Below are positions 1 to 64,000 of a stretch of 64,000 bases of DNA, piece by piece (within the stretch, counting starts at the first letter, position 1; each line of letters starts with the position of its first letter). Source of the stretch: Mesostigma viride. Its lineage: Eukaryota; Streptophyta; Mesostigmatophyceae; Mesostigmatales; Mesostigmataceae. Location of the stretch: positions 864,016-928,015 of the forward strand of contig RPFO01000078.1 of NCBI GenBank assembly GCA_009746045.1, given 5' to 3'. The notes under the pieces are model-generated. The model made no database searches and was not told the origin of the DNA. It worked only from the letters and a program-made list of their open reading frames with translations. The position numbers and the translations under genes were made by a program.

Positions 1-792
1 TCTGTATTCTGGTCACACCCATGTGCATTTGCTGCATTGGATTAGGCGCCATTACGAACTGAGTCGAGGGAAAACGCGAGGAGCGCCATCTAAGCAGTTG
101 CTTGTGATGTCTATACGCCCGGGCATCTTATTATCTGTCTACCATGCACGCATTTTCCTTGGACGAATCAAACAGCTTTTGACATTTTAATGGCGACATT
201 GAAGTCCGGCCACGACAATATAGCGCTGCTCAGAGCTTCGTTGCCGAGAAAGATGTGCTTTGTCCGGGCCGATAATGTAACTCTGCATAGACCCCGGTAG
301 CTTTCAGCATGCGCATATTGCTTGAGGTAAGCGAGCCACGACGCCTGCAGGTGCTCCTGCCGAGGTGGAGACCTCCGAGAGCACGTGGATTAGGCTCATG
401 CGTCAAAGCAGCATCGACCTTCATTCTCCTGGTGTGGAAGGTCACTTTTCAGGATTAACATATCTGAATGTTGATGGCCTGTGCATTTTCTGTCAATTGA
501 GCAGCGATTGAAACCATGAGCCATGCAAGTGTAAGGTGCAGAATTCAGTTGATGAACCCAAGCCGGTAATGTGCAGAATTGATGAACCCAAGTTATATGT
601 GCAGATGTTTCGTCCCATTGGCTGTGTGCTAGTGCATGAACCGTCTAGGCCCTTGGCGTGTACTCACTTGCTGCAACCGTGCCCACAGCTGCTTGTCAAT
701 ACACGCGGCAGGCACAATGACTTTTGCCGCGAGGTGAAACATTGAACTCCCCCACACCTTGCATTTTTCACTCTTTGTTTTCCCTATCCATC
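1..792. other. Left flank, no gene seen
   Basis: Unique-looking sequence with only short open frames and no recognisable protein motif or RNA gene. A short direct repeat, 'gatgaaccca', occurs at about 551 and 580. Confidence 0.4.
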
Positions 793-1540
793 CTACCCCC
801 CAGCACACACACATGCACACACACACACGCCCACATACTGCACATGCACACAAATGTTCACACACTCACGCCCACATACTACACATGCACACAAATGTTC
901 ACACACACATGCACACACGCACACACATACACACATGCACACATGCACACATGCACACATGCACACATGCACGCATGCACACACGCACACACACACACAT
1001 GCACACACGCACGCATACACACATGCACACATACACACATGCACACATGCACACATGCACACACGCACACACGCACACACGCACACACGCACACACGCAC
1101 ACACGCACACACGCACACACGCACACACGCACACACGCACACACGCACACACGCACACACGCACACACGCACACACGCACACACGCACACACGCACACAC
1201 GCACACACGCACACACGCACACACGCACACACGCACACACGCACACACGCACACACGCACACACGCACACACGCACACATGCACACACGCACACACGCAC
1301 ACACGCACACACGCACACACGCACACACGCACACACGCACACACGCACACATGCACACATGCACACACGCACACACGCACACATGCACACATGCACACAT
1401 GCACACACCCACGTGCGCACATGCACGCTAACACATGCGCACACACTAACACACACATCGTCGTCAGAACACACATGCACACAAATGTGCACACACCCAC
1501 GAGCACACGTGCACATGCATACAATCCCACACAAACACAG
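793..1540. repeat. CA-rich minisatellite, core 8-mer (ACACACGC)n
   Basis: Alternating purine-pyrimidine tract. The core at about 1065-1372 is almost pure ACACACGC repeated roughly 38 times. The flanks mix ATGCACAC and ACGCACAC variants. The unit length of 8 is not divisible by 3, yet no stop codons arise in several frames, which explains the long His/Thr-rich and Cys/Val-rich open frames here. Such a tract can adopt Z-DNA. It lies upstream of the syntaxin gene and outside any gene I can model. Confidence 0.95.
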
Positions 1541-3860
1541 GCAGACTTGCACACATGCGCCACATACATTAATCCATCACCAATAAACTGGTTGCTTGGA
1601 CCCAACGACCTTCTTACTCGCCTGTCCACCCAACGTTCTGCCCATCCTCCCGCCTGCCCGCCTGCATGTCTGCCACCCGCCTACTGCCCACCCATCTGTC
1701 AGCCTGTCTGCCTGCTTGTGTGCATGCCTGCGGGCCTGCATGTGCACCTGCGCCCATGCACCTGTTATGCCCCCATGGCACGTATATGCAGCCTAGCTAG
1801 TTGAGTGTCTCTTTGCACGCGCACATGGGTGGCTACATGGGCATTTGCCTGTGTCTTGGGCTGGGGGGTTGGGCTGATTAGTTCAAGAGTGGGCGGGAAG
1901 ACGGTGGTATAATTGGGTGGGTAGGGACGGAGTGGATGGATGATTGGGGGGCTGGATGCGGGTGGGACTCAAGTTCGTGTAAAGTCCAAAGTTGCCTGTA
2001 GCATCAGCAAAAATAAGCGAGAAAGCAGCCTAAATTCAAGGAGCCTACTTGTTGTAACATGTGCCAAACTGCAATTAATGGTTGCAGGCTCACAAGCTGC
2101 CAGCTTCATAACGCAAATGGAATGAATTGCATGGTTACAGGACAAGCGTGTGGTTGGAAATCTTACAATGCCTGGCAACGTCTCTTTCATGTGCCCACTG
2201 AGAACCGCTGTTCAACACAGGAAGGCTTTGGCAAGCAACGAGCTTCGGCCAGGGCCTTCATTGCAAGGAAGCGTGTGTGAAGCAATAACGTCAGGATTTA
2301 CAAGCAGAAACTATACCTAACTTTGCGACCTTCATGCAGTATGTCATGTGCATGGCTGTGTAGTATGTGCCAACAATCACAACGAAAAAGTGCGAAATTG
2401 CAAACATTGCCATGGAAGGGCAGGAGCCACGCACGCAGCAAATTAAAACGGTTCGTGAACCAATCTGTCGGGCATAAAGGCAGCAAAGTCTGGCCAGCAA
2501 TAATGCAGTGCGATGCGAGAAAAACACGGTAACTATGAGCAGGCAGGCGCAGCTCGTCCTCAGCAGTGCTATCTAACGTGACGGCGCCTTATTTCCGCGT
2601 GCACGGTGCCGAACATGGCACTGGCCTGATTCCAGTTGCAGCAACGCCAGATGCCTTCCCGTCATAGAGCAGAGGCTTCACGTACCAATCGTAATGCTTC
2701 CCGTGATAATGCACTCGCGTCCAAACAAAATGTCGAGAAAGCAAACAGTCTACACGCGATAAAACTGGGCTGCTAGCTTTTCAGGACTGGTTTTACCATG
2801 CCTTAAAATTCCATTAGCTTACTTTTAAAACCGTGGCTGACTAATTTTGGCTAATTTGCAGGTATTTGTGCCGCACCGCCCGCATGCATGGCCCGGGACG
2901 AGTCTCGAAGACGTAAGGGCATTACGTCGGAGTTTACGTACAGATCTGGAATAAAAAAACAGATCTGCCTATACGCCTAGCCATCTGTATTTTTCGGGCC
3001 CTAACTTTTCAGATCTGTCAAAAGCCCTATTGAGTATCGGTGGTACTATCGGGGCACTGTTGCTGTTCAGTGTCCTGGCCCTCGCCCCTCGGCCGTTTCC
3101 AAATCTCTGCTGCCCATGTGCGGCGTGGGCAACAAGAATGCTCATCTCTCCCACCCATTTACTCTCCCAACGTTTTACGACCGTCAGATGGGTGAATCTG
3201 ACGGACGGACGGACAGGTACAACAACAGCAACTCTGCATGCATCTGCATGTTCCCATCAGCTGCTATCTACAGTGCCGTAAGCGGAACCGCCCACACAAC
3301 AACAGCAACTGGGCACTGTGACGTGGACGGAACAACAGTAGAATTGCCGAGACAAAGTACAGTAGTTCATTCGCGGTTACCGGCCGGCGCGATGAGGTGT
3401 CACAAATGCGCGACAGGACCCGTCGAGCAGCGGGCGACGGACACCATTCGCTGGCGACGGACAGGCGGACAGCCATAAGCTGTTGCGCTGGGAACCCGTC
3501 GCGTGCAGCGAAGCCAGCATGCCTTGTCCTACTGGACAAAGGTGAGAATAATCAGCGCAAGTCGCGAACAAAAAATGGCTGTGCGAGAGAGATAAATGGC
3601 TGCCGCACGCGAGGTTTAGCTTCGTATAACAGCCTCATTTCGCTGATAGCTATAGTTACATTCAGCAGCCAGGATTTTTAGTTTATTCTGGAAAGCGTTG
3701 CCTATGGATGCGGGTGTTCAGCTTTTTTAGACGGTGGGAATTTTCGCAAACCCGGTTAGAAGGGGTATTCTTCATGCAGCAAAATCGTCAGTAGCATTTT
3801 ACTTCAAGGTTTAACGTACGCTGCAGAGGCCTTTTGAGAAATCATTTATTAATTCGGAAA
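1541..3860. other. Upstream flank of the syntaxin gene, no gene seen
   Basis: No open frame here resembles a known family. The stretch contains one member of a dispersed repeat (3068-3135) that recurs at about 34422-34481. A palindromic 'cagatctg' motif occurs around 2940-3016. The promoter of the syntaxin gene presumably lies in the last kilobase, but no clear TATA box or other core element stands out. Confidence 0.35.
3068..3135 (+). repeat. Dispersed repeat C, copy 1
   Basis: About 60 bases beginning 'cagtgtcctggccctcg' and running through 'gcggcgtgggcaacaa' are nearly identical to 34422-34481. Copy 1 has a 7-base internal duplication (ctcgcccctcg against ctcg). Further similarity ('taagcggaacc' followed by a run of 'ccacac') lies at about 3275 and 34670, so the repeat is longer but decayed. 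No coding potential was recognised. Confidence 0.7.
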
Positions 3861-6800
3861 ATGGCGCCGTATGGTGGCGGCCATATCGTATCGTCAAGGG
3901 ATCGCACAGCCGAGTTTCTCGCTACAGTAGAAAGGTTACAGAAGACGCATGTTCCGTATGTGCCCGCTGCACCTTCCGGGGCGCCGTCGGATTCGCCGGC
4001 ACATCATGGCTTGGGAGCGAGCCGGGCTAGCTCGGCCACTCCTCCCCAGCATTCCCATCCTCAGTCTGAGTTTGCCAAGCGGGCTTCGCGCATCGGGTTG
4101 GGGATCCACAGCACGTCAACTAAACTTGCAAAGCTAGCAAAATGTCAGTAACACCGTGCAAAAGTACAACCATAATTCTGAGGCTCGCTGTATTTTTTTG
4201 CATGTACAGGTACTCTTTCAGCCGTTGCAGCTAATCCTTTTTGTCTTCTCCGTATTTGGTCTCATGGCTTGTGTTTTAGCCACCCCGCTATTACTCAATC
4301 ACTCCACCGCTTGGAAATCTCTGTTCGCCCAAATCCATAATTACCGATTGGAGATTGGCTGTTCTTACTTGCTATCCGCGGCCTACCATGTGCAATAGAT
4401 ATATTCGTGTATGTTCTCATTGTAGTACTAGTGCTGCTTGCAATTTTGGCTGCTGACCACTGCCTTGGTTAGCCTGGAATCCCACATTCCTTCTCTTAGT
4501 CTGTCTTCCATGCTCTGTCCTCATGTTGTACGTTACTTGTTCTTATTCATTGAACCCCATATACATGCAATTTGCCACCTCCTTGACCGGGTAGTTTGAA
4601 TGATGCTCTGCCCTCGTTGCTTGCCATTTCCTTGGTTACCTTGGCCTTCCACTTGCCTCTTGTGCATCAATCTTCCCTGCCGTGTCACGATGATTAACGT
4701 GCCTTATCCTTAGGTTGCAGGATTTAGGGTCCTTGACCACTCCATAAACACATGTGTTCAGGGTTTAGGGTCCTTGACCACTCCACATACACATGTGCAT
4801 GAAATCGCGTTTGTGAATACTCGTGTTTTGTCGCCCCTGGTAATGCCACACGGACATGCCCTGTGTATTTGGCATCACCTTATCGAAATCTGCGACATGC
4901 GCCCCCCCCCCACCACCACACACACACACACAGTGGCCAAGCGCACGGCCATGTTCGACGACCCCGCGAAAGAGATCCAGGACCTGACGGCTGTCATCAA
5001 GAAGGACATCACGGCGCTCAACAGCGCGATCGCGGAGCTGCAGCAGCTGTCGCGCATGCACCAGGATGGGGTGCACGTGGACAACCGGCAGAGCAACGAG
5101 CACTCGGCGACGGTGGTGGACAACCTGAAGACGCGGCTCATGGACGCGACCAAGGAGTTCAAGGACGTGCTCACATTGCGCAACGAGGTGGGTAGGGGTG
5201 CCCGGGCACGTGCGTGCATCCGTTCATAAAGTTCACATGCCTCGCATTGGGGGCTTGGGTCAGAGTAGCTGTGTTGGGTTTGGGGTTTGGGGCTGGATGC
5301 CGGTAGGCTCTAGGAGTTCCAAAACGTGCTCACAGTGCACACTTAGGAGGGTCGACGCTCGCGATTATATTTCCATCAATTCGTATGCCTCTTTAGGTCT
5401 GTAGGAGGTAACGCACGCGCTCCCGCTGTGCAACCAGGTGGGTCATGGGGGGGACCCAACCGCCCCGATATTTTATCCACTGGCGGCGTGGGTTCACAAC
5501 GAGGCGACAGGGCCCTCCCACGCTGCGCAACGAGGTGGGGCGTGGCACGCTGGCCAGCCCGACCCACACCAAACCAAACCAAACCAAACACAACCAAACC
5601 AAACCAAACCAAACCAAACCAAACCAAACCAAACCAAACACAACCAAACCAAACCAAACCAAACCAAACCAAACCAAACCAAACCAAACCAAACCAAACC
5701 AAACCAAACCAAACCAAACCAAACCAAGTCAAATCAAACCAAACCAAACCAAACCAAACCAAACCAAACCAAACCAAACCAAACCAAACCAAACCAAACC
5801 AAACCAAACCAAACCGGTACCCGGTACCCGCTGATAGCCACCCATGGGTGGCAAAACTGTTGCTTGCATCGTTTTAAGATCCAGGAAAGGGCCTGCCATG
5901 TGATGCCCCGGTGCCCTTTTGTTGTTCTTAACCTGTGGCACCCATCTGTTTGCCGAGAGGACCACCTGCCAGGTGGCAGGTGCTGGCCCTGTGGCCCATT
6001 GGCATTCGAGGCGAATCTTGTATCCATTTTTATCAATGATGCATCAATTCTAATAAGAAACCAATTTCTAATCCGCGAATGAGCTGTCGAACTCTGTAAT
6101 TTCTATACTACTATCTCCACCCAATCTTCTACTTCCCCCGCTGATAGTCAGGGTCCACTCTTCACCCTTTCTCAACAACTATATATGTCCTCATATATGT
6201 TCCCCATATGTTTCTCCCCCACCCCAGAAACTCAAGGTCCTCCCTTTCTATACCCATTGTCTAATTGCATACTCGAATGTCTTCCTACGTTTACTCCATG
6301 CTTCACACCCCCCACCCCCCACCCCCCACCCCCCACCCCCCACCCCCACCCCCCACCCCCACCCCCCCCCCCACCCCCCACCCCCCACCCCCACCCCCCA
6401 CCCCCACCCCCCACCCCCACCCCCCCCCACCCCCACCCCCCACCCCCCTCCCGCAGGACCTCAGGATCCTCCCTTTCTGTACCCGTTGTCTGATGTATAA
6501 ATATGTCTTTTTATATGTCTTTGTACATGTACTCCATGCTTCAACCCCCCCCACTCCCCAGAACCTCAAGGTCCACAACGAGCGGCGCCAGCTCTTCTCC
6601 TCCTCACCCACGTCCGAAGCGCCGGGGCTGGGGCTGGGCAAGCCGGCGGCGGGGTCCGCAGGAGGCGCTGCCGCTAAATATGGCGCCAGCCCGGTAAAGA
6701 CTGGCCTACTCAGCCGGTGGGTGCCCAGTGATGCCTCTAGTATCTCGCTCTTGTTCATCATATGCAGGTCGTGGGTGCGCATGGCCAGTGCTCGTTAAAT

Positions 6801-8633
6801 CCTATATTTTATTACTGAATAGAATACTTTGTGTTCCTTTGCTGGCCCCCTTGCTGGCCCGGTTTGACCCCTCTCCGGCCCATTTCGGCTCCCTGCTGGC
6901 CCCATTCCTGCCTCAAATGCCGCCCCTGATTTCTGCCCCCCCTCTCCCGCGCCCCTGTCCTGGTACCCTTTGCCCTGCCTTCCCCCCGTCCTGCCTCCTC
7001 CCTCGTCCTGCCTTCCCCTCCCCCCCCCCACACACATCGTGCCGCTCCGCCCACCCCACCCCCCAACCACCCCAATCCTGCCCCCCCCCCCCCTCAATCT
7101 GTCACATCCCCATGCTGCTGTCCCCCCCCCCCCCCGTCCTGCCCCCCCCAGCCGCAAGGGTGAGCAGCAGCCCCTTCTCCCAATGCACAACGCCCCGTCC
7201 TCCAGCTCCAGCGGTGGCGGTGGGCAGCAACTGCAACTACAGCAGCAGCAGCAGCTCATCCCACTGGCAGACACGTACCTGTCCAGCCGCGCCGAGGCGC
7301 TGCAGAGCGTGGAGGCCACGATTGCGGAGTTGAGCGGGATATTCAGCCAGCTGGCGACGATGGTCGCGCAGCAGGGCGAGATTGCCGTGCGGTACGCTAA
7401 TAGATAATGGGGTGATGTGGGATGGATGATTGCATTTTTGTCTCGCTGACTTGACGCACAGCATTGGTCACGCAGCAAGAGGAGATCGCAGTTCGAAAGG
7501 AATCCATGGATTTTCTACGACCCCTGTCAACTGGATTAAATTAACTTTATGGGAACCTGTGGTAATTCTTTTTGCTTCTCAAGGCAACCCCTATGCCAGC
7601 TCCGCCCACTCCAATATTGTTCTCCCTTGCCGCCTTGCCGCCTGGCCACCCTGCCGCCTTGCCTTGCCGCCTTGCTCTTGCCGCCTTACCGACTGGCCGA
7701 CTGGCCGACTGGCCGACTGACCGACTGGCCGACTGACCGACTGGCCGACTGGCCGACTGACCGACTGACCGACTGGCCGACTGGCCGACTGGCCGACTGG
7801 CCGACTGGCCGACTGGCCGACTGGCCGACTGGCCGACTGGCCGACTGGCCGACTGGCCGACTGGCCGACTGGCCGACTGGCCGACTGGCCGACTGGCCGA
7901 CTGGCCGACTGGCCGACTGGCCGACTGGCCGACTGGCCGACTGGCCGACTGGCCGACTGGCCGACTGGCCGACTGGCCGACTGGCCGACTGGCCGACTGG
8001 CCGACTGGCCCTCTGGCCGACTGGCCCTCTGGCCGACTGGCCGACTGGCCGACTGGCCCTCTGGCCGACTGGCCCTCTGGCCGACTGGCCCTCTGGCCGA
8101 CTGGCCGACTGGCCGACTGGCCGACTGGCCGACTGGCCCTCTGGCCGACTGGCCGACTGGCCCTCTGGCCGACTGGCCGACTGGCCCTCTGGCCGACTGG
8201 CCCTCTGGCCGACTGGCCGACTGGCCCTCTGGCCCCCTGGGCCCCTGGTCCCATTTCCTCTCGTCCGTCATGACGCAGATGATCCTTTACTTTAATATTT
8301 GGGTTAGGATGCAACGAGACTTGCATGCGAGGTTGTCTCTTTGATACTACTCGGTCCCATGCCCTCATGCATACCACGCAAGTACTTAAAGTACTTTTTT
8401 TCCATCTTGCCACTCCCCTTGCCCCGCCCCCTTGGTTCCGCCCGCTTGCCCCACCACCTTATGCCCTCGGCAGCATCGATGAGAACATGGATGACACGCT
8501 GGCCAACGTTGACAACGCACAGACGCAGCTGCTCAAGTACCTCAGCCGCATCTCGTCCAACCGCTGGCTCATCATCAAGATCTTCCTTGTCCTCATCGTC
8601 TTCCTCGTTATCTTCGTCGTATTTGTTGCCTAA
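3861..8633 (+). CDS. SED5: Syntaxin-5/Sed5 family Qa-SNARE, five exons
   Basis: Qa-SNARE of ER-Golgi and intra-Golgi vesicle fusion (STX5 in animals, Sed5p in yeast, SYP31/32 in plants). Exons: 3861-4143, 4934-5187, 6562-6716, 7152-7391, 8474-8633. All phases agree and give 363 aa, close to the family length of about 340. The N-terminus has the family's DRT.EF motif followed by KLAKLAKLAKRTAMFDDP (the central Leu is split by intron 1). An Habc-like helical region follows, then LRNENLKVHNERRQLFSSS across intron 2. The SNARE helix starts near YLSSRAEALQSVE, contains GIFSQLATMV with the central-layer Gln, and crosses intron 4 as AVR/IDENMDDT. It ends in SNRWLIIKIF and a C-terminal hydrophobic anchor. 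The ATG at 3861 is chosen because an in-frame TTG extension at 3834 is not a start. Function follows from family; the exon model is inferred. Confidence 0.93.
4727..4800 (+). repeat. Short tandem duplication in syntaxin intron 1
   Basis: Two direct copies of about 38 bases beginning 'tttagggtccttgaccactc' (about 4725 and 4767), each followed by a variant of 'acatgtg'. The unit includes a single TTTAGGG, the plant-type telomere heptamer, which may be coincidental. Confidence 0.7.
5309..5550 (+). repeat. Echo copies of syntaxin exon 2 end plus 5' splice site inside intron 2
   Basis: The real exon 2 end (about 5155-5200) reads 'aaggagttcaaggacgtg', then 'ctcacattgcgcaacgag', then the donor 'gtgggt'. 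Intron 2 holds three diverged copies. Copy 5309-5355 keeps 'taggagttcc' and 'acgtgctcaca'. Copy 5421-5450 keeps 'gctgtgcaaccaggtgggt'. Copy 5518-5550 keeps 'gctgcgcaacgaggtgggg'. Each retains a GT after the exon-like part. The upstream-most donor (5188) is the one that keeps the family's protein sequence in frame. Confidence 0.75.
5565..5814 (+). repeat. (CAAAC)n pentanucleotide satellite in syntaxin intron 2
   Basis: About fifty copies of AAACC with occasional variants (AAACACAACC, AAGTC, AAATC). The tract is stop-free in several frames and yields spurious Asn-Gln-Thr-Lys-Pro and Val-Trp-Phe-Gly-Leu open frames. Confidence 0.97.
6200..6561 (+). repeat. Tandem ladder of acceptor copies before syntaxin exon 3, with (CCCCCCA)n tracts
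   Basis: The real acceptor and exon 3 start read 'ccactccccag/aacctcaagg'. Upstream copies read 'cccaccccag/aaactcaagg' (about 6220-6240) and 'cctcccgcag/gacctcagga' (about 6444-6470). Each is followed by the same filler 'tcctccctttctgtaccc', a T-rich stretch, 'tactccatgcttca' and a C-rich tract. Between copies lies a C6-7A tract (6303-6450). The last acceptor, nearest the coding exon, fits the protein. Confidence 0.8.
7000..7150 (+). repeat. C-rich polypyrimidine tract at the end of syntaxin intron 3
   Basis: Runs of 7-12 C interspersed with 'tgccccc' lead to the acceptor 'cccccag' at 7151. It probably serves as an extreme polypyrimidine tract, and the homopolymer runs make base counts here uncertain. 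Confidence 0.7.
7680..8240 (+). repeat. (CCGACTGG)n octamer satellite in syntaxin intron 4
   Basis: About seventy tandem 8-mers, mostly CCGACTGG, with interspersed CCCTCTGG in the right half and CCGACTGA in the left. The two variants alternate in blocks (for example about 8010-8240), suggesting multi-unit duplication after the variants arose. All phases are stop-free, giving spurious Ala-Asp-Trp-Pro-Thr-Gly-Arg-Leu frames. Confidence 0.97.
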
Positions 8634-9231
8634 GGGTAGATGGATTGGCTCCTCAGGCTGTAGTGCCAGGGTTGCGCGGGTGATTTGCACATTCGTGCTT
8701 TTTCTAGTAATAGAGTAACAACTTTCTCATCAACAATACAACGGAACTCGGCGTTTCATTAATTGCCTTGTTTTACAACTTGTTTTATATATTGCTGCGT
8801 GAAGGCTACGTGACCATCACAGACGATGAACACTCTGGGGACGACCCTCCATCTTCACCCAGCACTTGTGCCCAGCTAGTTCCACCGTGGTCACCACCCC
8901 AGGGTGCCAGCTACCACGATTGCCTGCAAGCTTGGGCTCCTTCCACACAATTACTCTTTCACCAACGTCCAGCCTCGATCGATCTGTCTAATTTCTGCCG
9001 GCGTCGGCTTGGCAAACTTGAACATGAGACTAACTTTCCAGGCTTGCTCAACCACGAAGTAGGGAGCTCCCGAAGATTCAATTATAATGGTGAAACAGGT
9101 ACCTCATCAACAAACATATGGTGGCAGTACTCCTACACACAGATCTCGAGTGATTTATCTAGTACCAAATCCGAAAGGCTTGCATCACTCCCCGGACAGG
9201 AGAACTTTTGCGGATGACTGTAGGTGTAAGT
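8634..9231. other. 3' flank of the syntaxin gene
   Basis: Presumably 3' UTR and spacer. An open frame at 8768-9217 has no recognisable domain, starts without an ATG and lies directly behind the SNARE stop, so I do not call it. No terminator-like motif was identified. Confidence 0.35.
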
Positions 9232-9402
9232 TGGCGATGCCATGGTAACCGGAGACGTCCGTCCTATAGTCAGCAAAATTGGTGCGAGAGGTCCCCAGTT
9301 CGATTCCGGTCGGATTCATTTGCAGATCGCGTTTTCCGCGTTTTCCGCGGCCCGGCACTGAACGCAAAGGTTTTCACCTTTGCGGAGTGCCTGATCAGAA
9401 TA
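9232..9402 (+). repeat. Dispersed repeat A, copy 1 (tRNA-like B box plus hairpin module)
   Basis: About 165 bases match 46158-46331 almost perfectly. The left part contains 'ccagttcgattccgg', close to the pol III B box (GGTTCGANTCC) found in tRNAs and tRNA-derived SINEs. The right part contains a near-tandem 'cgcgttttcc' pair and a perfect hairpin with stem cgcaaaggt/acctttgcg and loop tttc. The sequence after the right end differs between copies, which marks the repeat boundary near 'atcagaa'. A SINE is the best guess. The A box and a 3' tail are not clear. Confidence 0.65.
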
Positions 9403-9600
9403 TGGTGGCCCTGACGTTCAACCTGTCTTCCGCTGACCTCAACCAGGCTGTCTTGACAACAGAGCTGGACCCAGCCTGCAAGAACCTTCTTCTCAGTCAG
9501 CATAAAAATGGTCTTGATTTCTCTGATAGACCTGGACTTCATGCTAGGGTGGGACGCAATCGGGGTTGCCAAAAGCTGCTTCGTTTAGAATTAATTGATC

Positions 9601-10062
9601 ATGTAACTGCGTCACGTGAGCGTAAGTCCTCAGGGAAATGAATATGGGGTGGGGTGGATGGATGTAGCTGTGTCTATAGCTGGATGTAGCTATATGTCTG
9701 GTTGGATGTAGCTATGGCTAGTGTGCATATACAGGGATTGTCTCTTTGATATACAGGGATTGAAAGCACTCTGGTGCTCCGTGACTCCCCGGCCAACGGG
9801 AGCATGTGTTTGATTAATTAATTAATTATGTCTAACTTTCCTAGTTGCAGGGTTGCGGGCACCACGGCCCGAATCGCTATGCTTGCAAACACCACGTCAC
9901 ACGCAGAGGCCCCACCGACTGGGGGGTGGTGTCCTGCATTACTGTCTGCCACCTGTCTTTACGGGTCATTTGCCTCCATGTTACAGATCGACAAATTACC
10001 AGGGCCGGGTTCCCCGGGCGTGAACCCACCCCGCCGAGGTTAGCACATATCCATGCCTAGCC
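9601..10062 (+). repeat. Dispersed repeat B, copy 1 (split by an insertion)
   Basis: 9601-9660 ('gcgtcacgtgagcgtaagtc') and 9836-10062 ('gggcaccacggcccgaatcg' onward) match the left and right parts of the repeat B units at 46505-46995. Here they are separated by about 175 bases containing short tandem 'ggatgtagct' repeats and a segment (about 9763-9825, 'agcactctggtgctc') that also occurs at about 47495-47555. Both that segment and repeat B end near (TTAA)n tracts. Confidence 0.65.
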
Positions 10063-10379
10063 TACCTGAGTACTAGCTTTGCCCACCTCGACGACCAACA
10101 AGGCAAGTATTTCAAGGAGACAACCAGCCAAGTGTATGGTTGGTTTCGCCTGCGCTACACCCAACGATCCGCCGGTGGCGCACAACCAGCACGCCGGAAG
10201 CTGCCGGGTTCGCCGCAATGACAGCAGCTGGACCTTAATTACTCCTCGGACCAGTCTCGGCTGCTTGATGGCCCCCAGCCCCCCCTGCCGCTTGGCCTGT
10301 TGGCGGCCGCCCCTCCGGCGCCGGCGTCGGGTGTCACGGCCCCGCCCACGCCACCCGCCGCCGAGTCGGACTACACTCG

Positions 10380-11440
10380 TGTACACCCCTCTTTCGGAGA
10401 CCCCGGCCGACCCTGAGGAGCTGCCGCCGTTCACGGCGAACGAGTTACGCACAGCCGCCCGCCAGCTCCGCTTCTACGCTGCCGTTGGTCCCGACCAGCT
10501 CCCCGCACCGGTGGCGCTCACGCAGTTTCTGCTCGACTACGCGTCTGCATGCAACCGGCTTCGACTGGCTGATGGTATACATCTTCTGCCTATCCCTGAA
10601 TGGCAACACAGCTAATTCCGGCTGATGCTATACAAAAACAAAGGCTCTCCTGACGACCCCGCCAACTACCGAGGAGTCTGCATCCAGACCGCGCTCAATT
10701 AGTTCATGCGCATGATCCTTAACCGCCTTCGTTCTGCTCTCGACCGTCACCTGGGGGAAAGCCAACTGGGGTTCCAGCCTGGTCGCAACACCATAATGGC
10801 CATCTTCGTCGCGCGCCGCCTCATATAGAGGTGATCGCACTCCTGCAACCTGGTGATTTTCTCCCCTTCTAACTAATCTTTGTCGACTTTATCAAGGCAT
10901 TCGACTCTGTTCTCTTGGACGCTCTTTGGGCCGTTCTCACCCACGCTCGTGTCCCCACCCCCCTGATTGCTGTCATCCGCTCACTGTTGATGAGGGGCCG
11001 ACCACCTCGGTGCGCGCTCAACACGGCAACAACCAGCCGCCATGTCCACTGCATGACAGGCGGGCTGCATCCTGTCATGCACCGTATATTCTGATTTGGC
11101 CGGCACGCCGCAAAGGTGAAAACCATTTGCGTTCAGTGCCGGTCCGCGGAAAACGCGATCTGCAAAACCGTATACCTGTTCATTATTGTAGTGGATTATC
11201 ATGTTGTGCACCAAGCACGTGCATGCCCGCTTTGCTAGCATTGCTGCATGGCCGTGCCCCTGGCCTCGAGATTCAGAACGAGCTCGGGGAAGGGGGGCCA
11301 ACTAACAAGCAGAATTTACTCGCTGTTCTCAATTATGCTGTCGACATCACGCTCATTGAGCAGCCGGATTCTTCCCAGCTTTGGTTGGACTGCCTGGCAC
11401 TCGAGGCCCGGGCTGGACTGCCTTACACATCGTGACCTAG
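10380..11440 (+). pseudogene. Decayed non-LTR retrotransposon reverse transcriptase
   Basis: Reverse transcriptase motifs appear in order but in shifting frames with stops. At 10434-10530 is FTANELRTAARQL followed by VGPDQLPAPV, the region just before the RT fingers. At 10624-10830 is KNKGSPDDPANYRGVCIQ, a stop, then ILNRLRSALDRHLGES and GFQPGRNT. At 10875-11000 is FVDFIKAFDSVLLDALW, the first catalytic-Asp motif. At 11310-11430 is LAVLNYAVDITLIEQPDSSQ, where the usual YADD reads YAVD. The copy is therefore inactive. It is interrupted at 11089-11166 by the hairpin module of repeat A. The family resembles Jockey/RTE-like elements; the exact clade cannot be set by eye. Confidence 0.88.
11081..11174 (-). 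mobile_element. 78-bp hairpin module inserted in the RT pseudogene, with 8-bp duplication
   Basis: 11089-11166 is the reverse complement of the right half of repeat A, with one of its two 'ggaaaacgc' units missing. It is flanked by identical octamers ACCGTATA at 11081-11088 and 11167-11174. On both sides the reverse transcriptase-like sequence continues. The module folds as a hairpin (cgcaaaggt/gaaa/accatttgcg). A flanking duplication indicates insertion as a unit, so this half of repeat A may be an independent small element. Confidence 0.72.
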
Positions 11441-11569
11441 ACAGTTAATTTAGCTATAAAACAACCTAGCATGATATATCACCTGGGGTAGGCGTTCCTA
11501 TCGGCCAGGAGAGTGTCCAGTTGTAAGCACCACTGCTGCGATCGCTCTCCCGCCACGAGGAATCACCCA

Positions 11570-11640
11570 CAGTGAAATAAAATTAAATTGTAACATGACT
11601 CCGTGGGGAGATCATGTAGCACGTATTCCTTTGCTCGATG
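11570..11640 (-). repeat. Retroelement-associated end sequence, inverted relative to 47885-47945
   Basis: 'catgactccgtggggagatc' followed by 'atgtagcacgtattcc' is the reverse complement of 'gatctcccaacggagtcatg' and its context at about 47885-47945. Each copy is bordered by an A/T-only stretch on the same relative side ('aaataaaattaaattgtaa'). It may be the 3' end of the retrotransposon whose coding remnants lie nearby. Confidence 0.65.
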
Positions 11641-12491
11641 GAAATAAATACCCCTAATATTTATCGCCCAGGCAGCCCACTGGGGGCATATGCCTTGTAT
11701 TACAGTAGTCTCAGTTTGAATAGGCAACCACGAATGCAGGCATGTTGTCAGGGTGCCAGGAGTACAAAACCTTTTTTATTTCCAAGAATTACCAACAATT
11801 TCTTGCACGAATATTTGGCATGAATATCGGAATGACTATTCTTGGCATGGCGAGTTCAAAAGCCATGTCGCAAATCACGAACAAGCTAGAGAGAATGTAC
11901 AAAAATAGGCATGTAGTGGCCCCAAGTACACAGGGTAAACAGGCTCCACCGACAGCCAGCAGTAGTGGCCATGCACTAGGCAGCTCAGCCAAGAATAGCT
12001 GTGTGCACGTACTCAAAACTTACACACTACACAATCCATGGGGTCTTCTAATCGATGAAACCCCATGTGGTAGAGCCCTAACCCTCACATTCCAAAATAA
12101 TCTACCCATGCGAGCACGAGACCATGCCACAATGACAGGCATGAAACTGGCTCCCAGGCATGCAAACAAACTTTTCTCCTCCAATTGCACACACACTTGC
12201 TGTAGAAATATCACAGTGGAGATAGCAGCTCAGCTATCGTAAGTAGACTTCTTGCTAGCGCCCACAAACCAGGTATATCTGGTTCCACCACGATACAGTT
12301 GACTGATACGCATGGCCGCCATAGTCCATGGTAGGATGGTCACCTGGGCCACCCTGTCAGCTTGATGATCTAAAATTCACACTCGTAAGAATGTTATAGA
12401 AAGGGAGCTGTAAGCATCAACCTTCTCAAACCGCAACATAACATAATACTACTCTAAGTTAACGTAATACTACTGTAAGTTAACATTTCCT
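11641..12491. other. Spacer behind the histidine kinase stop
   Basis: An open frame of 166 codons (11742-12242, +) has no recognisable domain and biased His/Thr/Lys composition. I do not support it as a gene. The interval probably includes the 3' UTR of the minus-strand kinase, whose stop is at 12492. Confidence 0.3.
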
Positions 12492-15400
12492 TTAAACCGT
12501 TGGGCTGTTCCGCCGGTAGACGAGTGCCTCCACCGTGGCCTTGAGGCTCTCCGCATTGATGGGCTGCTCCACGCACACGCAAGGCGTTTCCCCCCCCCCC
12601 ACACACACACACAACATGGCACAAAGGAGCATGGTAAGCGCACATGGTAGGATGTTGGAGCCAGCCAGCGGAGGATGTAGAAGTACAAACGGGTCAAGCC
12701 TGCTGTCCATGGGATAACCACTCCTGATCAGCATCAGGAGTGGCATCAGGAGTACGCTTGTCAAGGCCAGTGTGCAAAACCCTGTGCTGCAGAACCAGTT
12801 CTCGCCATTGTCGCAGCTCCCACTCAAGAATCCTGCCCCAATCAAGAAGATATTAGACCAAGCGTGATTAACGCGATAATCCAGAGTTCACACACTAGGC
12901 ACAACACTGAACACAGACATAAATACGTAGTTCAGATGGTAATGAGTTTAGCGGACCCACCCATCTCTTGGCCTGTTACACACACAGGCCTTAGGTATAT
13001 CTCAGGAATAGCTCTCAAAGGCCACCACCGTATACACAAGCACATCTAGCCCCACCCACCCTGACGAAGCATAACGATTTGTCCATGCTGGACTGCATGC
13101 ACCTGTTTCCATGGCCCCCACCGCTCACGCTGCCACATTCGCAATCCAGTCCACCTCGCACTCCAGCCCACCTCGCAATCGGTCCACCGATGAGCAACTT
13201 GTCCATGCCATGAACTTGTCCCACTCCCACGCCCCATCTATTCTGTTCCTGTGCAAACGGCTGCCTTACTTGCATCCCACCCACCTTGATGAGGAACTTA
13301 TCCATGCCGGCCTGAATGCACTGGTTGCGGTCAGACGGCATGGCCGACGCGGTGAGCGCCACGATGGGCGTGCGCCGCCCCTTGCTGGCCTCAAAGTCGC
13401 GGATCTGCTTGGTCGCGCCGCAGCCGTCCAGCACCTGCCAGGGTGAGTTTGTGGAGGGGGGCAGTGGCAAAGGGAGAGGGACAAAAGTGGGTGGGTGGGT
13501 GGTGGGTGGGTGGGTGGGTGGGTGGGTGGGTGGGTGGGTGGGTGGGTGGGTGGGTGGGTGGGTGGGTGGGTGGGTGGGTGGGTGGGTGGGTGGGTGGGTG
13601 GGTGGGTGGGTGGGTGGGTGGGTGGGTGGGTGGGTGGGTGGGTGGGTGGGTGGGGGTGGGTGGGTGGGTGAGTGGGTGGGTGGGTTGGTTAGGGGGGTGG
13701 GGGTGGGGAGGGATGCGGGCGGGCGGGCGGGCGGGTGCGACATAACCTGGGTAGACATGCACGTGCTTGAACCAGAAGCATCTGCACATCCATGGGAATA
13801 GGGTCCCTGTTCGATCCACTGTGGCTAACATTGACAGCAACTATGACTATGACTTGATAAATACGCGAGCATAACCCCACAGGCATCAACATGAGGCGCC
13901 TAATGTTCAAGGGCACGATGCCTTCACTGACGTGCCTGGCCGTTATTTACATCTCTAATAAGGTAATACCATGATCTCAAACCCACCGGCATCTGCACGT
14001 CCATGAGGATGACGCCAAACTCCTAACTACCAAATGTCTAATGAACTGCTACTAGACTATTATAGTTAGAGTTTGTCGATGCACCACCCACCGGCATCTG
14101 CACGTCCATGAGGATGAGGTCAAACTCCTTCTCATGCACCGCCGCGACCGCCTCGGCCCCATTGTCCGCCAAAGAGACACGCGCGCCCAGCTTCTGCAGC
14201 ATGAGGTAGGCCACCTTTTGGTTCACCGGGTTGTCCTCGGCGACCAAAACAGAACACCCTTCCACCAAATTCAACGGCTTTGCGAACCGTCGCTCGTCCT
14301 CCTCCTCATCCGTCTCATCCTTCCCGCCCCCTCGGTCGCCCTCGACATCCCCCTGCCCGCTGCCCTCGTCCACATCCCTCCGCACCCCCTCCTGCTTGCT
14401 GTGCTGGCGCCCATCGTCAAACATGAGCTCCGCCGCGCGCGATTTCGCGTGCGGGCGGTTGTTGGGCGATGCCGGGTCCACCCCCTCCCCTGCATACACC
14501 CCGCTGCCGTGCCCCGGCCCGTCCTGCTTTCGGCTGTAGGCCCCCCCTTTCCACCACCCGGCCTGTTTTGCATCCGTCTCCAGTTGAGCCTTGGCCCCAG
14601 CCGCGGCCATCGCACGCTGCCGATCCATACCCGCCAGCTGCAACTTGGTCACCGCCAGCTCTCTCTCGGCACTCATGGCCGCGGTAATTCCCGAACTGGC
14701 ATAACCACTGCCGCCGTACGCGTGGCCCTGGGCGATTGTCGACCCGTTGGCGCCGCTGTCCTGCTGGTGGTTGGCACCCAGGGCCGCCCCTCGCTTGAGC
14801 ATGGATGCAGAGGCCAGCGCGGCAGGGGACGTGGCCAGCAGCCAGCGCACGAGCCCCTCCCGCCGGTTGCTGGTGAGCGGCTTGGTCACGTAGATCGAGC
14901 TGTGCGGGTCGGGGCGTACCTCCAGCAAGGCCTTGCGGATCGCCTTGGGGGCGCCAGGTGGTACCATCCACACGAGCCGCACGTAGGGGGGGATGCTGGA
15001 CAGGCCTTGCTGGATGGCCTTGGGGTCGAGCGTGTTGCGTTCCTGGATTGGGGGGTGGGGTGGCGGGAGGGGAGAGGAAGTGTGTGTGGGGGGGGGGGAG
15101 ACACGGGGGTGGGGCAAATGTCATGGGTTAGAGGATGAGGGGACAGAAATCCAACGGCTGGAGGTAGAGGAGGCAGGGGGGAAGGGAAGGGGGGGAGAAA
15201 ATTGTCCGGTGGTGAGGAAGGGGGGCAGCAGGGGGAGAAGAATGGGGGGGGCAGGGCCCCATGTTGAACGCAACGCCCAGCGAGAAGGGGCAAAGCGGCT
15301 TGCAGGCATATGCATGGGGAATGTTTCTTTACTCAGTTTGAGAACACACAGGGGGAGGGCAGGCAGGACAGGAGTCAGGCTTACCAACACCACGGCACAA

Positions 15401-18400
15401 AACCTCGGGTATGTAGACAGATTTCACAGGGACTGCCACTCACCTGCCCCAGCAGCCCTTTCGCGCCCAGCACCTCCAGAATGTGGTTGCTGTCCAACAC
15501 CACAAAGTCAAACCGGCGACCGTGCCCACTCGACGACGCCCCGCCCCCGCCCCCGCCCTCCCCTGCCCCTGTCCTCCCCTGCCCGCCAGGCATCATCCAA
15601 GGAAACATGATCGACGCATCCGCCGTGGCCACGCTGCCGCCCCCCGGCACAAACCAGCCCGCCAAGGCGGACCGTGGCGACGAAGAACTCGCGCACGTGT
15701 TCACGCCCTCAGCTGCGCCACCCCCATGCGCCATGCTCCCCGGGGGACCCCCCCCCCCCCCCCCCCAGCCCCATGCTGGCCATGCCCGCCATCGCCGCGG
15801 CCACCGCCCCAGTCCCCGCGCCGGAACTAGTCATGGGCGACGGCTGGCGACCGCACGCGTTGGGCCGGCCGAGGCTGAAGCTCCTCCAGACGGGAAAACC
15901 GCGACGGAGGGACATGGAGAGGCGGCCGCTCCCCCCGCTGCTGTTGCCGCCCCCGCTGGCTGCGGCCGCTGGACCAGCAGCGCCCTCTGAGGCGGCGGCG
16001 CTGCCCCCCCCGTGGGTGCTGACGCTGTGCCGGGGGCTGGCCTGCTGGCTGCGCGCCTTGCGCTGGGAGGTGGCGGTGACGGTTGCGAGGAACGCCGACG
16101 TGGATAGCTGCGAGTCGCCAATTCTTTTGTTGCTGTTGCTGCTGCTGTTGCTATTGCCGATGCTGGCATCCGAGCCGGTGTTGCCGCGGACCGAAGAAGA
16201 TGGGCCGCGGATGGTTGCTTCGGTGGATGTGGACCGTACGAGAGGCATCGGGGGCGGGAAGGCGGCTGCGCCACTGTTGGGCATCCCTGCAGTGCCGTCC
16301 CTCCCACTCGCGTTGACCCACATGCCCGAGCTCCCATGCATGCTCTTGTCCAGCGTGACGCTGGTGGCCCAGCTGTTGGCCGTGACGCTGCTGCTGCAGC
16401 TGGTCGGGTCGTCGTAGGGGCCGTCGTGGCCGGCGCCAGCGAGCCACACGTCCGCAAAGGCCTGCGAGGGGATCCGGGATCCATCCCCGCCACGAGACAT
16501 GTGACAAAGCATTTGACAATTGACTTGACAATTAGTTTGACTATTAATCCAACAATTATGTTGATACCTACATTGACAGCTAATCCAACAGTTAACGCAA
16601 CAAACAATCCAAGCATTGATTTCACAATTAAGTCCGCAATCGTCTCGATGATTAAATCGACAGTTACCGTGGACTGCCAGTAACCCCCCTCCCTGCCAGG
16701 TGGTTTACCCACCCACAATATCTCGGCATATCCGATTTGAGCTCGCGATAGCTCGATGGAAAGGCCTCACCAAGCGCATCCAAGAACTTGAATACCACAC
16801 AAAAACAGATACCATTCCTGCGATTGCTAGCTCGTATTTGTGGCTTTTCCAAGAGTGGCCATTTTAGCCCCAAACGGTCCTTCCCATGATCCTTTGTGAG
16901 TTTTCTTGCTCAAGCGGGTGTCCTCGCTCTGAAATAAGCGACCCACAAAACCCCAGCATTTTAGGGAAACATCTGAATAGTGGGCATTTTTGCTTACGAG
17001 GTTGTGTTTGACTTCAACTTTCAACGTGAGCTAGCCACCTCTACCCACTCGTGCCAAGAAAACTCACAAAGGATCATGGGAACCACCCTCTGGGGCTGAA
17101 ATGACACTCTTGGACGAGCTAGTGACCGCAGGAACGTTCTGTTTCTGTTTCTGCTTCGCTGTTGTTTCTGTTGTTATTTCTTATTTTTATTTTGTTCTTG
17201 GTCTTGGTCTTGTCCTTGTCCTTGTCCTTGTCCTTGTCCTTGTCCTTGTCCTTGTCCTTGTCCTTGTCCTTGTCCTTGTCCTTGTCCTTGTCCTTGTCCT
17301 TGTCCTTGTCCTTGTCCTTGTCCTTCTCCTTCTCCTTGTCCGTGTTGTTGTTGTCGTTGTCCTTGTTCTTGTCCTTGTGTCGTAACTCGTACTGGTGTTT
17401 CTGGATACTTTCCATGAGACCTTGTGTTTGAGCTACAAATCGGATATGGCTAGATGTAATTGATGGTGAATCGGATTTGCCTGGGTTCTCACCAAACCAC
17501 CTGACAGGGATGGGGGCTACCGCCGGTCCACATTAATCAGACGAATAATCGAACAGTTCATTTGACAATTGAGTTGACAGTAGATTCAACAGTTAATGCG
17601 ACAAGTAATACGGCAGCCGATTCAACAGTTCATGCGACAAGTAATACGGCAGCCGATTCAACAGTTCATGCGACAAGTAATACGGCAGCCGATTCAACAG
17701 TTCATGCGACAAGTAATACGGCAGCCGATTCAACAGTTCATGCGACAAGTAATACGGCAGCCGATTCAACAGTTCATGCGACAAGTAATACGGCAGCCGA
17801 TTCAACAGTTCATGCGACAATTAATTCAACACTCAAGTTTGACAGATAATCCGACAACTGATTCGGAAAATGATCCAGCAATTCATTCAACAATTGATTC
17901 GATGAGTAGATCGTGTCACACACCACCAGAGCCAAACAGACCGACAAAGCGGACGCGAATAGACCACGACAGAAGAGGGTCCCCCCAAGCGTGACAATCT
18001 CTTTATGACACTACGCTAGTGCACGCCCCTAAGAGACTCACAATCGCCCCTTCTTAGATGCTGTACTTCATTCGGTGGACGCTCACCTGTGCGTCCTCCG
18101 CACCAATCTTTTTACCACACTACTGCACTAAGTCAACTCTACTCTACTCTACTCCACTCCACTCCACTCCACTCCACTCCACTCCACTCCACTCCACTCC
18201 ACTCCACTCCACTCCACTCCACTCCACTCCACTCCACTCCACTCCACTCCACTCCACTCCACTCCATTGCACTGCACTGCACTGTACTGCACTGCACTGC
18301 ACTGCACTGCACTGCACTGCACTGCACTGCACTGCACTGCACTGCACTGCACTGCACTGCACTGCACTGCACTGCACTGCACTGCACTGCACTGCACTGT

Positions 18401-19817
18401 ACTGCACTGCACTGCACTGCACTGCACTGCACTGCACTGTACTGTACTGTACTGTACTGTACTGTACTTTACTATACTATACTGTACTATAGGACACCCG
18501 CGATCCTCATCCCACCCTTACCTGTGTGTCGATACATGCACATCACACAATCACTGTACTAACTAAATCAACCACCCTAAAACACGCCCGTGGTCCCATC
18601 CCCCCCCTCACCCGCGCGTCCCTACATCCGTGAAGTCCTCCCCCACCTGCTCGTCCACAGTTGTATAACGCCCATCATAATGCCCCCCCTCACCTGCGCG
18701 TTTACTCACAAAACTATCGATCAAAGCGATCCATTCACAAAACTAGGATACCACCAGCGTACCTGAGCATCCACGGTGACTATCTCCGCGCCCTTGCGCC
18801 GAATCAGCTCCGCCGTGAGAGACATCGACAGCCCCTTCCCCACAAAGAAACCGTACAGCCCCGCCAGCGGTGGCGGCGTCGGCGCCGGTTTCTTCACAGG
18901 TGCCGACTCGCCGGTGGGTGGCCCTGTGGATTGCGGGGGAGCACCCGCCAGAGACGGTGAGGGCTGCGCTTGGGAAGCCGAGGACGCAGAGGGCGCTTGC
19001 GACCCGGACGTTAACTGTGTTTGCTGTGCGGATGACGGCAGTAATGTGGAAGTGCCGCTTTCCTTGGGAGACAAGAGGCTCTCCTTGGCCACCGCGGACG
19101 CATGGTGGGGGCTCACCCGGCTCCCGCTCAGCGCGCGCTGCAGCATGCCCACCATGCCGCCCGACCCCGAACGGGGGCTGATGGGGGTCGCCCCCGCGGG
19201 CTGACTCGGCACGCGGCGGTACTCCACCGACGCGGACGAGAAGGACCGGGGAGATGAGGGCGTGAGCGTCCACGATCCCGACGCTGACGATGAGGTGGCG
19301 GCAGCAGAGGGCCCCTCAGATGATGACAACGTCGCGGTGTGGGTGATGGTGGAGCACTCAAGGCTGGCGGCAGCACGGGGGGGGGCCAATGCAAGAAATG
19401 CCACGGCAACTTCTTCACCGTGCTGGCTCCCTTCAATCGTCGAGAGGATAAGGTCCGGACCATGGAAGTTGCACACTGGCGGCGGCGGCGGCGGCGGCAG
19501 CGGCGGGGTTTCGCCCCTGGCGCCGCCTGTAGGCACGCCCCCTGCAGGGTTGCCATCGTGCGTGACGTTCGCACACACGTGGGCGACGAGCATGGGGGTG
19601 CTCCTTGTGCCCGGTGCGGAGGACATGTTGGCGGCCGTGCCCTTCATGCTGGCGTTGGCGTCGTGCCCGTTGCCCATGGCTGCCTCCTGAAGGATGCCCA
19701 TGTCACTGAGGTGGTTCGCGTCCACTTTAATGCTGACGACCGAGCCACCGTCCAGGTTCTCAGGGGACGTTGACGATGACTGGGCGCCTGGTGGAGTGTC
19801 ATCCTTGCTGTTGGTAC

Positions 19818-19884
<67 letters not shown>

Positions 19885-20249
19885 CGATGTTGCTGCGGCA
19901 GCACCCGCGTCCTCCTTTCCAACGGGGGCCAGTCCCAGCACGGTAGACAGTGAAGCCGTCTTGGCTAATGGGCTGCTCGCTGTGGCCGCCCCCGTCCCAT
20001 CCCCCCCCTGCCTCTGCCCTTTGCCATCGAGCGGGTAGGGTGGGAGTGCTCCCCCCGGACCCGCCTCCAGAAGCTGCCTGCGAAGCGAATGGGTCGGCGT
20101 GCTAGCAGAAGACTCGTCGAGCGTGCTCGGAGGCAGCACCACGTGCAGGGAGAAGCGCATCCGCGTCTTGACCTCGCCGGGAGGGGGCACGAAGCCGATG
20201 CGGCCGCCCATGGTTGCCACGAGCATTCGAACGATGGCCAGGCCCAGGC
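12492..20249 (-). CDS. Histidine kinase exons 12-16: degenerate receiver with insert, then canonical receiver
   Basis: Receiver 1 begins at the end of exon 12 with LYGFFVGKGLSMSLTAELI, where the usual acidic pair is absent. It is interrupted by about 290 codons of Ser/Gly/Ala/Asn-rich sequence in exon 13 and resumes with RFDFVVLDSNHILEVL (Asp1631) and later SSIYVTKPL, keeping the Asp and Lys positions. Receiver 2 is complete: CSVLVAEDNPVNQKVAYL, FDLILMDVQMP (Asp1960), then VLDGCGATKQIRDFE, PIVALTASAM and MDKFLIK/PI (Lys2014), with the stop 23 codons later. Receiver 2 should accept phosphate from His612. Receiver 1 may be structural. Charged low-complexity sequence separates them. Confidence 0.9.
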
Positions 20250-23200
20250 CTGGTGCCGGTTTCGTTTTGTTTCCGTTGCATCGATTTGAATTATATGGGT
20301 TGTCCACAGTGGTTGGGGGAGGGGGGGGGGGCGAGGGAGGAATTCAGGAGACAGTGATATCAGCGAGCCGAAAGGAATCAGCGAAGGCTAAGGTTTGCGA
20401 GGGCTACCCGTTGGTGGTGATAGCTAAGTGTCCACGATTACTGCCACAATCATATACATTTTGGGGGGCATCCGCCGGCAAAACCCTGATGCATGAGATT
20501 TCTTGTTCGTATGTGCATGCTTCCTGCTCCCGTGTATGGAGCCATACCCATGACCAGATAAGTACATACCTGCTTCCAAAACCAGTCAGCAATAGCGCCG
20601 GTACTCCCTAAACGGCAAAGGGAGACTGGCCATGGCAGATGACCCATCTGAGGAGAAAGTAAGCTACCGAGAGCCAGCACACACCGGTGGCGCCGTATGC
20701 TTGTCTGGCACTAGAGGAAAACAGCCATGCCACATAACGCTGATTCGCCACGAATATGTCCACGCACCGGTGCCGCCGTATTTGCGCGTCGTGCTCAGGT
20801 CGGCCTGGGTGAAGTTCTGGAAGAGCTGCTCCTGCTGGTTGAGGTCCACGCCACAACCGGTGTCGTCCACCTGCAGCCAGACAAGGAGCAGTGAAGGTTT
20901 CGGAGGTCGGCGAGCGTAAGGCCTGTGTGCTGGGAAATCAACCACTGATGAGGCGTCGTCTACCTGCGGCCGGGGAGGCGGTTTTGTTCCTGTGGCACCG
21001 GCAAAGGGCATGAAAGATTATAGAGGACAAACGACATAGGGGGGACTTGGTTCACAACACGGGCACGATTATGCCTTGGGGGCAAGAACTGATGTAATTG
21101 GAAGCGCGTGGTGGCCTGGTGGGAGGCCCTTGACAGCCAAGCTGGGGGGCATATTCCTTTCCTCCCCCTCCCCTTCCTTTCATACATGGTCAATAGGACG
21201 CAGGTTATACGTTGTTCGTTGTTCAAAGTCCGGTCATGTCGCGTAGCGACCATCATTACGGCAACCATGAGCGTGCACACGACGGCTATCCGATGTGCCC
21301 AGGGTCGAGCATGGAACAAGCGTGCCTGACGCAACCAAGCACATACCCCGATCATATCCATATATCAGCGTGGCTGTCCCTGAGCTCGCAGGGGCGCGGC
21401 CATGCGTTCGATACTTTTTGTTTACCTCAAATAGAAACCCTAGAAACTTCGTGACTGACCCCCGCGTTCCTGCCTGTTCAGTGCGTGATAGTGTGTGATA
21501 GTGTGTGATAGTGTGTGGTAGTGTGAGTGTGTGCCTTTTTATTTTCGTGACCGGCGAGGGGTCGGTCACGAAGTTTCTAGCCTAGCCTTAAGCAAGAGCA
21601 AAGAAGTGGGGTCAAACTGTACTCACCTCGAATATCGGATCGGCACTACGTATTCCGACGTCTAATTGACCTTCCACTCACCCCCAACACCAGATTGGCA
21701 CGATGTACTCAGAAACGTGATCGACCTTCTACTCACCTCGAATATCAGCTTGGCGGCGCGAGCCTGCAGGACAGCCTGGCGCACCGCAGCGCACGTCTGC
21801 GCGGGCAGCATGTGGGCAGGGTCCGCCCCCTCGGGGGCCATCCAGCCCCGCAGCAGCACGTAGCCCTTGGCCGTGAACTTGACCGCGTTGCTGCGGACAA
21901 GTAAGGCAGGTGAATAGCATGAAGCACATGGACAGCAAAAGGCAAATGAATAGCAAAAGGCAAATAAATAGCACCAAACATAAACTGGGTGGAGGAATCT
22001 AACATGAACTTGACCGCACAGCTGCGAACAAATATATCAAAGATATTTATATCTAGCGTGAAGAATTGCATAATAATCAAGTGGACGGATGGCATGCAGG
22101 AGATGAATGCAATTCAGCAGAGGAACACGGCGCTAAGAGCAGACAGCACGAGGCAACAGCACCTTTATTATTGTTACGGGTGACACAAGCCGAGGTGATC
22201 GAGCCATGGAGCCATGGAGGGCACCGGGGGGAGCTTGAGATGACGACAGGCCTCAAGGGGGGGGGGCGGGCATACAAGTGTTGATACTACTAGATAAGGG
22301 CATACAAGACGTGCTGATACAAGTGTTGATACAAGTAGATAAGGGCATACAAGACGTGTTGATACTAGTGTTGATACTAGTAGATAAGGGCATACAAGAC
22401 GTGTTGATACTAGTAGATAAGGGCATACAAGACGTGTTGATACTAGTGTTGATACAAGTGTTGATACTAGTAGATAAGGGCATACAAGACGTGTTGATAC
22501 TAGTGTTGATACTAGTACATAAGGGCATACAAGACGTGTTGATACTAGTAGATAAATTTCTATCACATGGATCGTGGTCCCATGGATCTGTGATGGCTAT
22601 ATATGTGGTGGTCTCATGGATCTGTGATGGCTATATATGTGGTGGTCTCATGGATCTGTGATGGCTATATATGTGGTGGTCTCATGGATCTGTGATGGCT
22701 ATATATGTGGCGGTCTCATGGATCTGTGATGGCTATATATGTGGTGGTCTCATGGATCTGTGATGGCTATATATGTGGCGGTCTCATGGATCTGTGATGG
22801 CTATACATGTGGCGGTCTCATGGATCTGTGATGGCTATATATGTGGCGGTCTCATGGATCTGTGATGGCTATATATGTGGTGGTCTCATGGATCTGTGAT
22901 GGCTATATATGTGGCGGTCTCATGGATCTGTGATGGCTATATATGTGGCGGTCTCATGGATCTGTGATGGCAGACAAGTGGACAAGGCAGGGCCAACGAA
23001 GGGCACACCATTCGTGGCTTCCTGCTTCGGTTATCGAGCTGGTGCCAGGGTACCCTATCCGACATGGCCAGCCATGTCTACCCCACTCCTGGTACTTGCA
23101 ACAACTGCTTTTTTTCAAGGCTGGGTGCAGCGAAACGCACGAGACGCGAGAGAGCTGCAAACACGATGCGTGGTGGGAGCGACGCATCCGCACACAACTT

Positions 23201-26200
23201 GTTCACCTCTCAAAGCTGTCCGCTACAACATCGGACCATCCTCCTCGCCAGGAGCTGGGTAGCCAAGAGGACTGGCAAAACAACAATCTGCCAGCCTAGG
23301 ACCTTGGAGCCTGCAAACTTAAGTCAGGGTCACTTAGCACAACCTTCTAGACATGACACCGGCTGGCATGCCTCGCTTTCTTGTTGCCATGTTCAGGTTG
23401 TCATGTCTCAGCTGAACAGTTTGCTGAACAGACCAACACGAACCCGAGGCCTCGCCTCACCGGCACTATCCCTTTTCTCACCTGACCAACGTTACCCCCA
23501 GGCCCCACATGAGCAATGTCACCCCCCTGGGCTCACCTGAGCAGGTTGTTCACGATCTGGCGCGTGCGCGTGCCGTCCCCCATCACCGTAACGGGGATGC
23601 TATCTGCTCGCATTGGGGGGAAAAAGGGATACGCAAACGTGGTTGCGTGAGTCCATGTGGGCATGTGGGCATGGCATGTGGGCGTGTGGGCCTGTGGGCC
23701 TGTGGGCCTGTGGGCCTGTGGGCCTGTGGGCCTGTGGGCCTGTGGGCCTGTGGGCCTGTGGGCCTGTGGGCCTGTGGGCCTGTGGGCCTGTGGGCCTGTG
23801 GGCCTGTGGGCCTGTGGGCCTGTGGGCCTGTGGGCCTGTCGGCCTGTGGGCATTTAGGCATGTGTGGGAAAAGGGGATAACACCAAGGGGCGGCGCGTGG
23901 TGATGCATGTGGGCAATGCATGTGGGCATGTGGGCGTAGACCGTACACACGCGGCAGATTTTAATGACACGCCGACGGTGAGGTATGAACCCCAAACCCT
24001 AAACCCTAAGCTGTACGCTCAAGCCAGGCCACGAGTCCTGCATCAGTGACCCAGTCAACGCTGGTGAAACGATGCAAAAAGTTGAACAAGTGTGCTAGGT
24101 TCACAAAGTTGCGGAATGGATGGGAATGCAGAATGGATGGGTGTTCCGGTTGCGACGCGGAACTGTAGGTTGTCAGGCAGGCAAAACGATCCCATGCCCC
24201 ACTTCACGAGGAGCGGTGGGGGGAGAGGGGGAGGAGAAGAAGCATGAGGGCAGGGAAAGGTAGGGAGGGATGCAGGAAATAGGCGGCTGGAAACAGAAAA
24301 GCCAAGCAGGCTTTATGAAAATTTTGAAAACCTACGTCATTCCAGGCACAGCCAATCCTTTCCCCCTTCACCCTTCCCCCAACCCCGCCCTCGCCTACAT
24401 AGGCAAACGAATGTACTGTCCAGATCCACAACCGCCAAAGCGACCCACTAGAAGACATCCGCCATTCTGCCCATCACATGTCGTTCTAGATTAGGAGCGA
24501 CCACGATTAGGAGCGATTAGGAGCGACCACGATTAGGAGCGATTAGGAGCGTCCACGGAGAATACATAGTAGCACCAAGACGTCTACATCATGAATACCG
24601 CTGTAGTGGCCACGTAGGCACCTACACAGTGACCGCGTGAAGACCTATACAGTGACCACCACGAACCGGCCAGGTCGACCAACAGGTCAACGTCCGCGCT
24701 GGTGCGCACAGAGAAGACGTCGACCGCGGACTCCAGCTCGTCGCGGATGTTGATGGGCACGTGCTCCAGCTCCAGCCGCCCGCTCTCGATCTGGTCACTC
24801 GGCCACCAACGATCAACAACGAGTGAAGGATGCAACAGATATCAAAGACGCACACAATGGGAATGACATGTCCATCAGGATGGCCATGTAATGATGAAAA
24901 AGTGATTGCCTCTTTGCTCTCGTAAACCAGGCCTGACCCAGCCGCTCTCGATCTGGCGGTTGGGACAGGGGATATGTGGAAATGTAGGGACACAATCGCT
25001 GTGTGAGCAGAAACCGCGCGACCAACGTAGACATCTCAGCACATAGGTGGAGGGGTCGCCCTCTCCAAGCCTACTTTATGCTGGCACCCGCAACAACGAG
25101 CAACCACAAGCAAGAGAGGGTCGTGTAAAAAACATCCCCATGGGTTCAACTCATAGTGCAGGCGCAGTCACACCCGCGACGACAACCTATGATGGAACAA
25201 CGTCGACAACGAAGCACATCGCGGACGTCAATGAGCCAGGGGCCACTTGTGCCGCACCTGCTCGCCACAGGCTAGCATCCCACTTAGCGTGGAATGATCT
25301 CGCTTGTCTTACCTGGGAAAGGTCCAGAACATCAATAAGCAGCTGCACAAGTTGTTGACTATGGCCCGGGATCCGTAACCCATTCTCCCCCCCCCCCTTC
25401 ACCACACTTTGGACGGGTCCAATACGTCATTGTGCCACTGCAGCAGCTCTTCAGCTCTGGCCCACAACCTTCTCTCTGTACACCCAAGGCCCCCTTCACG
25501 GACTGTGGACAGGCCGAGGATGTCGTTGAGCCGCCGCCGCATGCGATCAGGTGTAGCCCACATTCTCACCTCCAGCCCTATATTGAATACGCTGGGCAGG
25601 CCTTTAATGTCCTACCTCGGACAGGTCCCATACATCGTTGAGCAGCGGCAGCACATCATCCGGCATGGCCCACATTCTCAACTCTATCAGGAATGCCCCC
25701 CGGGTCTTCTCACCAACAGAAGCTGCAGCAGATGTAGGCCCCAACCAATAGTGCGTGACCCTCCCCCCATGCCCCTCACCTTGGACAGGTCCAATATGGA
25801 TTAAGAAGCTGCAGCAGATGTCGGGCCCAATCACTAACCCATAGCCCCCCCCTTCCGCCTCACCTTGGACAGGTCCAATATGTCATTTAGAAGCTGCAGC
25901 AGGTCGTCCGTGCACCGCTTCATCTGCTTCAACGTCATGTGCGCGAACCGGCCCAGCTTCTCGTCCAGCAGGATGTCCAGCAAGCCGATGATGCCTGCGA
26001 CAGGTGTGCGGATTTCATGGCTGCAGCGGTGGCGGCAATGGGGGGAGCCATGGGGGGAGCCATGGATGAATGGCGGTGGTGTGCACAGCTGGCAGCGCTG
26101 GGACCAAGTCAGCAGTGTGCTAAGGTGGCACCATGGGGTGCATGGTGGTGGCGGATCGAGGGGGATGATGTGGCCCAGTGTGGCGAGGGGGCCAGTGTCG

Positions 26201-29200
26201 TCGATGCAAGGGGATGGGGGGCCAACGCGAATGGGGCGATGATGGGAGTGAGGCAGCGTGGTCAGTGGCATGCCAGGCATGCCCGCAGTGCAAAGGGACC
26301 TGGTAATGGGCAGACAAGGATTGTAAGCCTGGAGTCACTCGATAATAAACTCTGTGATCACTATCAAGTGCGCAACCATGGCAGGCCCTGGAATGCAACC
26401 AGCAAAGAGTGGCCGCCCCCTCCCCACCGCCACCCACCTCAAATTAGATACTGTGAACATGCTCTTGATCTAAGATGTGTCCCCCACATGGATAACGAGC
26501 GTCTAGCCCAGCTCACGTCCTCCCTCTTCCCCCCCGGCCCACCCCACACCCACCTCATGTTGGACAGGAACATGCTCTTGGTCTGGCTCATATCTTCCGC
26601 GCGGCACTTGGCCTCCATGAAGCGCTTGTTGAGCGCGACGAGCTTCTTCTTGAGCTTCATCTCGTTCTTGATGGGCAGCGTGAGCCGGATCACGACGGCG
26701 CAGCCAAACAGGAACACGATGACGCACGCGACCGAGACCAGGATGCGGGTCAGCCGCCGGCCCTCGTCCACGTCGCCCATGATGCTCGACCGACGGAGCA
26801 TGTTGACCAGGTTCAGGGACAGCATGTGTTGGATGCGCTTGCGGGAAAGGTAGTAGCCTGTCCCTTGGACGCGGACCAGCTGGCCCGTGATGTTGTAGTT
26901 TATGCCGGCCGAGGGCGCCACAGAGGTCTCGGATGCCGACGCGCCGGTCAAGGACTGGCCGGGCATGCCAGGTCCAATCATGAAGTTGGTTTGCGATTGG
27001 CGGGCGTCCTGTCGCGCGAGTAGCTCCTGGGGGAGGTGAGCACCCATCGATGTACGACGAACAACTGACATGATTATGTTAGAACAATTTGTTGAGGGCG
27101 TCGCGAGTAGCTGCCGGGGGCGGTGAGGACCGATTAGTGAGATAATAATCGAAGCAATGGATCTTTTACAAGCGTTGCGCGAGCAGCTCCTGGGGGAAGC
27201 GATGATGATTACGATACCAGTAACAGCAACAGTCATAATAACAGTGGCAGAACGATCCAAGACAGCCGAGATAAGGACATCACCGATAGTCATGCAATAA
27301 TGGCAACAAGGATGAATGGGTAGGAGCAGGGGAAACTGAAGGGAAGAGGAGTTGAGGTGGCGGGAAGGGAAGCGGTGAATCAGCCATGGGTTTGGAGGGG
27401 AGAGGATGGGTACTTACCTGTGGGAGGCACGAGAGGGGACCTGAGCGTAGGGATACTGACACATGGGGAATGGGGGGTGGGGGAAATGGGGGAAGAGGGG
27501 AAGAGGGGAAGAGGGGGGCATGATAGAAGATAATATAGCGCACTACGGAACAAGGGGGTGGGGGGATGGGGGAATTCAGGCACCCACTCTACCGAGGTAT
27601 GCAGGTCCCCTAACGGGGTGTCCAGGAACACCTGATGGCAGCAGGAGCCGGGAAGGGCAGGTATTTATGGACCATAGTATACACGATAATAAGCAAAGTA
27701 ATTTATTATCAGCATAACATTAGCAACTGGTTGTCCACGAGCAGCGAGGGCACCGGGATGGGCAGGTATTTATGCACCAATGCATAGTAGATGAGACTGT
27801 ACCTAGGAGGAATGAATTGTTCAGGCCGCCTACCTGGGTGTCCACGACCAGCGAGGGCACCGGGAACGGCTCGGCCGAGGGGTCGTAAAAGATGACCCCC
27901 TCGCTAAGGTTGTAGCGCAGGTGGCCGTACGTGGAGGGCATCATGCTGGTTCCGAGCAGATCCCCGCCCTGGAGCGGCGTGGGGAGGAATGTGATGGGGA
28001 GGGAGGAGCGGCATGGGGAGGGATGTGATGGGGAGGGAGGAGCGGCATGGGGAGGGATGTGATGGGGAGGGAGGAGCGGCATGGGGAGGGATGTGATGGG
28101 GAGGGAGGAGCGGCATGGGGAGGGATGTGATGGGGAGGGAGGAGCGGCATGGGGAGGGATGTGATGGGGAGGGAGGAGCGGCATGGGGAGGGATGTGATG
28201 GGGAGGGAGGAGCGGCATGGGGAGGGATGTGATGGGGAGGGAGGAGCGGCATGGGGAGGGATGTGATGGGGAGGGAGGAGCGGCATGGGGAGGGATGTGA
28301 TGGGGAGGGAGGAGCGGCATGGGGAGGGATGTGATGGGGAGGGAGGAGCGGCATGGGGAGGGATGTGATGGGGAGGGAGGAGCGGCATGGGGAGGGATGT
28401 GATGGGGAGGGAGGAGCGGCATGGGGAGGGATGTGATGGGGAGGGAGGAGCGGCATGGGGAGGGATGTGATGGGGAGGGAGGAGCGGCATGGGGAGGGAT
28501 GTGATGGGGAGGGAGGAGCGGCATGGGGAGGGATGTGATGGGGAGGGAGGAGGCCATGGAGAGGGCCGTGGGGAGGGCCATGGGGAGGGTCATGGGGACT
28601 GGGGAGAGAGATTAGAATATGCCTCCAGGCACTCGCACATGCGCACGCGGACAAGGATCCCAAAAGTGGGCAAGCGGCCAAGATATAAGATAGTGGTATA
28701 ACATATTGTGTATATACCAAAAGTGGGCAAGCGGCCAAGATATAAGATAGTGGTATAACATATTGTATATATACCAAAAGTGGGCAAGCGGCCAAGATAT
28801 AAGATAGTGGTATAACATATTGTATATATACCAAAAGTGGGCAAGCGGCCAAGATATAAGATAGTGGTATAGCATATTGTATATTTACCAAAAGAGGCAG
28901 TCACCTCGAATTATATTCATTTTTCCATGTGCATCAGCCCACCCATGAATTGGCACCCTTCCAAGGTTCCTGCCTAGCATGGAAATGGCAACCATCGGAA
29001 CCGAACAGGCGGACGCGGCGATCACCTCGGTCTCCATGAACATAACCCCCCGTTGCATCAACATCACCCTCGCTCACATAAACACCTTCAACCACCGACG
29101 AGAGATCAGGCACGTCGCCGTACCTCAGTCTCGATGTACATGAACCCCCCTTGCTCGAGTGCCACCTTGCGCACGTAGAGCTGCAGGTCGGTCACCTCGT

Positions 29201-32200
29201 AGTAGATCCCAAAGGAGCTCAGCAGGCCGCCGCTGGGGTTGAACTGCGCCTCGCAGCACAATGATGGGCGATTGCAGCACGCGATGGCAATGACAGACGT
29301 GGGCGATGGTGAGGAGAACGGTTGGGGTTGAACAGCGCTGGGTTACAACGTGTATGCGGTGACCAGTGTTGGTGACAAACAATGGCAACGATGAACGTGG
29401 GCGCGGGTGAACGTGTGCGCTGGTGATTGGGAATGACTGATGTCTATTCACGTTGTGATCAGGGATTCCGACACGCAATGGCAGTGACGGATGCGAGCGA
29501 GGATACAGAAAGGCAGATGCAGCCATAGGGAAGAAGATGAGACAGATGGCGCGGTGGTATGCCCCAACCACAACCACGCACACCAGGATGCGAGCACACG
29601 CTATCACTCACGATCGGGTACGTGCAGGAGAACCCCGTCGGGCTGCCGGACCCCAAGATATCGTGCAGGACGAGCCAGTGCATCGTCTCCGGCTTGAACC
29701 CGGACAGAAGCGTCCGCACGAGGTCCCCCTTAAAGGGGCTGACCGTGCGCACGCGCTCCCCCACAGGGACACCGAACCGGTCCAACACGCGAAACGTGAT
29801 CAGCTCGTCCGCAATGGACGCCGACTCCTCCTCGATCAGGTAGCTCACACCGGTGGCCTCGTCGATGCGGTGGACAAAGGAGTGGAGGGTGATCCCGTTG
29901 AGGATGTACAGGTGCCAGCCCTCGGGTCCCTGGAGCGCCGTTTCCTGAAGCAGGCGCACCATGGCAGGGTGCGAGGTGTTGCGGACGACGTGCCGGTCGC
30001 CAAGGCTGCGGGAGGGGGAGGGGGGGGAGGGGATAGGGGGGGGGGAATAAGGGGGGGATGAGGGGAGGGACGATAAAGTAGGGGGGCGGGGCAGCGGGAG
30101 AGGCATGAGTAGGAGTACAAAGGGCAAGGGGGAGAAACAGGGGGGGGGGGCGAGGGAGAAGAGGGGATGAGGAAGTGGTGAGCATCGAAGCGTTGAGCGG
30201 CGAGAGCATCTCTGGTGACTTTAAGATATATTGGTTTCAGTTAGTTAAGGAGTCATGACCAGCGACCAAGGATGGGCGGTGGCTTACCAGCTCCGCGAGT
30301 TCAAGTACTTGTTTGGGTATCCCAAACTGGCGTGTGAATAACCTGCCGTTGCTGCATGACCTCCCCTGTCAGGGCACATGCTTGATGTATCAATGACGAG
30401 ACAAGCAACCCAGGCCGGAAGTCGGGAGAATGTATCATCCGATCTTCACCAGCTTTTGCCGTTGGTAGAGAATCCTGAGGACGCACGGAGTACAGCACAA
30501 CCCTCCAGTACAAAAAAAGCTATGGTACAAAACCCGCTATAGTACAACGCTGTAGTACAAAAACTGCCACAGAACAACGCTTTAGTACAAAAACGCTGTA
30601 CTACAACGCTTTAGTACAAAAACGCTGTACTACAACGCTATAGTACAAGAACCGCTACAGTTCTACACTTTAGTACATCCCTTCCTCACGGCGACGCCAG
30701 ACAGCCATGTGTGGAACCAGCAGGAGGGACACATGCATCCCACCCACTGGTCCATGCGGTACACAGCCGCGCCTTTTGACGTGTCATGCAAGTAGAGCCC
30801 TTTGGGCCCTTGCTCCACTCCCATGTGGGAATCCGTCATGGCATCCGTTGCCACGCTCACGTGTCAGGCGATCCGCTGCGCTGCACATACGCATGTGCAA
30901 CTAAACACTCTACTACACTCTCCCCCACGCACATGTCGGCAATCTGCTGCGCCGAGCGCCCAAGCACCGCGGCCGACCGGTGCATGCTCTCCAGCAGACT
31001 CCGCGTGTGCTCCTCCAGCGTGATGAGCACCTGGTCCTGGTACTGCTCGCTGATGCTGGACAGCGAGGCAGTCGTCCGCTTGTTGTTGATGGCCCAGCTG
31101 ATGAAGGCCACGGTGGAGATGCAGGCGGCGAGGAGCAGCTGTGGGGATGCATGTGGGGTGGAAGGGAACACGGGGGTGGTCCGCAAGGTGTGTGCATGTT
31201 GTGTGTGTGTGTAAGGCGAGCATGGAGATGCATGCGGCGAGGAGCAGCGGGGGCGGCGGGTATGGGTGGGGGTGGAGGGGAAAAGAAGCGTGCTGTCTAG
31301 AGGGCGTGGAGATGCATGCGGTAAGGAGGAGCTGTGTTGGGGGGGGGGGGAGAAGGGAGGGGAGATATGCGTGAGCATTCGAGAGAGTGGGGGGGGGGGA
31401 GAAGCACGCAGCAAGGAGTGGCTGTGTGTGTTTTTAGGATTGTTTGTGTAAAAAATATTGCAGTTGAGGCAGGGCACAGAGGGGTGTTTAGGAAGCGGTG
31501 TACGGTGTTGGGGAGGGGAGGTGTCTGTTGGTAAGGGGGAGGAGGACCAAGAGCGATGCAAATCATGTGTGTGTATGTGTGTCTACTCGTAAGGCCAGAG
31601 GGGGGAAGAGGGGGGAAGAGGGGGGAAGAGGGGGAAGAGGGGGGAAGAGGGGGGAAGAGGGGGGAAGAGGGGGGAAGAGGGGGAAGAGGGGGGAAGAGGG
31701 GGAAGAGGGGGAAGAGGGGGGAAGAGGGGGGAAGAGGGGAAGAGGGGGAAGAGGGGGGAAGAGGGGGAAGAGGGGAAGAGGGGGAAGAGGGGGGAAGAGG
31801 GGGAAGAGGGGGGAAGAGGGGGAAGAGGGGGAAGAGGGGGAAGAGGGGGAAGAGGGGGGAAGAGGGGGAAGAGGGGGGAAGAGGGGGGAAGAGGGGGAAG
31901 AGGGGGAAGAGGGGGGAAGAGGGGGGAAGAGGGGGAAGAGGGGGAAGAGGGGGGAAGAGGGAAGAGGGGGAAGAGGGGGAAGAGGGGGAAGAGGGGGGAA
32001 GAGGGGGGAAGAGGGGGGAAGAGGGGGAAGAGGGGGGAAGAGGGGGAAGAGGGGGAAGAGGGGGGAAGAGGGGGAAGAGGGGGAAGAGGGGGGAAGAGGG
32101 GGAAGAGGGGGAAGAGGGGGGAAGAGGGGGAAGAGGGGGGAAGAGGGGGGAAGAGGGGGAAGAGGGGGAAGAGGGGGAAGAGGGGGGAAGAGGGGGAAGA

Positions 32201-33749
32201 GGGGGGAAGAGGGGGAAGAGGGGGAAGAGGGGGAAGAGGGGGAAGAGGGGGGAAGAGGGGGAAGAGGGGGAAGAGGGGGAAGAGGGGAAGAGGGGGGAAG
32301 AGGGGGAAGAGGGGGAAGAGGGGGAAGAGGGGGGAAGAGGGAAGAAGAGGGGGGAAGAGGGGGAAGAGGGGGAAGAGGGGGAAGAGGGGGGAAGAGGGGG
32401 AAGGGGGGGAAGAGGGGGAAGAGGGGGAAGAGGGGGGAAGAGGGGGGAAGAGGGGGAGAGAGGGGGGAGAGGGGGAGGGGGAGGGGAAGAGGGGGGAGAA
32501 GAGGGGTGTTTGTTGAAAGAGGGGTGTTTCGTTGAGGGGAATGAAGGCTGGGGGGGGGGAGGGGGAACAACAGTGGGGGGTATTCAAGGCATAGAGTAAG
32601 ATGAGAGTAAAGATCGTTCTTGGAGGCAGGGGGAGGCGGGGATTAAGGGACGGTTGGGGCAAGTGTATGGGGAAAAGGCCTTCAGGGCCTTTGGGGTTCT
32701 GGGGGGGGCGGGGGGGGGGGGCTGGCAAGGGGGAAAGGCAGACCAGGGGGAGAGGGCAGAACAGGGAAGAAGGTGGGGAGGCGGATAGGGGAATGGCAAC
32801 CATTAGCACCAGGGGGGGGGGGGGGGGGGCAATGCCACCTGCCTTTCCCCATGCCACCTGCCTTTCCGCATGCCACCTGCCTATTGGCAAAGGGTTTAGA
32901 TCTGTCGAGGCGATGTGCAAAGGCAGAATCCAACAAAGCATTTGATTTGTGAAGCCGTAAGCGTGACGTGCTTGAGAGTAAGGGGGGTTATTACCATGCG
33001 GGCTGATTGCCCTGCCCGTGCATGTCCAGACAAAGAAGTCATATTCAACAGCTACTTACATCAGCATGCACCTCAATTTTAAACGTTCCAGAGCATGATC
33101 AGATGATTTAGTCAGGTACACACTGCGGGACTATGTCACTGCTGAAAAAACACCCTGCTGATAAAACATCGCGTGTGTGGTCCAAGCGACGGGGGCAGAT
33201 TGTGGCCCGCAACGTTCCGCGTAGATCCGTAACGGGAATTCTTACCACAATGACCACGCGCGCCATAAGCACCGAATTAGTTCGGGTTGTCGATTTGCCT
33301 TTCGCCAGCAGGCCATGCAGCCGAGACGCGGTGTGCCATTTGACAGATTTGCCATGGGCGGGTCGAGGCCGACGCTCTCGAAGCCCCGTGAATGGCAGGT
33401 CTTCCTTGTTGCCATCCGGGGGAGATGCCAGGGAGCCGGCGGGTGCAACAAGAACGTCATCGCAACTTTTGGGAGAGCTATCTTCGCAGCTTTCTATGCT
33501 ACCCACGGAATTACTAGCTATCATCTCTTTCGAACCGGACCTGTGGCCATGCGCGCCACGAGCAGTAGCTATAGACGACGCTCTCCCTTCTGTTGACGCC
33601 AGACTCGCGACCACGGCCCTGTTATTAGCCTCCACATCATCCAAGTGCTCTTCTTCGCCCTCCCCAGACTTCGCATATCTGGGCGTCTTGGGCGGACCTC
33701 TCGCGGGCGGATCTGCCCGCACGGCTGAAAAGAACTGCAACCCTGTCAT
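12492..33749 (-). CDS. Hybrid sensor histidine kinase, 16 exons, about 2037 aa
   Basis: Membrane two-component phosphorelay kinase. Exons in coding order: 33749-33246, 31138-30933, 30005-29612, 29243-29124, 27968-27834, 27026-26554, 26020-25864, 24790-24667, 23603-23537, 21890-21737, 20870-20768, 20249-18763, 16461-15444, 15042-14092, 13434-13285, 12563-12492. All splice phases agree except one extra base in exon 13 (see the C19 entry). Predicted order: cytosolic N-tail 1-160, TM about 161-186, Cache-like extracellular region to about 545, TM about 546-566, HisKA with phospho-acceptor His612, HATPase to about 850, a degenerate receiver split by a roughly 300-aa low-complexity insert, then a canonical receiver with Asp1960 and Lys2014. 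The signal it senses is unknown. Many introns carry satellites and boundary echoes. Start ATG 33749 opens the long first exon. Confidence 0.9.
13030..13230 (-). repeat. Echo copies of kinase exon 15 end in the last intron
   Basis: The exon 15 end on the plus strand reads 'caccttgatgaggaacttat', then 'ccatgccggcctgaatgc'. Copies lie at about 13187-13222 ('gatgagcaacttgtccatgcc') and 13068-13108 ('gacgaagcataacgatttgt', then 'ccatgctggactgcatgc'). Confidence 0.7.
13490..13740. repeat. (GGGT)n tetranucleotide satellite in a kinase intron
   Basis: About fifty GGGT units, followed by a (GGGC)n cluster near 13718-13737. It lies in the intron between exons 14 and 15; the sense strand of the kinase is (ACCC)n. 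The tract yields spurious His-Pro-Pro-Thr and Val-Gly-Gly-Trp frames. Confidence 0.95.
13770..14030 (-). repeat. Echo copies of kinase exon 14 end in intron 14
   Basis: The exon 14 end plus donor reads 'cacccaccggcatctgcacg', then 'tccatgaggatgaggtca' (14086-14125). Copies on the plus strand are 13982-14025 (nearly identical, 'gatgacgccaaactcc'), about 13875-13905 ('ccacaggcatcaacatgagg') and about 13770-13798 ('agcatctgcacatccatggg'). Similarity falls with distance from the exon. Confidence 0.8.
15748..15766. repeat. C19 homopolymer inside kinase exon 13 that breaks the frame by one base
   Basis: The upstream half of exon 13 (from 16461) and the downstream half (ending RFDFVVLD and the phase-0 donor at 15443) are in different frames. 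Exon 13 is 1018 bases, one more than a multiple of three. The only plausible site is this 19-base C run, G on the coding strand, within a Gly-rich low-complexity stretch. A base-calling or assembly error is most likely; slippage or a true allelic indel is possible. Confidence 0.7.
16500..16690. repeat. Degenerate 'gaca/caatt' repeat in kinase intron 12
   Basis: Loose tandem motif of about 18 bases (variants of 'ttgacaattgacttgacaat') just outside exon 13, related in sequence to the 36-mer array at 17585-17825 in the same intron. Confidence 0.6.
17205..17340. repeat. (CTTGTC)n hexamer satellite in kinase intron 12
   Basis: About twenty CTTGTC units. Period six gives Leu-Val, Leu-Ser and Lys-Asp dipeptide frames that are not genes. 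Confidence 0.95.
17585..17825. repeat. 36-bp tandem repeat, about six copies, in kinase intron 12
   Basis: Six nearly perfect 36-base units, each containing 'gattcaacagttcatgcg' and 'acaagtaatacggcagcc'. The unit length is divisible by three, so three frames stay open and look like repeat proteins. The low divergence suggests recent expansion or homogenisation. Confidence 0.95.
18080..18770 (-). repeat. Five echo copies of kinase exon 12 end plus donor in intron 12
   Basis: The real boundary on the plus strand is 'gtacctgagcatccacggtg' (18759-18778). Related copies lie at about 18688 ('cctcacctgcgcgtttactc'), 18640 ('cccacctgctcgtccacag'), 18605 ('cctcacccgcgcgtccctac'), 18517 ('cttacctgtgtgtcgatac') and 18083 ('gctcacctgtgcgtcctcc'). 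All keep the donor complement (c/t)acc followed by a 'tgcgtcc'-like exon part. Confidence 0.72.
18135..18480. repeat. Pentanucleotide satellite (CACTC)n then (CACTG)n in kinase intron 12
   Basis: About 27 CACTC units pass abruptly to about 33 CACTG or TACTG units, ending in 'tactatactat'. Two homogeneous blocks of related pentamers side by side suggest separate expansion from a mixed founder. The tract lies between two of the exon 12 echo copies. Confidence 0.95.
18763..26020 (-). CDS. Histidine kinase exons 7-12: HisKA and HATPase core
   Basis: Exon 7 opens HEIRTPVAGIIGLLDILL, the H box with His612, and ends in NDILDLSK. Exon 8 gives IESGRLELEHVPINIRDELE. Exon 9 gives VMGDGTRTRQIVNNLL, and exon 10 completes the N box as SNAVKFT. 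Exon 11 carries G1 (DDTGCGVD) and the F-box region LFQNFTQADLSTTRKYGGT. Exon 12 opens with the G2 glycines GLGLAIVRMLVATMGGRIGF. All ATP-binding boxes are intact, so the kinase is predicted active. Exon 12 then runs on for about 460 codons of Ser/Pro/Ala-rich linker with an Asn run coded by AAC repeats, and ends inside the first receiver. Confidence 0.93.
19811..19882 (-). repeat. Coding (AAC)n tract, poly-Asn in the kinase
   Basis: About 24 TTG units on the plus strand encode an uninterrupted Asn run on the minus strand within the exon 12 linker. It is the only long trinucleotide tract of this locus inside a coding exon, and it keeps the frame. Confidence 0.9.
20682..20715 (-). repeat. Echo copy of kinase exon 11 end
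   Basis: 'acaccggtggcgccgtatgc' at about 20685 mirrors the true boundary 'gcaccggtgccgccgtattt' at about 20764, including the donor. It lies 60-80 bases into intron 11. Confidence 0.7.
21620..22040 (-). repeat. Echo copies around kinase exon 10 on both sides
   Basis: Donor side: the true boundary 'actcacctcgaatatcagct' (21731-21750) recurs at 21622-21650 ('actcacctcgaatatcggat') and more weakly at 21674-21705. Acceptor side: the true start 'aacttgaccgcgttgctgcg' (21876-21895) recurs at 22007-22026 as 'aacttgaccgcacagctgcg'. This is the only exon where I see copies of both ends. Confidence 0.75.
22273..22560. repeat. 33-bp tandem repeat in kinase intron 9
   Basis: Seven or more units built around 'agataagggcatacaagacg', with an optional 12-base module 'gatactagtgtt' inserted between units, so spacing alternates between 33 and 45 bases. 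Confidence 0.92.
22575..22975. repeat. 34-bp tandem repeat in kinase intron 9
   Basis: Eleven to twelve units containing 'ggtctcatggatctgtgatg' and 'gctatatatgtgg', differing mainly at one T/C position (tggtgg or tggcgg). It abuts the 33-bp array. Confidence 0.95.
23685..23855. repeat. (GGGCCTGT)n octamer satellite in kinase intron 8
   Basis: About nineteen GGGCCTGT units with 'gggcatgt' variants at both edges. A TTTAGGG-like stretch in the opposite orientation ('ccctaaaccctaa') follows at about 23995. Confidence 0.95.
24490..24560. repeat. Short tandem 'gattaggagcgaccac' repeat in kinase intron 8
   Basis: Five imperfect units of 11-17 bases between exon 8 and the 24.3-kb spacer of the same intron. 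Confidence 0.75.
24925..24965 (-). repeat. Echo copy of the kinase exon 8 acceptor
   Basis: 'agccgctctcgatctggcgg' (about 24939-24958) repeats the true acceptor region 'gcccgctctcgatctggtca' (about 24777-24796), upstream of the exon on the minus strand. It includes the complement of the AG. Confidence 0.7.
25300..25860 (-). repeat. Five echo copies of the kinase exon 7 end plus donor in intron 7
   Basis: True boundary: 'caccttggacaggtccaata' then 'tgtcatttagaagctgcagc' (25861-25900). Copies at about 25786-25825 ('ttggacaggtccaatatgg'), 25614-25660 ('tcggacaggtcccatacatc'), 25500-25540 ('gtggacaggccgaggatgtc'), 25410-25450 ('ttggacgggtccaatacgtc') and 25312-25350 ('gggaaaggtccagaacatca'). Several keep the donor complement. 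They correspond to the last 12 codons, NDILDLSK. This is the clearest ladder in the window. Confidence 0.85.
26554..33749 (-). CDS. Histidine kinase exons 1-6: N-tail, two TM segments and Cache-like sensor
   Basis: Exon 1 ends MARVVIV at a strong donor (gtaaga, 33245) and exon 2 opens LLLAACISTVAFISWAI. Together they form one transmembrane helix, which is good evidence for the join. Exons 2-5 give a region of about 270 aa with a coiled start (QYQDQVLITLEEHTRSLLE), then HVVRNTSHPAMVRLL, GPEGWHLYILNG, FNPSGGLLSSFGIYYEVTDL, GGDLLGTSMMPSTYGHLR and VIFYDPSAEPFPVPSLV. The layout resembles double Cache sensors bounded by TM helices. Exon 6 holds the second helix (ILVSVACVIVFLFGCAVVI) and the signalling helix KLKKKLVALNKRFMEAK leading to MFLSNM, one residue before the H box. 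The Cache call is inference from layout and local motifs. Confidence 0.78.
27605..27780 (-). repeat. Two echo copies of the kinase exon 5 end in intron 5
   Basis: True boundary: 'tgggtgtccacgaccagcga', then 'gggcaccgggaacggc' (27835-27871). Copies: 27727-27765 ('ggttgtccacgagcagcgag') and 27615-27660 ('gggtgtccaggaacacctga'). Both copies are followed by 'ggcaggtatttatg' and 'acca', so the copies also share filler sequence with one another. Confidence 0.78.
27985..28552. repeat. 34-bp tandem repeat, about 16 copies, in kinase intron 4
   Basis: Near-identical units containing 'gagggaggagcggcatgggg' and 'agggatgtgatg'. It begins 15-20 bases from exon 5, so it sits in the polypyrimidine/branch-point zone on the coding strand. 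Units show almost no divergence. Confidence 0.96.
28659..28895. repeat. 58-bp tandem repeat, four copies, in kinase intron 4
   Basis: Four units containing 'ccaaaagtgggcaagcggcc' and 'aagatataagatagtgg', 58 bases apart, ending in an AT-rich 'gtatatata'. Confidence 0.93.
29028..29065 (-). repeat. Echo copy of kinase exon 4 end in intron 4
   Basis: 'cacctcggtctccatgaaca' followed by 'taacccccc' repeats the true boundary 'tacctcagtctcgatgtaca' followed by 'tgaacccccc' (29121-29150), about 90 bases into the intron. Confidence 0.72.
30525..30680. repeat. Imperfect 'tagtacaaaaacgctgta' tandem repeat in kinase intron 2
   Basis: Six or seven units of 16-28 bases, strongly A/C-rich on the plus strand, with shuffled sub-blocks. 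Confidence 0.8.
30690..30800 (-). repeat. Diverged copy of an internal part of kinase exon 3 in intron 2
   Basis: On the minus strand about 30690-30800 encodes EQGPKGLYLHDTSKG and YRMDQWVG, resembling QGPEGWHLYILNG and HRIDEATG of exon 3. The similarity is weak and covers exon interior rather than a boundary. Phase joins exon 2 directly to exon 3, so I treat this as a relic. Confidence 0.45.
31598..32500. repeat. (GGGGGAAGA)n purine satellite, about 900 bp, in kinase intron 1
   Basis: Polypurine on the plus strand, so the kinase transcript is pyrimidine-only here. The unit length alternates between 9 and 10 (four to six G). It can form triplex or G-quadruplex DNA. The open frames of 330-450 codons across it on both strands are artefacts. 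Confidence 0.97.
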
Positions 33750-36182
33750 GCCCGACCCCCATAGCTAACGACCGCCTTTCTCTCACCGTACGCTGTTTTT
33801 CTTCTGCGGATCCCCTGCGGCAAACGTGGTCTCATGGCTGCACTCGCGGCGATGAGTCAAGCCCGCAAACACGGGGAAATGGGTCGATCGCCAGGAACAA
33901 CCTTTACGTCACCCAAACGGACAGGCACGTGCCTACACACCCATACAACGGACCATTGTACCATAACCAGGCCATCACCTTAAATTGGCGAAATGATGTC
34001 CAGCGCTTGGGCGTGCGTGACGCGCCGTGGACGGTTGCAATTGCAGAGCTGATTGCAGAGCTACCTATATGCAGGATACAACAACCCGTCGATTCAGCGA
34101 TCACAATATTGACCTATGCGGGCGTCGAAGATGAAACATCGAATCCACGACAATAATTGCCTGGCACGACCACGATGCTTAACTAGATTCTACGCGAGTG
34201 ACCCCCCGGCAGGTTCCTAAGAAGTCGTGGTGCAAGTATTGGATCGACAGATTCGCTGGACAGAAACGCTGGACAGTGGAAAGGAACGTGATTCACGTGC
34301 CGGTTGACCTCGCCCACATCTGGCGGGGCCTGGGCGAGGGAATAAACTCAACTCAACTCAACTCAACAGCTGGCCTCCGCTAGTAAGTCGGAGATTCGGT
34401 GCAGTCGACACCCACACATGTCAGTGTCCTGGCCCTCGGCCGTTTCCAAATCTCTGCTGCCCATGTGCGGCGTGGGCAACAACAACAACAAGAACAACAC
34501 ATGTCAGCAAAATTGGACGATCTTTTACTCATTTTCCCCTCTCACCTCTTTGGTCCATAATTGGCTAATAAAAAACATACCCATTTCCCCGAAAAAGTGG
34601 ACGATCTTTTTGTGCGGGCCAACTGCCGTCTGCCACCCACCTCTAGAAAACGTGACTCCAGAAAAGTGTAAGCGGAACCACCCACACTCCAGAAAAGTTT
34701 TACAGTACGGAAACGTGTACAGTAGCTTGGACAGGATGCCCGTCGCCGTTTACATTATACACCCCCAGCAGGGCAGGAATGCGAAAATCCCGGGCGGGAA
34801 ACAGACTGGACCGGTTACCAGGAGGGTACACCCCTCGCATTGGTAAGTATATTAAATAATTATGAGGCTGGGCGCCGGCCAGCTGCAAGCGATAAATAAA
34901 ACAAAAGAATTTTAATTAACTAATTCCCGAGTGTAGTGAACTGTAGTTTTCGAAGCTACCAAACAAACAAAGAAAGTGTAAATAAATATTATTTTCCTGT
35001 CACGTGTGCAGCTTTCTCGCTAACAAACAAAGAAATATGAAATCTCTGGCTGAAAAATGTGCTTTTCCTAGCCGTAGAGCAGTGCATCCGGCTGGGTTAT
35101 ACATAACAAAGTCAACAAACAAAGAATTATTAAATTTCGCAGCCAGTTCAACGGTTGTTCGGTAACCAAACAAACAAACTAATAATTAATTAATTGGGCG
35201 GACACAGTAGCACTTTCAACCAATAAAACGCTAATGTCTAATTCCGAAGGGCCTTTTGGCTGAACTGAATTAAAACTACCAATGCGAGGGGTGTACCAGG
35301 TACTTGATTCTATTTGTAACCACCGTCGGCGCGGGACAGCCCGCGAAATTTTCCCAACCCGGCCAGTTTGCCCGAGAGTTTTGCCCGTGTGGACCCAGCC
35401 TCAGTCACGTTTGCTCTCGAAGCTTCCGCACTACGCACTCCGAAGTAGCCTCCGCACTCCGCAGTAGCTCGCACTCCGCAGTATCTATATCAAGCCGTGC
35501 CGATGCCAAAACCCCGGCCGGAGCTCCGGCCGGGTACGGTAGGTACAGTACAGTAGGTACATGTACTTGACTGCAACCTGTGGTCCACGCCAGCATCCAG
35601 CAGTCTTGTCAGGGTTTGCGAGCTCAAGATCGGCAGCCGAACCCTGGCCGAACCCTGGCCGAACCGGTATCTAATTTTCAACCCGTTACATTTGAGAGAG
35701 TCTTTCGCCTTGCAGCCATTTGGGCGTTTGGGATGCATCGGCGCAGGCAAACGATCATGGGCATCAAAGCATTCATAGCACAGCCAATTGCATGGCCGAC
35801 CACGACGCACTTAAACGTGGGCACAGGCTCTATTGCTTGGCCATTTAGTTCTGTCCGTACTGAGAAGCTCCTCGCTTCCTTTCAAATAGCTATGGCAACC
35901 GACGGTAAATCGGCCTGTAGCAGCCGCTGGCGCCACCCTGTAGTTTTCGGGTTGGTGCAGTGGTCGTTACGCCCTCTATTATTTGGAGCGCACAGGCAAA
36001 GACATGCGGCGCCAAGGTCAGGATGAAAAGGCCACCGACGTATCCCATCCACGACAAACCTGCATGTCATTGTGGGCATGTCATTGTGGGAAGTGTCTCA
36101 TTTTGGTCGAAGCTCGCGTTGTCACAGTTGGCTGTATTCGTTTTGTCAAGGGGACTAAATTCCCAGCCGCAGGTACACCGCC
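33750..36182. promoter_or_regulatory. Divergent intergenic region between the kinase and sulfotransferase 1
   Basis: About 2.4 kb between two outward-facing starts, so it should hold both promoters. It contains repeat C copy 2 (34422-34481), a (CAACT)n tract at about 34347-34368, and several AT-rich 'acaaacaaagaa' motifs at 34960-35190. No protein family or clear core promoter element was recognised. Confidence 0.4.
34422..34481 (+). repeat. Dispersed repeat C, copy 2
   Basis: Partner of 3068-3135; identical over 'tttccaaatctctgctgccc' and 'atgtgcggcgtgggcaacaa'. The (AAC)n extension at the right end is longer here. Confidence 0.7.
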
Positions 36183-45167
<8,985 letters not shown>

Positions 45168-46157
45168 CGATCTGCTACAACGATGCTGTTGCCCTGCGTC
45201 GGGATCCGAATAGACCTAATCTTATACTGCTAATAATATGCAGTTTGAAGCCCTCCCGTGAGACCGGCAGCCGTTTTCAGTGACTGCGACAACTACAAGT
45301 ATGTGTAGCTGTCTCTGTCGAGATAACACTGCAAGATCGGCTGTCCGGTCGATGTACAAACCTCCCTCCAGACTTGCATGGCTCTAGAGGGCATGCTAAG
45401 TGTGTTATCAAGCAGCTCCTAGTGAGCACATAATAACTCAGTGTACCATGTGCTCCCTGTGTACACGATCCTGGGTTAAAAATCTAGCATCAACTCGATT
45501 TGATTGCGTTGCATAGTACACAACTGCACATCAACTGTCACCTGACCGGCGCATAGTAATTAGCAAAACGCATGCTTCTGTTTGGTTGCCCTTAGTTAAT
45601 CAATTAAAAAGTAGTTTGCACATAGACACACATGAGCATCACTAATCCTCAATGAAATGGGTGGTGGACCAGGTGCCTGTCTAACCTCTAGTTGTGGGGT
45701 TACGCCACGCATGTTCACATATCGCTATGTAATTAGTAATTACCATATTTGAAGGAGACAACCATATTTGTTCACATGCACGCGTCTCCCCTACCGAGTG
45801 GGTTTTTGGTAAGTAAGTACTTGTGCGTCATGCTCATGGGCCTGCCACAGAGTACTATATGCTGATCTCATTAGAAAAATAATTACACGAAAGTTGCAAA
45901 TATCGTCTGCATCATGCCCCAACCATGTAATCACTAGATGGGGATATAATCCTCATCTGAGCTGTCCTCTACTGTAATTATGGCAGACGAGGCGGTAGTG
46001 TATCGGCTATCCTCAGGGGCAATAGCGGCCTCCACCTGCGGACTTCTACCCTGGCTAGCGATGGGCCGCGGGCCGGAGTGCATGAGATCGACGACTCTCT
46101 CTCTGCATCATGGTGCAAGGCCCAACTGCATGTGCCAGGGTGCAAATATACAACAGG
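45168..46157. other. 3' flank of sulfotransferase 1
   Basis: No gene seen. Contains dispersed repeat D copy 2 (45812-45940), which matches 42126-42253 inside the gene. Confidence 0.45.
45812..45940 (+). repeat. Dispersed repeat D, copy 2
   Basis: Direct partner of 42126-42253, about 85-90 percent similar by eye; small indels near 'tactatatgctgatctc'. The copies are 3.7 kb apart. Confidence 0.85.
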
Positions 46158-46331
46158 AGGCGATGCCATGGTAACCGGAGACGTCCGTCCTATAGTCAGC
46201 AAAATTGGTGCGAGAGGTCCCCAGTTCGATTCCGGTCGGATTCATTTGCAGATCGCGTTTTCCGCGTTTTCCGCGGCCTGGCACTGAACGCAAAGGTTTT
46301 CACCTTTGCGGAGTGTCTGATCAGAATACAA
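46158..46331 (+). repeat. Dispersed repeat A, copy 2 (tRNA-like B box plus hairpin)
   Basis: Near-identical to 9232-9402, with the same B-box-like 'ccagttcgattccgg' and the same right end at 'atcagaa'. High identity between copies 37 kb apart indicates recent spread. Confidence 0.68.
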
Positions 46332-46504
46332 CAGGAACTGGCAAAAGTGGGTATGCCCTTTAAAACCCTCAGGCTTGATTCTGGAAGAAGCCTTTATATT
46401 CTCGCAAAGCGGTGCTTCTGAAAGAGTTCCAAGCCTATCTGCCACTGGACCATGGGGCAGCCGGCCTACTGCACCCGCTTTGCTTTTTCTATTAATTACT
46501 AGAT

Positions 46505-46995
46505 ACGTGACTGCGTCACGTGAGCATAAGTCCTCAGTGGGAGGGGAACATGGGATGGAATGGATGATGTAAGCTATCTAGGTCCTAGTTACAGTGTTGT
46601 GGGCACCACGGCCCGAATCGCTGTATATGAATGCCATACGCGGTCACACACGGAGCCCCCACAGACTTGGGGGTGGTCTCCTTCATCACTACTTGCCATC
46701 TATCCTAGCTTGCGTACCATCTGCATGCCTCCATATTACAGACAAACCAGGAGGCTGCCCGGGTGTGAGCCCGTCACGTCTAGGGTCTAATTAATTAATT
46801 AATTAATAGACACGTGACTGCGTCACGTGAGCATCAGTCCTCAGTGGGAGGGGAACATGGGATGGAATGGATGGTGTAAGCTATCTAGGTCCTGGTTACA
46901 GGGGTGTGGGCACCGCGGCCTGAATCGCTATGAATGCCATTCGCGGTCACACGCCGAGCCCCCACAGACTAGGGTCTAGCGCATGTCCATGCCGA
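46505..46995 (+). repeat. Dispersed repeat B, two tandem units
   Basis: Unit 1 about 46505-46800 and unit 2 about 46803-46995. Both begin 'acgtgactgcgtcacgtgag' and continue through 'gggaacatgggatggaatgg' and 'cggcc(c/t)gaatcgct'. They are joined by a (TTAA)n tail. Unit 2 lacks the internal part after 'cccacagact'. Related to 9601-10062. Confidence 0.8.
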
Positions 46996-47490
46996 GTCTA
47001 TCACGGAAAGTCCACGGGTGGCGCCCGGCCCTGCCGCACGCGCGGCTCAGGTGGGGCATGCGAGGTGAGGACATAACACCCAGGCTGGGCGGGCTTGGTG
47101 CCAGCTAGTCTATCTGATGTGTCTACCTGATCTGTGCGGGCCAGGTGCCCGGCTAGGCCCGGGCGCCTGTGCCTAAGAATGTGGGAAACATAGGGCAAAT
47201 CAGCGTACAAATCCTCATTACTAATGTGCAAACCAAAGGGAATGTTTAGGGCCTTGCGCAGCATGCATCTCGGGTGACGTTGCCGTCGAGTCGTTGCTCC
47301 AGCTCCTGCGTCAGTGTCCAGGTCTTGGCGCCGTAGGTCAGGATCGTCGGAATGCTTTTGCTATGTCGGAGCTTTATTGCACCCACTGACAGGGGATGGC
47401 ACCGGATCGTTTCGACGGTTCCGATTGTGCACCCTGTGGCATGCATGAGGGAAGGGGGGGTCTCTGCCCCCTGCCCGCTGTGCACACTCA
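46985..47490 (-). pseudogene. C-terminal fragment of a non-LTR retrotransposon polyprotein
   Basis: On the minus strand, PTILTYGAKTWTLTQELEQR and LDGNVTR are followed, after a frame change, by LRKALNIPFGLHISNEDLY, LPYVSHILRHRRPGLAGH and RQGRAPPVDFP. This is the conserved tail behind the RT domain of many non-LTR elements (YGAETWT, then NEDLYG, then RRLRLAGH). At least one frameshift and no start make it a relic. It may belong to the same family as 10380-11440. Confidence 0.85.
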
Positions 47491-47960
47491 GGGATAAAAA
47501 ACACTCTGGTGCTCAGTGACTCCCCAACAGGAGCACGTGCTTAATTAATTGATTAAATACAGCAAAAGCATAGCAGATGCAGTTATTGCACTAAGGCTGC
47601 CCATCGATCGTCCAGTTGCTGGCCGACCTAGTGGTCCCAGCTCAGTTTGAACACCGCATTCACTCCCTCTCTCTTGCTTGGACTGCTATGCAGAACAATC
47701 GAAGCGGTGGAAGACGATTGTCCAGGCCCACACGCCTGCCCCTGTGGGCAACCCCCCCCTTCAAGAGGAAGGGGCGCTTTGCCGAGTAAAGTAGTTAGGG
47801 TTAGGGTTTTCCTAGATTAGATTAGCTTAGAGTTAGACTAGTTCGGTTGTGCGGCTTCGCCCACCTCCATCCATATCCAGCAAGGGAATATGTGCTACAT
47901 GATCTCCCAACGGAGTCATGTTATAATTTAATTTTAATTTTTAATCGATCGTCAATTAGA
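47491..47960. mobile_element. Retroelement-associated sequence with a short open tail and TTAGGG-like bases
   Basis: 47495-47555 matches 9763-9825, and 47885-47945 matches 11570-11640 inverted. Between them a short plus-strand frame (FEHRIHSLSLAWTAMQNN and LPLWATPPFKRKGRFAE, stop near 47789) could be the end of another element protein; I do not recognise it. 'ttagggttagggtttt' at about 47798 resembles a telomere repeat. Confidence 0.5.
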
Positions 47961-49375
47961 GGCCATGAGATTGGCTTGGAACTTATTGAGAGCTGCCGCT
48001 TCAGGAGAATATAAAGGCGCATCCTGGAGCCTGAGGGTAATTTTGAGGACCATTACCCCCGCAATGTAGCATTATGGTAAATTTAGTCTTTAGAATGCTA
48101 TGACAAGAGTTAATTAGATCAAGATAGATTTTAAATCAATGGTGCTCACACGATGTTGGAATTCATGGCACGCGTCGAAGAAAAGTGTCTCACTATATAG
48201 TAGCATAATATTGTGATTATACCAAGCTCTTGATAAAGTGAATGTAAGCAGTCAGTTGGTACCCCGTGACTCTACCACCGGAGGCCCGGGAATGCATGAA
48301 TGATGAAGCAGGCAGTCAGGCTGCAATCATTACATCGGTTCCAGCAAGATGGGCATGGCATTTACCACCTTAATTGCAACTGTTGATGCCTGTCCAAGCT
48401 AGCCTGAGGTCAAGAATTAAGCATTTCCAGTCAAATGGCACGGCGTTCAACTGACATATCATGTTCTAACAGTAAACTTGCTACAATGCAGGAGGCCAGT
48501 CAACGTGCCACGAGTCTCAGCGCCTTTCTTGATCCAAAAGTGGCACTGCAGCAAACTTTGCCGGCATGTGCGGCTGGGTCCACCATCGATCCGTCCCAGG
48601 TAGTCAGTAGTATTCTGATCAGTCAGTAGTATGCACAATTTGAGCAACTTTTGGAATCAACCAAACGGGGTCATTCCTGACTGGCCGTTGCTGATACCCG
48701 ACCACTGGAAACAATGGATTCTCATCGAGTAGACTCGACCCTTCTAAACAGGCATGCGGGCAGCAGTCCATCAAGCATGCAACAGGCAAGTCTGTGGTCA
48801 ACACTCTCTGCAGATTCGTCGGCATGGAAATGTTCTCCGTCAGACTGTGTGTCGATTCATCAACGAGGCGCATGCTGAAGCAAGGAGCAGGTAACGGCCC
48901 ACAACTCAAACGGACTACCATTGAACTATGCTACAGAGCCAGCAGGGTTGGTAGCCCTGGCATGTCAGGCAGATAACCGTGTCTTCCCTGAAGCCTTGTT
49001 CCCAAAAATGTGCGAAAACAAAATATCCGTCGACAAAAATGGGTCAACCTGCGTGGCTCATCTATAGATAAACCGGCAGCGTAGGCTGGCAGAACCGGAT
49101 GACGTGGTTCACGCGGCGGCAGCGTTGGACTCAACTGGGCTATCCCCACCCACCATTCAATCCCATATTTCAATGCCCAACCGTTTTCAACATTTGCAGG
49201 GGTCAACCACCAGAGTTGGCCGTGCCGCAGATGTCCAGCGACGACTCTGGGCCAGTTTCCAGAGAACCCTGGAAAAGGATTTCCATGTCACTTGACGAAA
49301 TCCTTTGGCTCAGCTGGTTGCGAGTTCTTGTCGTCAGACGCCGGCTTCATCATCCACTCCACTGGTCACAACCAC
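47961..49375. other. Convergent spacer before the sialyltransferase stop
   Basis: Only short frames, none recognisable. The region lies between two retroelement-rich stretches and the end of the minus-strand sialyltransferase gene and presumably includes its 3' UTR. Confidence 0.35.
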
Positions 49376-52300
49376 TCAATGTTGTGTGAAGCTTTTCAAA
49401 CGATTTGGTGGTAAGCTTTTCAACTGATCCGGTTGTGAGGTCGGCTCTGGTTCCACAAGGACCCCCCTGGCCACGCCACGTACGCAGTCCTCCTTGACCT
49501 TGGGCTCCACGAGCTGAATGATCCCTGCCTTGTCCAGCTCGGCCAGTATGCGCGGCTCGTGGGCGTAGTGCATGAGCACGTGGCCCTTGTGCTCCGCGAC
49601 CTCATCCCGCGCGCGGAGCACCTCGTAGTAGTCGATGTGCATGCAGGCCCCCGAGTCAAACCCGACCACCTTGGGGACGATTCCATGGAGTATGACCCCA
49701 AAGATGCCTGACATGCCCGTCCGCGTTGGCTCCTTGGGGGGCACGATGGTCTGGATGTCTTTGTGAGCGTGGCTCTTGAGCCAGAGGATGTAGTTCCAGA
49801 GAAGCGACCCTGAGGACCATTGGGTGAAGGTCATGCCGGGGGGGGGGCCGTGACCCTCGGAAGGGGCAGGCCGTTGCCCGTTGTACACCTTGGCATCGGG
49901 ACCCACGCGGTCCCATAATGCTGCCAGCTGCTCGGGGGTGCAGCAGCGTGCCCCAAGGCACCCACACGCCGACTAGCGGGCACCGGAGACATCAGAGTAA
50001 ACGGCAGGGCAAGAGCACAACGCGAGGAGAGAAAGGCACAACAATGATAAGAGGAGGGGAGGGCATAACAATAGCACAAAAAGAAGAGAGAAGGGCACAC
50101 GAATAGCAATACATCGAAAGCGACGGCACATTTGTCAGTCAGACTAGGAAAACGTGTTAGCTCTGGGTGAAAGCTGACTGCCTGTCCCCCAACTGCTAAA
50201 ACAATTGCGGAAGAGACTAGTCCGTAGCCTATGCCTTCTAAGGCAAGTTACCAGCAAAATACTAGTATCTTGTAATAGTCAAACCCAATGCCCCACACTT
50301 AAGTATATGAGCATGTTCACCACTCAAGTAGAGGTGCAGTCTGTGAAGAAACTACAGCTTGTGGGCACAGGCATGTGGCCTGCTGTACTGTGTGTCATTA
50401 TTCAAGGAAGAGTCACTAACTCACGGACTGGATGATGCGGGCAGCTAGAAGTCTAGAGGCCGGTGGCATCGTAATGCAGGAAGGCTGAGAATAATTGGTA
50501 TGGGGTCCGGAAAACAGGTAGGACATAGCTCACATCAACATTTTCCTCGTCCACCCCTCAGACAAGCCGTCTGTATTGCTAACAGGCGCGATAAGACTAA
50601 CCGATAAGAGCCATTATTCCTGGATTGCTAGCAAGCGCGACCGGCCTACCTCTAGCGGACAAACAGTTTTGGGCTGGGTACCTTGTTGTGGGTGTGACAG
50701 ACGCTGGAATTCGGGACAAAAGGGGAAAAAATAGATTTTGGAAACCACTAAACTGTGATTAGCGCACACAGACGAGGTGTCACGAGAATGAATGATAATA
50801 AACAAGTATGCTGAAACCTTCTGCAGGATATACCTGACAATACCTGCAAGTAACATCGTTAAAACGATCTACTTTTTATAGTTAGCAAGGCCTACCTAAC
50901 AAAATTATGAAACGATGGCTTCTGCATCATCACGGGCGGTCAACGACATACTGGACAGAAATAGTAGGCAAACAGGGACCCCCGCCATGGCATACAAACA
51001 TCCAAGACGTTGAATAAACACCCTGTTTCACACTGCACATGCATGTTGATGCTTCGCGCTCCGACGAAGGCATCAGCGGCCGTCAAGCACCCATGCCTAC
51101 CAAACCTCTGCTTGGCTACCAGAGTCAGGGAACCGGTGGCTACCAGACTCTTAATCATCAAAACCGCCAACCTAGTTAAGCTGCCCTTCTACTAGCTCTC
51201 AAGTCTCCATGTGCCGCCTTTGCATATCAACAGCCCATACAACACACCGATGACCAGACCAACATATATATGACCTGCGCTGGTTGTCTCATGGATATTG
51301 TACTACAGTAACTACCCGCTCATGCGACCTCACCTGTGCTCAGCAAGTACAAAACCAACCACCAAGCAGCAGTGAATTTCCACGGCCATCCTGCTTGGAG
51401 AACCATCCAGCGCAGGATCAAAGACGGGCTGAACCGTGCCAAGGACGTTCACAGCCTGCGAAAACGCTGAAGACCTCAGGTGGCAGGACAGCCAGCTTCA
51501 TCTAATGAATTATTGTGCGCCGCGATAGACAGCCCAAGACATGAAGGTACCATTTGTAGCATGCAGCGCGGAAAGTACCTTGTAGTCTCCCGTGACCCAG
51601 ACGTCGCGCTTGGACCCTGTCAAGTGGCGCTGGTCCGCCCTCCAGTTGGTGTTGAAGCGCATGACCACCGCGTGGCTATCGATCCACTCCCCCGTGTCGT
51701 TGCCCAATAGCTCCATTTTGGCAGAGTTGCCCACCTGCGCAGACGCCGTCCACAAGGGCACGTATTTCTATAATTAGAGCACCGTTACTAGGGCGTGGTT
51801 CGTTGTCCCAACGAGACAAGAGCTCGAACGAGGGTCATTCGATTCCCACCCGCACAGACACAGCATGCGCGCGCAACATGGGCATCATTTTATATTTCGG
51901 ATTCTCCCAATGCCTGGCCTGCGCTGGTTGTCTCTTGATATACTACGATATAGAAGTGCAATAATAAGTGCATGCACAACATTGGCATGATACATAGGGA
52001 GACCGAAAGATACCAACCAGTGCCTATGAGACAACCAAAGAAAATAATGCATGGCTGTAGGGTATAGACGGCTGCTGCTGGTGTCAGATCTAAGCGGGTG
52101 TCAGCAGCCAAGTCCCCAACACACATCGGTGATCGGCCTGACAGCAACGTGATAAAATGGCAAAGACTAGAGTAAACGTGTACAAGATGAGCCAGCAACT
52201 GCCAGGCAGCTAGGCGTTTGAACGGAGATGCAAGTTTCTTTTCCCTCGGCCAGGGGGGCAAAGGAAAAGTTCATGCGTTACACATGAAGTGAAGGTTTAA

Positions 52301-53603
52301 GGACTGGCACAAGGCAGAAGCAAGCACAGGGCATACCACTCTTTCCACTGACATGACAAGCATCCAGGGCTTTTCTGCCCCACATTTCTAACTTGCCAGC
52401 AGGCGGTTGTAGGATCTGCAATGCCTTGACGTCTACTAGTAGAGACATGTCGACACCTGTCAGGCACATCCTGATGCTGTCAGTTCACAGTGCACCCATA
52501 GTACACCCATAGTGCACCCATAGTACACCCATAGTGCACCCATAGTACACCCATAGTGCACCCATAGTACACCCATAGTGCACCCATTGTACACCCATAG
52601 TGCACCCATAGTACACCCATAGTGCACCCATAGTACACCCATAGTGCACCATAGTAGACCCATAGTGCACCACAGGATATCCAGTTATCAGTAGAGTATA
52701 CCCCAGCAGGTGACACTGTGCCTGAGGTGCTTAAGCGGCATGAGCAAATTGAATTGTTGCGATGTTTGCCATAATACCATGACATATCTAGTGGATGATT
52801 AGGTTTGTCACAATACCATGACATCTAATGGATTGTTATGCTTACCTTTGCGAAGTCTCGGTCACTACCCTATGCTCTGCTAACCCATTCTTGCTATTGA
52901 AAATCTTCTGATTGAAGCTCTTGCTACCTCATGCTTGCTACTGGATCGTGCGACGGCGGTACAACAGCAGCTAAGTTCAACGAGCATGAAAGCTGGTGAT
53001 GAGTACATCTCTGGCGAGTCGGTCACGTGGGAATTGGTGGATCAATAAGGCGCAAGCACACCCATGACCAACCACGATGACGCTGTCAGGGTTCGCCGAC
53101 ATCAGCTGACGCAGAGCTTCGGACCGTTCCATTTGTTTCGCCAAGCCCGCCTCGTTGGCCAACGCAGTGAGCAGCATCGCTTTAATCGCGTCGTCCGTTC
53201 GCTCCTCGTCGGGCAGAGGATGGTTGCAGGGGCAAAGCAGCCCGTCCGTGGCGCGCTTGCCGTGCCATACGTTCTGGCGAGTTTTCAAGGTTTCGAACGT
53301 GGCGGCATCCTTTTTAGGTACCCACTCAGGCTCTACTCTCGAGATCCATGAGAAGTCCCCGCTAAGCTGATACGCGTCACACCTTAAAGCGCTCGCCATA
53401 TGTCTCCTGCCGGCTCCTAATTGCTTTACCTGCGCTCGCACGTCCAATAATGCATATTCCTGGTACCATTTGGCCCAGGCTGCCTCAATCGCCGAGCAGT
53501 CAACAGGAGCCTTTGGATTGGGCACCTCGCATTTATTAATGTGAGGGCCACATAAGAATATTATTACAGCTGCTAACAGAAACTGCTGGCCGTAAGCTTC
53601 CAT
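49376..53603 (-). CDS. GT29-like sialyltransferase, three exons, about 412 aa
   Basis: Predicted Golgi glycosyltransferase that would transfer sialic acid from CMP-sialic acid. Exons: 53603-53073, 51734-51579, 49927-49376. Exon 1 begins with a short N-terminal signal anchor (QQFLLAAVIIFLCG) and a stem region, and ends SANPDSVIV. Exon 2 is sialylmotif L: VGNSAKMELLGNDTGEWIDS then HAVVMRFNTN. Exon 3 has the motif S region PTRTGMSGIFGVILHG then VPKVVGFDSG, and the motif VS-like HYAHEPRILAEL. Length and order fit the family. The exon 1 donor is weak (gttggt at 53072) and could instead be gtggtt three bases earlier. The stop could be bypassed by a possible donor 'gtacgt' near 49491, but no later exon was found. 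The ATG at 53603 is used; a longer frame from TTG 53609 is not. Confidence 0.8.
52485..52672. repeat. 11-bp/22-bp tandem repeat in sialyltransferase intron 1
   Basis: About sixteen 'acccatagtgc' and 'acccatagtac' units, alternating so that the higher-order period is 22. Confidence 0.94.
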
Positions 53604-55747
53604 TCTCAACTAATGGGAAAACCGTCAGCCGTCGGATTTCTGCTTTCTCTCATGCCCTCATGCCATCTGACAGTGGTGGATGGATATCACGAGCGCTGAT
53701 GGTGGCAAACAACTGGCAGATATTCCCGGGCGATAACAGACCGAGTGATCTGCCCAATTGGCGGCAAATTCTAGACGAATCCAGGTTTACAAGTGTCCAC
53801 GGTGGGCCACCGTACGTCAATTCGTGTCTATAACAAACTCATGTCATCCCGTGCATGTGACCTCTCCTTTAAATACGTGCAGAACACTACACTCCTGCTG
53901 GGTACTCCGTCAAATAATGGCAGTAGTTTCTTCACAGTCTTGCTTCAGTAATGGTTTAAGTTCATCGTTTACGTTAATTTTGCAGCTGCCATGCCAAATG
54001 CAACACCATGCATATGGTCGTTGCGGATTGGGCCGATCGACTAGCTCCCATGGGACGCAAACCCGCGGATGGAGCGGAACCGTGGGTCATTGTTGAAAAG
54101 GCGGTCTTTAGGTTGCATCATCGGATACTCCCGCGTGATTTTGGTACATACTGTCAAAACGCTCGACACCTAAATACCTTCAGCAGTGCTTTTTGTGCGC
54201 GTGCGTGGTGATGTCGATCACAAAACAGTCGGAATAACACACGTGGGAAAATAAACTTTCACTGGCTCACAAGTGCGAGGGAAGAAACGGACAGACTTAT
54301 AAACTGACTTGACTGACGGACAGACAGACGGACGGACGGAATGACTGACACGTGCCTGCAGGGGCAGCGCAGGCGTCGGTTCCCGCGCGCCCACCGTTTC
54401 CCGCCCGCAAATTTCGGATCGACTGGCATGACGTACAGTACACGTGTATACAGTAACGCACTGCCCTGGCACCTTTCCCGGCCGGCCGGGGCCGGCACCC
54501 CGCCGCCGGGATTCGCCGGGGCTAGAGCAACGCTGTGGGGAAGAGTGAAGACGGTGGCCCGCGCGAAGGCATGGCTGGATAGGAACTCAGCCATGCCTAC
54601 TAGAATGCGTTACGGAAGGAGGGGTGGCATGCCCGGGCAAAATTTCCTGGAACCGCGGTACCAGAGAGGGTTGTCCCAGGGGCTGACGGTGGTGGATTTT
54701 CGCGGGGCCCATGGTTAACCGCGGGGTTTGAGGGTCAAAAACTTGCCGGTGGCGGTTCGTGGGCCCTGGGTGATCAGAACCGTGGTTTACTACGTGCCAG
54801 TAGAAATCTGCCACGTGTAATATATTAGACTAGGGCTGTACGTCACGCCGGGTTGGCTCAGGACCGTGGTAGCCTATGGACCAGTAGAAGTATGCCACGT
54901 GGATAATGTTGTAAGTACTGTACCTGTGCTTGCCACGTGGCTTTTCCTGGCCGCCACGTTCGAAGTCACTTGAGAACCAGTAGTCGCATGCCACGTAGTC
55001 ATCATGTGCATCATGTGTGCGTCAGGTGTGTGCATCATGTGGGTTTGTTTTGAGGGCTGTTGCCACGTGGCAGAATAATGGAGTACGGAGAGAGCAGAAT
55101 AGTATTAGAATGTTCAGTTTAGTGGGTAGTAGGGATAGTTACCGCAAATAGTAGTCCGAGGGGGTAACCATGGTACCGGCTCTCGGGCTTGCCGGCGGCG
55201 GCCGGCGGGTACCATGGTCCTGGACGCTACCGTGGTACCAGCAGCGTTGGGTGCCGGTTGCGGTCCACGCGTCACGGTTGGACCGCGGGCCCGGCCTTTT
55301 TTGTCCGGCGGTTGTGGTTTTTGTGACCGCGGACCCTTGGCTGGATGCCACCCCTCCTGTTACGGACAAAACGACGGGAAAATTAAAAAAAAATCTGGGC
55401 TCAGGTGACTGAGGTGAGTCGGGTCCGCGGGCGTCGACGTGGGTATAAATAAAAATTAGAGCTTCATTCACGAGGGAAATATCAGCAAACCAAAATTATT
55501 ACCTACTGTACTGAGGAAGGAGAGGTGCCCATGAACCGCCATTTTCGCATGTATATACTGCCATCGAATTGCTTTCCACAACGGGGAACCTCCCCCAAGG
55601 CAGCAATATCTTAACTTTCACTAAGCCCTGGCATTTGGCATGGCTTCAATGTGTCGTAGACAAACTGTCTTGTGCCAGCAGTGCTATAGTTCTGGTGTCT
55701 GGTCGTAATATCAATGACCCTGCCTTGTTGTGCGTGCAGCCTGGTAG
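53604..55747. promoter_or_regulatory. Divergent intergenic region with repeated CACGTG-type motifs
   Basis: Lies between the sialyltransferase (-) and sulfotransferase 2 (+). At 54790-55075 the motif 'gccacgtgg' or 'gccacgt' occurs about seven times, three or four times next to 'ccagtagaa' or 'ccagtag'. The core CACGTG is the plant G box. Nearby (54460-54730 and 55165-55340) is very GC-rich with palindromes such as 'ggtaccatggtcc'. Shared regulation of both genes is a guess. Confidence 0.45.
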
Positions 55748-57844
55748 ATGTCAAGGATGCACTCGGCTGTTGCCTCTTGTGCGGTCCTCTCATTGCTGCT
55801 GCTCGCCAGTGTGCCGGCCTGGGCGCACAAAGAAAGCAAAGAAGGCAACAACGATGCAGAGGAACCGAAGGCCCCAGTTAGTGCGGATGGTTGTCAGTTT
55901 GCGACCGACAACCCTGTTATTCTGGCGGCCAGTCGGCACTCCGAATCCAGAGCTGTTGCTCTCTTATTGGAAAAGGCAGGAGTTTTTTTGGCGACAGGGG
56001 GCGTGGAGTGCCTGGCTTCGGACGCCTTGCCAAAGGTGGCGTGTTCTCCAACACCCGATATGCGGGACACGGAATGTAGCAATGCTGACTGGGATTATCA
56101 ACTGACCTGGGACTTTGAACGCAGGGATGTTCCCATCAGTGGCACCGTGTGTTACCCCCCGGCAGAGCTGGCGAAACATGACTTGGCAAGTCGTGCAATT
56201 CAACGTGACGTCGAGGGCGTCATCAAGCGTTATCAACGTTGTGGCTGCCCAGCTAGTGCGAGAGGTGGGAAATTTGTTCTCCAGTAGCATGCACGAGACC
56301 AGGTGAGCGCCATGCAATAGTGTGCACAGGATAACTAGTTCATCTTGCTAATAGAAATTCACCTGCATGTGCCCGGTCCACCTCCTGTGATACTGTCGGT
56401 GCGGACCCAAATTGCATACGTTTCGTAGTATCGGAACTCATGGGGTGGCCTACACCCTCTTTCTGTCCAACCCTCGTGACCCTGCCCATGACTCCCTGAC
56501 CCCTTCAGCCGTTACTCTCTCTCCAACCCCCTGATATTTCTTTCCTTGTCTGCCTTATCTCCCTGGTACCCCCTTGTCTTTCCTCGTTCATATCTCCCCG
56601 GCCCCGCTGCTCATGTGCTCGCCTCCCCTTTCTTCTCTCGCCGCTGAATTTTCCTTTCCTCCACTTCCTCTTCATCGCTGTCCCCGCTCCCCCCTCCTCC
56701 CCCCGGCCCTCCCCATTCCTTGGATTGGCCACCCATCCACAACCGCACCAGTGGATAACCGCTCACCCTCCGTCCTGCCGACCGTCACCGCTACTGCTCA
56801 TTTCTCCATTCCACAGGCAACCGCTTTGGCTTCAAGCACCCGGCTGCTTTGTTCGCGGTCCCCCTGCTCAAGGGCCTGCACGCCCACATGTCCCTCGTGC
56901 ACCTCGTTCAAGACGGGCGCGACCTGGCTGCTGCCGACGACACCGCCGAGCTGCGGGGGCCTGCAGCAGCGGTCCTGGTCGGGTCTGGTGACCTGCCCTC
57001 CTTCCACGGGCGCGCGATGGAGTACCCTGATGCGTCCCTGACGACGCTCAAGCAGATATTCTGCCACGCCACCTGGCGAGAGCACGAGGAGCCGCCCGGG
57101 TGCGACGTGTGCCTGCTCGAGTGTGCCAACGCGCACGTGCCCGCGACGGCCAGGGGGCAGGTGGTGGGAGGGGGCCAGGAGGAGGGGGGACGAGGGGTGG
57201 GAGGGGGCAACGGGGGGGCGGGACAAGAGGAGGGGAGGGGGAGTGAATCGGAGGAGCGGAGGAGGAGGATGGCGCGCCGACGGCTGCTACACAAACCGGG
57301 TAGGTTCAACTGGAGGGGGTAGGCCTAGGTTCAATAAGGGGGTGAGCTGGGAGGGGCGTATGTTCTGTTGATGCAGGTAGGGATTATGTTTGTTGATGCA
57401 GGTAGGGGGTATGTTCTGTTGATGCAGGTAGGGGGTATGTTCTGTTGATGCAGGCAGGGAGTATGTTCTGTTGATGCAGGTAGGGGGTATGTTTTGTTGA
57501 TGCAGGTAGGGGGTATGTTCTGTTGATGCAGGTAGGGGGTATGTTCTGTTGATGCAGGTAGGGGGTATGTTCTGTTGATGCAGGTAGGGGGTATGTTCTG
57601 TTGATGCAGGTAGGGGGTATGTTCTGTTGATGCAGGTAGGGGGTATAGTCCGTTATGAACCCAGCATCTACCTCTGCGGGGAGGTCACGGTTGGTTTCAT
57701 GATTGCCGTTGTGAATGCTCTTTTGTATATATCGTCCTCATGTCCGGCCAACAGCAGCGTTGTTATATGCTATACTGGATCTTTAGTCCGCATGTATTGC
57801 CAATAATAACAGATGTCTTTCATGCCATAACCAATGAATAAGTG

Positions 57845-57912
<68 letters not shown>

Positions 57913-60900
57913 CAGATGTATTCTATGTTATACTGGTTCTTGCACATGGCCCGTTCATTTGTACCAGGGCTTCGTGTAAAATAAGTGTCCTCCCATCGGC
58001 TGTCCCTTCATCGCTGTCTTTGGTTGCTTCCAACTTTCCGGGTCTCCCACCCTTTGCAACAGCAAGCACCCAACCAATCAAACCCGGAACCATGCACCGT
58101 TCCAGCTAGCCATCCAGTGATGGGCCATACGCGATACGCGTCGTACGCGGCCCCAGGTGTATAATGTATAATACGCGGTGTATAATGTATTACACGCTAA
58201 TCGTACGCTAACTGTTGAAAACCCCTTTTTTGGCATGGTTTTGAGGGGTTTTCAACATTCTGAGCAACCAAGCATGGTCTGCTGGTGTTTTTGCCATACC
58301 TTTTGGCTATACATGACATATATAGCATGACCTTGGCATTGTCATCACTACCTAGAAATACAAGCATAGTTTCTAACGGTCTAACTTGATAGTTTCTCTT
58401 CAAAATCGAGACAACATGCAACTCAGTATCAATACCAGTACGTATCAATTCACAACTCACTGGAAAGGATAATAAATTTGTAGAACTCAAGATATGAATG
58501 CACTCTATACATTGAAGCGGCAGAGAACTGTCTTCCAAATATAGTACTTAAAGAGAGCTTGGCCGACTGCCAAGCTGCCAAATATAGAAGTGATAAGAAC
58601 ATTGTGCCATCTGAAAATAAGACATGCTGAAACGCCGCCCGCACATCAGCCTGCTTCTTGGCGTCACTAGTCGCCTTCCGTTTCTTGGCAGTGCTATCCT
58701 TCTCCGCCTGCTCAATCAGCATCTTGTAACGGAGTACCGGCGGTGGCTTCTTGCAAGGGCACACTTTTGCGTCCTTTGCGTACGAGCCGCCCAGGATATG
58801 GCACCTTGCTCGGGTAGAAGAACCACTGAACTTTGCCTGGCAGAGTGAGCACTCCATGAAGTAGTTATTTGTCTGCAGCCCGTTCTTGAGGATGCGCTCT
58901 TTGCTAATGTATGTCCAGACAGTTTCGGATGCGGCCTCTTCTTCATCGGGCCGCACATCATCATTGTGTTCCATTGACTCCTCACTCGCGTCAGCCATGC
59001 CTGGATGTCGATATGCTACGCACTGATGTTGCTGGCAGACAAAGAAACCTTGTCACCTGTTGTCTTTAGTCTTCAGCCTTCCCGCCTTCACATTCCCGCC
59101 TTCACAAGTCACGATTCGAACGCTTTCTTGCATTATACACTAGCTAGCTCATCACGCAATTATTTGTTCCTACTACAGGTCGGCGCGCCGCAGTCTAGGC
59201 AAGCAAATGCACCCACCTCGTAAGCCAAAAATATGCCAAAAAATACGCGAAAATACGCAAAAATGCGCAAAAATACGCGTTGCGTATAAAAGTACCCCAT
59301 TTTCGTACGCGCCGCTTGCGTATCGCGCATAATACGCTAAATACGGCGTATAATACGGCGTATGGCGCATCACTGTAGCCATCCATCTAACCCCTTGTGC
59401 TTGTTTTCTTTTTGTTGCGATGGCAGGGCAAGCGGGCCAGCCAGCTGCCGTCAGCGGCAGTGTCACGCACACACCCCACATGAGTAGGTGGCCAAACTCG
59501 TAATGTGTTGAGAGACCACAACGTGGGTGGGGTCGCCCCACCATGCTTCCTGTGTCGTGCTTGGGCCACCATGCCTGGTGTCGTCTATGCACATCTCATG
59601 GACGATTGCCGGTAGTGCGTTGGTTATGGTGACCCTAGATGCATTTGGGGTTGCATCAAGGTTGCATAGACATTATTTTTACTTGTTCTTCTACTCTTCG
59701 AGTGTTTTGGGTGCTTCGGGTGCTTCGGGTGCTTTGGGTGCTTTGGGTGCTGCGAGTCCAGAGACTGTTGTTGGCATGTGCATGATTTGTCGGTGAGAGA
59801 TGCAAGTACTGCCAGCGCACCGGGATGGCGACTGCTGTGGTTTAGCAAACAACTGACAGAGTGGGGAGTGACGGGGATGTTTGGTTCTGTGGAGTTGTGA
59901 AATGGCGGTGGCACTGGGTTGGACGCGTAGTCTCTTGTAATCTTGTTTTCTACTGGAATTTTCGTGTGTGTACGCTTTTCCTGTGGCCCCACCCCTGGCC
60001 GGGTCCCCGCAGCCCAGCTCGTGCTGGCGAGGCACTACGGCCAGACCAACATACCAAAGAAGCCACCGTTTCAACATGGTAACAGTTCTTTCCTAGGGAA
60101 GCGGAATCCTGGGGATTGCCTGGTGGAGCACAAGTGTTGGGAACTTGTCGAGAAGCCTGCCTAGTTGCCCCTAGTATGCGCGACTACTGATAACCGTTTG
60201 GCATGATTACACTGACGCATGCATAAATGTTTTTTTACCTCTTGTGTGGTGGAGGGAGGGGAGGGGAGGGAGGAGGGAGGGGAGGGAGGGGAGGGAGGGG
60301 AGGAGGGGAGGGAGGGGAGGGAGGGAGGGAGGGAGGGAGGGAGGGGAGGGAGGGAGGGAGGGGAGGGAGGGGAGGGAGGGAGGAGGGGAGGGAGGGAGGG
60401 AGGGGGGAGGGGAGGGAGGGAGGGAGGGAGGGAGGGGGGAGGGGAGGGAGGGAGGGAGGGAGGGAGGGAGGGAGGGGAGGGAAGGGAGGGAAGGGAGGGA
60501 GGGGGAGGGAATATAGGGTAGGCAGGGTAGGCAGGGTAGGTAGTGGAGGGGGTGGAGGGAGGGGTGGAGGGGTGGAGGGGTGGAGGGTGGAGGGGGTGGG
60601 GGGTGGAGGGGGGTGGAGGGGGCGTGGAGGGGGGTGGAGGGGGGTGGAGGGGGGTGGAGGGGGGGGTGGAGGGGGTGAGGGGGGGGTGGAGGGGGTGGAA
60701 GGGGGGTGGAGGGGGGTGGAGGGGGGGGTGAGGGGGAGGGGGGGTGGACGGGGGGACGGGGGGGGGACGGGGGTGGAGGGGGGTGGAGGGGGGTGGGGGG
60801 GTGGAGGGGGGGGTGGAGGGGGGGTGGAGGGGGGGGTGAGGGGGGTGGAGGGGGGGTGGAGGGGGGGAGGGGGGTGGGGGGGGGGGGGGGGGAGGGGGGG

Positions 60901-62825
60901 GAGGGGGGGGGGAGGGGGGGGGAGGGGGGGGGAGGGGGGGGAGGGGGGGAGGGGGGGGGAGGGGGGGGGGGGGGGGAGGGGGGGGGAGGGGGGGGGGACG
61001 GGGGGACGGGGGGGGACGGGGGGGGGGGGGTGGAGGGGGGTGGAGGGAGGGTGGAGGGGGGTGGAGGGGGTGGGAGGGGGGTGGAGGGGGTGAGGGGGGG
61101 GTGGAGGGGTGGGGGGGGTGGAGGGGGGGGTGGGGGGGGAGGAGGTGGGGGGGGGGGGGGGAGGGGGGGGGGGGGGGGAGGGGGGAGGGGAGGGGGGGAG
61201 GGGGGGGGGAGGGGGGGGGGGGAGGGGGGGGGAGGGGGGGGGGAGGGGGGGGGGAGGGGGGGGAGGGGGGGGGAGGGGGGGGGGGAGGGGGGGGGGGGGG
61301 GGGGGGAAGGGGGGGGAGGGGGGGGAGGGGGGGAGGGGGGGGAGGGGGGGGAGGGGGGGGGGGGGGGGGGGAGGGGGGGGAGGGGGGGGAGGGGGGAGGG
61401 GGGGGGGAGAGGGGGGGTGGAGGGGGGGGGAGGGGGGAGGAGGGGGGGGAGGGGGGGGAGGGGTGGGGGGGGAGCGGGGGGGGAGGGGGGAGGGGGGGGG
61501 AGGGGGGGAAGGGGGGGAGGGGGGGGAGGGGGGGGAGGGGGGGGGGAGGGGGGGGGGGGGGGGGGGGGGGGGGGTGTAGGGAGGGGGGGGGGGGGGAGGG
61601 TGGAGGGGAGGGGGTGAGGGGAGGGGGGGGAGGGGGGGAGGGGGGGGAGGGGGGGGAGGGGGGGGGAGGGGGGAGGGGGGGGGAGGGGGGGGGGGAGGGG
61701 GGGGGGAGGGGGGAGGGGGGGGAGGGAGGGGGAGGGGGGGGAGGGGGGGGGGGGAGGGGGGTGGAGGGGGAGGGGGGGGGGAGGGGGAGGGGGGGGGGGA
61801 GGGGAGGGGGGGGGGAGGGGGGGGAGGGGGGAGGGGGGGAGGGGGGGGGGAGGGGGAGGTTTCTCAATTAATGCAAATGACTCTTTTGTGAGACTTCCTG
61901 ACAGGCTGTTGGAGAGCATCAGTCAGCTGGCTTTTGTTGTGGATCGCCTACATCTGTTTGTGAAGTGTTGCTCTACTGCGTCATTAGACTAAGTGGGGCG
62001 GCTGACTGGATAAGCATGTCATGGGTAGCGAAGGGTTCCCTGGTACAACGCGCACCCGGCCTGCTGTCACCGAGTGATGCAACGCTTTGCTATTGTTGGC
62101 GATAGTAGTGGCCGGCTATAATGTTTTCTTTTTGTAGTGTCGATTGCCGGGTGATCCTGTGCCTTGCTGTTGTTGTGCTATTGTTGGTTATAGTATTGGC
62201 TGCGGCGCTGCAGGTAGCGCACTCTGCTCACCTGTCCTGCCACTCCATCCATTCCATCCATGATTCTGTAGTTTGTACCTGTCCTGCCATGCACTCCAAT
62301 TAAGTGGTACCCCCCATCCTTGGTTTCCGCCCCCTATTCTTTCTACTGCCAGTTGCAGGGAAGCCCAAATTGGTCCCCAAGCCCAAGGCACAACATCCGC
62401 CCCATCCGACCAGGAGGCCAGTCAAGAGAGTGCCTCATGCCAAGGTCGAGGATGATGACGGGTCGGATGACCTGGATCGCAAGTTGAGCGCGCTGATCAA
62501 AGAAAACATCTGGGCGGTGCAAGGCCACGGGAGGAGCGCCGGCGCGCGGGGGCCGGGGAAGTTTAAGCTAGCGGAGAACACGGGGGGTCTGGGCAACCCC
62601 GCGTTCATTGAGTGCATCGCGTCGTGCTCTCGGTACGGCCACGCGAAGAGAGCGCGGCGGGTGGCGCCGTCACCGAGCGAAAGGGAGGGGGAGGAGGGCA
62701 AGGAGGGGCCAGAGGTAGAGCTCACGTATGAGTCTGACGTGGACTTGACGGGTTTGATCCCTGGGGGGTCCGCGGGTCTCGCGATGGCGGCATCGGCCAA
62801 GGTCTGGGGTGTGCTCAACATGCAG
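55748..62825 (+). CDS. Sulfotransferase-like gene 2, at least four exons, runs off the right edge
   Basis: Exons: 55748-56264, 56817-57299, 60013-60078, 62359-62825 and probably more beyond; 511 codons so far, phases consistent. Exon 1 has a signal peptide (VASCAVLSLLLLASVPAWA) and PVILAASRHSESRAVALLL, in the place of the family's P-loop-like RSGT motif but with SES. Exon 2 has RFGFKHPAALFAVPLLKGL and LVHLVQDGRDLA, where most relatives have VRDGRD. Exon 3 is QLVLARHYGQTN. Exon 4 is basic then acidic. The last donor appears to be GC (cag/gcaagt, 62826), and an echo of this exon end follows. Both cofactor motifs deviate, so activity is doubtful. The long second intron carries a hAT element. Confidence 0.62.
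57363..57645 (+). repeat. 26-bp tandem repeat, about ten copies, in sulfotransferase 2 intron 2
   Basis: Units contain 'ggtagggggtatgttctgtt' and 'gatgca'. Each holds 'gcaggtaggg', a possible donor, and the first real donor (ccg/ggtaggttc, 57300) is 60 bases upstream. This may be a further boundary-seeded satellite. Confidence 0.93.
57848..57910 (+). repeat. (AAT)n microsatellite
   Basis: About 21 pure AAT units in sulfotransferase 2 intron 2. Confidence 0.97.
58107..59383 (-). mobile_element. hAT-family DNA transposon, 1261 bp, with 8-bp target duplication
   Basis: Element 58115-59375 is flanked by the perfect 8-bp direct repeat TAGCCATC (58107-58114 and 59376-59383), the size typical of hAT elements. 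The ends form inverted repeats: left CAGTGATGGGCCATACGC, right (reversed) CAGTGATGCGCCATACGC, one mismatch in 18. CAGNG ends are usual for hAT. Both subterminal regions are dense in 'tacgcg' and 'cgtat' motifs, possible transposase binding sites. Inside, on the minus strand, is a truncated BED-finger protein. At 1.26 kb it is too short for a full transposase and probably non-autonomous. Confidence 0.92.
58450..58998 (-). pseudogene. Truncated hAT transposase: BED zinc-finger N-terminus, 182 codons
   Basis: Starts at an ATG with an acidic leader, then VWTYISKER, YFMECSLCQAKFSGSSTRAR and CHILGG: a BED-type finger with Cys50, Cys53, His67 and a nearby Cys80 or Cys82. BED fingers bind DNA and sit at the N-terminus of hAT transposases. 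A basic helix follows (EKDSTAKKRKATSDAKKQAD) and the frame ends soon after. The RNase H-like catalytic core is absent. A DNA-binding-only product could act as a repressor of its family, but expression is unknown. Confidence 0.8.
60245..61860 (+). repeat. 1.6-kb G-rich purine satellite in sulfotransferase 2 intron 3
   Basis: Almost pure G and A with scattered T and very few C, in three zones: (GGGA)n to about 60480, 'ggtgga' with G-runs to about 61110, and long G7-G20 runs separated by single A to 61858. It lies on the sense strand of the gene, so the pre-mRNA carries it as G-rich RNA. G-quadruplex formation and R-loops are expected. Homopolymer lengths are probably unreliable. Poly-Gly and poly-Pro frames over it are artefacts. 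Confidence 0.97.
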
Positions 62826-62879
62826 GCAAGTCCTCAGTCCATGATATAGTGTTTTAGCCTGGGCTCCCTATGTGTAGCC

Positions 62880-62935
62880 TATGATTGGTGGCATCGCTCA
62901 AGGTCTAGGGCGTGCTCAACAGGCAGGCAAGGGGA
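62880..62935 (+). repeat. Echo copy of sulfotransferase 2 exon 4 end
   Basis: 'ggcatcgctcaaggtctagg', then 'gcgtgctcaacaggcaggca', repeats the true end 'ggcatcggccaaggtctggg', then 'gtgtgctcaacatgcaggca' (62788-62828), 93 bases downstream, including the GC donor context. Confidence 0.85.
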
Positions 62936-63074
62936 GGTTGTGTGATTTGTAATTGTGTGATGGGCATGTGTATGATTGGCAAGTGGATTAAACAAAGGAA
63001 GTGCATAGCAGATCTCCTCGAGGGGGAGTTATGCAGTTGATTGCTTTACCGGTGCTTCCTGACTAGTGGATAAG

Positions 63075-63545
63075 CAAGATAGGAAAAGAGTAGGTAAGTT
63101 GATAGGCAAAAGGTGCAGGGAAGGTGCAGGCAAGGGATCGGCAAGGAATAGGCAGGTGGTAATGGATAGGCAAGGAATAAGCAGGGAATAGGCAGGTGGT
63201 AGTGGATAGGCAAGGAATAAGCAAGGAATAGGCAGGTGGTAGTGGATAGGCAAGGAATAGGCAGGTGGTAGTGGATAGGCAAGGAATAGGCAGGTGGTAG
63301 TGGATAGGCAAGGAATAAGCAAGGAATAGGCAGGTGGTAGTGGATAGGCAAGGAATAAGCAAGGAATAGGCAGGTGGTAGGGGATAGGCAAGGAATAAGC
63401 AGGGAATAGGCAGGTGGTAGGGGATAGGCAAGGAATAAGCAAGGAATAGGCAGGTGGTTGTGGATAGGCAAGGAATAAGCAGTTGGTAGGGGATAGGCAA
63501 GGAATAAGCAAGGAATAGGCAGGTGGTAGTGGATAGGCAACTGAC
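63075..63545. repeat. Composite 22/37-bp tandem repeat
   Basis: Built from two modules, 'ggtagtggataggcaaggaa' followed by 'taggca', with 'taagcaaggaa' present or absent, giving alternating short and long units over about 470 bases. Presumably intronic in sulfotransferase 2. Confidence 0.93.
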
Positions 63546-64000
63546 GGGTATGTAGATTTGAGTTATGGTTAAGCAATGTATAGGGGTAGTGTTATTGCAA
63601 TGCGGCAATACGCAGAATGTGGACGGAATGGAGCTTTCTTAACACATAGGCTTACCGCGTACTCTTGCACGTGAGCTACGCAATGGATAGAAGACACGAA
63701 GTTGCCAAGTCAACACACCACGCGTGAGGCTGGTCTCCCGAGATGACCAGTTGGCACTGGGCTATCTTGCGGATGAGCGGGGATGAGAGGGGATAGGGGA
63801 CCATGACTTGGCAAGGCAACCACTTCGATGGTCTGCTGTGGCATGTCACCTTCCCAAATAATTGTCATGCATGCTTGCCAGACACCGGTTGTTCCAGGGA
63901 CGCTGCACGTCGCCACCTAAATGTTCCCCAGCACCTAAATGCTCCCCGGTCCAGCGAGTGTGTCCCAAGTAGCACACCATTCAGTCTCTGGCGTTTTTGC
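63546..64000. other. Right edge, no gene seen
   Basis: No exon of sulfotransferase 2 was recognised here, so the gene probably continues beyond the window. Confidence 0.35.

Follow-up and report, generated by a model that had tools for sequence, protein, structure and literature searches.

The question raised by this stretch of the Mesostigma viride genome is why some of its introns hold pieces of the very exons beside which they lie, and whether such pieces tell how introns lengthen. In the published assembly of this species, which amounts to 441.8 Mb with 24,431 annotated genes, the mean intron is 1142 bp long and repetitive sequence makes up 30.1% of the intron space (PMC6947507). The window analysed here is a whole stretch of 64,000 nucleotides, positions 864,016 to 928,015 of contig RPFO01000078.1 (assembly GCA_009746045.1), and it had been predicted from its letters that at many intron boundaries in four genes the intron carries partial copies of the adjoining exon edge, downstream of a donor or upstream of an acceptor. 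Our analysis confirmed that this observation is real, and more regular than the original prediction had seen. The best reading, judged from sequence in one species and seven genes, is that duplication recurs at, and is directed to, real exon ends, and that the added copy would be removed with the intron.

The exon models of the window were drawn manually, guided by reading frames and by GT/AG sites, and checked by translation. Together with three CCT genes taken from a PF00118 family search (12 modelled introns), they provide a sample of 38 introns, 26 of them from the window, in seven modelled genes of one genome. The syntaxin-5-like protein, with Pfam matches to SNARE and Syntaxin-5_N, is 98% identical to the published M. 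viride gene model P0001, by which all four of its junctions are backed. The identity of the hybrid histidine kinase (HK) is also backed by Pfam, with Response_reg in exons 13-15; its exons 1-11 translate to 1142 codons without a stop, and exon 12 has a frame break within a G run. The gene ST1 is 91% identical to M. viride model P0122, which backs its junctions 2/3, 3/4 and 4/5 and gives no support to the exon 1 and exon 5 donors of the hand model, while exons 3 and 4 of ST2, a provisional model, have no joint in-frame read-through. The labels "sulfotransferase" and "sialyltransferase" have no Pfam match, and the names are putative. As had been predicted, the intact outer splice site is the one used by the protein models, and the decoy sites are left in the intron. 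We call an intronic copy of the adjoining exon edge an echo, and those of the window are as follows, together with two source exons and one spacer.

4934..5187, plus strand: syntaxin-5-like exon 2, source of the donor echoes (junctions of P0001, Pfam)
5312..5352, plus strand: syntaxin exon 2 donor echo 1, offset 159, copy of -35..+6, 32/41
5403..5456, plus strand: syntaxin exon 2 donor echo 2, offset 250
5497..5554, plus strand: syntaxin exon 2 donor echo 3, offset 346-347
6225..6543, plus strand: syntaxin exon 3 acceptor units, each with AG followed by a copy of exon nt 1-13
7465..7507, plus strand: syntaxin exon 4 donor echo, offset 104, absent from the original prediction
31223..31336, minus strand: kinase exon 1 acceptor echoes, offsets 109 and 193
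28882..29082, minus strand: kinase exon 3 donor echoes, offsets 97-98 and 209
29307..29338, minus strand: kinase exon 3 acceptor echo, z 4.0
27725..27763, minus strand: kinase exon 4 donor echo 1, offset 107, exon part 30/32
27586..27673, minus strand: kinase exon 4 donor echo 2, offset about 220
26416..26471, minus strand: kinase exon 5 donor echo, offset 113-115
27102..27197, minus strand: kinase exon 5 acceptor echoes, offsets 87 and 163
25296..25823, minus strand: kinase exon 6 donor ladder, offsets about 84, 169, 248, 345, 456 and 551
22005..22031, minus strand: kinase exon 9 acceptor echo, offset 131
21601..21696, minus strand: kinase exon 9 donor echoes, offsets 55 and 110, tandem
20678..20711, minus strand: kinase exon 10 donor echo, offset 83-85
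14092..15042, minus strand: kinase exon 13, source of the best-preserved echo of the window (hand model)
13981..14024, minus strand: kinase exon 13 donor echo 1, offset 105, copy of -38..+6, 42/44
14025..14085, minus strand: 61-nt spacer from kinase exon 13 to echo 1, matching only itself in a genome search
13739..13829, minus strand: older echo of kinase exon 13, offset about 316-320
13040..13233, minus strand: kinase exon 14 donor echoes, offsets 106 and 227
40644..40703, plus strand: ST1 exon 4 acceptor echo, offset 247, z 11.2
41513..41709, plus strand: minisatellite of 19-bp period built on the ST1 exon 5 donor (GATGAC/GTAAG)
62886..62931, plus strand: ST2 exon 4 donor echo, offset 101, 40/46, the GC donor GCAAG also copied (provisional model)

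The prediction had named 17 boundaries, with exon numbers that for the kinase and ST1 appear to be those of the hand models plus one. On that numbering, 13 of them hold, two (the acceptors of kinase exon 7 and ST1 exon 2) are weak, and two are not exon echoes: the kinase exon 11 donor has only a short CAG/GT ladder (z -0.5), and the ST1 exon 1 donor a 34-bp tandem repeat lying in the intron only. Three of the 13 failed a shuffle test and were accepted on a junction-anchored scan: the donor of kinase exon 10, the acceptor of kinase exon 9 and that of syntaxin exon 3, whose units were placed at about 6228 (offset 334) and, by eye, near 6457 (offset about 105). For the donor of ST1 exon 5 the count relies on its minisatellite, and P0122 leaves this donor unused. 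The kinase exon 1 donor has weak matches only (offsets 71 and 228, z 1.4). Echoes at both ends of kinase exon 5, at the syntaxin exon 4 donor and at the acceptors of kinase exons 1 and 3 had been missed.

When 50-mers of the exon edges in the window were compared with their own intron and with its shuffles, 9/26 donors and 4/26 acceptors stood out at p<0.02, and in the comparison of adjacent with non-adjacent introns the adjacent one was better at p<=0.05 for 11/26 donors and 4/26 acceptors. Two outcomes had been stated beforehand as speaking against the prediction, namely that shuffled or non-adjacent sequence matches as often, or that echoes are as frequent at random positions; both were tested and neither occurred. 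Chance and low complexity are rejected by the shuffles, the non-adjacent introns and the anchor controls given below.

With tandem arrays and low complexity removed, and copies 60-130 bp away counted, anchored copies were found at 8/38 donors and 1/38 acceptors, against 0/138 control points in the exon interior (60-90 nt inside) and 4/1166 in the intron interior, where all four positives come from one ladder. Fisher tests for the donors give 2e-10 against intron interior, 2.5e-6 against exon interior and 0.028 against acceptors, values in which points of the same intron are not independent. The donor positives are 5/26 in the window, all in the kinase (5/14 of its introns), and 3/12 in the CCT genes, one per gene. 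The 12 non-kinase introns of the window give 0/12 donors under this strict test, outside which lie the real echoes of syntaxin exon 2 (offset 159), of syntaxin exon 4 (which needs gaps) and of ST2 exon 4 (not among the 38). Between 131 and 600 bp away, copies occur at 3/38 donors, 5/38 acceptors, 0/138 exon-interior and 7/1166 intron-interior points; acceptor copies lie mostly in this range, and the stereotyped geometry of about 100 bp is mainly that of donors. A looser test at z>4.5 gave 8/26 donor and 1/26 acceptor edges against 9/60 intron-interior points (7/62 without low-complexity queries), a contrast made smaller by arrays that were incompletely removed. Longer survival of copies beside fixed exons was also considered, and by reasoning it was estimated to account for at most about a twofold excess; the exon interior has an equal advantage, yet its count is 0/138.

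Over 39 donors and offsets 60-130, copy coverage is 0 from -200 to -51 and 0.1 at -50, rises through 2.9, 5.3 and 7.7 to 8.6 over the last four bins before the junction (-10..-1 being the nearest), and falls to 4.8 at 0..9 and then 1.1, while later values of up to 2 represent echo-echo pairs within ladders. The copied zone spans about -40 to +10; ungapped copies extend at most 47 nt into the exon, and some gapped alignments run well past -50 at low identity. In the ungapped echoes of HK13, ST2-4, C1702@1234, HK4, C777, STX2, HK3 and C1546, the copy takes in 23-41 nt of exon and 0-8 nt of intron; the numbers for exon and intron are 19 and 17 in HK6, 18 and 7 in HK9, and 14 and 7 in HK10. First echoes lie mostly at about 100 bp, with the exceptions of STX2 (159), HK9 (55) and ST1 exon 5 (19-bp period), and the steps of the ladders are mostly of about 80-115 bp.

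Is it then the junction, or only the motif at the junction, to which the copies are anchored? Donor-like motifs away from annotated exon ends were positive in 2/160 cases in the window and 4/718 in other loci, two of these four being real exon ends by our own reading, and random anchors gave 22/5137. Echoes are thus nearly absent at look-alike motifs, and with so little excess there it is the junction, and not the motif alone, that matters. The donor motif as a DNA target was considered on the same counts and is not supported.

The same pattern is seen in other genes. One CCT echo, in C777, was known before the test, while the other two CCT genes with their 8 introns were unseen. Donor edges exceeded z 4.5 in 4/12 introns (3/8 in the unseen genes) and acceptors in 1/12, and exon controls taken 50-100 nt from the edge did so in 1/12 on the donor side, which is the tandem case, and 0/11 on the acceptor side; at z>3 there are 7 donors, 1 acceptor, and 1 and 1 exon controls. 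The donor offsets are 106, 95 and 95, together with a 48-bp minisatellite; C777 has an additional shorter donor match at offset 59, and at one acceptor the copies lie about 85 and 172 bp away. Further loci of 229 kb in all (L002-L024), chosen blind to content and mostly on the same contig, were surveyed with a custom pair finder in place of BLAST. BLAST suppresses self-matches near the diagonal. The survey gave 16 non-tandem pairs with offsets 40-160, and by our own reading 6/16 are exon-edge pairs (8379, 8585, 8655 and 762 in L003; 1047 and 881 in L002), one of the six being echo against echo and L002 1047 being of acceptor type; the emp24-like exon of L003 is the sole Pfam-confirmed exon among them. 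In a haplotig pair (L026/L027, 97%) only small indels and no echo difference were found.

As for the origin of these copies, the spacers merit particular attention. Between exon and echo lie 45-75 nt that mostly do not recur after the echo, and whole-unit tandem duplication consequently cannot be the sole cause. If the whole unit were duplicated, simulation gives a median spacer z of 16.6, 11.4 and 7.5 at per-copy divergences of 0.05, 0.10 and 0.15, while among 14 observed pairs of divergence <=0.13 (10 exon-edge, 4 elsewhere) the maximum is 5.2 in HK4, which falls to 1.2 with another cut, followed by 3.6 in L003 8585 (upstream comparison), the remainder being <2.8. By local alignment the C1546 spacer reaches 3.5-4.1, against 0.9 in the pair test, and the C777 spacer reaches 5.2-6.9 against the later intron. 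A less probable reading, already strained, is that plain tandem duplication of junction-straddling units of about 100 bp made the echoes, the intron half decaying faster because both of its copies drift. True tandem cases do exist (ST1 exon 5 with 19 bp, C1702@3960 with 48 bp, HK9 with 55 bp and HK6 with 84 bp, the spacers of the HK6 ladder being partly related and hence tandem-like), and leftover spacer similarity in HK4, C1546, C777 and L003 also argues for it. This similarity is far below what is expected for young echoes, and units of random phase should anchor copies 60-90 nt inside exons as well, where the count is 0/138 and where ungapped copies, reaching at most 47 nt, do not come. The prediction that repeated local copying across junctions adds intron sequence is upheld, although most of the well-preserved echoes are not plain tandem duplicates.

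Several sources of the spacers were tried in turn and rejected. Against upstream exon sequence, and in reverse complement, they give a mean z of about 0; as local intron copies they exceed z 3 in 3/14 (HK13 3.5, C1546 4.1, C777 6.9), similar to other intron pieces; and as mini-introns ending in AG they fail in that AG stands at the copy start in about 2 of about 10 young echoes, by eye. Two spacers searched genome-wide each match only themselves, and no common ends are seen by eye in about nine spacers.

The ladders show how the copies have aged. Thirteen ladders could be ranked, each having a minimum of two scored copies; in 8 the copy closest to the exon is also the most exon-like (HK3, HK4, HK6, HK13, STX2 and the acceptors of HK1, HK5 and L003), two are ties (HK9 and the C777 acceptor), and in three the nearest is not the best (HK14, the C777 donor and the STX3 acceptor), so that the fall of similarity with distance that had been described is a tendency only. 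The STX2 echoes form a star around the exon, matching it at 27, 25 and 21 of 35 positions and one another at 20, 16 and 20. Six young echoes hold 19 differences, spread 5/8/6 over codon positions as expected without constraint. The rows of HK5, HK14 and HK6/84 stand in a wrong ungapped register, which inflates the "old" class and leaves the young class unaffected; GT or GC is retained at the splice site in 11/17 echo rows, and 3 of the other 6 are misregistered. That echoes are functional decoys under selection, competing splice sites or regulatory pseudo-exons, would agree with this retention and with their concentration at real junctions. We find it improbable, as echoes occur in genes unrelated to each other, among them CCT chaperonins and an emp24-like gene, decay continuously with loss of GT in HK4, STX4 and STX2 echo 1, and carry their young differences evenly over codon positions.

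At some junctions the evidence is mixed. In HK4 echo 1 the left flank resembles echo 2 (22/38) and the exon part resembles the exon (33/37), and the acceptor echo 1 of L003 is identical to the exon at 35/35 positions, between spacers that are 26/40 alike. The cases of HK6, HK4 and L003 thus point to tandem units or exon-templated patching at some junctions. The HK4 and L003 cases would fit old tandem units whose exon-like part is refreshed from the exon by short gene conversion or template switching while the spacers erode. We hold this explanation to be less probable; against it, conversion between intron units should keep those alike too, and such pairs number 4/1166.

The source of the copies was probably unspliced. 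In 25 tests, no echo was found to continue into the next exon (for acceptors the previous one), with a mean z of 0.26 and a maximum of 2.3, so spliced mRNA is an unlikely source and genomic DNA or unspliced RNA remains. Reverse transcription of spliced mRNA would account for the restriction of copies to exon ends; this missing continuation and the intronic donor bases carried by several echoes make it a very improbable origin.

To sum up, the explanation that we favour, with a probability of roughly 0.4, is a recurrent filler-adding duplication at real junctions of Mesostigma viride, mostly at 5' splice sites. One step would add about 100 nt at the junction, consisting of the last 35 or so exon nt, sometimes with the first 5-8 intron nt, and 45-75 nt of unrelated sequence. 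The outer donor would be kept intact, so that copy and spacer leave together with the intron; the echo would then drift with no visible constraint, and later steps would push it inward, building the ladder. As a trigger we propose that a staggered break, or else a template switch, linked to transcription or to splicing, occurs where the exon ends; its fill-in would duplicate about 40 nt, with filler joined in. That each step is a single event, as well as its molecular mechanism, we infer. Simple tandem duplication straddling the junction gives a further share (ST1 exon 5, C1702@3960, HK9 and partly HK6).

Several observations count against the favoured duplication. Exon ends are unmarked in DNA, and targeting by DNA only is hard to explain; the length of the spacers is strangely uniform for filler; the related spacers of HK6, HK4, C1546 and C777 show a contribution of tandem units; and the HK4 and L003 cases fit the patching of old units as well as fresh insertion. 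The distance of most acceptor copies, the lack of strict donor positives in the window outside the kinase and the gapped alignments beyond -50 weigh on the same side.

Another account, which we put forward only tentatively, is a splicing-dependent copying in which the stretch from about -38 to +6, bound during 5' splice-site recognition on the nascent transcript, directs local DNA synthesis or staggered breakage, by which it would itself be written into the gene. The link between U1, polymerase and donor behind it is speculative. If it were true, introns would grow from their edges as a by-product of splicing, and the ladders would be dated records, one for each junction, of what the exon sequence once was. 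Mesostigma is unicellular, and changes linked to transcription can therefore be inherited. Altogether our results suggest that an exon-end copying process lengthens Mesostigma introns from their edges, which touches the open questions of how introns lengthen and whether splicing marks DNA: if about one fifth of donors carry junction copies at a fixed distance and look-alikes hardly any, a splicing-aware process would be shaping the genome. On the use of echo sites, Iso-Seq data of Mesostigma have been published (PMC6947507).

How, then, do the echoes compare with known systems? Minisatellites straddling a splice site are a known kind, and the repeats at ST1 exon 5 and C1702@3960, with at least three head-to-tail copies including the splice site, belong to it, whereas most echoes are not tandem. 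Introners, families of similar elements some of which have target duplications of 3-9 bp (PMC9860276), likewise add intron sequence by recurrent insertion; the two searched spacers match only themselves, and the exon-edge copies are 25-46 nt long where introner target duplications are of a few bp. In Daphnia, intron gain by double-strand-break repair with short direct repeats has been described (PMC3443670), and there an insert is flanked by direct repeats arising from staggered-break fill-in, as is proposed for the echoes. The geometry of the echoes may fit such filler between direct repeats; the Mesostigma repeats of 25-46 nt are much longer than those described, sit on existing junctions and sometimes number several per junction.

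The closest relatives are found among tandem duplications. The original prediction had known of no named class, and in the open-licence literature searched we recognised no description of exon-edge ladders; a related class is nevertheless in print, as duplications crossing an intron-exon boundary, for example in a potato RdRp (PMC4974935), and as intron gain by tandem genomic duplication (reviewed in PMC3443670; Rogers 1989, Hellsten 2011, and Gao and Lynch 2009, as cited in PMC4974935 and PMC3443670). It is likewise local and includes the splice junction, with one site used and the rest intronic. In the cases described in these sources the copies are contiguous and a new intron is made between duplicated AGGT sites, while the echoes lie within one intron and the protein reading joins the outer sites, in agreement with the public models for syntaxin and for three ST1 junctions. 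Head-to-tail repetition of the whole unit, spacer included, is seen at ST1 exon 5, C1702@3960, HK9 and partly HK6, and in general only 1/14 pairs exceeds z 3.9 (HK4). What distinguishes the Mesostigma echoes is that mostly 30-45 nt of exon edge are copied, with non-recurring spacers and in ladders, and that introns already in existence are lengthened.

As to the splice donors of the two plus-strand putative sulfotransferase genes, at window 41468-41526 exon 5 of the first (ST1) contains in our model 17 residues that are absent from the matching published model P0122. Their omission may stem either from the use of another donor, located upstream of the minisatellite, or from how the gene was annotated. 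For exon 4 of the second gene (ST2), the hand-made model takes GCAAGT at window 62826 as a putative GC donor, and the echo of this donor, namely its decayed copy in the intron, also carries the copied GC. In the hybrid histidine kinase gene, a frame break is located at a G run in exon 12 (window 15444-16461, minus strand), which may be a sequencing error or genuine.

The window also bears long arrays of simple sequence and minisatellites, about 200-1600 bp apiece, both in introns and between genes, together with further exons:

Simple-sequence and minisatellite arrays, and putative sialyltransferase exons (window coordinates)
900-1412, array
5564-5815, array
7689-8234, array
13487-13701, array
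18151-18491, array
31597-32499, array
44283-44886, array
60251-61859, array
49470-49960 and 51579-51735, minus strand, exons family-29 sialyltransferase-like by eye

A Pfam search of these exons gave no match, so their family-29 label is putative.

Elsewhere in the assembly, a 39-nt pair, 85 bp apart, lies in apparently non-coding sequence (locus L017, 773-896). Read on the minus strand, it finishes with GTATGT, which resembles a donor, and it may mark an unrecognised exon. Positions 133-521 and 1074-1145 of locus L028, adjoining chaperonin (CCT) exons, bear a tandem pair of about 157 bp (145/160 identity) and a 72-bp pair (69/72 identity) with copies 941 bp apart. The same CCT region is found at 97% identity on contigs C1641 and C887 (L026, L027), which may represent a haplotig or a recent segmental duplication.
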